Part shown: piece after piece, positions 1 to 64,000 of the stretch
How positions within the stretch are numbered: the first letter of the stretch is position 1
Layout: every line of letters starts with the position of its first letter
DNA from: Bryopsis sp. KO-2023
Lineage: Eukaryota; Chlorophyta; Ulvophyceae; Bryopsidales; Bryopsidaceae
Assembly: GCA_030272585.1 (NCBI GenBank)
Contig: BSYQ01000003.1
Location: 4,960,001 to 5,024,000, forward strand
Direction of reading: 5' to 3'
Length of the DNA stretch: 64,000 nucleotides
Translations under genes and position numbers: made by a program
Notes under the pieces: generated by a model
The model's input: only the letters and a program-made list of their open reading frames with translations
Told to the model about the DNA's origin: nothing
Databases searched by the model: none

Positions 1-1
1 A

Positions 2-654
2 CAAGGGCAGATTCAGGCGGAATTTTTTCCTGAGCTCTGGCAAGGCGAAGGAAATTTAGGGGAGCGATTAAGGGGATGTTCCTTGGTGGTGGGAATGCAT
101 CCGGATCAAGCCACAGATTCGATCGTCGATTTTGCGATGGAATTCGGGAAGGATTTTGCGGTCGTCCCTTGCTGTGTTTTCCCGAGGTAGGAAACAGTGA
201 CACTTGTTGATGGAGGATTTGGGTGTGGAAAGACAGTCGGGAAAGTAGTAATAAAAAGACATATGCACCTTTTTTTGAGGTTTAAAAGAAAACCCCTGCA
301 GTTTCAAACTGGTCAGATAATATTTATTGGATTTTTGTTTCTTTGGGGAGGGGACACAATTCATCCAGAGCAAGAAAGAAGTTATGATCCATTCCCTTTA
401 AGCAACTTATTATAAGTTGCTTATAATAACACGTTTGTGACTTCTCACTTATTTCCACTTTCTTTTTCTTTTTTTTTGGAAGATTGTTCCCAGGAAGAAG
501 GGTCAGAAACGAAAATGGGGCACTCGATCCTGTGAAGACACATCCCCAACTGGTGCAGCATCTCAAACAAAAGGCAGGGGCAGAATCAGAGTTTCTAGGA
601 TTCGAGGGTATGAACCAAGTTGTGTTCAAGAAAACGCAGCAATCCGTTGTGTAG
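2..654 (+). CDS. C-terminal part of a conserved methyltransferase-like protein (partial, 2 exons)
   Basis: Two exons read in one frame: <2-186 and 483-654, joined by a GT-AG intron whose acceptor follows a T-rich tract. The first exon carries VVGMHPDQATDSIVDFA and then VVPCCVFPR; the second continues LFPGRR and ends in FLGFEGMNQVVF before TAG at 652-654. The HPDxAT...VPCCVFP arrangement recalls a family of conserved, uncharacterised SAM-dependent methyltransferase-like proteins of eukaryotes; this is recalled by eye and not searched. The N-terminal part, where a SAM-binding motif would lie, is outside the window, so activity cannot be judged. Visible length is 118 residues. The gene converges with the cohesin gene on the opposite strand. 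Confidence 0.6.
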
Positions 655-1217
655 ATCACGATATCGTTCCTTTTCAATTTGTCATGCTTCAATGGGGAAA
701 ATATTGCAGCTTCCTTTTCCAAAGCATTTGTCCAAATATTCACAGCAACAGAGGCAACCAATCAGTTTTTCAAAAATATGTTTACATCGACAATCAAAGC
801 CGATCCACCGACTGTGGAGACAAATGATATGCGTCCCAATACTAAAACCATGATCGACTTATACGCTATACTCACCAAAATTCTATCTTGAAAAACTGAC
901 CACCTATGTTTGGGAAACAGTACATATTTCGAAAAAAATAGTTGAAATTTTCCAACTGATTAAAAAACAAAATGTGTAAAAATTAACCGGGTCGATTTGA
1001 TTTGATTAATAAGCACTTCGACTCGCATATTTCATTTTTTGTATTAGTTGATCACAACACAGAGAGCCAGCTCCCGTCCCATTTTCCTTTTCCCTTAAAA
1101 AAAATCACGAATTTAATAACTAATACTCCAAGAATGGATATTTCACATGTTATATAAGATTTTTACTACAACTGCATAATGTCACCATTCACTGCCCCAT
1201 CTCCCTCAGACAGGATT
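655..1217. other. Convergent intergenic spacer
   Basis: An A+T-rich stretch between the stop of the methyltransferase-like gene (+) and the stop of the cohesin gene (-). It should hold both 3' UTRs. No coding exon, repeat or structured RNA was recognised. Confidence 0.6.
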
Positions 1218-4200
1218 TCATAGTTTGTCTCCAGGCCACAATGTCAGATCGCCATAGGGCTCCAATTGTTCAATCCTTATGAACTCGTTTGCATGACAGA
1301 CTGCACAAAACGATCAAAACAAATGGTTGAAACAAAAATGAAACAGATTTATGGAGTTCTTGAATCTTCTTACTTTTCTTAGCATTGCTTATGTGGAAAC
1401 CGTTGTATTTTTATGGATCAGATGCATTTACAAATATTATTTCTCTAATTTTCAATATGCACAACTCACCAAGGAGCTGATAAAAGAATCGGGCACGCTC
1501 GACTCTGTTCAAATTTCTGCAGAGCCCCTCGAAGGACAAATTCGGATTACCGCCTCCCTCTGATTTTTCTTCAGCAAATTTCTCACGCAGAACTCTGGCC
1601 AAAACACACAGTTTTTTTGCAAAAGCATATTGCTTGAAAACCTCAACCTCTCCAAAATCATATGATTCAGCATTTTTCAAGCAAATACTACATTCACAAA
1701 TAAATCGACTCACCGGAGAACCCGAACGGTGTTTTGATTGATTGCATCTTGAGCCCCACCATGATCCGACTTCCCCGTTTCTTCAAGCAAACTCCTGCAA
1801 GCCTTTTCCTCATCTTGTTCTGGCTGGTCGCTTGCTTCTTGAACTGTTGGCAGCTGGCCAGGCAGCCTCGGGCCCAGATTAGTAATCCTTTGGCTGCCCT
1901 CCGACCTCGTCTTGCTGCTGCCCAGCATGGAGGAATGCCAAGAAACCCCGGCGCTTCCAGGATTTGATCCTGGGTAAGAAATGCACAATACAACAATGAT
2001 TGTGGAAAGCAGAAAATAGACCCATTCTGGAGAAGAAAATCATCAAAACCAGACATTACATTCTCAGCAAAAACAACACAAAACTATCAAGGTGGAAAAA
2101 GAAGTCGATAAAAACAAAATTGGTAAAAAGTAGCAGTTTTGTTTTCAACCTAATATTTTGTTCGTCCATGCCTGTCCAATCAGGATGGAAAAAATTTTGG
2201 CATGCCTCGGTTGGCAAAGGCTAAAAAGTATTCAAATCCAACCCATGGTTTACTATTTTTTGTGTCTGCATACTTGGAATGGACCCTGGCAGAGGGAAGC
2301 TTCCACTTTGAATACCAGATCCAAGTGCAGTCCTCAACCTAGCATGACACACACCTCACTCTTTTCCTCAGTCAGTTCATTTTCTGGCATCGTTTCAGCT
2401 GCAAAATAGCTTCGACCCAGTAAATCCTTTTGAAATCAATCACTTGGATTTGAGCAATACAAAGGGCTACTCCTGGAATCCAGACTCGACAATCACTAAA
2501 ATCATTACCTATCGATTTCCATATCAACACCAGGTGATTTTCCTTCTGTTTGGATGTCCGAGCAATTCTCATCCTCCACACCATCTCGTTCGTTATTCAC
2601 ATCCATGTGTGAAAAATCCACTGTTGGATTTTTAGTACTACCTCCATTGCCACCGTTCCCCACACCATCAAGATTTAAATTACCGAATTCGAGATCCATG
2701 TCCATATCGTTAGGCAGCAGCCCGTTCTCCATCTCGAAATCGAACTGATTGGGTTCAAATTCATTCCCATTTTCAGCACAGACATTTTCTTTGTTTCCAG
2801 TCGATGCTGTGTTCTGACTCTGGACGGGGGCGATGCGATCGACTTTGGCTTTGACGAATCTGGTGTATTCTCGCATCACCGGAGCAGCACAAGATCTGTT
2901 GGCCATGAGCAATGGTTGCAACAAGGAAAGATTCTCTGGTGAGCCCTTCGTTCGACGTCTTCTTTTTCTGGGTGGCTGGATGAGTGTGGGGGATGGATCC
3001 ATCAGCCACTGACGATACTCCTGATATCAGCCCACCGAAGCAATCAAATCAATCCAGCAAGTTTTTCAACATCCGAAAATTCAGTTAAAAGAAGTTGCCC
3101 CAGCAATGTTGATTTGTAAGGGATTTTTATGGCATAAATCTGGTGGATAGATGCAGCGCTCCACTCACTCCTGAACAGATCTCTGTTCTCCGGTCGACTT
3201 TCACAGCTGGTCTTTTCCTTCTCCTTCTTTTTGGAGCTGGAGAAGGTTCTCTGCTTTCCTTTCGGAAGAAAAAAAAAATCACAATGTTTCAACAAAATAA
3301 CAAAAAAAATCTCCAGATTTTGTAGTCGTGAAATTCCATGTACATCAACACCAGCCAAAAAAAAGCATATGGTTATTCGAAAAGGAAAAGCAAGCATACG
3401 TGTGTGCATTTTTTGCCCTACTTCTGGAATTGGCTGGAGCTCTTCACTGCACAGGCTCATGCGATCCAACTGATCGAGCTGATTCGCATCGAATTCTCTG
3501 ATATCATTGGAGCTTTTTGAATCGGTCTGTCCGATAGATTGGCTCCGTGTGTGGGAAGTCGATTCGCCTTTTGCAGGCATGTTGGGACCAAGAATATCTC
3601 GATCAAATCCTGGGAGGTCATTCATTCGAGGTGGCGATTCATCCTCGAACCTAGAACACCAAGTGTAATCCATTTTGCAGCACAGAGGCCATATTTGCTT
3701 GGATCTCAATCTTCAAATGATGATCCATCTTGTTTCAGAATTTGGCATCAAGAAAAGCATCTTACTCATGGCGCCTTGATGAGCGATCCGGTGATCCGAG
3801 AATATCCAGGTCCAGATTCTCAAGAGAATTGGAGCGGTCATGGCTGCTGTGATCTGACAAACAAAAACTCAAACAGAATCAATGGAATTCCAAACGATTC
3901 ATTGTGTAGAGTGCTTCCTCCCAGCACGACCAACACCACACAAAAGATGGGGATCAGAATCACCTTCTGTCAGATCGAAGTTTGTCGGCATCAATTCGAT
4001 TTCATCTTCAATCTGCCAGACAGAGGAGAAATCAGACAAGAAAGCCCCAACATCCACAAAAACGATCTTTTGTGAACGAAGCATATCTCGCTCCAGCAAA
4101 ACCAGTATAAGCAACGATCCATGTTTTCCCGCCTTGACCAGCGTCTATCCGCACTACTTTTCTCGAATGCCACAAACCTCAATTTCCAGCGGATTAGTTG

Positions 4201-5216
4201 CGAGGAGAATCTCATCCAGTAGGAGCGCACGCGAATCGTGAGTGATGATATCAACCCTGGAGCATCGCACACAGCGTACAATAATTCCGAAAAACAAAAG
4301 CGCGAAAGTCGGCGATCCTTTGATCGAAAATGGCGGTTTTCCACTCACCTGAATTCCTGTTGGTTTGCATCCATGGGCTCCAAAGTCGTTTGGCAATTAA
4401 CCTGTTGAGCGCGCAGCCGCCTCTGAAAACGCAGCACACGTGTATCTCGCATGAATCTATGCAATCCCTTTGGCAGCCAATAAGATGAGCCACGCCGCCC
4501 CCAACGCAACACTTACCAAGAGGCAATGAGCATCATCTGCGCACACCAAAGCAAACATAACGCTTTATTAGAAACGAAACAGAGACCAGGACTGCGCACG
4601 CAGAAAAACGAAGCTGGAAATTTTTGGAATGCCCTGTGGCGTGCCGTAGTATCTCTTACTCAGGAGATAGACCATTTGCTTGTGAAACACCCTCACGATC
4701 CCTCCTGCATGCACCAGAATCAACGACTTCAGAATCCCAGATCGCTGGTGCAAAATATTTCCTGCACCTCTGAGTGCCTCTCGAAACAATGCTTTTCGCT
4801 GCGCTTACCAACGAGGATCGATTGGAGGCGCAAAGAATGGGGCAGCTCGGGATGAACCACTGCATCACTGCGCAGACAGAAGCAGGCCAAATGTTCAGAC
4901 TGGGTGGCGAAACCAACTGTTCCGTTTGAAACCGAATCACCCGATCGCTCACCACGCCGTCTCTATGTTCACGCTCAATATGGAGGTCCGAGACAATCGA
5001 CCGTTGTTCGCAATTGCCCTGCGCCAGTCAAGAGAAGATCCATCGTTAAGCGATCACCCTTCTGTTGTTTTGGTTTCTATGGATGCAGATGTTTCACAGA
5101 GAATCGTTGTGAAGTGGATGGCTCTGCGATATTTTGAATTGGGGGACCTGGGTTGGAACGGACCATATGACTCCCAAAGGCCCCTTTTTCCGAAGCAAGG
5201 TGGTGGAGAAAAACAT
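1218..5216 (-). CDS. Cohesin kleisin subunit, RAD21/REC8 family (17 exons, ~668 aa)
   Basis: The kleisin closes the SMC1/SMC3 ring in sister-chromatid cohesion. Proposed exons, from the start: 5216-5164, 5018-4953, 4867-4809, 4704-4660, 4536-4517, 4422-4349, 4256-4178, 4012-3964, 3853-3766, 3650-3422, 3258-3169, 3139-3071, 3020-2531, 2398-2360, 1969-1714, 1687-1470, 1300-1218. All phases agree and the total is 2007 nt. The N-terminus MFFSTTLLRKKGPLGVIW and the following GGIVRVFHKQMVYLLNDA match the Rad21/Rec8 SMC3-binding domain (about residues 1-80). The middle is acidic and serine-rich with basic runs such as PPRKRRRRTKG. The end NLSFEGLCRNLNR...FFYQLL...IEQLEPYG matches the C-terminal winged helix that binds SMC1. 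I cannot decide between mitotic RAD21 and meiotic REC8. Exons 8, 11, 13 and 14 are the least certain. Two introns are very short (26 and 29 nt). Confidence 0.82.
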
Positions 5217-6611
5217 TGCACTATGGGGACCTTGATCATGAGCCGCCCTTTGTCTCGCATTTTGTGAATTTGACAGCAACCAGTACCTGGCGCTCGTTTC
5301 CTTCTCCGATGTTTCGGCCTTCCTAGAAAGACTAGGGTGGTCGCTAGTCGGACTTCTATGGACGACTTGGGTGCATGTCTTTCGTTTTCTGTTTGAAATC
5401 AGTCATAGAGATACAATGAAGGGACTTGCGAAATTGGGGATGCACATGCTTCTCTGTGGTGGCTATCACAAAAATTTGTTGAGGGCGTCTTGTTTCCAGA
5501 TCAGTGTGTGCTTTTTTTTGTGCAAAAACACAGCAAAGAGAAGCAATGTCCTTTAAGGTGGGGGTATTTAGGAAAATCAAGGAGGACCAAGAAACACAGC
5601 AACAAAAGGAGTGGTGGCTCCTGAGGGTCCAAGAGGAGTTCAGACTTTTTAAGACGAAGAGTCCTTTCGTCGTCTTTGTGTTCCAGTTTAAACTGTAAAA
5701 TTTTACAACACTTGCTCGTTTGAAAGAAATAATATTAAAATGTCTTCGCCTTTTACGTTTTTTTTTTCGGGATGGGTTTAGGGACCCGCACTCCCCTGGA
5801 AAATATCAAAGTCTTGCAGCGGTGCAGGGCTATGTCTCCACTGTCGGCGTTAACATCCGCACCAACACCAATCGGAGCAAAAACCACCTCCGAGTTCTCA
5901 TCCTTCATGGCAACCGCGATCGACCATCAAGGCAACAAAATACTACGCGCTCTGTCGCATCCTCCACCGCAACAACAAGATTGGCTCAGAAAAGCTTTCG
6001 ATTGTGGAAAACAGGGTCGTGGCGGCGCCCACAAGCATCCAAAACGAGTTTCACACCCTCCAAATGGCAACATCCAACGTTGCGTTGTGTCGGCTGGGAA
6101 TCGCACAAAAAACTGCCTGTCGCCTGAAACCACCCCCGAAGCTCCTCCGTTTCGTTGGCAGGCGGGTAGTATAAGCGCCGTGTTCCTGGATCACAACCAG
6201 ACTCAATTCGCCCCACCTAGCCTCCCTTCCGCCTTAAAAGGAAAATTTTCCACAACAATTTTCAGCCAGTATGGAAAAGACGATTGTCAGAGCAATTCCA
6301 TGCACCGCCGCAGACGGCACCTCCCCTGCGATCAAGTTTCTGAGCTCGCGTCTGCGTCTGTTCCAGGATGCACCATTCTCTCAACAGATCGGCAGGACGA
6401 ACAACGACCGTCAAGAGCCTTGACCTCCACGCTCTTCCACGAAGGAAACACACCCATCGTACGCACGGGCATCGAGTCTTGTGGATATCCACTCACCTGC
6501 TCCACTCGTCTGATGTTGGTGAGTAGGTTTCTGTGAAAACGGCACTCCTGTTCTTCCTTTTTTTTCTCGACTCCCCCAGGTGGAGATTCTTTGTCGCGCG
6601 AGAACTTCATC
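5217..6611. other. Divergent intergenic region (bidirectional promoter candidate)
   Basis: Lies between the start of the cohesin gene (-) and the alanine aminotransferase gene (+), so it should contain both 5' regions. Several open frames exist (e.g. 5772-6536 on +), but none shows a recognisable domain or a supported splice pattern. No transposon termini were seen. Confidence 0.5.
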
Positions 6612-9971
<3,360 letters not shown>

Positions 9972-11059
9972 AAAAGCGAGAGAAGAAAAAATTGAACCTG
10001 TTGGTGGGGGAAGAGAGGGAGAGGGAGAGAGAGAGATTGGCTTTTTTTTTTCTTGAGGTCGAACCCTGCACCGAGGCTCAGTTTCACCTCTGTGATTTTT
10101 TGGAATGTTTTCCACCCCGAAGTGCGAGGCATTTGTGAATTGGAAAACCAGAAAGGGAACAAAAAAAGGAGGATAAGGGGAAAAGAAAAAAGACGAATTG
10201 ATTCTTGGATGGAGAAAGAGTTTGGCGGTCAGATTCAGTCCGCACATTCTTTTTACCGAGTATAAAATGCATCGGTGTCTTTTTTTGGTTTTTGGGGGAA
10301 GCATATTATTGGAAGTTTCGATTTTCGAAAAAAACGGGGGAGAGGGGATGCATATTTGTTGCATCTTTCTCTATATTTTTTTTCCCCTCCTTGTTTTCTC
10401 TCGGGGGAATGATACATATATTTTTTTATGATTCGTCAGGAGTGCTTTCCGTGTTGAAATTTGTGAATTTGCACAATTTAAAAAAAACAACAAAAAAAAA
10501 AGTTGGTCAATGAGTTTGTTCCCCACATAACGTTCTCTCCGCACTGCCTTACATTATTACATAAGAAGATGCTGCCCGGCATGTAATTTTTGTTTTATAA
10601 AACGTCAGAGAAAGATCGGGAAGTTTTTTATTTTTTTCTGACCTTGTTCAAGGCCGTAATTTTTTTAATTTGAGTTTTTTTTTTAATGAAGGTTCGATTC
10701 TAAATAGAAAATGGTTAGTAATTTCTCTTCTTGCTCTTTGGTTTGTGGGCAGCCTTCCTTTTTTGGGGGGGACCCCGCAAGATTTCACGACCGAGCGCAT
10801 GCCACTGACTTCAGCTGTGGATGAAACACTGGTTCTTTTTGCACTCGCGAAAAATCTGTTCAAAAGACAAGGTCAACTTTTGTGATAGATATCAACTCAG
10901 TCACCTTACTGTTCGCTTTCATTCTCTGAGTGATCTTGACTGTCTAACCAGAATCTATCACTCATCACATAGATTCAGTCAAGGGGAGGGAGTGTGGCAC
11001 ATTTCCTCGAATTCTGACTAAGACAACTTACCTTATTTTCTCCAAGGAAGATAAGGTTA

Positions 11060-11089
11060 GCACTATATCCAGGGGACTGGATATAGTGC
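11060..11089. repeat. Perfect 13-bp hairpin
   Basis: GCACTATATCCAG is followed by a 4-nt loop (GGGA) and its exact reverse complement. A weaker inverted pair (ACCTTAT / ATAAGGT) lies immediately upstream. Function unknown; no T-run follows, so it is not a simple terminator. Confidence 0.7.
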
Positions 11090-11277
11090 CGTCCTTTCTC
11101 TAATTGTAACCCTGGGTCACCAGTTTTTCTGTGCACCTTCAGGGAGACACAATTGGAACAGGGTCACTATCAAGTGCTGAGTCACTGCAAGAGGCTCGCA
11201 CGATAGATGCTTAAAAATCGATCAAGGAAAACATAAGTGAACCCCGACAAATTCGCACGTTGCGGTTCGGTGCTTTC

Positions 11278-11370
11278 AGTCCGAATGCCATTAGTCCGAA
11301 TGCGTGTCAGTCCGAATGCCGTAAGTCCGAATGCCGTAAGTCCGAATGTTGTAAGTCCGAACGCCATCAG
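11278..11370 (+). repeat. Six-unit ~15-bp tandem repeat upstream of HPPD
   Basis: Imperfect units of AGTCCGAATGCCGTA in tandem, about six copies with one or two changes each. The array ends about 100 bp before the chosen HPPD start codon. It stays open in the HPPD frame, which artificially lengthens that ORF upstream. Confidence 0.85.
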
Positions 11371-11473
11371 AAACCTGTCATACACAGATAATTACGTAAT
11401 TACGTATACGTGCCTCGCGCCCTTGCAGGTGCAAACACAGGTCCCACACCTGTTGAGGCAGCTGAAGTCCACA

Positions 11474-12751
11474 ATGCCAACAGAGCACTCGTTCAACGTT
11501 CCCCATGCGGCAATAGTGGCAACGCCCGTTGTGGAGACGCTTGCCAAGGCGGTCGCCAGCACGAACCACGAGATAGACCTATTCAACGTTCAAGACTTTC
11601 ACCATGTGGAGTTCTGGTGTCCAGACGCGACAAACGCGTTCAACCGCTTTCAAGTTGGACTCGGTATGTCGTTGGTGGCTTTGTCGGACCAGTCCACAGG
11701 GAACAAAGAGTGTGCCTCGTACGTCACCCAGAGCGCCGACCTGGTGTTCGCTTTCACTGCACCTTATGCTGAATCGGTCGCTGCCGAAAGTAAAGCTCCA
11801 GTGCCTTGGTTTGACCGGGATACATATTATTCAGTGATATCAAAGCAGGGGTTCGGAGTCAGGGCTGTAGGGATCACCGTTGACGATGCAAAGAAAGCCT
11901 TTGAGGTGGCGGTTGCCCACGGAGGGATTGCGGTTCTACCACCTGTAGCCATCTGCGACGAGGCCACTGCAACAGAACAAGTTATTGCAGAAGTAAAACT
12001 CTTCGGGCACGTCGTTCTGCGTTTCATATCTGGGGACTACCGTGGTTCTTATCTGGCTGGGTTCGAGAGAATAGATGGCCCCAAGCTCTCGTATGGTCTC
12101 ACTCGACTCGACCACACGTTTGGAAACCTCCATAACCTTGCAGAGACCATGAACTATATCACAGGTTTCACTGGGTTCCACCCTCTCGTGGAGTTTACCG
12201 CTGATGAGATTGGGACAGGGGATTCCGGTTTGAACTGCCTAACACTGGCCAACAACAACGAAAAGGTCTTGATTGCTGCGGCCGAGCCGACTCACGGGAC
12301 TAAGCGTGTAAGCCAAATACAGACGTTTTTGGAACAGAACTGCGGTCCGGGGATGCAGCACCTGGCGCTGAAAACGAACGATGTCTGTTCTAGCGTCAGA
12401 GAAATGCGCAAATTTTCTGGATTAGGGGGATTCGAATTTATGCCCAGGGCTCCTGATCAATATTACCGTGATCTGCCTGGTCGAATCGGTGAAGCCCTGA
12501 CACCCAGTCAGTACAAAGAGCTGGAAGAACTGGGAATCCTGGCTGATAAAGATGACAAAGGAGTTCTTCTGCAAATTTTTACCCAACCTGTGTCTGACCG
12601 CCCAACCATTTTTATGGACATTATCCAGAGAGTGGGCTTTGGAGTGGAGCAGGACAAAGAGGTGCATGGTGTGTTTGGCGGATTTGGAAAAGGTAACGTG
12701 AAGGCGCTCTTCAAGTGTGTGGAGGACTACGAAAAGAAGTTGGGAGTTTAA
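11474..12751 (+). CDS. HPD: 4-hydroxyphenylpyruvate dioxygenase (425 aa, intronless)
   Basis: Fe(II)-dependent enzyme converting 4-hydroxyphenylpyruvate to homogentisate, for tyrosine breakdown and, in photosynthetic cells, plastoquinone and tocopherol synthesis. The two vicinal-oxygen-chelate domains are evident: FHHVEFWCPDATNAFNRF opens the first and YGLTRLDHTFGN the second. The metal ligands by family alignment are His214 (LDH), His296 (MQHLAL) and residue 382. Spacings of 82 and 86 match the plant enzyme, but residue 382 is Asp (FMDIIQR) where the family has Glu. The C-terminal GFGKGN motif is present. I chose ATG 11474 because the upstream in-frame ATG-like start at 11237 runs through a tandem repeat; 425 aa is close to the plant length. 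No clear plastid transit peptide is seen from this start. Confidence 0.93.
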   Translation: MPTEHSFNVPHAAIVATPVVETLAKAVASTNHEIDLFNVQDFHHVEFWCPDATNAFNRFQVGLGMSLVALSDQSTGNKECASYVTQSADLVFAFTAPYAESVAAESKAPVPWFDRDTYYSVISKQGFGVRAVGITVDDAKKAFEVAVAHGGIAVLPPVAICDEATATEQVIAEVKLFGHVVLRFISGDYRGSYLAGFERIDGPKLSYGLTRLDHTFGNLHNLAETMNYITGFTGFHPLVEFTADEIGTGDSGLNCLTLANNNEKVLIAAAEPTHGTKRVSQIQTFLEQNCGPGMQHLALKTNDVCSSVREMRKFSGLGGFEFMPRAPDQYYRDLPGRIGEALTPSQYKELEELGILADKDDKGVLLQIFTQPVSDRPTIFMDIIQRVGFGVEQDKEVHGVFGGFGKGNVKALFKCVEDYEKKLGV

Positions 12752-12900
12752 GATGAAGCCTCCGCCAGTAACAGATTTCTCTAAATTGTGTCTGGTGCAA
12801 AGTGTTGTATTTATTTAGGTTCCTGCTTTGCCAGGCTTTTGGACTGCTAGGAGACGATATAATGGCTGGTTTGGCCTCAGTTGATAGTTGGTTTGTTTAC

Positions 12901-13071
12901 TGTTGGGAATTTGATTTCAGAGTAGCCTTAATTTCTGTAGATGTGAACTAAATTAGTTAATGAGAGGAGAGATCTTGAAGTATAAGTTTGGAAAGTAGGA
13001 TTGTGTCCGTGAACAATTTTCTGTAAGAAAAACACTTGTTCGAAACAAGGCTAAGGCTGGCGATATTAACA
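12901..13071 (+). repeat. 5' LTR of element A
   Basis: 171 bp, TG...CA, by eye identical to 18552-18722. Its last base is the A of the polyprotein ATG. Confidence 0.95.
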
Positions 13072-16000
13072 TGGTTTCGGAGCTTGTGTTATCACTACTC
13101 CTGATATCCGCCTTATGCCAAGCCTCGGCGTATCCACTCGTGTGGAAAACGCCCGCCACTTCTGAAAAAGTCACGGCCATTCAGAAATTGGTTGAGGAGT
13201 ACGAGAGCCTGGGTTACGAGACAAAAGAAGATAAGGAGAAAGTTTCACTTATACTCGAAGCGGCCCAGAGCTTAGTTTGGGAACGAAGGAGACGAAAAAC
13301 ACGAAAGGAGGAACCTCCGTTGTTCTCACTGGAATTTCTACAGACAGTAGAAAAGATACGGTTATTGACGGCTCGCCTGAAACATCGATCGGCAGACTTG
13401 GGCTTGCTGGGGCTGGGACTTACCACCAGCATGTTAGCTTCTTACTCGTTGAAAGTCGCAAAAGTGCTGTGGAGGACCTTGTCGGACTGGCGAAACAAAC
13501 GCTCACCAAGCGTGTGGGCGGCGGAACATAAGCATGGAGGAAGAGACTTTCGAGCTAAAGGAGGAAACCGACGTGGGTTAAGTCAGGAAGACATGGAGCT
13601 GGTGCGTCGACTTTGCACTCTCCTCAACACGACTACACCACCGGTTTCGTCTGCAGAGATGAGTTCCCAAGAGGAATCGAACCCCAACTCAGCCAGTGGG
13701 AACAGCGGACCGATTACTTACAAGCAGCTTAGAGTAAGGATAAGGTTGGGGGAGGACCCCAAGCTCCACGACGTGTTGGTCGACTCTGGATCTACTGTAA
13801 ACGTTTTACCGTTGGCTTACGCTAAACGAAACGGACTTGGAATCCAGCCGTCTACCCTTTCTGAGCTGTCTGGGTTCAATGGAGCGAAGGAAAAAGTCGT
13901 TGGTGTGATACCCATTTCGATAACAGTGGGACCTTGGGAGAGTAGAGAGTCCTTTGTGGTTGCTGCCTCCGCTCGTCAGATAATACTGGGTATGCCTTTC
14001 CTGAGCCATAGGCAATTGAGCGTGGACTGTTTAAAGGAGTGCTTACGGAGTGTGGACGGAAAAACAGTGGCATGTCATGTGGTCACCCACCCAGTGGCAA
14101 GTGCACCACCCATCGCTGAAGCCGACCTGCCTCTTCAGGCACTTTACCCACCCCCTGTGGAACCTCCTCACGCTGAACACGTTGGAAATGGAGGGGAGGT
14201 GTCGACTGTTACTCTGTGTGCTGAAGATTATGATGGAGACGGAGACGGAGACGGAGACGGAGACGGAGACGGAGACGGAGACGGAGACAACTCGCAGACG
14301 ACTGGCCAGGACGCAGTGGAGGCCACGGGACCTAGTGTTTCGACTACCCCTCCTGACTCTGATCCCTCTACTTCTATTTCTGTCAACCCTTCTACGATCG
14401 AAAACAGACTGGACACTCCACCCTTAGAGCTGGCGTTGGTACCGAAGACAGCAGAACAGGAAGTTCCAGCGCAGGTATTGGACGACGGGATCACGAGGGT
14501 GGAACAGGAAATGACAGCAGCAGGAGTCAAGGCCACGGAGGTCATGCAGTCGGCACGGGAGATCAAGGCAGCAGGAGTCAAGGCCAAGGAGGTTATGAAG
14601 TCGGAACAGGAGTCCACGGAGAAGGGAGTTACGCCGTCGGAACTGGAACCTACAAGCGACACATCCAACCTTTTCCGATCCCAGCCACTGGTCACTGTGT
14701 TCACGGCAGCAAACAAACGGAATCAAGCCAAACGACTTCGCATTTATCAAGAGCGCATATACATACCTTTGGGTGGTTCGGTTGTCCTGGGACCTCGGAT
14801 GTCAAAGACGATCATTCCTCCTTTCCGCATCACAGGAGAGGGAATCTGCGGGGTGATACCTATAGGGCAAATCACAAATGTATTTCACACGATCACATTG
14901 GGAGGTAATGGAGCAGTCAGAGTCCAAGTACATAATATGAGCCAAGAGAGTCGTATGCTGACGGGCAAACTTTGCTTAGCTGCAGTACTTCTGAAGAAAG
15001 ATACAAGGGTGACATGGATCAGTGAGGGAAGTTTGTCTATGATTGAGCATCAGTTGGATCACCCCACTCCACTGGATACGAAACAAAACGAGTGGGATGT
15101 GCCTATTTCGGATTTGGAAAAAGAATGTTTCGAAGGGGAAGGTGGATGTAAAAGTGCATTGGATTATGGGACAGTTTCAGCACTACCACTTACCCACAGT
15201 TCATCAGCTCCTTCCGAGGTGAATCCTACTTCAGTTCTTGGCTCCTCCTCTTATACACGATCGCTTGGGTCATGCCTGGATACAGGATGTTCTGCAGTTA
15301 CACCAACTCTTCCTGCAATCTTGGATTGCACACCTGACACAGCAAAGGACATATATGGAGCAATAAGGACAAAAGAGGACATTACCACATATCAGCCCAT
15401 GGTTCATGTTCTGGCATACGAAATGGAATCACATCAGGATACAGTAGGAACTGTTTCAGGAGAATCAGTTGGGGAGTTGCAAGGAACTTATGGATTATCG
15501 GAATTCACCTTCCAGGGGGTTCCCTCTCCTCCTTCAGCCCCAACGACTCCCCACTTGGAGGGCAGTTTACAGCCTTCCCTGGGGATTTCTTCTGAAAACA
15601 CTGGATTAAATGCTGGAAAGAACGCAGGACCTTCTGCAGCTCCTGGATTTTCGAAGAGATGTTCTGGATCATCAGAATTCACCTACCAGGGAATGCTCTC
15701 TCCTCCTTCAGCTCCAACCACTCCTCTCACAGATGGCAGTTTACAGCTTTCTCTGGGAATCCTTCCTGAAAGCTCTCGGGTCAGTCCTGGAAGGGAAACA
15801 CAAGAAGATCTTTCTGCAGCTCCAGTTGTACACCATCCACATGCAACTGCAACATTTCTGGGAGAACACGAAGAGCATTTGAAAACAAACCTGAATGGGA
15901 CTGCAGTTCCATCTCCAACTCCAGCAGCTGCTCAGCTCCCCTTGCGAATGGATAAGGACACCTGTGGACAAACAAAGGAAAAGTCGGGAACCGGGAAAAA

Positions 16001-18461
16001 CAAACTGGACAAAGCAGAGCAAACAAATGGAATAAACCCCCCTGAGGATGCCTCCCTACTCCAGCACTGGATATCAAGCTTTCCTGACGTCTTCACTGAC
16101 GACCTACAGCACATTCCGAAAAACAAGTGGAGTAAACGACTTCGAATCTGTCACAGGGAAATAGACTGGAGAGTACCTATGCACAGAATACCTTTGTCGT
16201 CGACAGGAAGACGATACCATCCTACTGGCATCGAGAAACACGAAATCGCTGAGTTTATGGGCAACCTGGAGCGAAAAGGAGTGGTGGAGCATCTCTTACC
16301 TGGACAGCGCGCACATTTCTCCCCAGTTCTTTTCCTGAGGAAGCCATCGGGGAAACTCCGCAAGACAGTCGACTTCAGAACGCTCAATGGCTATTCTCCT
16401 CCTTGGGGTTCGTCATCTCTGAATGTGCGTTCGGTGGTGGACTCCATCCCTGCGGAATGGACGACGTTCTCTGTCCTCGACCTCTCTGACGGTTTCTTCC
16501 AATTGGAAGTGTGTCCCTCCCTTCGCCCACTCTTTGGCTTCGAAACGGACGTGGGACGCTATTGGTACCTTCGTCTTCCGCAGGGGTGGAGCTCATCACC
16601 AGGGCTGTTCCATGAGCGCGTGAAGTCCGTTTTGGAAGGGAAGGCCGCCCGAAATTTCGTCGACGATATCCTAGTAGGGGGAAGAAACCGCGCAGAGCAT
16701 GACCTCCACCTTCGCCAAGTTCTGGAACGCCTTCGCGAGGTCGGGTGGTGCGTAAACCCCTCGAAGGCCCAAATCGCTCGCTCGGAAGTCCAATTCCTTG
16801 GTTACACGCTGGGACCTGAAGGCATCTCGTTAAAACACTTCCTGGAGCAACAGCGAAAAAACCTACCTCCTATACGCTCTCCCAGCGATCTTCGGAAAGT
16901 CCTAGGGCTCTTCAATGTCACACGCGGAGTGTGCCCCGGCTACAGCGCCTATGTGGAGCCCCTACAAGCACAGGCACCAAACACTCCTGGAGAAACACTG
17001 GATCAATTGGCGAAAGAAGCTTGGGCGAAAATTCTGGCGAACAACATATCACTTACGAGGGAAGATACCTCCACGTTCCACCTCCAAGTCGATCGGTCTG
17101 GAACCGGGCGGGGCTACGTTCTCTTCTCGGGACAGCCGGAAAACGGAAGGATCGTCGCACTCAACTCCCAACGGCTCACCGGAGTTACTCCATCCAGCTT
17201 CCTAGGCGAGCTCCAGTGCCTTGCTTGGTCCCTGCGCGACGTCATGCCTTTGGTGGGAGCCAGACCTATCGTGGTATACACTGACTCCCAAAGTGCTTAC
17301 CACCGATTACGAAACCCACCTGGCCCAGATCTCATGTCTGACCTCCGTGCCGCTCGCCTTGTCGCCTGGATTTGGTCACACTTCCCCTCCCCTGGACGCA
17401 TGCGAGTGGAGTTTCTGGCAGGCGAAAGCAATCCCTGGGCTGACCAACTGTCGCGATGGTTCGCGAAGGAGAACGTCCCCGACGTCAGCCCTATCCAGGT
17501 GTCGCCGTCCCGTTCCGCACTGGAAGCTCTTCACTCGGACGGACACTGGAAGTCTAAAAAACTCCAGTGGCAGTGCCACCAAATGGGCTGGGACGTCAGC
17601 CTGTTGGAGATCCACGACGTCGTTAAAAGATGCGTCACGTGCCAACACTTCACACCACCGAGGGAAAAAGAGACCTTAGGCTCTCCGACGAACCCAAAGC
17701 GGCCCGGCGAGAGCCTTAACATTGACTTGATAGGTCCACTACCTGTCGATGCGAAAGGACACAGATACATAATGTGTTTGGTCGACGGACTTACTCGCCT
17801 TGGATTCGCTGTTCCGCTGAAGAAGTCGTCAACCCAATCCATCCTCGCTACTCTGGACATCTGGCTCAAGGCAGCTCCCACTCCAAACACGATTCTCACC
17901 GACGGTGCCAGCTACTTTCAGTCTTCCGCGGTCTCCAATTGGGCCCACCGCCGTGGAATACGGTTAGATCGCGTTCCTGCGCACCACCACAGAGCAAACG
18001 GATTGATAGAACGTTTTAACCGAACGTTACTGGATCGTCTGAGAGTTCTGCAATTCGACATGGGAGGAGAATGGAGTGATCACATCAGCAGAGCCTTGAA
18101 CCAGATCAACAACATGATTCACAACACTACCGAATACTCACCTGCTGCGTTGTGGCGAGCGGGAGAGGATGCATGGGTTGAAGCTTTGGATCGGACAGCA
18201 AAAAGGAGAGAACAGATCAACGCACGACGAACAGCTCCCAATCGGCATTATCACTATGTGGGGGAAGAAGTTCTAATCCTGGATTACGATCGTCTGTCGC
18301 GCGAATTGGGAAAACTGGAACCGATTTGGAAGGGACCTTACAGAATCATTACGCACATTTCTGGCAGAAGGTTCAAGGTAGCTCCAGTCACGAGGGAAGT
18401 CAAAAAGGGACGCAAGCCTTACTTAATACTTCATGCCAACCAGATGAAGCATTATTACTAG
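13071..18461 (+). CDS. Gag-Pol polyprotein of element A (1796 aa)
   Basis: Starts at the LTR/PBS junction with a signal-peptide-like run (MVSELVLSLLLISALCQASA), then a charged helical stretch and a second hydrophobic segment at about residues 108-136. No CCHC knuckle is seen. The retropepsin motif VLVDSGSTVNVLP is near residue 236. A ~650-residue low-complexity linker follows, with a (DG)n run and two diverged copies of a SEFT(F/Y)QG..SPPSAPTTP unit. Reverse transcriptase has RLPQGWSSSP and the catalytic FVDD near residue 1197. RNase H follows. Integrase has a Zn-binding CVTCQ half and the D...D...E residues in LNIDLIGPL, ILTDGASYF and GLIERFNR. RT/IN are most like element F ORF2. No chromodomain is seen. 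The frame is uninterrupted, so it may be active. Confidence 0.9.
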   Translation: MVSELVLSLLLISALCQASAYPLVWKTPATSEKVTAIQKLVEEYESLGYETKEDKEKVSLILEAAQSLVWERRRRKTRKEEPPLFSLEFLQTVEKIRLLTARLKHRSADLGLLGLGLTTSMLASYSLKVAKVLWRTLSDWRNKRSPSVWAAEHKHGGRDFRAKGGNRRGLSQEDMELVRRLCTLLNTTTPPVSSAEMSSQEESNPNSASGNSGPITYKQLRVRIRLGEDPKLHDVLVDSGSTVNVLPLAYAKRNGLGIQPSTLSELSGFNGAKEKVVGVIPISITVGPWESRESFVVAASARQIILGMPFLSHRQLSVDCLKECLRSVDGKTVACHVVTHPVASAPPIAEADLPLQALYPPPVEPPHAEHVGNGGEVSTVTLCAEDYDGDGDGDGDGDGDGDGDGDNSQTTGQDAVEATGPSVSTTPPDSDPSTSISVNPSTIENRLDTPPLELALVPKTAEQEVPAQVLDDGITRVEQEMTAAGVKATEVMQSAREIKAAGVKAKEVMKSEQESTEKGVTPSELEPTSDTSNLFRSQPLVTVFTAANKRNQAKRLRIYQERIYIPLGGSVVLGPRMSKTIIPPFRITGEGICGVIPIGQITNVFHTITLGGNGAVRVQVHNMSQESRMLTGKLCLAAVLLKKDTRVTWISEGSLSMIEHQLDHPTPLDTKQNEWDVPISDLEKECFEGEGGCKSALDYGTVSALPLTHSSSAPSEVNPTSVLGSSSYTRSLGSCLDTGCSAVTPTLPAILDCTPDTAKDIYGAIRTKEDITTYQPMVHVLAYEMESHQDTVGTVSGESVGELQGTYGLSEFTFQGVPSPPSAPTTPHLEGSLQPSLGISSENTGLNAGKNAGPSAAPGFSKRCSGSSEFTYQGMLSPPSAPTTPLTDGSLQLSLGILPESSRVSPGRETQEDLSAAPVVHHPHATATFLGEHEEHLKTNLNGTAVPSPTPAAAQLPLRMDKDTCGQTKEKSGTGKNKLDKAEQTNGINPPEDASLLQHWISSFPDVFTDDLQHIPKNKWSKRLRICHREIDWRVPMHRIPLSSTGRRYHPTGIEKHEIAEFMGNLERKGVVEHLLPGQRAHFSPVLFLRKPSGKLRKTVDFRTLNGYSPPWGSSSLNVRSVVDSIPAEWTTFSVLDLSDGFFQLEVCPSLRPLFGFETDVGRYWYLRLPQGWSSSPGLFHERVKSVLEGKAARNFVDDILVGGRNRAEHDLHLRQVLERLREVGWCVNPSKAQIARSEVQFLGYTLGPEGISLKHFLEQQRKNLPPIRSPSDLRKVLGLFNVTRGVCPGYSAYVEPLQAQAPNTPGETLDQLAKEAWAKILANNISLTREDTSTFHLQVDRSGTGRGYVLFSGQPENGRIVALNSQRLTGVTPSSFLGELQCLAWSLRDVMPLVGARPIVVYTDSQSAYHRLRNPPGPDLMSDLRAARLVAWIWSHFPSPGRMRVEFLAGESNPWADQLSRWFAKENVPDVSPIQVSPSRSALEALHSDGHWKSKKLQWQCHQMGWDVSLLEIHDVVKRCVTCQHFTPPREKETLGSPTNPKRPGESLNIDLIGPLPVDAKGHRYIMCLVDGLTRLGFAVPLKKSSTQSILATLDIWLKAAPTPNTILTDGASYFQSSAVSNWAHRRGIRLDRVPAHHHRANGLIERFNRTLLDRLRVLQFDMGGEWSDHISRALNQINNMIHNTTEYSPAALWRAGEDAWVEALDRTAKRREQINARRTAPNRHYHYVGEEVLILDYDRLSRELGKLEPIWKGPYRIITHISGRRFKVAPVTREVKKGRKPYLILHANQMKHYY
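13072..13083 (+). promoter_or_regulatory. Primer-binding site of element A
   Basis: TGGTTTCGGAGC directly abuts the 5' LTR. It ends the complement of a tRNA 3' end reading GCTCCGAAACCA. It is translated here as part of the polyprotein N-terminus (M-V-S-E). Confidence 0.85.
14234..14288 (+). repeat. GGAGAC hexanucleotide microsatellite
   Basis: About nine tandem GGAGAC units inside the element A ORF, encoding a Gly-Asp run. The six-base unit keeps the frame whatever the copy number. Confidence 0.9.
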
Positions 18462-18551
18462 GCTTTGAGGGATCTTCTATTCTTTTTCTTTACTAATTTA
18501 CTTCTCTTTGCGAAATTTCGTTATATCGGAGTTTTTCTGCGCGGTGAAGCG

Positions 18552-18722
18552 TGTTGGGAATTTGATTTCAGAGTAGCCTTAATTTCTGTAGATGTGAACT
18601 AAATTAGTTAATGAGAGGAGAGATCTTGAAGTATAAGTTTGGAAAGTAGGATTGTGTCCGTGAACAATTTTCTGTAAGAAAAACACTTGTTCGAAACAAG
18701 GCTAAGGCTGGCGATATTAACA
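18552..18722 (+). repeat. 3' LTR of element A
   Basis: 171 bp copy of the 5' LTR, ending CA, followed by the target duplicate TTAC. Confidence 0.95.
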
Positions 18723-18759
18723 TTACTTATTTCAAGAGAAAGAGATTTGTTTCTCCTCA

Positions 18760-19013
18760 GAGCATCCCCACCGCGGAACTCATCCTCATCTCAACTCGCG
18801 CACGTGCGAGCGAATCGCGACTATCGTTACGAATTTACGTGATTTCGAGCTGAGGAAATGAGGCCGGCCTAATTTCGAGTTACCGAAATGAGGTCGGCCT
18901 CACTTTCTCAGCTCGAAAATCACGTAACTTCGCTACGAATTCGTAACGATAGTCGCGATTCGCTCGCACGTGGGCGAGTTGAGATGAGGATGAGTTCCGC
19001 GGTGGGGATGCTC
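18760..19013. mobile_element. Fold-back MITE, PIF/Harbinger-like
   Basis: A 254-bp near-palindrome with terminal inverted repeats of roughly 90-100 bp starting GAGCATCCCCACCGCGG and ending in the reverse complement. It is flanked by a 3-bp repeat TCA (18757-18759, 19014-19016). A GAGCATC..CCA terminus with a 3-bp duplication is typical of PIF/Harbinger-derived MITEs, though those usually target TWA. It has no coding capacity. A 5-bp CTCAG duplication is an alternative reading if the outer G/C is excluded. Confidence 0.8.
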
Positions 19014-19016
19014 TCA

Positions 19017-19859
19017 GGATTATCTTTCTTTTTATTTTATTGTTCTTTCCGAATTAGTTGGGAAGAAAATTGGATTGGTTCAACGCAAGTGCAAGAGTTA
19101 GACCGTTACCAGTGGTTTGTACATTTATCTGGTTTGAAACCGGACTCCTGCAGAACGGTGTACATGTGCTCGTTTGGGGGCAGTGAGTCACTTAACTACT
19201 GTGGAATTGATTCCAGGACAAAATCAACATATGGGCAATGGATTTACTCTCTTTTTTTTTGGGTTGGTGTGCTGAAACAATTTGTTGAAAAATGACAAGT
19301 CTATTTAAATTATATTTATTTCGGTTTGTGGTGGTGATGCTTGTGCTCATGTTTCCCAGACTGGATGTTGAAATTGTACCAGCACTCCATTCCTTGCTTA
19401 AGAAGTTTTGTGTTGGGGAAAACAAGACCCCGTGTTCACCTCACCCCCATGAGGGGGAACACATGACCTGGATCGTTTCAGAACCCACCAATTCAATTCT
19501 GTGGTTTTCTTGTAGTGAGGCCATTTTGTCGCTCTGCATCTGGTGGTGGTCAACAAGCAGGGGAGATGAGAATCAATCAGCCTCTTCAGAAACTTTCTTA
19601 ATCTCAGCTTTAAAATGCACCGATTACATCAGGCCAAACGTCGACACGATCAGCCATTATTGTTCCTTCCAAAATCGCGAACTCCCACAAAAAAAAGCCA
19701 TACAACACCATTATTCTTTACTAAGCTACTTATTTAACAGTTTTCCCTCCAGCCGCCATCAATTTCAGATTCTCAGTTCATTTTATTCAAAAGCTTATCA
19801 CCGAGCAGACCAATTATCCCAAAAAAAAGTACTGGCCCACAAACACCCTGGACAGGTAC
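19017..19859. other. Intergenic / 3' flank, no gene supported
   Basis: Follows the MITE and precedes the stop of the cysteine-rich gene on the minus strand. Open frames on + (to 19295 and 19292-19945) have no domain or biased composition, and the second overlaps the minus-strand coding exon. Confidence 0.5.
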
Positions 19860-21343
19860 CTAACCACCGGTTGCTGCTACCCCCAACACAGATGGCTCTT
19901 TCGTGTTCAGAAGCAAGCATTTCCGGAGTTCAGCAGTTTGCTTGAAGCCGCAGCTTCCCCCAGGCCCAAAGTTACCGCAAACAGCATCCCGGAAGCACAC
20001 AAACTCAGGCCTGAAAACGCAAGCCGAAAAAGACGGGTCCTTCGTGGGATCGACACAGAGCTCTCCACTGCAGCCACCCGTCTGCATGATGAAAACGAAA
20101 CAGAAGTCAATGAATATGAATAATATGGTTTTTATTACCATCAAAACCACAGTGCGATCAGAGTTTTAACTAAATCAAGATGAAGGGGGGGAAAAATGAG
20201 ACGGAGGAAGTGGAGCACACCTCGCATTTGCCACTGGGTGGAGGAAGGGTTGGTGGAGGGGTTGGGGGGTCGATTGGAGGGCTGGGGTTGATGCAAAGCT
20301 CCAGAGTGCAAAAGATGGGCTCGTTTTGCGGAAGACAGGTTCCAAACTCCCGGCCAGGGCAGCCATTGGGAGGACACTTCTTGCACTCGAAATCGTCACC
20401 GCATTCTTTGCATTCTTCATCCCTCAGGCACCTCTGCCAAACAGAAATACCACAAACAGACACCGCTTACCACGACTACTTGCTTAGGCTCTTTCACCCT
20501 CACCACTTGAATCGTTTCGTTTCAAACAAAAAAAACCGAAAATTTTAATTGCTTTGTTTTTTGTTTTGTTTTTGTTGGATTGGAAACGAAACATGGTCAA
20601 CATGTGTTTATCTCTATCTAATCCATTGCATGCGACTAGAGGTGGCACATGCGATTGATTTCTGAAGTACCTTGTTGGCAGTGCACCCAGGCTTCTTGCA
20701 AGCTGGGTTGTCAAAGGATGGATTGGCACACCTGACGGCAACCGTTCCCTTGAGGAAGCAACCCCCATCGATGCCCTTCGAATCGGGACACAAGCGGCAT
20801 CCCACACACTCGAATTTATTCGAGCGGCATGAGGTCACACAATCCAAGTCGCTGCTGCATTTCACCTGAAGCAGAAACTCAACATTCACATGGATCTGTT
20901 CGGCTGTATCAACATTCAGCGTAAATCACAGCGGCCGAAGCAGCAGCATAGGTTTCTGTTCGAGAAGATGGAGGGCAGTACGCCGAGGCGGCGCCAGCAA
21001 TGCCGATCAATTCATACGGAATGGGAGCCTTACCGGCGGAGAGTTCGATCTGGAACAATCTTTGGCGGTTCCAGGGAAAGGGAACCTCTTGCTGCGACAC
21101 AGACAACCATTCAAAACCCAATTCACCACTTCTGCTAGATGAACGATTCCCTTTTCTATCTCTTCCGACAGCTTTTTCGTGGGAGCGCGATGCAGCACTG
21201 ATTGGGGGTTCGGATTTTTCCAGCCACACGCTCCAAATCTTAAGAACAATAAATGGATTGGCGCCTCACTTCTTCCACGGCTGGGCTTCCGACCCAGATA
21301 CAAGCAATGCTGCAAGCACCACGACGAGAGAAGCGATCCGCAT
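19860..21343 (-). CDS. Secreted cysteine-rich protein (5 exons, 253 aa)
   Basis: Exons from the start: 21343-21270, 21091-21034, 20865-20671, 20433-20221, 20081-19860. All introns are GT-AG, phases agree and the sum is 762 nt. The first exon encodes a signal peptide (MRIASLVVVLAALLVSGSEA, cleavage after Ala20 likely). Each later large exon is a cysteine module: one with CSSDLDCVTSC and CVGCRLC, one with CKECGDDFECKKC and a Pro-rich tail (PPTPPPTLPPP), and one with CSGELCVDPTKD and CFRDAVCGNFG. There are over 25 cysteines. I do not recognise a named family. Modular Cys-rich secreted proteins act in cell walls, adhesion or defence, but no function is assigned. Exon 4 could instead read on to a stop at 20171-20173, giving a shorter isoform. 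Confidence 0.75.
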
Positions 21344-22716
21344 TGTTGGGAAACTTTGGAGGAAACTTTTGGGGTTCTGAACGAGCGGCGTGAATATAGG
21401 AGCGAAGCAATACACCCCTTTTGCTGGATTTGTAGTGAGCCACGGTGTCAAATACGGTGGCGAGACGTGTGTCTGTCTGTAATGTACCGTAGTGTACTGC
21501 ACATGATTCGTCACGTTTCAAATCAAATCAAATCATGATTACACACGTCACGTTTCGTCACGTTTTGGGAGTGTTTGAATTCACATTCTTACACTGTTCC
21601 AACCATAGTCCCTTCAAATACCTCCCCTGGAGTCCTAACTGTGCTAACTGCCAGCAACTACCCAATTGACGTACCCGTTTCCACAGATGCGAAAAAATCA
21701 ATACCAGATGCTCAGAATCCCTGCCTGGGATTCCCACGCCTCTATTGCAACGAAATCCAGCGGTTTTTTCTTTGGTCGTCAGTCGGTTTTTGATTTTACA
21801 CTTGAAAATGTTCTAGGTTGAGCAATCGGACTGGATGTAATTTCCTTTGCAACAAAAAAAGTATTATCCAGCATACATAATCTACCAAGAATAAGTTTCA
21901 AGGATGCCTAACTGTCCCGCATCAAGCAAATGACCCCCCCCCCAAAAAAATATAAAATATAAAAAAATATGCAAATCGAAAAGAAAACGAGCAACTCAAA
22001 TGTGACCCAACTGGCAAAATAGACGTCCAAGAAATCAAAACACTTTTCGTAAAATGAAAAGAGAACACGCACAAGGGTGAACTGTGTTGAATGGTGTTCC
22101 TTGGTTGAGACTCAGTCGGGGACAGTTCGACCCGACTTCTTACGAAAGTCTAGGAAACACGCATTGAACCAATCGTTTTTACACGAAAAAGTTATCCGAA
22201 GTATCACGGTCTTTCCTTATATGTTCCCCTAGTTTCTGTCAGGTATGCGAAACGCCATATGCGATCCACTAATTCGATCGCGTACAATCAACATGGGCCC
22301 ACCCACCTGGAACTGTAGAACTCCGAAAGAAAAAAAAACCTGAAAGCCCCGAAAGGAAAAAAATAATCGAAATCCAAAAAAACTCCCAACGCTCACGGTT
22401 CCCACGTGATAACTTCAGAAAAAACCAAAAAGGTCGCAAAACACAATGATGGACCATTCCAAAAACAAGGACCCCATAAATCCATGCATGGAAAAAATAA
22501 ACCCACATTGTACCGCATCATAATTTCACTCCACTCTCGACCCCAAACCTGACTTTTTTGTCCTGCGTCGCTCAGGCCACGACTACGTTGATACGTCGAT
22601 TCCAGGTCGTTAAAAAACGTCTCTGTCGGTCAGTTTTCAAACTCCCAACGCCCACCCGCCCAGTCGCATCACTCTTGACGTCCCACGCTCTTCTCTGGCG
22701 GGGACTGTGATATCTG
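21344..22716. other. Intergenic, upstream of the cysteine-rich gene
   Basis: Holds the presumed promoter of the cysteine-rich gene at its left edge. There are A-runs and a C-run near 21934, but no coding exon, repeat pair or transposon end was recognised. Confidence 0.5.
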
Positions 22717-22721
22717 GTCGA

Positions 22722-22987
22722 TGTTACGTGTGGGAAGTTTAGATCACGTTTGGAAAAGGTTCAAGGGAGTTAGAGTGCCACGTGGGGGTTTGTGACCACG
22801 TGTAATAGGTAGCTTCTTGATGGGAGTGAGTTTTGAGAAGCTCCTGGAACTTAGAACCCAAGTTCACGGTGAATTTACAAGGTTCTAGCTTCCAGGCACA
22901 ATCCAATTCGCAGTCTTTTCGTGGATAAAAGGGCGTTGTATATTGAACTACTGGTAACTTCTGGTCCGACCTTTTCTTCCTGTGACA
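22722..22987 (+). repeat. 5' LTR of element B
   Basis: 266 bp, TG...CA, followed after two bases by the primer-binding site. Confidence 0.93.
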
Positions 22988-22989
22988 AT

Positions 22990-23001
22990 TGGTTTCGGAG
23001 C
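22990..23001 (+). promoter_or_regulatory. Primer-binding site of element B
   Basis: TGGTTTCGGAGC, identical to the sites of the other LTR elements in the window. Confidence 0.85.
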
Positions 23002-24467
23002 GGGCGGTCCTCCGGACCGGGCCGTGTAGTCGTGGACCTAGAGCGACTTAAAAGAAATGCGGGTGTAGTCGTGGACCTAGAGCGACCTAAAAGCAATGCG
23101 GGTAGAGCATGTGCTCGGGGAGCCCAAGAGTGTGGAAGGGTTATCCTTATTTTAAAATATATGATGATAAGAGGAGAGGAAGGTGTAAGGAGGACCAGAG
23201 TTGCGGAATGGAGTGTGTTCTGATATGGTGGACACGTTTGGCCTTGGTGCTGGAAGAGTACAGTTGGGTCCAAAAGTGGTTCGCTATGAGGTGCCAGGAG
23301 AAGTCAAAGGAAGAGACTTTGGGGTTGCCTAAAGGAAGGTGTGACGTATCTGTGCGACACAGGGATGGTCCGCAGTGTGATTGCGGTTAAAGCGCCAACT
23401 GTGTTTGGACAGAGGTCGTGAAGATAGGAGTTCGCCATGAGGTGATGGACGAGTCGATAGTCGTGAAAGGCTTTGAAACGTTCGATGGTTTTGGTTCACG
23501 AAAGAGTGAAAGTTTGATTCGTTTTATTTGGGGACGTCGGAACGCAGCGTATTGGGGTGGAGTGTGAGTTGTTTGCAGTGCTGTGCAATCGTTTTTATTG
23601 CTGACGTTGCCGTCGTTTGGGCCCACGAAAGGAAGTTTATTTTCGAGTTTGTTGATGGAAGTGTGGTATTGAGTCGAGTTTGGTTGATGTGGCTTTACGA
23701 ACTGCGTATGCAGCGTGTTTTGCGGTAGTGTTCGCTGTTTGTTGAAAAGTGTGACGAGAGGAGTGTTGACGAAGTAGTGAGTTTGGATTGGTGCTGTGGG
23801 TTGGTACGACCCATGGTGGACACCGACGAGCTGTGGGTGCTGAGAGCGCCTTGGAGGCAGAAGGTCAGTGCGGGAAAAAGAGTAAAAGTGCAGTGTGGCA
23901 GGAGCGAAGTGCCAATACTTTAAGTCGCGTCAAAAGGGAGTTGAAACGCCACAGGGCGTGAAGGACGCTTGCAGGAGGTTGAGGTGTGCGTTGGACACCT
24001 GAAAGGTAGCGCAAGTCGCATCAGAAGTCGACAGCATGCAGGGCAGCGACGTGCTGTGCATGCTGTGGAGCGAGGTGGAAGCGAGGTCGACATTTGATGA
24101 CGTGGTTCTGGAGTGTAAGTCGTGGAGGACGAGAACAAAGCGTGGAAGTTTATTGGGCAGAGTGTGACGTTTTAATCGTTGGGACAGTGACACAGGCGTC
24201 AGATTCCAGAAATTTACAGAGTGTGAGATGGAAGGATGCAGTCAGAATGTTTAAAAATGATTTTGAATGGTGTGAAAGAATTTGGTGGAAAGTTTGTTAT
24301 GAATAGAGAGTTGGTGCCTTTAAAAAGGGTAAAAGAGAGGTTGTGAAGAGGATGGAGTTTTGGTTGATAGAGCAATCAGAGTTTGGAAATTTGTGGAATG
24401 AAAGGAAGGTCAAAAAGGTTATTGATATTTTCAAATTTGAGGACAAATTTCTTTAAGGAAGGAGGAT

Positions 24468-24733
24468 TGTTACGTGTGGGAAGTTTAGATCACGTTTGGA
24501 AAAGGTTCAAGGGAGTTAGAGTGCCACGTGGGGGTTTGTGACCACGTGTAATAGGTAGCTTCTTGATGGGAGTGAGTTTTGAGAAGCTCCTGGAACTTAG
24601 AACCCAAGTTCACGGTGAATTTACAAGGTTCTAGCTTCCAGGCACAATCCAATTCGCAGTCTTTCCGTGGATAAAAGGGCGTTGTATATTGAACTACTGG
24701 TAACTTCTGGTCCGACCTTTTCTTCCTGTGACA
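24468..24733 (+). repeat. 3' LTR of element B
   Basis: 266 bp; differs from the 5' copy at one position (T/C near the TATA-like box). Confidence 0.93.
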
Positions 24734-24754
24734 GTCGACTCTTTTGGTGTCAGG

Positions 24755-25164
24755 CAGTCATGGGCTGCACAGGACAGACCCCTGTCCTGTGCGCCGCACA
24801 GGACAGGGTTCTGTGCAGGTTCTGTGCACCCTGTGCTGTCCTGTCCTGTTTTCGAAAATCCAGGACAGATGTGCACAGGGTCAGATCTGTGCTGCACAGG
24901 CGCACAGACTGCACAGCACAGCACAGAATCTGCACAGAACTGCACAGACTCTGCACAGACTCTGCACAGAATTTGCACAGACTCTGCACAGAATCCGCAC
25001 AGACTTTGCACAGACCTGCACAGACCTGCACAGACCCTGCACAGACCCGGTCTGTGCTGTGCTGTGCAGGTCTGTGCACCTGTGCAGCACAGGTTAAACC
25101 CTGTGCACAGAACAGACAGTCTGTTCTGTCCTGTCCTGTGCACAGGGGTCCAAGCCCATGTCTG
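24755..25164 (+). mobile_element. TIR element H, copy 1 (hAT-like, non-autonomous)
   Basis: 410 bp with 12-bp terminal inverted repeats CAG(T/A)CATGGGCT differing at one base, and an 8-bp target duplication GTGTCAGG (24747-24754, 25165-25172). CAG...CTG ends with an 8-bp duplication fit the hAT superfamily. A 9-bp duplication (GGTGTCAGG) with slightly shorter ends is also possible and would suggest Mutator. The interior is almost wholly CTGTGCACAG-type repeats. No transposase. An inverted second copy is at 61720-62121. Confidence 0.85.
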
Positions 25165-25172
25165 GTGTCAGG

Positions 25173-25414
25173 TGTCGTTTCAGTGGTAGAAAACTGCCGA
25201 TGTGACGCGCGCGCGCTCACGTCCATTGTTACTCCAGGTCTTACTGCTTCCGTCCTCAGCCGAGCGACTCTCGTCCACTGTGGACGTCCTTCCAGAAATA
25301 GGAAACGTCGGGGGTGAGGTCGAACTTCAAGCGCAAAGGCTCGACTTGGACTCGCTCCTGGGATTGTTGTCGACATGTTGCTCACGCTGGTCACAGGGAC
25401 GATCGCCCAGGAAG
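25173..25414. other. Unassigned spacer left of element C
   Basis: Stretch between element H copy 1 and the 3' LTR of C, with a GC-alternating run near 25208. It is open on the minus strand but shows no recognisable domain. It does not continue the integrase found at the other side of C. Confidence 0.4.
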
Positions 25415-25939
25415 TGTAAAGACTGCGCTGTAGACTGCGACTCTGAAGCAGTCTGCCAGCCTGAAACAACAGCCTAGAAGGCTGCAACAAGTTCCGACAC
25501 GAGAGAGCGGGAGAGAGAGAGTGTTCAACCCCAAAATCGAGTTACAAGAATACCCTGAGGTGCTGCCCAAATACCCTAGGCTGCACCTCTGATCCAAACT
25601 GATCGTTCAAGGTCCTATCCATCAACATGACCTGACAGTCTGCCTCAGTGTCAGGTCCCCTGTCTGAAACCTTCTGAGCTGCCAGCCCTGCAGAAAAGCG
25701 TCTGCTGAGCTGTCAGCCCTGCAGAAAAGCGTCTGCTGAGCTGTCAGCCCTGCAGAAAAGCGTCTGCTGAGCTGTCAGCCCCCATTCACAGATCTAAGGG
25801 TTCCGCCCTGCTGCAGCAAACCGGCTGCAGCATTGCTGGTTCCCTAGAACTGCAGGCCTGTCAGTTCCCCTGAACTGCAGGTCTGCCAGTTCCCTGAACT
25901 GAGGATCTGACAGTTCCCCTGAACTGTAGAATCCTTACA
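25415..25939 (-). repeat. 3' LTR of element C (525 bp)
   Basis: Matches 33914-34376 but is 62 bp longer because an internal 31-bp unit (with GCAGAAAAGCGTCTGCTGAG) is present three times instead of once. Confidence 0.93.
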
Positions 25940-26912
25940 TTCCTCCCCATCTAGTTGGCAGTAGTCCCTTACTGCCCCAAAAGATTATAATAACAACCTT
26001 TGCCCCTTTTTGGATGTCAACTTTTTTTTTTTTTAACTTCTCTGCCACAGAAACTGGGTTTCGAAAGGGGTTATGTTATATAAGGAAGTCAAAGCAGTTC
26101 TGCAAAAACACTGTATTCAGGAAATTGTCCTAATGCAACAGAAACCCAAAATACCCTGAAAAATCAATTGGTAACACCCTTGCTGGAAAATTACAACCTG
26201 AAGTGTTTGTTTCTGCCACCATCTTGCACTACCCAGGAAATCCAGAAAAACTACCTTATAAAAAGTTCAAAGCAACAAGGAAATCATAGTCAGTTTAATT
26301 CTGCCTTCCCTAGAAGATTTTCCTACAGCCCACAAGGTCAGCTGAGACACCAAAACTTCTTGGCAAACAAAAACCCCCTTTTCCTGCAGAATACCTGAGT
26401 CACCTGATTACCCAATCCATTGCAACTCTGTATAATAAAAACCCATTTGACTGGACTTCCCTCAAAGGTCACCATGCAATTCTTTACTCTCCCTTTGGCT
26501 AATTCAGTAACTCTTATTTCAGATTGCAAATATGGAATTCTCTAGCAATAACATCTTACCCCTGCTGGACTTGCAATGTATCAACAGGTGAACCATTTTC
26601 ATAACCAAAACAGGTTGCAAACTTCAGAGTTTTCATCTCAACCTGATCAGAAACTGCAAAAAGATCCTTGTCCACCTCCAACACACTGATCACCAGAAAC
26701 TGGACAGCCCTAAGGGTTTAACCCTGCCTGAAAAATTCCACTTCCAACACACTGATCACCAGAAACTGGACAGCCCTTGAAAAATTCCACTTCCAACACA
26801 CTGATCACCAGAAACTGGACAGCCCCAAATCACCAACTCTTTCACTGCACCCCCTGGGCAAACCACATTCAATCATCCACTCCCATGGTCACACCTCCTG
26901 TCGATTCCTGCC
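25940..26912. other. Element C 3' untranslated region
   Basis: Between ORF3 and the 3' LTR of C. No coding potential was recognised. It contains a short tandem array at 26677-26826 and the polypurine tract next to the LTR. Confidence 0.6.
26677..26826. repeat. Three-copy tandem repeat in element C 3' UTR
   Basis: The unit CCAACACACTGATCACCAG followed by AAACTGGACAGCCC occurs three times, separated by shorter related spacers (TGAAAAATTCCACTT). Confidence 0.85.
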
Positions 26913-27779
26913 TCAGGTCGCCGGACGTTTCAAGCCCCTCTTTGGCGCAAGCGCGGGCACACTCCAGCGGATCTCTCGAAGTGGCACGCAGTCACGATTG
27001 GTTCGTCCCGGGGAGGCTGGCTGCGTTGGCAGGGGTGGACTGATGACCGCAATCCGCAAGGACGTCAGCACCCTCGGCGCCATGACCGTGTGCTCCCGCA
27101 GCTGGCACAGCCCGCACTCTTTCGTCGCATCCACCGAGACCCCCTTTCGCGTTTCGCTGAGTCGTCCAACCACCTCCAAGCTCCCGTCTGGGTTCGTTCT
27201 CTCCACCGTTACGTCTGGCGCGTACCAGAGTCTCTGGACACAGAGGTCCCTGCAGCATACCCGGTGCTTCCCACATGGAAGCTCCCGAACTGGTGCCCCA
27301 AGAGACCTCGCCGTCTTGAAGCAAAGCGAACAGCCACGTCCCGTTTCTTTCAGCGCCGTCTCCATCTCACTCTTTTGGTCTGCTGCAGGTTTTTCTGGTT
27401 CAGGGAGCCCTGTGTCCAGGAAGCCGAAGGACAACTCCTCTTCGGAATCCAACCGCGTTACCGGCATTTTCTTCGCCCACTCTCGCCACGCTCTCAGCTC
27501 ACTCTCGGCAGCACTCAGAGACCCTTGCAGCTTCCACTTTTCCTGCTCCACCTTTTGACACTTGCTCCTCAGCCTTTCCAACTCCGCGACGTCGACTGCC
27601 CTCTTCCGCAGGACCTGCACCGCCTCCTCAAACGCCACAACCTCATCTGCCCCCTTGATCACGTCGGCTTTCTCCACCGCTGCCGCAGGGATAACCACAG
27701 GGGCAGCCTCTGCTGGCTCACTGCTGCTGGCGGGGGTTGAGACGATAAGGGCGGCCTGGTTTGCTGGTTGCTGATCCAT
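26913..27779 (-). CDS. ORF3 of element C: coiled-coil, RING-like Cys/His protein (288 aa)
   Basis: A complete ORF downstream of pol and inside the LTRs. An Ala/Pro-rich N-terminus is followed by a heptad-like helix at about residues 45-110 (AELERLRSKCQKVEQEKWKL), an acidic stretch (DSEEELSF), then a Cys/His cluster. The cluster reads C-x2-C-x15-C-x2-H-x2-C (CSLC ... CGKHRVCCRDLC) with a distal C-x2-C (CGLC). This spacing resembles RING-type zinc fingers and is matched by ORF3 of element D. There is no signal peptide or membrane segment, so it is not env-like. A ubiquitin-ligase or zinc-scaffold role is inference only. Confidence 0.85.
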   Translation of the reverse strand: MDQQPANQAALIVSTPASSSEPAEAAPVVIPAAAVEKADVIKGADEVVAFEEAVQVLRKRAVDVAELERLRSKCQKVEQEKWKLQGSLSAAESELRAWREWAKKMPVTRLDSEEELSFGFLDTGLPEPEKPAADQKSEMETALKETGRGCSLCFKTARSLGAPVRELPCGKHRVCCRDLCVQRLWYAPDVTVERTNPDGSLEVVGRLSETRKGVSVDATKECGLCQLREHTVMAPRVLTSLRIAVISPPLPTQPASPGRTNRDCVPLREIRWSVPALAPKRGLKRPAT

Positions 27780-27964
27780 GTTGATTCCTTTTTTCTTTTC
27801 CCTTTCCGAACGATAGGCTCCTCTTTCTCTCTTCTTGCTCTGCGCACGTAACTTGCTAGACAGTTTCCGACTCCAGTATACTGCACACCTATTTCTGTTT
27901 CTGTCAGAGGTTGCTTCAGTCTGTCAGGGACATCAACCTGTCACCTCTGCTTGATCTAGTCCTT

Positions 27965-30900
27965 TCAGCTTCTTATCTCAAACTCACGTAACTTGTCCGG
28001 TGCGTTTCGCAAGTTTCTGGCAGGTTCCCAGGTGTCCTCCGATTGATCATAACCCTGCCACCTGACAAGGTACTGCTTCTTGCCCCTGACAGTCCTATCT
28101 GCCAGAATCCTGTCAACCAGATACTCCTCTTGGCCTGCCACCATTTCAGGCTCAGGTTGCCACCTGGGTGCCTCCCTGTCAGGAAAGCTGCCCTCCTGAT
28201 CTTCGAAAGCAGGTTTCAGCTTGGACACATGGAAGGTGTTATGAATTTTCCAATGACCTGGCAGCCTCAGCCTGACTGCAACTTCAGATAACCTCTTCAG
28301 AACTACAAAAGGTCCACAGTATTTTGCAGTCAATTTCCTGCTCAACACCTGTGGTAGGGGTAAGTCCTTTGTGGCGAGAAAAACTTTGTCGCCCGGCTGA
28401 AAGCCCCCTCCCCTTCTGTTTTCGTCCGCCCCCTGGCGTTGACGTGCCTGAGCAGAAGCAATGTTCCTTCTGCAGGTTTGCAATGCAGTCTGCCAAGTAG
28501 ACCACCAATCATCCACTGCAGGGCAAGCTGTAGCAGCTACAGCACTTGCAGGAGTCCTGGGTTGCTGTCCATTCATCAAATAGAAGGGAGAAAACCCAGT
28601 TGTAGCATTTATGCTGGAATTGTATGCAAATTCTGCAGCATCCAAATGCATATCCCAGTCTGTGCCTGCAGGTTCCACATAACTGCGCAGAATTTCCTGC
28701 ACTGTTCTGTTAGCTCGCTCAGTCTGACCATCTGTCTCAGGATGATAACTGCTAGACATTGCTAACCGAATGCCTGCCTTCTTCCAAAGAGCCCTCCAAA
28801 AATTGCTAGTGAAACGACTATCCCGATCAGAAACAATTTCTTGAGGCAATCCAAAGAAACGAACCACATGTTGGAAAAACAAATCTGCTACCCCTGCAGC
28901 AGTAACTGTCTGCTTTGTTGGAATGAGTCTGATCATTTTTGTGAACCGATCCACAACCACCAGCAAATAATCTGACCCTTTCTGAGTCCTTGGCAAAGGT
29001 CCAACAAAGTCCAATGAAACACTAGTCCACCTGCCATCTGGAATTGGCAAGGGCTGCAGCTTACCCAAAGGCTTCTGAGTAGAGGCCTTGTTTCGTTGGC
29101 AGGGAATGCAATTCCTTACATACTTCTGCACAGATCCTGAAATAAGGGGCCAGAAGTAATACTGCTGAACCCTGTGCAGGGTCTTCCTCCTGCCCAGATG
29201 TCCTGCCAATGCAGACTCATGGCAAGCATGCAGTATCTTTTCCCTGAGCCCATCTGCTTCAGGTATCCACCATTTCCAGGAATGACCAACATGTCTCCAA
29301 AGTTTCAGACCATCCCATTTCACATGTGGAGGTCTGGAAGGTGCTCCAATCAGCTGCCAACATAATGGATCCTTCTTGTAAGCTGCCAGCACTGCCTGCT
29401 GAAATTCCCGATCTGCTGTCAACCTTATCCTTGCATTCAGCTGAGGACCATGTTCCTCTGCCTGATGTGTGGCCCTGCTCAACGCATCTGCCACCACATT
29501 GTCTCTGCCTGGCCGGTACTTGATCTCGAACTTGAAGGATTGCAGAGTCTCCATCCATCGTGCCTGCCTCTGTGACAGGTGAGGCTGGGTGTGCAAAAAT
29601 TTTAGAGGTGCGTGATCGGTGTGCACGGTGAACTCTTGAGCATCCAAGTAGTGCCTCCACACTTTCAGAGCATGCACCACAGCCAACAGCTCCTTTTCAT
29701 GAGTCGCATAGTTGAGCTCTGCCGGTTGCAGTTTCCTGCTTTCATATGCCACTGGTTGCTGACCCTGCCCCTGGTCCTGTGTTAGGACTGCTCCAATAGC
29801 ATAGTCTGAGGCATCTGTGATCACCTCGAATCTCAGACTTGGGTCAGGCACCAAAAGCACTGGTGCAGACATTAACGCCTCCTTGACATCCTGCATTGCT
29901 GCAGCTTCTGCCTCAGTCCATTTCCACACTGCCTCCTTTTTCAATAGAGCAGTGAGTGGTTTGGCTCTTGCAGAAAAATCCTTGATGAATCTTCTGTAAT
30001 AGTTTGCCAATCCCAGAAATGACCTGAGATCCTTCACTGAAGTCAAAGGTGGCCAGTCCCTGATGACCTGCACCTTACTCTGCAACACCTGTACTCCTGC
30101 AGCACTCAACTCATGCCCCAGAAACTCAACTTGCTCCTTGCAGATTTCACATTTGGAAGCTGAAGCATATAATTTCTGCTCCCTCAACCTCTGCATCACC
30201 TTTTTCAAGTGAACCTTGTGTTCTGCCCAGCTCTTGCTAAAAATCAAGATGTCATCTAAGTAAACGATGCAGAAGGTATCCAGAAAATCATGTAACACAT
30301 GATTCATTGTGTTCATGAAGGTGGCAGGAGCATTTGTCAGCCCAAAAGGAAGAACAATGTACTCGTAGAGGCCATACCTGGTGCGGAAGGCCGTTTTCTC
30401 ACAGTCTGCAGGGTCCAACCGCACCTGATGGTAGCCTGCGCAGAGATCAATTTTGCTGAAGCAGCGAGCTCCCTGAATCTGATCCAGCAATTCCTCTATC
30501 CTTGGGATAGGGTACCTGTTCTTCACCGTTAGTTTGTTAAGTGCCCGAAAGTCTACGCACATCCTAAGCTTTCCGTTCTTCTTAGGAACAAACAAAATTG
30601 GTGAACCCCAGGGTGACTTGCTAGGTCTGATAAAACCCTGCTTCAGTAACTCTGCCAACTGCTTCTTCAATTCTTCTCTTTCTGCAAAACTGGCTCTATA
30701 AAGCCCCTTTTTCACTGGTTCTGCCCCTTCTACCAATTCAATCTTGTGGTTCACACCCCTGTCAGGAGGCAATTCCTGCGGCAGTTCCTCTTTAAACAAA
30801 TCCTGAAACTCCTTTCTGATCTGTTTTTCTAGCTCGACTGCCTCTTTCTGTTCCTCTGACAAGGTTTCTGGTTCACTGCCTCTCACTGCATCAGTACTTT

Positions 30901-32128
30901 CCAAACCATTTATTGAACATTCATTATTTACTTCCCGTAAATTCAATAGGTACATCGGCAGGCCCTTGCGAGCTGCCTGAGCTACCTCATGTGCAGACAT
31001 GAGGTCCAAATCTGCTGTACTGCAATCTTCCAATCTGCCTGTTTGCATTCTAAGTTTAACGACTCTACCCTGAGGCCCCTGCAAAGCCACTATCTTTTCC
31101 TGCCAATCTATGGTGGGGTTATGTTTGATCAACCAAGACATACCCAGCACCAGGTCATATCTGCCCAGTGTTACTGCATACATCTTTTCTTCAGACACAA
31201 ACCTCCCCATCTTGACACTGGCCTGCAGTTCTTTTTCTACCTTTTCCGAAGTCCTGCCATCTGCCAACTGAACTTCAGAAACTGCCTCAGAGTGTTGTGT
31301 CTGTATGCTGTTTTCCTGCAACCAATCTTTCGAAACAAAATTGTCGGTTGCACCACTATCTATCAAAATTCTAGCAAAACAATCTGCCACAAACCCTGTG
31401 GTCTTCAACATTCCCTGAGTCCCCCCATGGACTCCTCTCAACTTCAAAAGTGGGGGTTCATCCAAGCTATATCCTTTAAAGCAAACTTCATTAGGTCTGC
31501 CCAGCCCAGATTCCTCTCTCACTGAAAACAGGTCTGCGGTGTCTGCCCTCAGATCACCAGCAGCACCAACATGCACTGAAAAATCATGCAGGTCAGGTGT
31601 GGCCCCGCCTGGCCCTGCACCTACTGCCTCTGAGAATTGAGTAGTTGTGGCTACCGTAGGCACATCAACCCCCTCAATCTCACTCCATGACCCTGCAGGT
31701 GTCAGTGCCTCCTGCACTACACCTTCAGAATCCTTCTCTGAAACATCTGCAGATGCTGCGACTCCGCGCCCAGCATCTACCATTGCACTCTTCAAACAAA
31801 CTGCAAGCCTCCCCAACTTCGGCAGACCACTTGCAGTACTGCTCACCTTCTCCCTAAGGCCTCCAGAATTCCCTGCACCGGTGTCCCTGCCTGGATCACC
31901 ACCTGCAGAAATTCCATCCATGAATCTTACACACTTCTCCTCGGTTACGGCTACACACGGCTCATCAACCTTAGAATGGACTCCACGCCCATAGGCTACC
32001 CTCCCCTGAGGTAACACCTTGTGTGGGTGGCTACGCCGACCTTCCCACACTCCACTTCTGTCCTCCTGCTTCTCTTCTCCACGGCTGGCAGTCTCTCCAG
32101 ACTCCAGCCTGCTCAGTTTTCCTGACAA
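27965..32128 (-). CDS. Pol polyprotein of chromovirus C (~1387 aa)
   Basis: Domains in order: retropepsin (ILIDSGATDNFVS), reverse transcriptase (KIDLCAGYHQVR; catalytic YLDD in FCIVYLDDILIF), RNase H (ITDASDYAIGAVL), integrase HHCC zinc finger (H..H...CIPCQRNK) and DDE core (VSLDFVGPLP, IVSDRDSRFTS, ETDGQTERANRT), and a C-terminal chromodomain (YLVDRILADR..., YLVRWQGYDQSEDTWEP). The frame is -1 to gag. It has no ATG at its beginning, and an in-frame stop lies immediately upstream, leaving only about 16 nt of overlap with gag, so expression probably depends on frameshifting in CAGGAAAACTGA. The chromodomain suggests targeting to modified chromatin. No internal stops. Confidence 0.96.
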   Translation of the reverse strand: MSGKLSRLESGETASRGEEKQEDRSGVWEGRRSHPHKVLPQGRVAYGRGVHSKVDEPCVAVTEEKCVRFMDGISAGGDPGRDTGAGNSGGLREKVSSTASGLPKLGRLAVCLKSAMVDAGRGVAASADVSEKDSEGVVQEALTPAGSWSEIEGVDVPTVATTTQFSEAVGAGPGGATPDLHDFSVHVGAAGDLRADTADLFSVREESGLGRPNEVCFKGYSLDEPPLLKLRGVHGGTQGMLKTTGFVADCFARILIDSGATDNFVSKDWLQENSIQTQHSEAVSEVQLADGRTSEKVEKELQASVKMGRFVSEEKMYAVTLGRYDLVLGMSWLIKHNPTIDWQEKIVALQGPQGRVVKLRMQTGRLEDCSTADLDLMSAHEVAQAARKGLPMYLLNLREVNNECSINGLESTDAVRGSEPETLSEEQKEAVELEKQIRKEFQDLFKEELPQELPPDRGVNHKIELVEGAEPVKKGLYRASFAEREELKKQLAELLKQGFIRPSKSPWGSPILFVPKKNGKLRMCVDFRALNKLTVKNRYPIPRIEELLDQIQGARCFSKIDLCAGYHQVRLDPADCEKTAFRTRYGLYEYIVLPFGLTNAPATFMNTMNHVLHDFLDTFCIVYLDDILIFSKSWAEHKVHLKKVMQRLREQKLYASASKCEICKEQVEFLGHELSAAGVQVLQSKVQVIRDWPPLTSVKDLRSFLGLANYYRRFIKDFSARAKPLTALLKKEAVWKWTEAEAAAMQDVKEALMSAPVLLVPDPSLRFEVITDASDYAIGAVLTQDQGQGQQPVAYESRKLQPAELNYATHEKELLAVVHALKVWRHYLDAQEFTVHTDHAPLKFLHTQPHLSQRQARWMETLQSFKFEIKYRPGRDNVVADALSRATHQAEEHGPQLNARIRLTADREFQQAVLAAYKKDPLCWQLIGAPSRPPHVKWDGLKLWRHVGHSWKWWIPEADGLREKILHACHESALAGHLGRRKTLHRVQQYYFWPLISGSVQKYVRNCIPCQRNKASTQKPLGKLQPLPIPDGRWTSVSLDFVGPLPRTQKGSDYLLVVVDRFTKMIRLIPTKQTVTAAGVADLFFQHVVRFFGLPQEIVSDRDSRFTSNFWRALWKKAGIRLAMSSSYHPETDGQTERANRTVQEILRSYVEPAGTDWDMHLDAAEFAYNSSINATTGFSPFYLMNGQQPRTPASAVAATACPAVDDWWSTWQTALQTCRRNIASAQARQRQGADENRRGGGFQPGDKVFLATKDLPLPQVLSRKLTAKYCGPFVVLKRLSEVAVRLRLPGHWKIHNTFHVSKLKPAFEDQEGSFPDREAPRWQPEPEMVAGQEEYLVDRILADRTVRGKKQYLVRWQGYDQSEDTWEPARNLRNAPDKLREFEIRS

Positions 32129-33282
32129 TCAACAGCAAAATGGCCCAACTTGTCGCAGTTGTAGCACCGCACATTTGCTGCAGCGCGACCTGCGTCCATT
32201 CTGCTTCTGCCTGCTGACGAACTTTCTCCAGACTTTCGCCTCTGTCTGCGAGGACTGCCACTGCGTCCCCTGCTCTTGCTGCGACTTGCGTCACGGCGTT
32301 TGCCGTCGTCAAAACCCACACGGTTTCGCTGGAGGCCATCAACCTCCATGCGGTCACCTGATTGGGGAATATAACGCGGTGTCTGCCGATCGTCAAATCT
32401 GCCACGGTTGAAACTCTGAGACCTGCCTCTGCTCTGCGAGCGTCCTCTGCTCTGTGAGCGTCCTCTGCTCTGGGATCGTCCCCTGCTTTGGGACCTGTCC
32501 CTGCGTGAACTTTCACGCCTGCCTCTGGGACTGCGGCCTCTGCGTCCTTCTCTGCGGTATATCTCTAGAGGTCCTTCCCATGTAGCGGCAAGTGCTATTG
32601 CTCGCTCCAAATCTGCAGGATCTTCCATTTCAACCTTAGTGCGCAAACGATCATTCAGACCTTCTATGAAACGAAACAGCTGCTCCCCAGCATTGCTGTC
32701 GTTGATCTGCAACATGAGCCTGCGAAAATCGTGCACATATTCTGCGACAGACATTCGACCCTGCTTCAGGCGTGACCATTCACGTCTGAAGTCCTTGTTC
32801 TCGTTGGTCTTGCCGAACTGCCGTCTGAGATCTGCGACTAGTGCGGTCAGATCTGTAGGCAAAGCCCTCTGGCCTGCCATTGCCTCTTCGTAACGACTTC
32901 TCCACCATGTTCCTGCAGCACCTCTTAAACAGCCTGCAGCCACCAAAACCTGCTGTTCCCTGTCTCTGGTTGCAGTCAGATCATAATATGTCTGCAACTG
33001 AACCTGCCACTCGTTCAGAGGAACATCCTGTGGATCACCATACCAGGAGTCAGGGCCTTTTGCCCTTGCTTTACCCAGAGCTGCCGGCGGATGCTGCTCG
33101 GCCAACCTAGTCCGTACTGCGTGCCGGACTGCATCGTCCATCTGCGCGTTGACATTAGCGGCGACCTGCCTCAGGTGCAGGATCTCTTCCTGCATCTCTG
33201 CCATGCCCCGCCTCAGACCCTGAAGATCGAACGGATCTGGGGCTGGCGTTCCCATCTGCGGGTGCTCGTCTGTGCCTGACAT
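32113..33282 (-). CDS. Gag of chromovirus C
   Basis: Start chosen at the ATG of MSGTDEHPQMG, since the longer frame lacks an ATG. A short coiled coil is followed by the retrotransposon gag core (WYGDPQDVPLNEW ... FRREWSRLKQGRMSVAEY). Next comes an Arg/Ser repeat region with tandem RGRSQS units, then one CCHC knuckle (CYNCDKLGHFAVDC) near the end. The capsid-like core and knuckle package the RNA. The gene overlaps ORF0 at its 5' end in another frame and pol at its 3' end by about 16 nt. Confidence 0.93.
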   Translation of the reverse strand: MSGTDEHPQMGTPAPDPFDLQGLRRGMAEMQEEILHLRQVAANVNAQMDDAVRHAVRTRLAEQHPPAALGKARAKGPDSWYGDPQDVPLNEWQVQLQTYYDLTATRDREQQVLVAAGCLRGAAGTWWRSRYEEAMAGQRALPTDLTALVADLRRQFGKTNENKDFRREWSRLKQGRMSVAEYVHDFRRLMLQINDSNAGEQLFRFIEGLNDRLRTKVEMEDPADLERAIALAATWEGPLEIYRREGRRGRSPRGRRESSRRDRSQSRGRSQSRGRSQSRGRSQSRGRSQSFNRGRFDDRQTPRYIPQSGDRMEVDGLQRNRVGFDDGKRRDASRSKSRGRSGSPRRQRRKSGESSSAGRSRMDAGRAAANVRCYNCDKLGHFAVDCQEN

Positions 33283-33628
33283 TCCTCCTGTTCCGCTCAC
33301 GCCTTTCCTGCGTTGCCCTCTGCGATCTGTAGATCGGACACTGAGGGTCAGAACAGTCGTAGTATCTGATAATATTACCACTGCGTTCTGCCTTCCTGTG
33401 GCCGTGAGGAGGCGCTCTGAGAGGAGGTGGAGGTACCACTGCCAATGGGTGTCTCACCGGACCCAAAACCTGCACTGGTCTGGGTAACCTGAAAGGGGCT
33501 GAAACCCAGTCCCCTGAGAAAGTAAACAGATCAGGTGGCAGCCCTGCCTCACACTGGATAACAGTCTCTACGTCTGATTCTGCTTCACTTCCACTACTCT
33601 CCACTGTCACAGGTTTCCCAAAACTCAT
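33155..33628 (-). CDS. ORF0 of chromovirus C (157 aa)
   Basis: An ORF between the PBS and gag, overlapping the gag start by about 128 nt in another frame. Start at ATG of MSFGKPV. An acidic N-terminus (SGSEAESDVET) is followed by a proline-rich centre (VVPPPPLRAPP) and a Cys-containing, basic end (YDCSDPQCPIYRSQ, RERNRR). No known domain. Element D has a similarly placed, similarly sized ORF. It could be a translated leader rather than a functional protein. Confidence 0.55.
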   Translation of the reverse strand: MSFGKPVTVESSGSEAESDVETVIQCEAGLPPDLFTFSGDWVSAPFRLPRPVQVLGPVRHPLAVVPPPPLRAPPHGHRKAERSGNIIRYYDCSDPQCPIYRSQRATQERRERNRRNVRHRRAPADGNASPRSVRSSGSEAGHGRDAGRDPAPEAGRR

Positions 33629-33900
33629 GCAGCACACTTCTGCAGAAAGCCACTACAACACCGGCTAATTCCGACTAACCAAGAAGCCTTGCGCAAAACC
33701 TGCGTCTTCTAGATCTGCGCCGCCGCGCCAAACCTTTCTGGGATCTCTCTGAAAGCTGCGCCTATCTGCGCTGAACCTTTCTGCGACCTCTCCTTTGAAA
33801 GCTGCGCCTGCCTGCGCTACCTTTCACCAGAACTTCGTTCTCCTCTTTTGCTTCCTCCTGAAGCCTTTCAGGAACGCTGCGATCTTGTCGCCAGCCCTGA

Positions 33901-33912
33901 GCTCCGAAACCA
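33901..33912 (-). promoter_or_regulatory. Primer-binding site of element C
   Basis: On the minus strand TGGTTTCGGAGC, one base after the end of the 5' LTR. Confidence 0.85.
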
Positions 33913-33913
33913 A

Positions 33914-34376
33914 TGTAAAGACTGCGCTGTAGACTGCGACTCTGAAGCAGTCTGCCAGCCTGAAACAACAGCCTAGAAGGCTGCAACAAGTTCCGACACG
34001 AGAGAGCGGGAGAGAGAGAGTGTTCAACCCCAAAATCGAGTTACAAGAATACCCTGAGGTGCTGCCCAAATACCCTAGGCTGCACCTCTGATCCAAACTG
34101 ATCGTTCAAGGTCCTATCCATCAACATGACCTGACAGTCTGCCTCAGTGTCAGGTCCCCTGTCTGAAACCTTCTGAGCTGCCAGCCCTGCAGAAAAGCGT
34201 CTGCTGAGCTGTCAGCCCCCATTCACAGATCTAAGGGTTCCGCCCTGCTGCAGCAAACCGGCTGCAGCATTGCTGGTTCCCTAGAACTGCAGGCCTGTCA
34301 GTTCCCCTGAACTGCAGGTCTGCCAGTTCCCTGAACTGAGGATCTGACAGTTCCCCTGAACTGTAGAATCCTTACA
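33914..34376 (-). repeat. 5' LTR of element C (463 bp)
   Basis: TG...CA; same as 25415-25939 apart from two fewer copies of a 31-bp internal unit. It interrupts the integrase fragment at 34377-35228. Confidence 0.93.
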
Positions 34377-35228
34377 GGTGTCTTCTAAGACTTTGTTCAT
34401 TGCCTCAGTCTGCCCATCAGTGGTGGGATGAAAAGCAGTTGACATAGCCTGACTGATCTTCCAAGTATTACACAATTCCGCAAAGAATCGTGATCTCCAC
34501 CTGGGATCTCTGTCACTCACCAATGTCCTAGGAAGACCGTGTGAACGGAAGACATGTGATACAAAGAGTCTCGCTGTTTCTGCAGCATCACACTTCGTGT
34601 ATGTTGCAGCGCATCTCACCATTTTCGTGAGTCGGTCCACGAAAACGAGGATCGCATCATAATGCTCAGCACCTGACTTGGGAAGCTCGACTATCAAGTC
34701 GATCGAAACACTCTCCCAACGAGCATCTGGTATCGGTAGAGGTTGCAACGAACCAGGAGGTTTGCCACGTCTCCACTTGTTCCGTTGACAACTATCACAA
34801 CCTTTGATAAAGGACAAGATATCCTTCTCTACCCCTGGCCACCAAAACCACTTCAACAAATTGTGTTTCGTCTTTTTGACACCAAAGTGTCCCGAATACA
34901 CCGTTGAATGAAAATCTTTTATAATATCCAACCTGAGGCCATCAAAGTTTGGGACAACCACCCGCGTTCCATTCCACCAAAAGCCCGAGTCGAAACGACA
35001 CATTGAAGCAGCGGATTCCAATGTATTGAACCACTCGTCTTTAGCGTACCCCTCAGATAATCGTCGCTGAAGATCGATATTAGGCAAAGGAGAGAGAGCT
35101 GGGCTCTCCTCACCAAGGTGACTGAGTCGGCCACGCTTGCTCACCGACTCCAACAAGACACTGATCTGCTGAGAATACCGTACAGGATAGCGCGACAAGG
35201 GGTCTGCTACATTCGTCCTGCCTGGCTG
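34377..35228 (-). pseudogene. Integrase fragment of an E-family element, cut by element C
   Basis: Begins with the end of RNase H (QPGRTNVADPLSRYPVRYS), then a zinc-binding region (H..H...GCDSCQRNK) and the three catalytic positions of integrase (VSIDLIVELP, LVSDRDPRW, DGQTEAMNKVLED). It stops where the 5' LTR of C begins. The first 57 bp repeat the end of the element E pol frame at 35937-35993. It lacks a start and the integrase C-terminus and is not expressed as it stands. Confidence 0.85.
35172..35228. repeat. 57-bp direct duplication, copy 1
   Basis: Exact copy of 35937-35993. The two copies bracket a 708-bp block that begins (on +) with a 14-A run and contains the truncated 3' LTR of E. 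Confidence 0.9.
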
Positions 35229-35241
35229 AAAAAAAAAAAAA

Positions 35242-35441
35242 ACCAAAACCTGGAAAGAGAGTGTACCAACGCCTTTTATGAGCGTTGCTAGTACACATGG
35301 TAGCAATCACCATACTTGGTGATTGGACCCTGCTACCACCGTGTGGGGACAGATGCAAATGTGTCACGACAGGTGACACACGTGGCGACACACATGTACA
35401 CGTGGCGACACACCGTGACACACGCGTGTGACGTCATAACA
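35242..35441 (-). repeat. Truncated 3' LTR of element E
   Basis: Matches the 5' LTR from its TG start (TGTTATGACGTCACACG on the minus strand) to GGTTTTGG, where a T-run replaces the last ~45 bp. It has an extra ~20-bp repeat of the CACGTGGCGACACA region compared with the 5' LTR. Confidence 0.85.
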
Positions 35442-35861
35442 TTCCTCCCCCCCAAAGTGTCAGACCTCCTGGTCCTGACTCCACTTGGATAAACACTTAT
35501 ATGCTACAGGGTGCAGAACCTTAGCAATGGTTTACACACGGTACTTTGACCAAGTGTTGAAATCTCTAGGTGCCTTTCAGTGAGCCACTACACCAAAAGT
35601 TTCATATCCGGTCAAGATTGAGATTGGAGAAACATCTCAAAGTTTGTGATCCCTTTCACAAAACCAAACCATCTTAAGGGTCAAGACACCTTCTCAAACC
35701 CGAGATAAAACCCTTTTCATGGTGAACGCTTTTCCACATTGGCTACCTTGCCTTAGGAAAATAATATCTCACCCGTCGGCATTCACACATATGTGCGGAG
35801 ATATTCAAATCAAATTTTGCCCATTCAATTTATTTCCCTTCTCTTGAGATCTCCTACTCTG
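35442..35861 (-). other. Element E 3' UTR and polypurine tract
   Basis: Non-coding between the pol stop and the 3' LTR. The purine tract is next to the LTR (plus-strand C-run at about 35447-35453). Confidence 0.6.
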
Positions 35862-38308
35862 TCAATTGCGCTCTTTCGACCGAAGGCGTTCACTTCGACG
35901 GATAACAATTGGCGGAGACAAGTCCGTCGACTTGATAGAATACCGTACAGGATAGCGCGACAAGGGGTCTGCTACATTCGTCCTGCCTGGCTGGTATTCC
36001 CACTTGAATCGGTATCCCTGAAGACACTCAAGCCACCGCACCGCTCTTCGAGACAACGTTACCTGGGAATGGAAAAATGTGTTGGGTTTGTGATCCACGA
36101 TCACCTTAAACTCCATCACATCCAGGTAGCACCTCCACAACTTCAAAGCATGGACAACAGCAAACATTTCTTTGTCTGATATTGACCATCTCAATTGTGC
36201 ACCATGTAGCATTTTACTTTCAAATGCTATTGGTCGACCTTCTTGAAGTAATATTGCACCAATAGCCCAATCCGAGGCATCGGCAATAACTTCAAAAGGC
36301 TTACTGAAATCTGGCATTGCCAAGCAAGGTGCATGGGTCAGGGCTTCCTTAACTGCCACCATTGCTTTCCGACAATCCTCATTCCAGTCCCACTCCTTAC
36401 TCTTCCTAAGTAAGTTCGTAAGTGGTCCGACCAATTTACTGTATCCTTGAATGAACCGACGGAAGTAATTTGAAAGACCCAAGAAGGATCTCAACTCAGA
36501 TATATTTTGTGGCTCTGGCCAATCAATGACCTTCTGAGTCTTGCGAGTATCTACCGCAATCCCTTCTTTGCTTATCACGAAGCCAAGATAATGCAATGCA
36601 TCCTTAAAGAAATCACACTTTGATCTCTTCAAGAAGAGCTTGTGCTCTCTCAAACGATCCATGACCTTTTTGAGATGCATGATGTGGTCTTTCTCATTCC
36701 TCGAATACACAAGTATATCATCAAGATAGATAAGGAAGTACTTCCCTATCATCCCATGAAATACACGGTTCATCCATGTTTGGAATATCGCTGGTGCATT
36801 CGTCAAACCCATCGGTAAGACACGATATTCAAACAATCCAAAGGGGGTCTTGAAAGCCGTTTTAGCCTGGTCCTCAGCTTTGACACGAAGCTGCCAGTAA
36901 CCAGCTTTCAAATCAAGGGCGGAAAAGTACCTCGCACCTTGTAACTGATCCAACAGATCATCGATACGTGGGATAGGGTATTGATTTTTGACTGTTAACT
37001 TATTCAAACCTCTATAGTCCACACACATTCTTTTTGTCCCATCCGGTTTGGGTACAAACAAGACTGGTGCTCCCCATGGACTACACGACGGTTGAATAAG
37101 TCCCTTAGCCAACATATCCGATATCTGATCCTCAATTTCCTTACGCTCTCCAGGCGTATAGCGAAATATAGGACGACTCACAGGATTTGCTCCTGGTATC
37201 AGATCTATAGAAGCATCGAACTCTCTAGAGGGTGGACACGAGGCCAATTCATTCGCGAACCGATCCTCGTATTCATCCAATATAGGAGCCAACATGTTCT
37301 CCAACGTTTCTTTCTCAACATGATCACCGTGTGCGGATTTTACCACATCCTCTAGTGATCCACGTTCACGAAACAACGCATTAGGAGACCCATGTTCCTC
37401 CCCCTCAAGAGGTGGCGTGACCTCACGCACCAAGACAAGGAATGGAGTGATCCGATCATCACGAAGACATCGTTTCACTTGTTTAATGGAAAGAAATGGA
37501 GTAACCGTATGAACACAACGATCACTACGATTTCTAGCCAAAATAGTATGATGGATCGTAACTCGACGTCCACGAGTTGACAACAACGAACAACTGTTAT
37601 GAAGGAAATCCATATGAGCACAATGGTCCTTCAACCAAACATCTCCAAGATAAAGGTCAAAGTGAGGAGCACTAATCACCAAGCACTCTAACTTTTCACG
37701 AAGACCTTGTATCCGAAGAGGAACTGTGGTTTTACCAGAACAAGTCAATGGTGTACCATCAGCCATTTGAACAGTTGTATCACTTTGAGCTTGGTATGAG
37801 ATACCATAAGCCTCACAAAATTGTTGGGAAATATAGGCCGAACCAGCCGCACCCGAATCCAACAATATATGTGCAGGAGTATCAAAGATACGTCCCTCGA
37901 AAACCATAGACATAGTCATGATCTCCTTGTCAATTGTGGGTTCCACAATTCGAGGCACAGGAGCATCATAATACACATCAAATGGTTGGGAAAATTGTAT
38001 CTTACGAGCTCTCTCAAATAAGAATGCCCCTTTCCGATATTGTGCTATCAAGCGCATGCTATCAAACACACGAAAAGCTTTGCGCATCTTATGAGGTACC
38101 AAGACACAAGCACTTGTTGTCATTGGTGCTCTTTTCTTACACTCGAAATAGTGCTTCAGGAAAGCATCCATTTGTGCCTTTCCTGGGTTGAGCCACACAT
38201 GCTCGCCCGACACATCACACGTAAGAAAATCTTCACAAGATCTTTTACAAGCATCAACTGGAAAACAACCTCCAGAAGAATCGAACGTAAACTTCCGTCC
38301 CGTTCTCT
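35862..38308 (-). pseudogene. Pol part of element E (protease, RT, RNase H; no integrase)
   Basis: Continues the gag frame interrupted by D. Retropepsin HILLDSGAAGSAYIS, reverse transcriptase (catalytic YLDD in FLIYLDDILVYS; ALDLKAGYWQLR) and RNase H (VIADASDWAIGAIL) are intact. After QPGRTNVADPLSRYPVRYS the frame jumps to a basic tail (VIRRSERLRSKERN) and a stop, so the whole integrase is absent. A matching integrase fragment sits just beyond, at 34377-35228. It could only act with integrase supplied in trans. The 5' end is broken by the D LTR; the apparent start MSGPNRV is LTR-derived. Confidence 0.88.
35937..35993. repeat. 57-bp direct duplication, copy 2
   Basis: Lies inside the E pol frame at the end of RNase H; see copy 1 at 35172-35228. 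Confidence 0.9.
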
Positions 38309-38313
38309 CTTCG

Positions 38314-38702
38314 TGATACGAACGTCCGTCGTATGACACGCGGTTCGGCCCACTCACCCAACACGTGGTTCGGCCTGACAGTAGTCGGACCGAACCAGCT
38401 CACCATCATCATAGCCACACATTAAGGGAGAGGGCCAGGCCGCCTCTGAGGTGGCAACCCTCAGTTCGGCCTGGAGCCTCACATTCAGCTTAGGGTCCAT
38501 TAGGACACGGCCAAGGGGCCATTAGGACGCTGAGTTGGATGAAAGGGTTGGACAGGCTGTCGGCCCGGCCGAATACTTATTCGGCCCGGACCACAGCCTT
38601 ATTGTAACTTGGACTATTGTAAAGATCCTTGTTTGAGAAAGTCTTTCCGTGCTCTAGACGTAAGTCCACTCGACTAGTCTATTTGTTCCAACGTTTGTAT
38701 CA
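38314..38702 (+). repeat. 5' LTR of element D
   Basis: 389 bp from TGATACG to GTATCA; by eye identical to 47413-47801. Confidence 0.96.
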
Positions 38703-38704
38703 AC

Positions 38705-38716
38705 TGGTTTCGGAGC
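38705..38716 (+). promoter_or_regulatory. Primer-binding site of element D
   Basis: TGGTTTCGGAGC, two bases after the 5' LTR. Confidence 0.85.
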
Positions 38717-38747
38717 CGAAGCCGGAACCAAGACCCATACCACCCGT

Positions 38748-39236
38748 ATGTCGAACAGCCACCCTACCTCGCCCCAGTCCTCCGCCGGCACACACGAACA
38801 CCCGACTTCCCGTTATCTCACGGTGCCAGAGGAGCTGGTCGCACCACATTGGAGAAGATTTTATATCGACCAACTGGCCTTTTGCTACGGCGGCCCAAGC
38901 GTTATCGAGGGCGTACCTCCCGGACTTGAGGGACCACCTATTCGAAGGCCGAGTCCCGTACCACCACCTACCGGGCCGAACGACAACGACGACATAGAAA
39001 GTGTCGGAAGCTGTGACTCCTGCTTCACCGAAGAGGAAAGGAACGACCCGGAGTTTCTGCGTTTCTACGCTGAAGTCCAGGAGCACCTACGCAACCGGCG
39101 GGCAAACTCGGCCGAAGAACCCCTTCGCAATCGGGACCCACGACTTGCTCACGGAGTCCAACCATGGACCTCGTCCCCTACTATGCCGAACCAGAGGCCG
39201 AAGCCATCGCCTATCCCGACGGAGTGGAGGAGATGA
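38748..39236 (+). CDS. ORF0 of chromovirus D (162 aa)
   Basis: First ATG after the PBS. The N-terminus is Ser/Pro-rich, a middle segment PPIRRPSPVPPPTGPNDNDD leads to an acidic Cys pair (SVGSCDSCFTEEE), and the end is helical and charged (RFYAEVQEHLRNRR). It overlaps gag by 73 nt in another frame. No known domain is recognised. Position, length, Pro-rich centre and Cys-plus-Arg end resemble ORF0 of element C, though sequence similarity is weak. Translation of gag would need reinitiation, leaky scanning or frameshifting. Confidence 0.6.
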   Translation: MSNSHPTSPQSSAGTHEHPTSRYLTVPEELVAPHWRRFYIDQLAFCYGGPSVIEGVPPGLEGPPIRRPSPVPPPTGPNDNDDIESVGSCDSCFTEEERNDPEFLRFYAEVQEHLRNRRANSAEEPLRNRDPRLAHGVQPWTSSPTMPNQRPKPSPIPTEWRR

Positions 39237-41431
39237 GCGCAGGGGACAGCATGAGCCTGGGGACCGAAGAAGACCCCCCTCCGGTGCAAGGCGTGTTTGT
39301 GCAAAACAATATCCAGCACAACGTCCAGAACGTGCACCATGTGGAGGTGAACCAAGACGAGACCTCTATCACCGTAGCCCAGCTGGCGGCCAACACCGAA
39401 GAATGGGCGGGACGTACTCAGGCCGAACTGTACCAAGCACTCAACGAAGTGCGAGGAGAACTCCACCACACCCGCGAGGAAGCCGAAGCTCGACAATGGC
39501 AAGTAGCCAACGAGCAAGCCGAAGCCATGAACACGGCCCTCGAGAACCAGAGAGCCGAACTGGAGGACCATCACTGGGAGGACCGCGTTCGGCTGGAAGA
39601 GGAGTTCATCCGACGGCTCGAGCACCTCAAAGCCGAGAATGGGCACCTCGTGGCCGAAATGGAAGAACGTATGCACCTGGCCCAAGAACGGGCGGCCGCC
39701 AAGGCAGCTCAAGATTTCCAAGACCTTGGAGCCCGGACCGAAAGGCTCACGTTGCAAGTGGCAGACCAGCGGGCCGCTGTCGAGACGCTCGGGGTCGAAA
39801 CAAAGTGTCTACGGGAAGACTACCCATCCGTGGACGAGCTCGTGAAGTTATGGTCCAAGCAAGTTCCAGCGCAGCCCCAAGTCATTCCTGTGTACATGGC
39901 CGGAGCCGGAACCCAAACTGTGACCCAAACTACACAAGCGCCACCCGGACCACCCCCGTCTTCCAGTTTTCAAGACGTGCCCCTTGTTTCTCCTATCGTC
40001 AGCAACGCACCCGCGGTACCGATTCTCGTGCCACCCAGTGGAGTACCCAGCCAACGGCGAGCCGGACCACCACCAGGACCTGTCATTCGAGAGCCCGGTT
40101 CTGCACCAACGGGCGGGCCGAGGCCGAGCCGAAGAGACCCAGCGGCCGCCGCAAGGCCACCCAGCGGCCAGAACCAAGCCACCAATCCTACACCGCCATC
40201 CGGCCAAGGACCTCCCATAGCACCACGTCAAGAACCACCCCCTGGACCCAGTCAGCCACAGGGAGTTGGAGCTGTCGGATTCAATTCGGGAACGGACCCG
40301 TTTGCGGGCCTGGGTTCCTATGCCTCAGTTGGACAGCAAGACCCCAACTCCGGATTCCGAGACGCTCCAAGAAGACGGCGGCCAGGAGGAGGAGGCGGGG
40401 ACGATGGTGATGGAGGTGGTGGGCCGAATGGACCAGGAGGATCTGGCGGGCCGAATGGACCTGGTGGGCCGAATGGACCGGGAGGAGGACCAAATGGACC
40501 TGGCGGCGGGCCGAACGGACCTGGAGGTCCCGGAGGACCTGGCGGACCGGGAGGACCATTTGGACCACAATTACCCGGAGGGCCACCAGCAGCCGGAGGC
40601 AATGGATTGAGACAAGTCAAGATACCAATGCCACGAGCTTTCAACGGCACCGCGAATGTCACGGACTGGCTGATGCGCATGGGCCGATGGTTTCGTGCCC
40701 AGGCCATTCCAGAGGAGCTATGGCTTCAGGTCATCTGTGCCAACACGGAGGGCCCTGCAGCCGAATGGATGAATTTGACCGAGCTCAAAGTAATGGAGGG
40801 CCGAAGACAGCCATTTGCCGACTGGCGCTCGTGGGCCGAGGAGGCTCGAAAACTGTTCCAACCGACGACAACCTCTGAACACGCCCGAGTCGAGTTACGA
40901 ACCCTGAGGCAGACGACCTCAGTGAAGGACTACATCAAGCGCTATAACAGCGTTTGCTTCAGGATCCCGGATATGAGTGAAGCGGAGGTATATAGCGCAT
41001 TCACCGCAGGTTTGCGTGAACCGATCCGAAGTCAAGTTGTTGGCTTCATTCGTGACGACGTGCAAGCCGCTATCGAAATGGCCGAACGGCTCGATGGTAT
41101 CCGTGGACTTCATAACTCGAGTGGAGGCCGGGGTGGAGGAGGTCATCAGCGTTGGAATCGAAGATCGAGAGTTAACAGTATTGGCGACAAAGCCGGAGAT
41201 GATCGTCTCAACTACATTGGTGGAAACCGCGGCCGGGGAGGTTCAAGCCGAGGCCGAGGCCGAGGCCGTGGCCGCAGTGGGGGAAGATTTGGAGGACGAG
41301 GAGGTGGAGGCCGATCTACCACACCAAGTGGAAGAGGAGGCCGGGGTGGTATATCATGCTACTTGTGCGGAGGAGATCATGGGATCAGGAATTGTCCCAA
41401 GCTCTCGGCCGCAAAGCGTTCGATAAACTGA
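39164..41431 (+). CDS. Gag of chromovirus D (755 aa)
   Basis: A long coiled coil at about residues 80-230 (Glu/Ala/Arg-rich) is followed by a Pro-rich segment and a Gly/Pro/Asn repeat (GPNGPGG units, about 40420-40570). The gag core follows (MPRAFNGTANVTDWLMRMG ... VKDYIKRYNSVCFRIPDMSE), then an RG/GR-rich stretch and one CCHC knuckle (CYLCGGDHGIRNC). It is unusually long for a chromovirus Gag because of the coiled-coil and Gly-rich parts. It overlaps pol by 76 nt, with pol in the -1 frame. Confidence 0.92.
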   Translation: MDLVPYYAEPEAEAIAYPDGVEEMSAGDSMSLGTEEDPPPVQGVFVQNNIQHNVQNVHHVEVNQDETSITVAQLAANTEEWAGRTQAELYQALNEVRGELHHTREEAEARQWQVANEQAEAMNTALENQRAELEDHHWEDRVRLEEEFIRRLEHLKAENGHLVAEMEERMHLAQERAAAKAAQDFQDLGARTERLTLQVADQRAAVETLGVETKCLREDYPSVDELVKLWSKQVPAQPQVIPVYMAGAGTQTVTQTTQAPPGPPPSSSFQDVPLVSPIVSNAPAVPILVPPSGVPSQRRAGPPPGPVIREPGSAPTGGPRPSRRDPAAAARPPSGQNQATNPTPPSGQGPPIAPRQEPPPGPSQPQGVGAVGFNSGTDPFAGLGSYASVGQQDPNSGFRDAPRRRRPGGGGGDDGDGGGGPNGPGGSGGPNGPGGPNGPGGGPNGPGGGPNGPGGPGGPGGPGGPFGPQLPGGPPAAGGNGLRQVKIPMPRAFNGTANVTDWLMRMGRWFRAQAIPEELWLQVICANTEGPAAEWMNLTELKVMEGRRQPFADWRSWAEEARKLFQPTTTSEHARVELRTLRQTTSVKDYIKRYNSVCFRIPDMSEAEVYSAFTAGLREPIRSQVVGFIRDDVQAAIEMAERLDGIRGLHNSSGGRGGGGHQRWNRRSRVNSIGDKAGDDRLNYIGGNRGRGGSSRGRGRGRGRSGGRFGGRGGGGRSTTPSGRGGRGGISCYLCGGDHGIRNCPKLSAAKRSIN

Positions 41432-44400
41432 AGGTCCGGGGCGCGAGGCCACCTACCCTGGACACAAATGCGGGTGGTATCAGGGCCGAGGTTCCGGAAG
41501 ATTTTGGGGAGGAGCAAGCAGAAGGAATAGATGATAGAAAAATGACCAAGAGAGTTACTTGGCCGGACAAGGCGGAAGAGCATGAAAAACGGATAGACAC
41601 TAGCTCCAGCTCGCATAGTTCCAATACTGCAGCGCGAGCCGAGTCCCATGGAACAGGACTCAGTGAAGGAGCGGATGATACTGGCCACGCACGGCCTGGG
41701 GTATCATCAGGGGAACCACCATCCACTGTACAGCTCGGCCCGCAAGGCAACCGAGGGATGGATGGTTCAAATTTTTCTCAAGTGCCGGGGGCACTCAGTC
41801 GCGCCGACTCTGCAGTGGCCGACAATTTTTCTTACATCGCCAGAACGGGAAACACCTGTTCCAAAGGGCGGTTTACTGGCTTCGAGATAGCCATTCAAGT
41901 TGGAGACCGACCGGTGAAGGCGTATGTGGATAGCGGAAGTTGGGAAAACTACATCTCAACGGCAACTCAAGCACGACTGGAATTGGAGGCAACCGGAGAG
42001 CACCGCACCCTGGTCATGGCGGATGGTTCCAAGGGCTCAACCCGGGGCCGAGCCGAACATGTTCGATTTCGATCGGGCCGAGCCACTTTTGTCGCGGATT
42101 TCCACATCTTTCCCGACATGGCATACGAGATGATTTTGGGCATCCCGTGGCTTGTAGCCGAAAACCCCGATCTCTGCTTTCGGACACGGACAATCTCGGT
42201 TCAGCGGGGGAAGACAAGGATTTCTCTTCCTCTAGCTATCTCGGGCAAGCCTCGACCCACCGAGACTATGAGCGTGGGCGACATGGAACAGACATCCGCG
42301 GCCAAGCTTTTAAAGGATGCGCGTGCTGGACAAGGAGACGTTGTGATGGTAGTGGTTACCGAAGCCGAGGCCGAACAAAACGATGAACATACCAAAGATG
42401 ATATCAGCAAGTTGGTTCGGCCCGAGCTCTCAAAAGCGATCACCCAGCTCTTAACGGACTACAAGCGAGTATTCGCATCTGACCTTCCTAAAGGACCACC
42501 ACCGGTCAGGAACGGTCATGAATTCGAGATCGAGCTGGAGGAAGGAACGAAGCCGATTTTTCGGCCTATGTACAAGCTCTCTCCAGCCGAACTCGCGGAG
42601 GTCCGGAAGCAGCTCGACTACATGTTGGACCGGGAGCTGATTCGGCCCTCAAAGAGCCCGTGGGGCGCCCCCATTCTTTTCGCCAACAAAAAGGATGGAG
42701 GGCTTCGCTTTTGCATTGACTACCGGTGGATCAACCAGCGGACGGTCAAGAACCGCTACCCACTCCCTCTCCCTGAGGAATTATTGGACCGCCTCCAGGG
42801 AGCCAAAATCTTCACTCGGCTGGACTTGCGCTCGGGGTATTGGCAGATGCCCATCCGGGCCGAAGATCAGGAGAAGACCGCTTTTCGGACCCGTTATGGG
42901 CACTACGAATACAAAGTAGTGCCCTTCGGCCTAACGAACGCACCCCCGCAGTTCATGGCGATGGTGAACGACCTCTTCCGGGATTTCCACGATAAGTTTC
43001 TTGTGGTCTTCCTGGACGACATCATCGTCTACAGTAAAACGGAGGAGGAACACGCGGAGCACCTTCGGCTCGTGCTGGACAAGCTGGCCGAGCATCAGCT
43101 CTACGCGAAGGCGTCAAAGTGTTCCATCGCCGTCAAAGAACTGGATTTCGTGGGGCATTGGATTTCGGCCGACGGCATCTCCCCTCATCGCAGCAAGACC
43201 CAAGCCATTCAAGATTGGAAGCCCCTACAGTCTGTGCCGGAAGTGCGGAGTTTTCTGGGCATGGTGTCCTACTACCGACGCTTCATCAGGGAGTTTTCAA
43301 GGATTGCTGCTCCCATACAGAAGCTCGTCAAGAAGGACCAAGCCTGGGAATGGGGTCCGGCCCAGACAGCAGCGTTTCAAGAGCTCAAGGACCGACTCAC
43401 TTCGGCCCCAGTACTCTTGATCCCGGACCCGGCCAAGCCGTACGTTGTTGCCACGGATGCATCGGACTTCGCATTAGGAGCTACCTTAATGCAGGGCAGC
43501 AAGGAGGAAGGTTATCAGCCCATTGCATTTTTGAGCCGTTCCCTGAACTCAGCCGAGCAGAAGTATTCGGCCTACGAAAGGGAACTATTGGGCATCTCCT
43601 ATGCTCTCGCCCAATGGCGTCACTACCTGGAAGGAGCTCCTGGTGGGACTACGGTGTATACGGATCACCTCCCAGCTACCCATTTTCTACAGCAACGCGT
43701 CCTTTCACGGACTCAAACGCGTTGGTTGAAGTCTGGATCGTTCCAGTCTATCAAGCCGAAGATTTTATATCTTCCGGGCCGAGCCAATTTTGTGGCCGAT
43801 GCGCTTTCTCGCAAGCCACAACTCCGGCTCAATGCGATTTTGGGGGCCAAAATCTCGCCCGGGGAGGCACAAGACTGGCAAGCCGCCATAAAGGAGGACC
43901 CTATTCTTCGACCAATCGTGACCCAACTTGAAGAGGGACGAGCAGTGCAGGGGTACACCCTGACCCCAGATGGACTGCTCATGTATCAAGCCAAGGACGT
44001 TGGAGCCGAGCCGAAACTCGTTGTGCCGGTTTCTAAACGCCAGGTGGTATTGCACGACCACCACGATGTGCCGATGGCGGGACATCCAGGGAAAGCTCGG
44101 ACAGCCGAGCTTGTGAGCCGAAGACATTGGTGGAGAGGCTGGCGCCGAGCCGTGAACCACTATGTCGAATCGTGCCCCACTTGCCAAATGATGAAGACCG
44201 AGAATTCTAAGCAGAAAGGGTTGCTACACCCTCTGCCAGTTCCGGCCTACAAGTGGGAGCAGCTGACGACCGACCTCGTTACTGACTTACCGAAGTCTAA
44301 CGGGTACACGGCCGTGGCTGTCTTTGTGGATCGGCTCACGAAGATGTGCAAGTTCGTCCCGTGCACCAAGGAGGTTTCGGCGAAAGGATATGCCGAGCTC

Positions 44401-45321
44401 TTTCTCTCCAAAGTATTCCCCACCTCAGGGATACCGGAAGTTATCGTGTCTGACCGAGACCCAAGATTTACGAGCCAGTTCTACAAGGAGTTGTTTCGGC
44501 TCGTGGGCACCGATCTAAGGATGTCGACCGCTCACCATCCGCAATCTGATGGACAGAGCGAAGTAACAATCCGAACACTGGAGAACTTCCTTCGGCCCTA
44601 CATTGAAGCGAGGCCGGAGACATGGAGCGAATACCTCAGCACGGCCGAATTTGCTGCAAACAATTCGGTCAACGCCAGCACCAAATACACCCCTTTCTAC
44701 CTGATGTATGGGCAACACCCAAGAGGCCTGGAGGCCGACCGGCCGAGTACTAACGTGGAGGCGGCCGAGGCCATGGTGAGCCGAATGAACCGAGACCTGG
44801 AGGAGGCCAAAGCAAACTACGCTTCGGCCCAGGAGACCATGTGTGTGAGCGCCAACAAAAAGAGGCGACATGTGGAATTCGCAGTGGGACAGGAGGTTTG
44901 CCTCCGAAGTACCCACCTCCCTCTGGCCGTAACCAAGCACATTCCGGCCAAGGTCAGGCGAAGGTTCATCGGGCCGTTCAAGGTTGAGGCCGTAATATCA
45001 CCAGTGGCCTATAGGCTCGACCTCCCACCAGGCTGGAGGCTTCACCCTACATTCCACGTCTCCAAGCTCAAGGAATACAAGCGGTCCGAGGAGTTCGTGC
45101 GGGATGCACCTCCCGGCCCGGCTCTTATCGATGAGCTGGATGGAGAAGAGGAATACGAAGTGGAGGCTATTGTCAGGGAGAAAGGAAAGGGAAGAGGAAA
45201 ACGTTATTTGGTTTGCTGGAAAGGATACCAACCCCATGAGGCAACATGGGAGCCGAAGGAGAGTCTGACACATTGTTCAGATCTGCTGGCCGAGTTCGTT
45301 GCACGAACGGGCCGAGCATGA
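41356..45321 (+). CDS. Pol polyprotein of chromovirus D (~1321 aa)
   Basis: Retropepsin (AYVDSGSWENYIS), reverse transcriptase (TRLDLRSGYWQMPI; FLDD in LVVFLDDIIVYS), RNase H (VATDASDFALGATL), integrase zinc finger (H..H...SCPTCQMM), DDE core (LTTDLVTDLP, VIVSDRDPRFTS, SDGQSEVTIRT) and a C-terminal chromodomain (EVEAIVREKG..., YLVCWKGYQPHEATWEP). The frame is -1 to gag with a 76-nt overlap; an ATG exists in the overlap but frameshift expression is as likely. No stops or frameshifts. Nearly identical to the decayed pol of element G. Confidence 0.96.
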   Translation: MLLVRRRSWDQELSQALGRKAFDKLKVRGARPPTLDTNAGGIRAEVPEDFGEEQAEGIDDRKMTKRVTWPDKAEEHEKRIDTSSSSHSSNTAARAESHGTGLSEGADDTGHARPGVSSGEPPSTVQLGPQGNRGMDGSNFSQVPGALSRADSAVADNFSYIARTGNTCSKGRFTGFEIAIQVGDRPVKAYVDSGSWENYISTATQARLELEATGEHRTLVMADGSKGSTRGRAEHVRFRSGRATFVADFHIFPDMAYEMILGIPWLVAENPDLCFRTRTISVQRGKTRISLPLAISGKPRPTETMSVGDMEQTSAAKLLKDARAGQGDVVMVVVTEAEAEQNDEHTKDDISKLVRPELSKAITQLLTDYKRVFASDLPKGPPPVRNGHEFEIELEEGTKPIFRPMYKLSPAELAEVRKQLDYMLDRELIRPSKSPWGAPILFANKKDGGLRFCIDYRWINQRTVKNRYPLPLPEELLDRLQGAKIFTRLDLRSGYWQMPIRAEDQEKTAFRTRYGHYEYKVVPFGLTNAPPQFMAMVNDLFRDFHDKFLVVFLDDIIVYSKTEEEHAEHLRLVLDKLAEHQLYAKASKCSIAVKELDFVGHWISADGISPHRSKTQAIQDWKPLQSVPEVRSFLGMVSYYRRFIREFSRIAAPIQKLVKKDQAWEWGPAQTAAFQELKDRLTSAPVLLIPDPAKPYVVATDASDFALGATLMQGSKEEGYQPIAFLSRSLNSAEQKYSAYERELLGISYALAQWRHYLEGAPGGTTVYTDHLPATHFLQQRVLSRTQTRWLKSGSFQSIKPKILYLPGRANFVADALSRKPQLRLNAILGAKISPGEAQDWQAAIKEDPILRPIVTQLEEGRAVQGYTLTPDGLLMYQAKDVGAEPKLVVPVSKRQVVLHDHHDVPMAGHPGKARTAELVSRRHWWRGWRRAVNHYVESCPTCQMMKTENSKQKGLLHPLPVPAYKWEQLTTDLVTDLPKSNGYTAVAVFVDRLTKMCKFVPCTKEVSAKGYAELFLSKVFPTSGIPEVIVSDRDPRFTSQFYKELFRLVGTDLRMSTAHHPQSDGQSEVTIRTLENFLRPYIEARPETWSEYLSTAEFAANNSVNASTKYTPFYLMYGQHPRGLEADRPSTNVEAAEAMVSRMNRDLEEAKANYASAQETMCVSANKKRRHVEFAVGQEVCLRSTHLPLAVTKHIPAKVRRRFIGPFKVEAVISPVAYRLDLPPGWRLHPTFHVSKLKEYKRSEEFVRDAPPGPALIDELDGEEEYEVEAIVREKGKGRGKRYLVCWKGYQPHEATWEPKESLTHCSDLLAEFVARTGRA

Positions 45322-45644
45322 CTGAAGGAAGCTTCTGATGCAACTGACGAGGGTGATGGGGGAGTTGGAAGTCATGATGACGAACTGATGAGGTCAACCT
45401 CGGCCGGAATGGGACGGTACCTCAAACGAGGCGGTACCTCGGAAGTTCGGAGGGAATTCCCATCCCTCGTCACATCAGAGTGTACCTTTCAGTTGCGCAC
45501 TGTGTCTGACCGGTACCTCATCGGCGAATTTAAGGAGAAGTAACGAAGGCGCTACAGAAAGCCTTTGTTTGATTGAGTCAGAGAAAAAAAAAAAGGAGAG
45601 AGAGCCCACACGGCCGAACACAGAAAAGAAAGGAAAGAGGAGCC

Positions 45645-46868
45645 ATGGATCTGACAGCGGCCAACTTGGAGCGATTTCTGCAGGACGCGCGACAGTCCAC
45701 TGAGCAGAAGAACAAGCTCGAGGCCGAACTTGCCGAATGGCAAAATAGGGCCAACGAGGCGGAGAAGCGGGCAAAAGCCGCTGAGGAGAAAGTGGCTCAG
45801 TTGGAGGAACAGCTGAAAACGCAGCGCTTGGATGCGTTTCGGCAAGCAGCAGTGTGGGGGCAGGAAAGGGAAAGGCTGGCGAAAACAGCCATGGCCGAAG
45901 CTATCGACACTCTCAATCGTGGACTGCAGCGTATGGAAATGGACCAACCTCTGGCCGGGGAAAAAGAAAAAGAAAAAGAGCACGTGGAAACCGAAACAGT
46001 GGAGGACTCGGTACAAGAAGAAGTCGCTGCGGAGAGGCTACCAGAGGGACCATCGTCAACCCCACTGAAGGTGGTGGTCCCGCGACGAAAGAGGTCGAGG
46101 AAGCTCAAAGGCCGAGGGGTGGGGAGGTTCATCCTGGATGAGGCCATGGAAGTGGACCAGGCTGAGGCCGAGGGGGAAGATGAGCAGCAGCTCTGGGATT
46201 ACACGGAAGATCCCTACGCTGACTTGGAGGACGCTCTTCCCCCGAGGCCGAAGCCTGGTCCCGTGCTGCTATCCGGGAGTGAGGATGACCTCATTTCGGA
46301 GGAGCCTCCGAAAACGTCGTCCCTACCTCCACCACCACCTCCAGCACCTGCTCCGTCCACGTTCGCCTGCGCTGCTTGCGCATATCCGCGGGAAGCTCCC
46401 CGCCCTGGTTTGGATCGGGTGCTCTGCAACAAAGGGCATCTTTTGTGCAAAAAACACAATGTGGGGTTGAGGATCGCGGCACGAGCAGGAGCTCTCATCT
46501 CGGCCGACGAGTCGGGAGGACCTTACCTCCCCCGCATACAGGATCTCATCGGTGAGGGAGACCAAGGCGTCAGGCCGATCCTCCCATTCGACGCCCCACT
46601 CCCGGATTGTCCAAGCTGTACCAAGGAGTCGTTAAAAGGTCGCTGGCCGGGCAAGCTCAAAGAGCAGATCGGCACCTGGAATACTCAGTATTTCCAGGCT
46701 CTCGGCTTGGAACTCCCAGGAGCAGCCAGATCGCACCGCCAGCCGAGCCACCCACCACCATCACCAGACCAACCATCAGCACCTTCCTCGGCGACTCGCC
46801 TTCCGCTCCCTCCACGTAGCCCAGCAACGTCCAAGAGGCATGGGCCGAGAACCAGGTCGCAGAAATAG
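45645..46868 (+). CDS. ORF3 of chromovirus D: coiled-coil, acidic, RING-like protein (407 aa)
   Basis: Starts at ATG 45645 (MDLTAANLERFLQ), about 320 bp after pol. A strong coiled coil at about residues 15-95 is followed by an acidic region, a basic patch (PRRKRSRKLKGRG) that may be a nuclear signal, a second acidic block (DYTEDPYADLED) and a proline run. Then comes a Cys/His cluster C-x2-C-x15-C-x3-H-x2-C-x2-H with a distal C-x2-C (CPSC). The tail is Pro/Ser/Arg-rich. The first spacing is the same as in ORF3 of element C. There is no membrane segment, so it is not an envelope. A partial second copy in G differs by scattered substitutions and a 6-nt in-frame deletion. Confidence 0.9.
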   Translation: MDLTAANLERFLQDARQSTEQKNKLEAELAEWQNRANEAEKRAKAAEEKVAQLEEQLKTQRLDAFRQAAVWGQERERLAKTAMAEAIDTLNRGLQRMEMDQPLAGEKEKEKEHVETETVEDSVQEEVAAERLPEGPSSTPLKVVVPRRKRSRKLKGRGVGRFILDEAMEVDQAEAEGEDEQQLWDYTEDPYADLEDALPPRPKPGPVLLSGSEDDLISEEPPKTSSLPPPPPPAPAPSTFACAACAYPREAPRPGLDRVLCNKGHLLCKKHNVGLRIAARAGALISADESGGPYLPRIQDLIGEGDQGVRPILPFDAPLPDCPSCTKESLKGRWPGKLKEQIGTWNTQYFQALGLELPGAARSHRQPSHPPPSPDQPSAPSSATRLPLPPRSPATSKRHGPRTRSQK

Positions 46869-47412
46869 GCGAACTGGGGTCGGGAACGAAAGAGAGAAGG
46901 GCAAGGGATGTTTGGGTGTTTTACAGTGTGATGGCCTGGGATTGGGCTGAGTTTCTGTTGATTTTACTTTTCTGGATAAGGGACATTCAGGCCCAGAACT
47001 GGGTTATTTTGTTTTGAGTTCTGACCCAATGGTTTTTTTTATACAATGGTTTTTATACAGTGGGTTGGCCAGGCTGGGTCAATCACCTGCTTTCTGGATA
47101 CTTATAAGGGAATCTGAATTTGGACCTTATGGGTTGTTTTGTGCAAACAGTTAGCTGGTTTACAGTACATGATTCGGCCTGCAGGTGGCAGCCTTATCAT
47201 TTGGTTGATTTTTGTTGATAATTCGCTTAGAGTTTTTGAACACTCTTTTAATTTCAGCGAAGGTTAAACATTATTTGACTCCCTTAAAAGCTAAAGGCTT
47301 GTTGGATGCCTTGAAAGCGTTTTGTGTGTGTCTATGCGTATGTGTGAGTGTAACCCCCAAATTTCGGTTACTTGGGTACGCGAGGCGCGTACTTGCGTGG
47401 GGGGGGAGTGGT
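46869..47412 (+). other. Element D 3' UTR and polypurine tract
   Basis: Non-coding and T/G-rich. It ends in a G-rich tract (about 47399-47411) directly before the 3' LTR, the expected plus-strand primer. Confidence 0.7.
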
Positions 47413-47801
47413 TGATACGAACGTCCGTCGTATGACACGCGGTTCGGCCCACTCACCCAACACGTGGTTCGGCCTGACAGTAGTCGGACCGAACCAGCTC
47501 ACCATCATCATAGCCACACATTAAGGGAGAGGGCCAGGCCGCCTCTGAGGTGGCAACCCTCAGTTCGGCCTGGAGCCTCACATTCAGCTTAGGGTCCATT
47601 AGGACACGGCCAAGGGGCCATTAGGACGCTGAGTTGGATGAAAGGGTTGGACAGGCTGTCGGCCCGGCCGAATACTTATTCGGCCCGGACCACAGCCTTA
47701 TTGTAACTTGGACTATTGTAAAGATCCTTGTTTGAGAAAGTCTTTCCGTGCTCTAGACGTAAGTCCACTCGACTAGTCTATTTGTTCCAACGTTTGTATC
47801 A
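47413..47801 (+). repeat. 3' LTR of element D
   Basis: 389-bp copy of the 5' LTR, followed by the target duplicate CTTCG. Confidence 0.96.
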
Positions 47802-49004
47802 CTTCGAGTCTTTCAAGTTCTCGCTTGATCATCTTGCGATGAACACCATGATCCATCTGATCATTCACCTTCTTTTCATTTCTGCACGAAAATTTCTTTT
47901 CGTCAGTAGAAGCATGAATTTTCATTTCCTCATCGATCATTGCATTTGAGGGTTCCACTACCTCATCAATATGCACATGACTCTCGATAGGAGATAAGAC
48001 ATTGATCGCCAAATCGCTCACCTTGCCTTTCCCACCACACTTGTGTGACACATCCCATGGAGCACCACAAGTGAAGCAAAGCTTTTGTGCTATCCTTCTA
48101 GCACGCTCCTCCAGGGAAAGCGTTGTGCCGCGAACCGTACCCTTCGCTTTCTTACTAGCGTTCGGGTTCGCTTGCCCATTGGTAAATGATGGTCTAGTTT
48201 TTGCTTTCTTAGAAGTCTTGTATCCATACAAGTCTTCCCCACGACCATGAACATTCCCGGATTTATTCTTAATCATAGGGATCCGCTCATCATGGGTTAC
48301 TCCTTTTGCAAGGACATGATTTCGAAGATCGTTGTAGATCGTCCAAGGTTTCCCATGAACATCTGTCTCGACCGACGACTTCAATGCCGGATGCAAATTA
48401 TGGAGTAAAAAGAAGCATTTACTCGCTTCATCCATCGGAATACGACGAAGTTTAAACAAATCATCTACGAATCTGACGAATTCATTCGTATTCACTTTGC
48501 GCTCAAGGTGATCACGACATGAAATGAGTTTCTTTGTAATGGCATAATCCGATGCCATTTCCCCGAAACTACCGTCACTCATCGTCTCACAGATTTGTTT
48601 CCAAGAAACTTCACCTTTTTCCAAGGACTCTTGTGACACTCTAGCCGCCAAATGTTTTTGTGCAGCTCTACCGAAAAACGTGGGAGCAACCTTTCCCCAT
48701 CGTTCTTGGTTGATACCAGCTGCCACAAAGTAGACGGTAAGACTACTCTGGAATTCTTTCCAGGGTATCTTTCCATCATATTTTTTTGGCTTAGCTACTT
48801 GAGATGTCATACCACGCGGTCCACCATCATTTCCAGATTGCACAATGTCTATCGACTCATCCTCGTCCATTTTATCCTTATCTTTGGAATTTTTAAGGTC
48901 AGGTAACTTCATTACCAAATCTGCCATCAACCCTTCCATGTCTGTCAGTCTCTCTTCTAGGGTCTTAGGAGGGGGTTCCACCTCTACCTCCTTTTCACTG
49001 GTAT
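47802..49004 (-). pseudogene. Gag of element E (middle part), split by F and D
   Basis: Carries the gag core (KKYDGKIPWKEFQSSLTVYF ... FVRFVDDLFKLRRIPMDE) and one CCHC-type knuckle (CFTCGAPWDVSHKC), with no stop between the two nested insertions. The right edge meets the 5' LTR of F and the left edge the 3' LTR of D. The first codons are at 54134-54162. The frame runs directly into protease and RT, so E used a single gag-pol frame. Confidence 0.9.
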
Positions 49005-49176
49005 TGTAAACGGATGAGGGCTGAGGGTAGGTTGAGTATACTGTAATAAGAGACGAGTCGGGATGAGGGTGGAGGGAAGGTTGACTGTATGTTTGCGAGA
49101 GTCGGGAAAAGGGGTTTGTGGTTTTTGTTTGGTTAGACTTTTTAGCACGCTGTAAGAAAATGTTGAAAAGTTTACA
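49005..49176 (+). repeat. 5' LTR of element F
   Basis: 172 bp. Contains the likely ORF1 start codon (ATG 49160) near its 3' end. Confidence 0.95.
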
Positions 49177-51016
49177 TGGTTTCGGAGCAAGATGGTGGTG
49201 TATCGTGGGCGTGGGTGCGTTGGTGCTGCTGCACATGGGGGCTCGAGGCGACGAGGAAAGGGTGGCGGTGGTTGGTGCGAAGGCGATAAGAATGCTGGAG
49301 TTGGAGGTAAAGCGGCTGGAGGCAAGGGAGAGGGTTTTGCTGGAGGAACTGGCGATATGCCGCAAGGATAAGGAGTGGTGGAAGAGGTGGAAACGACGGA
49401 CGCGGAAAGTATGGGAGAACAGGGAGTACTACAGGGAGAGGGGTTGGTGGTCGGCTCTGGGATTGGTCTGGGGCGACGAGGATGAGTCAGTGGGCGTGAC
49501 TGGAGACGAGGCGTGTGGCGCGACCAGTGACGCTTTGGAGCGAGCGATGGGGGAGCCCGGTGGGGATGTCCGAGGTGCCGACGAAGGTCAAAGGTGTGAT
49601 GGGAGTGAGGGTGGCAGGGACTGCGCCAATTGTTGGTGCTGTATAAATGGGAGGATTAGTAGGACATGGAAACAAGTGACAGGGAGTCTCAGGGAGTGGT
49701 GGAGCGCACCCAGTGCGATCTGGAGTGAGAGTGTGGGAAGGATGCAAGGAGTGGAGGGGATACTCAAGGGAGGACTGTGGGTTGGAGTGTTGTTAGTACT
49801 GAATCTGAGCCTTTGGATGGCGTACGAGTTGGCACATATAGTGAAGGTAATGGGAAAACTGCCAATGTTCCGTTTATTGGGAGACCTGTGGAATTTTCTA
49901 AACACTATGTTCGGGAACCTGACAAAAGGAGGAGCTCTGGAAGAGAGAAGGGGGAAAGAAGAGAGCAAACTATTGGAGGAGATTAAGGAATTAAAGGCTG
50001 GGTTAAAGGTGCAAGAGTTGAGAATGGAAGCTGAGAGATTGAAGACTCAGGGGGAGAAACTGTTGGATCTAGGGGAGGTAAAAGAGTCAGGGCAGAAAAG
50101 GGGGGAGGAGGAGAGACAGGGGCCTGTTTTGGGGGGGTGGAAATGCGCGCAAAGTGCGTTGGAGAGCAGGGAAAATGTGGGGCAGCCAGGGTGGAGGGGG
50201 AGATCTAGGAGCCCTGCAAGAAGCGTAGGAGCACCCGGCAGAATTCTGGAGGTCCCAAGGGAAGCGGCACGTGACAGGGGGCGTTCTATGTCACCACTAC
50301 GTGGTAGGTGGAGTGAGGAGACAAGTGGTGATACAACAGGGCATTTGTTGTGCAGAAATTGTGGAAGGCGAGGACACAGCCTGATGGATTGTACCGAGAG
50401 GAAAAGGTGCACGTGGTGTGGGAGATTTGGACACATCAGACGGGAATGTAGGAAAAAACAGGCGGGAGAACCCAATACTTGGACCCCGCTGGCGAGTGTA
50501 GTGGTGGAAGGAGAGTACAGCCCAAGGACGGAAATCTCGGGACCGCTGGAGGGGAGCAGTGATACTGAAATTGATTTGGCTCCCAGAAAAAAATTGATGT
50601 ATACTCCGCTGAAGGTAAATGGAATACAACTGAAACATTGCTTGGTAGATACAGGAGCAGAAGTGAATTTGTTACCCACTTCAGAGTGCGTGAGATATGG
50701 GCTAGCATATGATAGGAGTGGGGGTGAGGACAGTGGGGACATCTTCGGATTTAATGGGGCAGTTAGTAAGGTGTTAGGGAAAACAACGCTTAACACCGTC
50801 ATGGGACCAGTGGTCGAGGGGAAAGATTTGGAATACTTGGTCACCGCAGATGTGCAGACGCCGGTGATAGGAATAACGGGACTGAGTACTTTGGGGTTGA
50901 CAGTGGATTGTGTTCGAGGGGAACTGAAGGAGAAAAGTAGTGGCCGGTGTGTGAAATGCAGCATGGTGAACATGGGATCAAACAATGCTAAGAACCGAGA
51001 AAGCCGGTTGGGGTAG
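49160..51016 (+). CDS. ORF1 of element F: hydrophobic Gag with protease (~618 aa)
   Basis: The first in-frame ATG lies in the LTR, and the frame runs through the PBS. A hydrophobic anchor (WWCIVGVGALVLLHMG, residues ~14-29) is followed by a coiled coil rich in Glu/Arg and a Trp/Arg stretch. A second hydrophobic segment (GGLWVGVLLVLNLSLWMAY) lies near residues 205-230. Another helix, a basic Ser/Arg region and two CCHC knuckles (CRNCGRRGHSLMDC and CTWCGRFGHIRREC) come next, then retropepsin (CLVDTGAEVNLLP). Protease in the Gag frame and a membrane-spanning Gag are unusual. An alternative start is the ATG of MGARGDEE after the first anchor. Confidence 0.85.
   Translation: MLKSLHGFGARWWCIVGVGALVLLHMGARGDEERVAVVGAKAIRMLELEVKRLEARERVLLEELAICRKDKEWWKRWKRRTRKVWENREYYRERGWWSALGLVWGDEDESVGVTGDEACGATSDALERAMGEPGGDVRGADEGQRCDGSEGGRDCANCWCCINGRISRTWKQVTGSLREWWSAPSAIWSESVGRMQGVEGILKGGLWVGVLLVLNLSLWMAYELAHIVKVMGKLPMFRLLGDLWNFLNTMFGNLTKGGALEERRGKEESKLLEEIKELKAGLKVQELRMEAERLKTQGEKLLDLGEVKESGQKRGEEERQGPVLGGWKCAQSALESRENVGQPGWRGRSRSPARSVGAPGRILEVPREAARDRGRSMSPLRGRWSEETSGDTTGHLLCRNCGRRGHSLMDCTERKRCTWCGRFGHIRRECRKKQAGEPNTWTPLASVVVEGEYSPRTEISGPLEGSSDTEIDLAPRKKLMYTPLKVNGIQLKHCLVDTGAEVNLLPTSECVRYGLAYDRSGGEDSGDIFGFNGAVSKVLGKTTLNTVMGPVVEGKDLEYLVTADVQTPVIGITGLSTLGLTVDCVRGELKEKSSGRCVKCSMVNMGSNNAKNRESRLG
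49177..49188 (+). promoter_or_regulatory. Primer-binding site of element F
   Basis: TGGTTTCGGAGC immediately after the LTR, inside the ORF1 frame. Confidence 0.85.
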
Positions 51017-53874
51017 GCAGAAATGTGATAGAACTGGAACAACTCTGGGAGGTGGATGTTAGGCCTGGTGTGGTTCGAGAAAGTGATCAGAGTTATGCAA
51101 TCAGGGCTGGTAAACCAAAGGTAATAGGTCCATTGCAGTGGACAAGGATTTTTCTGCCATATAAGATAAGAGTGGGTGGGTCGTGTACAGTTGTGTGTGC
51201 ACTACAAAGAAAAGGGTTGGTAACGGGGGTATCGGTAACCAAACAGGGTGGGATTAGAGTGGAAATTTGGAATTCGTCAAGGACTGCGGTCAGTCTTACT
51301 TCAAAAACAGTGTTAGTGCGCGTTTTGGGGAAAGGGGACATGTGGCTAAAACAGTATGGAGAAAACAGGAGGATACAATGTGTTCAGCAAGACGTAGAGG
51401 AAATGTCAGAACAAGGTTTTGCTAAGTGGATTAGTGCAAAAGTCAGGAGCAAGTTCAAGGAAGTTGGAGATTTGAGCAAACATCCCCTAAATAGCAAGAT
51501 GAGTGAATTAACGGTGAGACGGGATGAGGTAAAAGTGACAGAGCCAGAAGGGGGGGGAGGTCGAACAGAGTATAAGATGGAAGAGGTGGCCGATAGGGGA
51601 AAGGTGGATGATTTACTTCGACAATATTTAAGGATGGGTTACATCAGGAGGGCATCAGTAGGTGAAAAACTGTTTTTGAGCCCTATTTTACCTATCAAAA
51701 AGGAATCGGGTGACTATCGGATCACCAATGATTATAGGGTGTTGAATTCTTATTTTGACACCAGTAACACAGTGCAAGTGGACACGTGGCGTAAGATAAC
51801 GCAGGTTAGACGCGAGTGGAAATTTTACACAAAAATAGACCTCAAAGATGCGTTTTTTTCAGTGGGGATAGATAGAGATCTGCAGAGGTATTTTGGTTTT
51901 ACGTGGGGTGAGGAGAGATTTGCCTGGACCAGGCTCCCACAGGGGTGGGCCTGGTCCAGTATATTTTTTTCAGAACGAGTCGCACAAGTGGTAAGGGGGT
52001 TGGGGTGGATACAGTATGCAGACGATTTAATCATAGGGGCTACATCAAAAAGGGATCTAGCTGTGAAGATATTGCAATTATTCAGTAGGCTGCAACAATA
52101 TGGGATGAAAGTAAACACAGAAAAGATAAATTGGTGCTCCACTGAAACGAAGTTTATTGGGTATGAGATAAGTTCGGGGCATTGGTCATTGAGGAAGTAC
52201 CTGCAAACACGGTTGAATGAGTTGGGACGAGTGGAAAAATGCAGGGAACTAGAGAGAATAGTGGGTATTATAGCGTATGCGCGGCGTACCATACCGAATG
52301 TGGAGAGGTATTTATCCCCTCTCAGGAGTGCATTAAAGATGGCCAAGAAAGGAGAGGTGTGTTGGGGGCGAGTGAATACCCTGGTAAAAGAGGTGGTAGC
52401 AGTGGTGGTGAGTATGCAGAGGAAGATATCGTTGGCAGGGATGGACACAGCGGGTTATTTGTTGGAGACTGATTGGTCGGGATCACATGGTGGGTATATG
52501 TTATATGCGAGGTGTGGGGAGAAATTTTATCTTATTGACATGGGCAGTTGTGTGGTAAGGGAGGAAACGTCATCGTTTCTCGGAGAGATGAGGACTCTGT
52601 GTTGGGCGTTGAGGAGGACCAAGGGAATGAGAGGCGATATGCATACGGTAGTGAAATCCGATAATGCAGCGATAGTAGAGAGCCTACGCGAGGGCAAGAT
52701 TGGCAGGCCTGATAAACGTGTGGTGAGGATACTCGGGTGGATATGGTCTAATGAGACAGACATAGAGTATAGCTTTGTGCCAGGCGAGCAAAATGTGGGT
52801 GCAGACCTATTGTCTCGCCCAGCAAATGAACAAAAGGAAAGGAGGAAAAAAAGGGGTACAGGCAGAAAGGGGGCAGGAGTGTCGATGGCGAGCATGGGGG
52901 CGGAGGAGGAACAACGACGTGGGGATTTAATATGGAGGACGCATGGGCGCGGGCATTGGGGGGCCGATAAAGTATATTGGGAGCTCCGAGAGAAGGGGCA
53001 CATGGTAACAATGAGAGAGGTGAGGGAGTTGGTTAGGAAATGTCCAGTGTGTGCGAGATACAGGGACAGGGTACCTCGAGTGCCATTACGACAACCCCCG
53101 GTAGCAAATACACCGGGGGAGGTATTATATTTAGATGCAGTGGGGCCAGTCCGTGTTGGAAGAGGGGGGCTGAAACATATCATTTCAGTGATTGATTCGA
53201 TCACTAGGATGACGTTGGCAGTACCATGTAGGGATGTGAATGGTGAAAAGATCGTGAAGACATTAAACAAGTGGGTTGGGGAGTTTGGCAGGCCAAAAAA
53301 AATAGTGACAGATGGGGCCAGTTATATGGTGGGGGTTTGTGTGAGTGATTGGTGCGAGGGACATCAGGTGGAACATGTGGTAATAGCCCCGCATAGGCAT
53401 GAAAGTGTGGGAATAGTAGAACGGATGCAAAGGACACTCGTGGACAGGTTGAGGAAAATCACGTGGCACAGGGGGGGATCATGGACAGATCATGTTGAGA
53501 CCGCAATACAGGAGATGCGGAATAGCAGGAATGCGGTGACAGGGTGGAGTCCAGTGCGGTTATGGAACGAAGGCACTGAGACAGATTTCCAGAAGGTCCG
53601 AGAGAAAGGGGTACGGCTACGAGAGTATCATAATTCAAGAAGGAAGGTGGTCCATCAGGATATTAAGGTAGGGGCCTGGGCGTGGGCGTTTGATGCAGTC
53701 GCAGCCACTGGGAAGGAGAATAGGTGGCAGCCCAAGTGGAAGGGGCCAGTCCGAGTATGTGAGCAGGTGAGCGACACGCTATGGCGTGTGGAAGAAGAAG
53801 TACCTCGAGTAGGACGAGGACGGAGGCCTACTTTGGTGTACCACAGGGATCATTTGCAAGTTGTGCGTGTTTAG
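51017..53874 (+). CDS. ORF2 of element F: RT, RNase H, integrase
   Basis: Open in the -1 frame relative to ORF1, with about 25 nt of overlap (50992-51016); the coordinates given start after the ORF1 stop. No ATG near the start. Reverse transcriptase: KIDLKDAFFSVGI, RLPQGWAWSS and the catalytic YADD (IQYADDLIIGA). RNase H: LLETDWSGSHGGYML. Integrase: H..H...CPVCARYRD, then D (LYLDAVGPV), D (KIVTDGASYM) and E (SVGIVERMQRT). The C-terminus (WKGPVRVCEQVSD...TLVYHRDHLQVVRV) resembles that of element A. No chromodomain. No stops; probably made by frameshifting. Confidence 0.92.
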
Positions 53875-53961
53875 TGGAGGGTAGGATGTGTGGCAGTTCA
53901 CGTTGGGGTGGGACACAAATCGATTTCGTGGCTAGTGACACAGTGGAAACAGGTGGGCCCA

Positions 53962-54133
53962 TGTAAACGGATGAGGGCTGAGGGTAGGTTGAGTATACTG
54001 TAATAAGAGACGAGTCGGGATGAGGGTGGAGGGAAGGTTGACTGTATGTTTGCGAGAGTCGGGAAAAGGGGTTTGTGGTTTTTGTTTGGTTAGACTTTTT
54101 AGCACGCTGTAAGAAAATGTTGAAAAGTTTACA
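53962..54133 (+). repeat. 3' LTR of element F
   Basis: 172-bp copy of the 5' LTR, followed by GTAT. Confidence 0.95.
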
Positions 54134-54162
54134 GTATGACTACTCTTGTCATTACCATCCAT
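54134..54162 (-). pseudogene. First codons of element E gag
   Basis: ATG at 54162 on the minus strand (MDGNDKSSH). The frame continues at 49000 after element F and one copy of its GTAT target are skipped. Confidence 0.75.
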
Positions 54163-55205
54163 GGCCAAAAACTCCTACCAGAAAAATTCGAAGTACTATA
54201 AGTGCTTTCTGTCACACTATTCGACTTTTGCCACGACTGACGTCGTGCAACAACCAAAGTCGAACTTGAAGCGACCTGGAACCCTTTCAATAAGTGTTAT
54301 AAATAACACTTTTCGACTTGGGTTACAACTAACGTCGTCGACGACCTACAGTCGACCTGACAGCGACGTTTGCCTCACCAAAACGCAATCGCGTTTGGCG
54401 CCAGTTCCACAGTCTCACCAAAACGAAGTCGCTTTTGGCGCCAGTACCACAGTCGACGAAAAACGACTGTCACCTCACCAAAACGACGACCACTTTAGGT
54501 AAGTACTGTAACGCTCGCAGTGTAACAAATGTCACGTGGAGAATGTTGATTCTCACACTTTACAGTTCGAATTTGTCATTCCTGGCAAAACGGACGACCC
54601 CTGTAGCCTTTTTCGACCCAACTACCGAGCCACCCAACCACCCTCTGGAAAAACGTCGAGCTAAGTCGACTAGCTTTAACAAAGCACGTCTAGAGTGCTG
54701 GCGACCTCGCAAGAAGTGGTCGAAACCCCAAAGAAAGTCGAGATCTCCACTCTCACACTTTCTGAAAATGGAATCTAAAGCTACAGAAACGTCAAGCGAC
54801 CCTACAGAAACCTTTTCCGACACGGTCTAGCTTCTAAACGACTATATACCACTACCCTGAGGTTCCCTACGACCTCTTTTCACGTCAACCGAACCGGACG
54901 ACCTCCCACAAACAAATCAAGAAATTCCAAAGGCCCTGTAAGACCCTTTCTCAACTTGGCCGACACGGGCGACCACTCACAAAACTCGAAACACTTTTTT
55001 AAGGTCCTCTATGACCTTCTTTCAAGCATACCGTGGCGGACGACCGCTCACCACCAAACGATCCCAAAGAAAAACAAAAATCTCAAAGGTAAGAGTAAGT
55101 CACCTTTGCCCCAAAGCGCACACCTTCGCCAAGGGCGTTTCCTTACTCGACAAGAAGCGCTCCCTCCTTGTTGTCCTCCTTATCGTTTCCTTTTCCTTTC
55201 CCTTC
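54163..55205 (-). other. Untranslated leader of element E
   Basis: About 1 kb between the PBS and gag. It contains an imperfect tandem repeat (about 54373-54490) with the unit CTCACCAAAACG...TTGGCGCCAGT. No coding domain was recognised on either strand. Confidence 0.6.
54373..54490. repeat. Imperfect ~45-bp repeat in element E leader
   Basis: Two full copies and a partial third of CTCACCAAAACG-n-TCGC-n-TTTGGCGCCAGT-n-CCACAGTC, rich in GTCG/CGAC words. Confidence 0.7.
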
Positions 55206-55217
55206 GCTCCGAAACCA
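55206..55217 (-). promoter_or_regulatory. Primer-binding site of element E
   Basis: TGGTTTCGGAGC on the minus strand, just inside the 5' LTR at 55220. Confidence 0.85.
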
Positions 55218-55219
55218 AA

Positions 55220-55444
55220 TGTTGTGCTTGCTTGACTTTCAGTGGCAGTGAAAGTCTTTCTCAAACCAAAACCTGGAAAGAGAGTGTACCAACGCCTTTT
55301 ATGAGCGTTGCTAGTACACATGGTAGCAATCACCATACTTGGTGATTGGACCCTGCTACCACCGTGTGGGGACAGATGCAAATGTGTCACGACAGGTGAC
55401 ACACGTGGCGACACACAGTGACACACGCGTGTGACGTCATAACA
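55220..55444 (-). repeat. 5' LTR of element E (225 bp)
   Basis: On the minus strand TGTTATGACG...GCACAACA. It contains a GTGTCAC/GTGACAC-rich region and an inverted pair (TGGTAGCA / TGCTACCA). It interrupts ORF3 of element G. Confidence 0.9.
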
Positions 55445-55756
55445 GTTGGTCTGGCGATGGTGGTGGGTGGCTTGGCTGACGGTGCGAATCGCACCGTGCG
55501 ATCTGGCTGCTCCTGGAAGTTCCAAGCCGAGAGCCTGGAAATACTAATCGTTCCAGGTGCCGACTTGTTCTTTGAGCTTGCCCGGCCAGCGACCTTTCAG
55601 CGATGCCTTGGTGCAGCTTGGACAATCCGGGAGTGGGGCGTCGAATGGAAGGATCGGCTTGACGCCTTGGGTTCCCTCGCCGATGAGATCCTGGATGCGC
55701 GGGAGGTAAGGTCCTCCCGACTCGTCGGCCGAGATGAGGGCTCCTGCCCTGGCTGC
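55445..55756 (-). pseudogene. ORF3 of element G, C-terminal fragment
   Basis: Continues ORF3 beyond the CACTA insertion: AGALISADESGGPYLPRIQ ... PLPDCPSC, carrying the distal C-x2-C pair, with extra TGAs near the tail. It ends at the E LTR. Confidence 0.88.
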
Positions 55757-55759
55757 AAT

Positions 55760-58676
55760 CACTAGTAAAAAACACGCTAGAATACACAATTTCAAATTTG
55801 AACACAGTTTTTAATTGTGTATTTGTGTGTATTTGCGTGTAGCTTTCCGTTGTACCATGTTTTCAGCAAGAAAAACTGTGTATCTGTGTGTATTTGTGTG
55901 TAGCTTTCCGTTTCACCATGATTTCGTGAAGACAAAATTGTGTATCTTGCTGGATTAGCCGTACTTTTCCTTGTCAGATCGCAAGCGTGATGTGATTGCG
56001 GGCCGAGGTTCCCACGCGTTGGCGTTGGCGCTGGACGTGAGAAAAAGAAGCGCGGATGGAACTGAGGACGTGCTCAGTTTGAGTGAACAGGTTGGGCGCA
56101 GTGCTGTGTTGTTGTACCGTGCGCTTCAGTTTTGTTTTTTTTAGAAGAGGAACGCGAGATCAAAAACGAAGCGCCCAACGCACGCGACCATGCTTACTGA
56201 CGGGCGGGGGGGGGGGCCTACAACCGAGATCGAAACCCTGGGGTCCTCAGATTTAATCGCTGCCTTTCCTTGGTCGGAGTGTGCTTGGCTTGGTGAGAGT
56301 GTTGGATTCTTTTTCTGTATTTTCACACTACTTTTGTATTGGTATAAAAAAATTTGACTGGCAAAATTTGGGGCCACTTCAGGGGCCCAGGGAAATTAAA
56401 AAAAAAATTCACACTGTTGTGCACCATAGCCTTACCTCATTCTTCCTCAGATTCTGTTCTAATCAACTATTTTGGTGATGTTCACGACGTGATTCTTTAC
56501 TTCCCAGCAATCTGTTTTTTGTATTTCAAGCTGAAAAAGAGGCCGCCCAGGCAACCACCAGTTGAAAGGCAGGGAGTGAAAGGCAGGGAGTGAAAGCAGT
56601 GGGAAAAGCACTAGTAAATGCCGAGTCAATACTCCTGTTTGACTTTTTTGTTAGTCTTTTAGCGCTATACGAGGTAGTTTGGGATAGAGCCGAGGGTGGC
56701 TGACGCATGTGGGTTCACGAGTAAGACAGATTAGACCTAGAGTTTGGGGCATGCGTCAGCGTACTACACTTAGGGGTACTTAAGAGGCCCACTCGTTGTT
56801 TTGACATTCCATTCTAGTTGTAAGAACTCGGGATTCGTGGGATTGGTGTGTTCCCGCTTGTGTGTGTGTTTGTGTGTGTGTGTTAAGTGTTGCCTGACGC
56901 AATCACTTCCCAACCCAAGTGCTCTAGTAGCGTTCACAACCGCGCTAGCTGGAGAGTTGTCTAAACCAACAAACCCCACAAGTATACTTGCGTTAGCCAG
57001 CAAGTTATCACGAATCCAACCAACACAGCCGACCACTATTGCGTCACCCACAAGCTTCACTATCAGTTTCCAATCCCCTTCTATTCAAAAATTGGAGAAG
57101 CCCCGAAGAAATAGCCGCCATCATCCACTGGGATTCTAACACAAGTGAGCTTGTCGGTTGCTTCGTTGTCTGAGGTATGTTATTCCTAATTGGTCAGTTG
57201 AAGAGATATATCTGTGTGTGAGAGACATTCATACAAGTCCCTTGTACACTTGGAATATTGTTTGATGTGAAATCTGCTGGGTTCAATAAAAAAGCTTACA
57301 AAAAGATTCATGCAGATGTCCTGCCTTTTTAGTCCTATTACGCAACGCAAGTTTTTGCTGATCAGAGAATCCTTCCTGTAAAAACGAAGTGTGGTGTGGT
57401 TTCTACCTACACTGCCAGTGAAAAGGTCGGTGAAAAGTGTCCCTAGAAAAAAAAATCAGCCCAACAATTCGGTTGGTCGTGTGATTGGCACAGAATCCTG
57501 GCCAATGCAAAATACCAGAGAACCTGTTGGACCTAGTTACTGTCCCAACCCTGGCTGCCACAGGCTGGGTTGGATGTACAACTTACACTGCGACGCTTAC
57601 TGTGGTGAGTAGAAGGAAAAGGTCTTCCCCCGACGTACGTTCACTAGTCCCTTCGTCTTTTCCCCAAGGTTGCAGCTGTACTCACGCTATCCATTTGTGT
57701 TTGTGAATAGGTGGCGCCTCCAAGACCAATTCAGTTCTGAATGACCCAGCTTGACAACTGTTGCATGGAGGATGAGAGACCCCTCCCAGGCCGAAAGGAG
57801 GGAATCCCCTCCACCGACTCCAAAACATCCGGCCCTAGCACCGACTCCTTGGACGATCCCACCGTTTCGAGCTATGTCGATAACACTGTTTGCTCTAGAA
57901 ACCAATCAGCACCATGTTATGGGAAAACAGAAGAGGAGATAATGTGTGTGTGTGTGGAGGAGGTGGGCGGGGGGGATCATTGGCTGATCCCTCCAATGAC
58001 CCTGTTTGACAGCAAGTCCTTGCACAAGCTTGGCAAAGGAGGGCCTCCATATTCGAGCAATTAGAATCGCTCTGGAAGCTAAGGAATCCGAAGAGGCTTC
58101 TGTCTTAGAGGGTCATTGCAGTTTTGCCAGCTCCGCCTCTGTTGAGTGCTTTTGACTCAAAAAGTTTTGAGCAGGGGTGTTGTGGATCTTGTGAGTTGGG
58201 TGGTGGTGGTTTTTGGCTCTGGATTCAATCTTTGTAAATTTTTTTGAAAGAATATCTCCGGTTTCACTACAGAAATACACAATCCCAGTTGTCATACACA
58301 TAAATACACACTTGAATACACAATTTCCCATGCCCAACAAATCTCCCGTTCCCCTACACAGAAAGACACAATTAAATACACACTTTCGAGTGATCACCAA
58401 ATCTCCCGCCGCTATACACAAGAATACACACTTTAAATACACACTCTCGTGGACACCAGGAACATACACAATTTCTTGCAAATACAGCGAGATACACAAT
58501 TAAAACCCTTAGAATACACAATTAAATACACGAAAAGCGGTCAAGAATACACGGTTTTAATTGTGTTACACAATTTTTCAGATACACAATTTCCAAAAAA
58601 TACACAACAAAACACAGTTTTTCGATATGAATACACACTTTAAAAAGTGTGTTTTTTAGGCGTTTTTTTACTAGTG
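55760..58676. mobile_element. CACTA (En/Spm) DNA transposon, non-autonomous, 2917 bp
   Basis: Ends CACTAGTAAAAAA... and ...TTTTTTTACTAGTG form imperfect terminal inverted repeats. They are flanked by the 3-bp duplication AAT (55757-55759, 58677-58679) inside ORF3 of G, the CACTA-superfamily signature. About 150-400 bp at each end is packed with short repeats around ATACACA (right) and its complement TGTGTAT (left), typical CACTA subterminal motifs. No transposase is recognised. The interior has a TG-repeat near 56850-56880 and short ORFs without known domains. Confidence 0.9.
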
Positions 58677-58679
58677 AAT

Positions 58680-59501
58680 CCTGAGGCCGACGTTGTGCTT
58701 CTTGCACAGAAGATGCCCTTTCTCGCAGAGCACTCGATCCAGTCCCGGACGGGGAGCTTCCCTCGGATATGCGCAAGCTGCGCATGTGAACGTGGTCGGG
58801 GCGGCCGCTGGAGGTGGTGGTGGTGGTAGGGACGACGCTTTCGGGGGTTCCTCGGATATGGGGTCATCCTCACTCCCCGAGAGCAGGACGGGACCAGGCT
58901 TCGGCCTCGGGGGAAGAGCGTCCTCCAGGTCGGCGTAGGGATCCTCCGTGTAATCCCAGAGCTGCTGCTCGTCTTCCCCCTCGGCCTCAGCCTGGTCCAC
59001 TTCCATGGCCTCGTCCAGTATGAATTTCCCCACTCCTCGGCCCTTGAGCTTTCTTGACCTCTTTCGTCGCGGGACCACCACCTTCAGTGGGGTTGACGAT
59101 GGTCCCTCCGGTGGCCTTTCCGTAACGACTTCTTCTTGTACCGAGTCTTCCACCGTTTCGGTTTCCACGTGCTCTTTTTCTTTTTCCTGGGCCGGAGGTT
59201 GGTCCATTTCCATACGCTGTAGTCCACGATTGAGAGTGTCGATAGCCTCGGTCATGGCTGTTTTCGCCAGCCTTTCCCTTTCCTGCCCCCACACTGCTGC
59301 TTGCCGAAACGCGTCCAAGCGCTGTGTTTTCAGCTGGTCCTCCAACTGAGCGACTTTGTCCTCGGCAGCTTTTGCCCGCTTCTCCGCCTCGTTGGCCCTA
59401 TTTTGCCATTCGGCAAGTTCGGCCTCGAGTTTGTTCTTCTGTTCGGAGGACTGTCGCGCGTCCTGCAGAAATCGCTCCAAGTTGGCTGCTGTCAGATCCA
59501 T
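58680..59501 (-). pseudogene. ORF3 of element G, N-terminal fragment
   Basis: From MDLTAANLERFLQ through the coiled coil, acidic blocks and the first Cys/His cluster (CAACAYP ... CEKGHLLCKKH), open up to the CACTA insertion. It differs from D by scattered substitutions and an in-frame loss of two codons in the Glu/Lys run. Confidence 0.92.
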
Positions 59502-59821
59502 GGCTTCCCTTTCCTTTTCTTTCTTGTTTTCGGCCGTGTGGGCTCTCTCTCTTTTTTCTCTCTGACTCAATCAAACAAAGGCTTTCTAGAGCGCCTTCGT
59601 TACTTCTCCTTAAATTCGCCGATGAGGTACCGGTCAGACACATTGCGCAACTGAAAGGTACACTCTGATGTGACGAGGGATGGGAATTCCCTCCGAACTT
59701 CCGAGGTACCGCCTCGTTTGAGGTACCGTCCCATTCCGGCCGAGGTTGACCTCATCAGTTCGTCATCATGACTTCCAACTCCCCCATCACCCTCGTCAGT
59801 TGCATCAGAAGCTTCCTCCAG

Positions 59822-61719
59822 TCATGCTCGGCCCGTTCGTGCAACGAACTCGGCCAGCAGATCTGAACAATGTGTCAGACTCTCCTTCGGCTCCCATGTC
59901 GCCTCATGGGGTTGGTATCCTTTCCAGCAAACCAAATAACGTTTTCCTCTCCCCTTTCCTTTCTCCCTGACAATAGCCTCCACTTCGTATTCCTCTTCTC
60001 CATCCAGCTCATCGATAAGAGCCGGGCCGGGAGGTGCATCCCGCACGAACTCCTCGGACCGCTTGTATTCCTTGAGCTTGGAGACGTGGAATGTAGGGTG
60101 AAGCCTCCAGCCTGGTGGGAGGTCGAGCCTATAGGCCACTGGTGATATTACGGCCTCAACCTTGAACGGCCCGATGAACCTTCGTCTGACCTTGGCCGGA
60201 ATGTGCTTGGTTACGGCCAAAGGGAGGTGGGCACTTCGGAGGCAAACCTCCTGTCCCACTGCGAATTCCACATGTCGCCTCTTTTTGTTGGCGCTCTCAC
60301 ACATGGTCTCCTGGGCCGAAGCGTAGTTTGCTTTGGCCTCCTCCAGGTCTCGGTTCATTCGGCTCACCATGGCCTCGGCCGCCTCCACGTTAGTACTCGG
60401 CCGGTCGGCCTCCAGGCCTCTTGGGTGTTGCCCATACATCAGGTAGAAAGGGGTATATTTGGTGCTGGCGTTGACCGAATTGTTTGCGGCAAATTCGGCC
60501 GTGCTGAGGTAGTCGCTCCATGTCTCCGGCCTTGCTTCAATGTAGGGCCGAAGGAAGTTCTCCAGTGTTCGGATTGTTACCTCGCTCTGTCCATCAGATT
60601 GCGGATGGTGAGCGGTCGACATCCTTAGATCGGTGCCCACGAGCCGAAACAACTCCTTGTAGAACTGGCTCGTAAATCTTGGGTCTCGATCGGAGACTAT
60701 GACTTCTGGTATCCCTGAGGTTGGGAATACCTTGGAGAGAAAGAGTTCGGCGTATCCCTTCGCCGACACCTCCTTGGTGCACGGAACGAACTTGCACATC
60801 TTCGTGAGCCGATCCACAAAGACAGCCACGGCCGTGTACCCGTTAGACTTCGGTAAGTCAGTAACGAGGTCGGTCGTCAGCTGCTCCCACTTGTAGGCCG
60901 GAACTGGCAGAGGGTGTAGCAACCCTTTCTGCTTGGAATTCTCGGTCTTCATCATCTGGCAAGTGGGGCACGATTCGACATAGTGGTTCACGGCTCGGCG
61001 CCAGCCTTTCCACCAATGTCTTCGGCTCACAGGCTCGGCTGTCCGAGCTTTCCCTGGATGTCCCGCCATCGGTACATTGTGGTGGTCGTGCAATACCACC
61101 TGGCGTTTAGAAACCGGCACAACGAGTTTCGGCTCGGCTCCAACGTCCTTGGCTTGATACATGAGCAGTCCATCTGGGGTCAGGGTGTACCCCTGCACTG
61201 CTCGTCCCTCTTCAAGTTTGGTCGAAGAATAGGGTCCTCCTTAATGGCGGCTTGCCAGTCTTGTGCCTCCCCGGGCGAGATTTTGGCCCCCAAAATCGCA
61301 TTGAGCCGGAGTTGTGGCTTGCGAGAAAGCGCATCGGCCACAAAATTGGCTCGGCCCGGAAGATATAAAATCTTCGGCTTGATAGACTGGAACGATCCAG
61401 ACTTCAACCAACGCGTTTGAGTCCGTGAAAGGACGCGTTGCTGTAGAAAATGGGTAGCTGGGAGGTGATCCGTATACACCGTAGTTCCACCAGGAGCTCC
61501 TTCCAGGTAGTGGCGCCATTGGGCGAGAGCATAGGAGATGCCCAAGAGTTCCCGTTCGTAGGCCGAATACTTCTGTTCGGCTGAGTTCAGGGAACGGCTC
61601 AAAAATGCAATGGGCTGATAGCCTTCCTCCTTGCTGCCCTGCATTAAGGTAGCTCCCAATGCGAAGTCCGATGCATCAGTGGCAACAACATACGGCTTGG
61701 CCGGGTCCGGGATCAAGAG
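59822..61719 (-). pseudogene. Pol 3' part of element G (RNase H, integrase, chromodomain)
   Basis: Near-copy of D pol from the RNase H VATDASDFALGATL motif through the integrase DDE core (IVSDRDPRF, SDGQSEVTIRT) to the chromodomain (YLVCWKGYQ). A 10-bp deletion relative to D near 61216 shifts the frame between RNase H and integrase. The upstream end is cut by H copy 2 at 61720. Confidence 0.93.
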
Positions 61720-62121
61720 CAGACATGGGCTGAGACCCCTGTGCACAGGACAGGACAGAACAGACTGTCTGTGCTGTGCACAGGGTCAGACCTGTGCTGC
61801 ACAGGTGCACAGACCTGTACAGCACAGCACAGACAGGGTCTGTGCAACATCTGTGCAGTTTCTGTGCAGTTCTGTGCAGATTCTGTGCAGATTCTGTGCC
61901 AAATCTGTGCAGATTCTGTGCAGATCTGTGCTGTGCTGTGCAGGTCTGCTCACCTGTGCAGCACAGGTCTGACCCTGTGCACAGCACAGACAGTCTGTGC
62001 TGTTCTGGCCTGTGCAATTCCGCTGCACAGGACAGGACAGCACAGGGTGCACAGAACCTGCACAGAACCCTGTCCTGTGCGGTGCACAGGACAGGGGTCT
62101 GTCCTGTGCAGCCCATGACTG
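61720..62121 (-). mobile_element. TIR element H, copy 2 (hAT-like, non-autonomous)
   Basis: 402 bp, inverted relative to copy 1. Ends CAGACATGGGCT and AGCCCATGACTG, with 8-bp target duplication ATCAAGAG (61712-61719, 62122-62129); the duplicated target is recognisable G pol sequence. The interior consists of CTGTGCACAG/TGTGCAGATTC repeats. Confidence 0.88.
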
Positions 62122-62135
62122 ATCAAGAGTACTGG

Positions 62136-62392
62136 TGTTACAGCCGTCGGGTCTTTGGTGAGACTGGCGGTACAGTAGTACCACAGGTCAGCTCACGAGG
62201 AAGTGAGTGGTAACACGTGTGTGTGAAGGGTCCACTCTGGTATGACTGAAGGGACCTTGATAGGTGTTGACAGGTGTTGATAGGTTGTATCAGGGGACTA
62301 CTTAAGGGGCTTTCGCGCCCACTATTGTAATTCATTTTTCACGCGAACTTAAGTTCCAGTGCGTATCACCAGTGGTCTCCACCACTGTTTCA
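62136..62392 (+). repeat. 5' LTR of element I
   Basis: Inferred from the junction with G pol on the left and the PBS on the right; TG...CA ends. The second LTR is not in the window. Confidence 0.8.
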
Positions 62393-62393
62393 T

Positions 62394-62405
62394 TGGTTTC
62401 GGAGC
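62394..62405 (+). promoter_or_regulatory. Primer-binding site of element I
   Basis: TGGTTTCGGAGC, one base after the LTR. Confidence 0.85.
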
Positions 62406-63087
62406 GGCTAAGGCCTTAAAACGCGGCTAACGCGAGTTGAACGACTTCTTAAGGATAAGACGACCTCTAAGAGAGGCTAACGCAACTTAAGTTCACGCAC
62501 TCGACCCAAGGGCGAGGCCAGTGCGAAAAGTCGTCGGAAAAACGTCATTCCCTACAGGGAAAGAGTGACCTACCTCCTAAGGGAGTTGAACCACGCGCAA
62601 CAAACGCGTTAGGCACTCTAGAGTCCTAAAAGAGTCGACTTTGCTCTAAGTTCTCTTTGACGAACAAACGCGGAAGCCTAGCGACGATTCTGACGATCAG
62701 CCCAGAATCGGCAGGCGCTTGGAATCTTTTGACGCAACGTTTGAAACGCGCCAGTGCTACTACCAGGAGTGAGCTCCTGAGGTTGAAACGTCGTTTCAGC
62801 GAGCTCTGTGCAGTTGACGCACCTGGAACGGTGGCGGTTGACGCAAGTCGCGAGTTGACGCAGTTGAAAGAGTGACAGAAGTGAGCTTCTGCACCACGAC
62901 GAGCACTGTAGCTGACGCAATTGCGGCAGCCAGCACGTTCAAACAGTTGACACGACTTGGTAGAGACGCAGGCAGCGCTCACCAGAGAGTCGAAACAAGT
63001 TACTAAGGCTAACGCAGTAACTCACGCCAAGGTCAAAAACGACTAAGTCCTAAGTGCGCCAGCTTAACCACCTGAGGGTGACGCAAT
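62406..63087 (+). other. Leader of element I
   Basis: Non-coding between PBS and gag, with many scattered GACGCA and TAACGC words. No other structure was recognised. Confidence 0.55.
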
Positions 63088-64000
63088 ATGGCAGCACAAG
63101 GATCTGTGAACGCTCTACCTGGTACGCCAAAGACTTCACCTGAGGTTCCCTCAGAGGGACCAGTTCGCTATGCTCGCTACGATGAGTTTATGCGTTTGCA
63201 CACGCGCCATCGAGGGCTAGAAGCTGAAATGCGTGGTATAACCAGACATTTCGATGAAAGGTGTAACGACATCCTAGCGATGGTCGAGCAGAGTCGAAGA
63301 GATGCGACACAGAACACTAGAAGCTTATTGGAGAGCTTAAGGCGTGAGCGCCAGTTGAACCAGGACTATCGCGACGCAACCGATAGAAGGTTGGCAGATT
63401 TGGAGAGTCAAAATACTCGGTATTTGGCTATTATAAACGAACTACTCCAAAGGGTAACGGCGGTTGAACACCGACCGACCCCACAACCAAGTCCTGTGGT
63501 TAACACGGCAGAGTTGCAACGACTTGAGCAGAACGACCGAGCTTTACAAGCACGGATCGACCAAGTCGCCACTGAATGTGAAAACCGGGTGCATCAAGTA
63601 CGAGGCGAGTGTAGTGCAGAAATAGCGGACACTCTCCGAAGCGCTAACGAGCGAACGGATACTCTCGTGAATCGGTTGGATGCAGGAGTTGCAAGGGTAG
63701 AAGCCACGGCAGCACAGGGACAACCTGTGGCGCAACCACAAGTGGTTGACGCAAGAATACCTGCTATTGCGCCTTTGAGGCTACCGCAACCAGAAAAATT
63801 GATTCCAGAAAACCGAAGGGAGTTGGCCTCAGAGTGGCTCGAGAGCTTAACTCTGTACTTCGATGCTATGCTGATTAACGATCCCGGACGCATTCCTATA
63901 ACCCTAACCTTATTGGGTGGATCGGCAGCTGCATGGGTTAACATGAACCCTCAGCATAGAGTGTGGCTCAACGCTCTCGACTGGGACGCGTTTTGTGATG
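63088..64000 (+). CDS. Gag of element I (5' partial, at least 304 aa)
   Basis: ATG at 63088 (MAAQGSVNALPG) opens a frame without stops to the window edge. Residues ~35-220 are a long charged coiled coil (e.g. RRERQLNQDYRDATDRRLAD). They are followed by a retrotransposon gag core with ASEWLESLTLYFDAMLI and ITLTLLGGSAAAWVNM. The knuckle and pol must lie beyond the window. Confidence 0.85.
   Translation, partial: MAAQGSVNALPGTPKTSPEVPSEGPVRYARYDEFMRLHTRHRGLEAEMRGITRHFDERCNDILAMVEQSRRDATQNTRSLLESLRRERQLNQDYRDATDRRLADLESQNTRYLAIINELLQRVTAVEHRPTPQPSPVVNTAELQRLEQNDRALQARIDQVATECENRVHQVRGECSAEIADTLRSANERTDTLVNRLDAGVARVEATAAQGQPVAQPQVVDARIPAIAPLRLPQPEKLIPENRRELASEWLESLTLYFDAMLINDPGRIPITLTLLGGSAAAWVNMNPQHRVWLNALDWDAFCD

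What the first reader, a model, noticed from the sequence alone, without database searches (positions are those of the whole stretch)
25415..47801. Chromoviruses with a conserved extra ORF3 carrying a RING-like Cys/His cluster
Two chromoviruses with unrelated LTRs and clearly different gag and pol (C at 25415-34376, D at 38314-47801) each encode a third protein between pol and the 3' LTR: C at 26913-27779, D at 45645-46868. Both have the same order: coiled coil, acidic stretch, then a cluster C-x2-C-x15-C-x(2-3)-H-x2-C with a distal C-x2-C. The x15 spacing is identical although the residues between differ. No membrane segment is present, so these are not envelope genes. Extra ORFs are known in some LTR retrotransposons, but I know of no described chromovirus lineage with a RING-like ORF3. 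A role in ubiquitylation, silencing escape or chromatin targeting is inference.
Basis: partly seen in the sequence, partly recalled or inferred. Interest (0 to 1): 0.9.

Follow-up and report, generated by a model that had tools for sequence, protein, structure and literature searches.

The report
RING-like accessory gene in algal transposons
Jumping genes in a green seaweed carry an extra, strongly preserved gene for a RING-finger-like zinc protein that is swapped between related elements and also turns up in an unrelated kind of jumping gene, so it is probably a tool used against the host cell rather than a part of the copying machine.

Summary
The window is Bryopsis sp. KO-2023, a green alga. 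Chromoviruses C and D both carry a sense ORF3 between pol and the 3' LTR. It is not chance: ORF3 follows 139 of 141 C-clade and 75 of 91 D-clade pol ends examined, and dN/dS against the window copy is 0.19-0.22 (3 C pairs) and 0.06-0.10 (7 D pairs). Across six C-type families the only invariant Cys/His are eight ligands in C3HC4 (RING) order; D-type is C3HCHC2. The "identical x15" is coincidence (12-20). RING ranks first of the zinc-finger classes compared but is unproven: no Pfam cut-off is reached, profile matches are weak, single-sequence AlphaFold failed. New here: ORF3 is exchanged as a cassette (pol 93% / ORF3 45% identical; pol 85% / ORF3 93%); D-clade elements share a conserved non-coding element before ORF3; a six-copy, KDZ-transposase-like element carries both ORF3 types. 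That sharing argues against a gag/RT role and for a host-directed accessory factor, plausibly a ubiquitin ligase. Function is inferred. My searches found no homologue outside Bryopsis sequence.

The parts
25415..34376 (-). chromovirus C (LTRs 25415-25939 and 33914-34376)
32113..33282 (-). C gag with zinc knuckle
27965..31921 (-). C pol: protease, RT, RNase H, integrase, chromodomain
26913..27779 (-). ORF3-C, 288 aa
   Evidence: open frame; 59 of 133 genome matches cover at least 284 of 288 residues without a stop (counted); dN/dS 0.19-0.22 in 3 pairs
27105..27332 (-). C3HC4 zinc cluster, ligands C150 C153 C169 H172 C175 C180 C222 C225
   Evidence: invariant columns of A4 and A6; positions checked
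27582..27665 (-). best heptad stretch of ORF3-C (residues 39-66), putative coiled coil
   Evidence: 12 of 500 shuffles reach it
38314..47801 (+). chromovirus D (LTRs 38314-38702 and 47413-47801; TSD CTTCG)
39164..41431 (+). D gag
41356..45321 (+). D pol: protease, RT, RNase H, integrase, chromodomain
45355..45369 (+). conserved intercistronic block e2 (GATGGGGGAGTTGGA), opens a short ORF
45402..45417 (+). conserved intercistronic block e1 (GGCYGGWATGGGACRG)
   Evidence: 112 genome matches, 0 for the reversed control
45645..46868 (+). ORF3-D, 407 aa
   Evidence: open frame; 27 of 98 genome matches cover 407 of 407 residues without a stop (counted); dN/dS 0.06-0.10 in 7 pairs
45735..45818 (+). 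best heptad stretch of ORF3-D (residues 31-58), putative coiled coil
   Evidence: 16 of 500 shuffles reach it
46368..46619 (+). C3HCHC2 zinc cluster, ligands C242 C245 C261 H265 C268 H271 C322 C325
   Evidence: positions checked; the protein has six Cys in all, each one a ligand

Best explanation
ORF3 is a conserved accessory gene of Bryopsis chromoviruses. It encodes a soluble protein with a coiled-coil-prone N-terminal part, an acidic middle, an eight-ligand zinc domain of RING order and a basic tail. Shown here: the gene, its ligands, its selection, its near-fixed presence in the ORF3-bearing clades, its exchange between elements as a cassette, and its presence in a DNA-transposon-like element. 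Inferred: the eight ligands bind two zincs in a RING-type cross-brace; the protein multimerises; it is made from its own initiation event downstream of pol (in the D clade helped by the conserved intercistronic element); and it acts in trans on a host pathway common to retrotransposons and DNA transposons, most likely as a RING-type ubiquitin ligase that removes or modifies a host silencing or restriction factor.
For: Gene is real: against the window copy dN/dS is 0.19-0.22 in 3 C pairs and 0.06-0.10 in 7 D pairs; dN is below dS in the N-terminal, zinc and C-terminal segments of all 8 pairs cut up. Presence: after 139 of 141 C-clade pol ends and 75 of 91 D-clade ends at 59% identity or more. 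Ligands: the only invariant Cys/His in six C-type families (22-41% identical to C) are the eight of C3HC4. Prediction met: four pol families in which sequence search had found no ORF3 of their own were read; 2 of 4 (L045, L048) held ORF3 with exactly the C-type and D-type pattern. RING sets rank first of the zinc-finger classes for both types (C-type 34.8% in register over C1-C5, PHD, FYVE, ZZ, LIM and MYND at most 1.4%). Cassette exchange: Dwin/L033 gag dS 0.30, pol dS 0.52, ORF3 45% identical with dS saturated; Cwin/L021 pol dS 1.25, ORF3 dS 0.17; similarity breaks off near the pol stop or before the ORF3 ATG. Sharing: a KDZ-like element carries a D-type ORF (38-39%, E about 1e-34 to chromovirus ORF3) and a C-type ORF (33% over 81 aa, E 2e-10 as a single comparison) in 6 of 6 copies. 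A cut-and-paste element should need no gag or RT, so the shared job should be host-directed (inference).
Against: No RING family reaches its Pfam cut-off (best RING_XB3-XBAT31, E 0.0026, 18.2 bits against 50), and non-RING families score in the same weak range (DUF2752 E 0.012, Zn_ribbon_8 0.097; Zn_Tnp_IS91 0.031). No relevant solved structure matches. Among the hhalign controls true RING sets reach 97%, while FYVE, a cross-brace domain that is not RING, reaches 24% against RING, about as much as ORF3 does; and the C-type scores only 1.0% against the IAP/MDM2 RING set, the D-type 8% against the general RING set. AlphaFold single-sequence models failed (mean pLDDT 38 and 36). Spacings depart from classical RING (C3-x2/3-H4; C5-x4-C6 or C5-x2-H6; 38-53 residues between C6 and C7). 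D-type lacks the hydrophobic residue and the Trp that contact E2 enzymes in many RINGs (recalled). Selection within lineages shows no sign of an arms race; in family Cb the ratio is less strict (0.31-0.33, pairs with L026). One copy (L022) has lost ligand C6. No expression or protein data.
Confidence: 0.42

Rival explanations
1. The zinc domain is a nucleic-acid- or chromatin-binding cross-brace or other treble-clef domain without ligase activity; ORF3 is a DNA-bound regulator or anti-silencing factor (VANC-like in role) or directs insertion.
For: Net basic tails in 20 of 22 and a basic patch ahead of an acidic stretch in several D-type proteins (sequences); chromodomain in pol and a sub-cut-off one in the KDZ-like transposase; D-type lacks usual E2-contact residues (recalled); FYVE scores against RING about as well as ORF3 does.
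Against: Ligand order and hydrophobic positions of C-type fit RING better than PHD, FYVE, ZZ, LIM or MYND; PHD order is C4HC3 (recalled).
Confidence: 0.33
2. ORF3 is an accessory structural or replication factor of the virus-like particle (gag/RT partner, RNA chaperone, nuclear import).
For: Lies within the genomic RNA; a coiled coil could bind gag; near-fixed in its clades.
Against: The same protein types sit in a DNA-transposon-like element in whose 10 kb no RT motif was seen; the representative of a related chromovirus clade does without it (L046) and another has only a coiled-coil ORF (L047); ORF3 is swapped independently of gag-pol.
Confidence: 0.15
3. Envelope-like protein.
For: Position between pol and 3' LTR.
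Against: No transmembrane stretch in 22 proteins.
Confidence: 0.01
4. Passenger or chance ORF.
For: Some copies are broken (L049 keeps only the N-terminal part, L050 runs out inside the cluster; L022 lost a ligand); some near-identical pairs show mostly non-synonymous changes (L034/L035: 0 synonymous, 4 non-synonymous; L024/L025: 2 and 5; L010-L013 each 1 and 1 against the window copy).
Against: dN/dS 0.06-0.22 in the 10 diverged pairs with the window copies and 0.31-0.33 in the Cb pairs with L026; invariant ligands; survey counts.
Confidence: 0.02

Closest known systems
ORF3s of bdelloid rotifer LTR retrotransposons (GDSL esterase, DEDDy exonuclease), PMC5408684 (abstract and passages seen)
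   Same: Third ORF, non-envelope types, shared between unrelated retroelement classes.
   Different: Different protein families; the words RING, ubiquitin, zinc and chromovirus were not found in its text; sharing there is with Penelope-like retroelements, here with a DNA-transposon-like element.
Extra sense ORFs of plant LTR retrotransposons (review PMC7264820; first of three parts read, plus a word search)
   Different: The sense cases described there are env-like; RING, zinc, ubiquitin, chromovirus, alga and coiled were not found in its text.
Tcn1-like chromoviruses with an additional ORF of unknown function (PMC2864245, passages seen)
   Same: Chromoviruses with an extra ORF.
   Different: Nature and place of that ORF were not in the passages; RING, zinc and ORF3 were not found in its text.
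VANC anti-silencing proteins of Arabidopsis VANDAL transposons (PMC5735166, PMC10398659; search listing only)
   Same: Accessory TE protein acting on host silencing (for ORF3 inferred).
   Different: DNA transposons; sequence-specific binding proteins; nothing RING-like in what I saw.
TET/JBP dioxygenases carried by heterogeneous fungal DNA transposons (PMC12730594; listing only)
   Same: One chromatin-directed accessory gene carried by different transposon lineages.
   Different: Other enzyme family; sharing with LTR elements not mentioned in what I saw.
RING finger (C3HC4; SIAH-type C-x3-H spacing; recalled)
   Same: Ligand order of C-type; GHLxC stretch of some D-type and CPxC of all D-type read.
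   Different: Spacings, long C6-C7 loop, profile scores below all cut-offs.

Membership tests
Chromovirus (Ty3/gypsy) | LTRs, gag, pol with RT-RNase H-integrase and C-terminal chromodomain | tested here: met
Chromovirus (Ty3/gypsy) | Target-site duplication | tested here: inconclusive
   D: CTTCG on both sides; C: GGAAG against GGTGT, no match
RING finger (C-type ORF3) | Eight ligands in C3HC4 or C3H2C3 order | tested here: met
   C3HC4, invariant in 6 of 6 families
RING finger (D-type ORF3) | Eight ligands in C3HC4 or C3H2C3 order | tested here: not met
   eight ligands, but C3HCHC2
RING finger | Classical spacing C3-x-H-x2-[CH]-x2-C (recalled) | tested here: not met
   C-type x2 and x4; D-type x2-3 and x2 to His
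RING finger | Profile match above curated cut-off | tested here: not met
   best E 0.0026 at 18.2 of 50 bits
RING finger | Profile-profile similarity | tested here: inconclusive
   34.8% (C-type), 20-24% (D-type against SIAH); true RING controls 97%, FYVE control 24%
RING finger | Cross-brace fold | tested here: inconclusive
   single-sequence models pLDDT 38 and 36
RING finger | E2 binding and ubiquitin transfer | not testable with these tools
   needs protein
Env-like ORF3 | Transmembrane segment | tested here: not met
   maximum 1.42 over 22 proteins
KDZ DNA transposon (L037) | KDZ transposase domain | tested here: inconclusive
   PF18758 E 3.5e-4, 20.8 bits against cut-off 26.6
KDZ DNA transposon (L037) | Terminal inverted repeats and target-site duplication | not tested
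   element ends not identified

The most novel reading that the evidence does not exclude
A transposon-encoded RING-type ubiquitin ligase family, born in or confined to Bryopsis and its kin, serves as an exchangeable anti-host module for two unrelated classes of transposon: chromodomain LTR retrotransposons swap variants of it like cassettes, and a chromodomain KDZ-like DNA transposon carries one of each type on opposite strands.
Probability: 0.3. Interest if true: 0.92.

Novelty: new variant of a known kind. Interest (0 to 1): 0.72.

Why it matters
Extra genes in LTR retrotransposons are often orphan ORFs of unknown role. Here one protein type recurs across many families with more than two hundred copies behind pol (139 and 75), is held by strong selection, moves between elements independently of gag-pol, and is shared by two transposon classes. 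That points to a common host pathway and makes it testable with a single purified domain. If it is a ubiquitin ligase, it would be a retrotransposon counterpart of viral RING effectors and give a handle on transposon silencing in a siphonous alga.

Tried and rejected
Identical x15 spacing as a signature: rejected. Envelope: rejected. Chance or decaying ORF: rejected. C-type and D-type as proven homologues: not supported. Homologues outside Bryopsis: single queries at E 0.001 gave one Bryopsis record for ORF3-C and, for ORF3-D, one record labelled Parasphingorhabdus that is 94% identical and probably algal DNA; a C-type profile at E 10 gave the Bryopsis record only; C-type gave none in viral contigs. 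No D-type profile search and no search of metagenome contigs was made. Structure from single sequences was uninformative, so no fold search was run. Topology test: pol rejects two of four trees and favours Cwin+L024 (AU 0.93; the other tree with L021+L023 0.068); ORF3 rejects the Cwin+L024 tree (AU 0.0205) but cannot separate the other three; this supports exchange only mildly, and the dS contrasts carry the argument. Papers: the rows listed by searches showed no RING-like ORF3 in a chromovirus or other LTR element; the library lacks most subscription papers.
Full report
Where it is. The window is G000:C3:4960001-5024000 of a 91-Mb genome in 28 contigs. ORF3-C's only database relative, P0001, belongs to Bryopsis sp. 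KO-2023 on a contig of 3,628,164 bases, which is the length of contig C12 here, so the host is that green alga.

Anatomy. C and D are chromovirus elements with the usual domains. ORF3 follows pol in the same sense after a gap of 185 nt in C and 323 nt in D, so it is neither fused to nor overlapping pol. ORF3 proteins are soluble by hydropathy, mostly acidic in the middle and basic at the end.

Survey. ORF3-C gives 133 genome matches, ORF3-D 98; 59 and 27 of them are full length without a stop (C counted at 284 or more of 288 residues). To count misses I started from pol. Of the 150 listed rows of the C-pol search (further matches were not listed) I dropped 9 partial ones. With pol identity of 53% or more, an ORF3 match lies within 3.2 kb downstream in 108 of 110; the two misses were not read. 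In the 47% family that test gave 1 of 31, and that one is a neighbouring D-type fragment. The representative L045 nevertheless holds an ORF3 with the full C-type pattern, and with it as query ORF3 lies 122-141 bases behind 31 of 31 pol ends. That makes 139 of 141. For D, of 150 rows I dropped 4 partial ones and left 55 rows of the 49-51% clade uncounted (its one representative read, L046, has no ORF3). Of the other 91, 69 have ORF3 and 6 of 6 in the 72-73% family with the L048 query, making 75 of 91. Of the 16 left, two were read and hold a broken ORF3 (L049, L050), five belong to the 59% family whose one representative read, L047, has a coiled-coil ORF without the zinc cluster, and nine were not read.

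Ligands. In C-type, A6 (six families, 22-41% identity to C) leaves C13 C16 P26 C32 H35 C38 C43 W48 C85 L87 C88 N124 invariant: exactly eight Cys/His, C3HC4 order. In D-type, eight ligands in order C3HCHC2 with CPxC-x-K recur in all nine families looked at. The general pattern fits 22 of 23 ORF3 proteins; the miss, L022, has Phe for C6. L045 and L048 were read after the motif was known from the other families, so they are tests rather than fits; L046 and L047 are the negative cases.

Selection. NG86 against the window copy gives 0.194, 0.191 and 0.221 for three C copies and 0.058-0.096 for seven D copies. L001-L008 differ by 14 synonymous changes and 1 non-synonymous in sum; L010-L013 each by one and one. 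In family Cb, L026 against L024 and L025 gives 0.31 and 0.33; the pairs L024/L025 (2 synonymous, 5 non-synonymous) and L034/L035 (0 and 4) are too close to use. All segments of ORF3 show dN below dS in 8 pairs. Recombination between copies makes the exact ratios rough.

Cassette exchange. ORF3 type follows the pol clade in the 14 elements compared: C-type with C-clade pol, D-type with D-clade pol. Within a clade the two genes part company. Dwin and L033: gag dS 0.30, pol dS 0.52, ORF3 45% identical. Cwin and L024: pol 83%, ORF3 31%. Cwin and L021: pol 85% with dS 1.25, ORF3 93% with dS 0.17. DNA similarity breaks off 6 bases after the pol stop (C/L024) and about 180-243 bases after it, before the ORF3 ATG (D/L033). 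Template switching between co-packaged RNAs would do this (inference).

Expression element. The D-clade gap holds e2 (GATGGGGGAGTTGGA) and e1 (GGCYGGWATGGGACRG). e1 is exact in the six D families read together with pol, present with two mismatches in L048, and absent from L046, L047, the C-type loci searched (L021, L024, L027, L028, L045) and from L037 and L040, whose D-type ORFs do not follow a pol in the DNA read. e2 is in five of the six (not in place in L039). e1 occurs 112 times in the genome, the reversed control 0 times. In Dwin/L033 the first 180 bases after pol are 166/180 identical although pol dS is 0.52. I read this as an ORF3 expression signal; which kind is open.

A DNA-transposon-like element carries both. 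No RT motif was seen among the ORFs of L037. Its transposase ORF matches KDZ (E 3.5e-4) and Chromo (E 5e-4), both under Pfam's cut-offs. On one strand lies a D-type ORF of 541 aa, on the other a C-type ORF of 354 aa (CIFC..CDAHIVC-x4-C-x4-W..CLLC). All six transposase copies have both (some are damaged: the C-type ORF is in two pieces on C9 and has a TAG on C4, and the transposase is in two pieces on C12). One further C-type copy on C8 has neither in those searches. The D-type ORF is 38-39% identical to chromovirus ORF3; the C-type matches the L045 chromovirus ORF3 at 33% over 81 residues (E 2e-10 as a single comparison; E 4e-5 in the genome search for the same family). So the gene has crossed between element classes.

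Is it RING? For: order of ligands; C-x-[ILVF]-C, H-x-[ILV]-C and a Trp after C6 in the C-type families read; GHLxC in some and CPxC in all D-type read (comparison with RING recalled). hhalign ranks RING sets first for both types. Against: spacing, low absolute scores with a FYVE control as high as ORF3, 1.0% for C-type against the IAP/MDM2 set, no cut-off reached, no usable model. I rate a RING-like two-zinc domain as likely (about 0.7) and ligase activity as open (about 0.4).

Function. A protein kept by LTR retrotransposons and by a cut-and-paste element is unlikely to serve capsid or reverse transcription. A shared host target (silencing, chromatin, repair, protein turnover) is the economical reading. 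Ubiquitin transfer is the mechanism I bet on; chromatin or nucleic-acid binding is the main rival.

What is known. Extra ORFs between pol and the 3' LTR are known in plants (PMC7264820, part read) and rotifers (PMC5408684, abstract and passages), the latter shared between retroelement classes; an orchid Gypsy family carries an m6A demethylase ORF (PMC9289625, passages); Tcn1-like chromoviruses have an additional ORF of unknown function (PMC2864245, passages); anti-silencing or chromatin-directed accessory genes are known in DNA transposons (PMC5735166, PMC10398659, PMC12730594, listings). The rows listed by searches showed no RING-like ORF3 in chromoviruses. Green-algal chromoviruses (Chlamyvir) are discussed in PMC3350952; the passages I saw mention an ORF3 with a chromodomain in a Selaginella element, nothing RING-like.

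Noticed in passing
window 45355-45417 and D-clade loci: Conserved non-coding blocks e1/e2 between pol and ORF3; e2 opens a short ORF (M[GE]ELD...) in five of six families aligned.
   Followed up: partly
L037:3010-9061: KDZ-like element with chromodomain transposase and two opposed zinc-cluster ORFs, one of each type, with 186-bp tandem repeats between them.
   Followed up: partly
G000 contig C2: Gave many of the short, stop-ridden ORF3 fragments in the ORF3 searches, beside a few intact copies; C2 may hold a large decayed region.
   Followed up: no
L022:7016-8118: An ORF3 (89% identical to C) with no matching gag-pol in the 10 kb read; similarity begins about 22 bases after the pol stop and ends shortly after ORF3; ligand C6 is Phe. 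A captured or retrocopied ORF3?
   Followed up: partly
G000 C3:5694684, C7:2589125 and others; C4:3216685, C7:451719 and others: Further ORF families matching C-type ORF3 (most open frames 447-499 aa; 454 and 449 aa) whose element class was not determined.
   Followed up: no
window 25415-25939 / 33914-34376: C's two LTRs are identical except for a 62-base length difference and the flanks show no target-site duplication, as after recombination between copies.
   Followed up: no
window 58668-61198 (-) and 55493-55786 (-): A broken D-type element with chromodomain pol end and stop-bearing ORF3 pieces.
   Followed up: no
window 12901-18723 and 49005-54133: Two other LTR elements with RT and integrase but no chromodomain match at E 0.001 in the ORFs scanned.
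   Followed up: no
P0002: A protein recorded as Parasphingorhabdus sp. (1,153-base contig) is 94% identical to ORF3-D; the bacterial record probably contains algal DNA.
   Followed up: no
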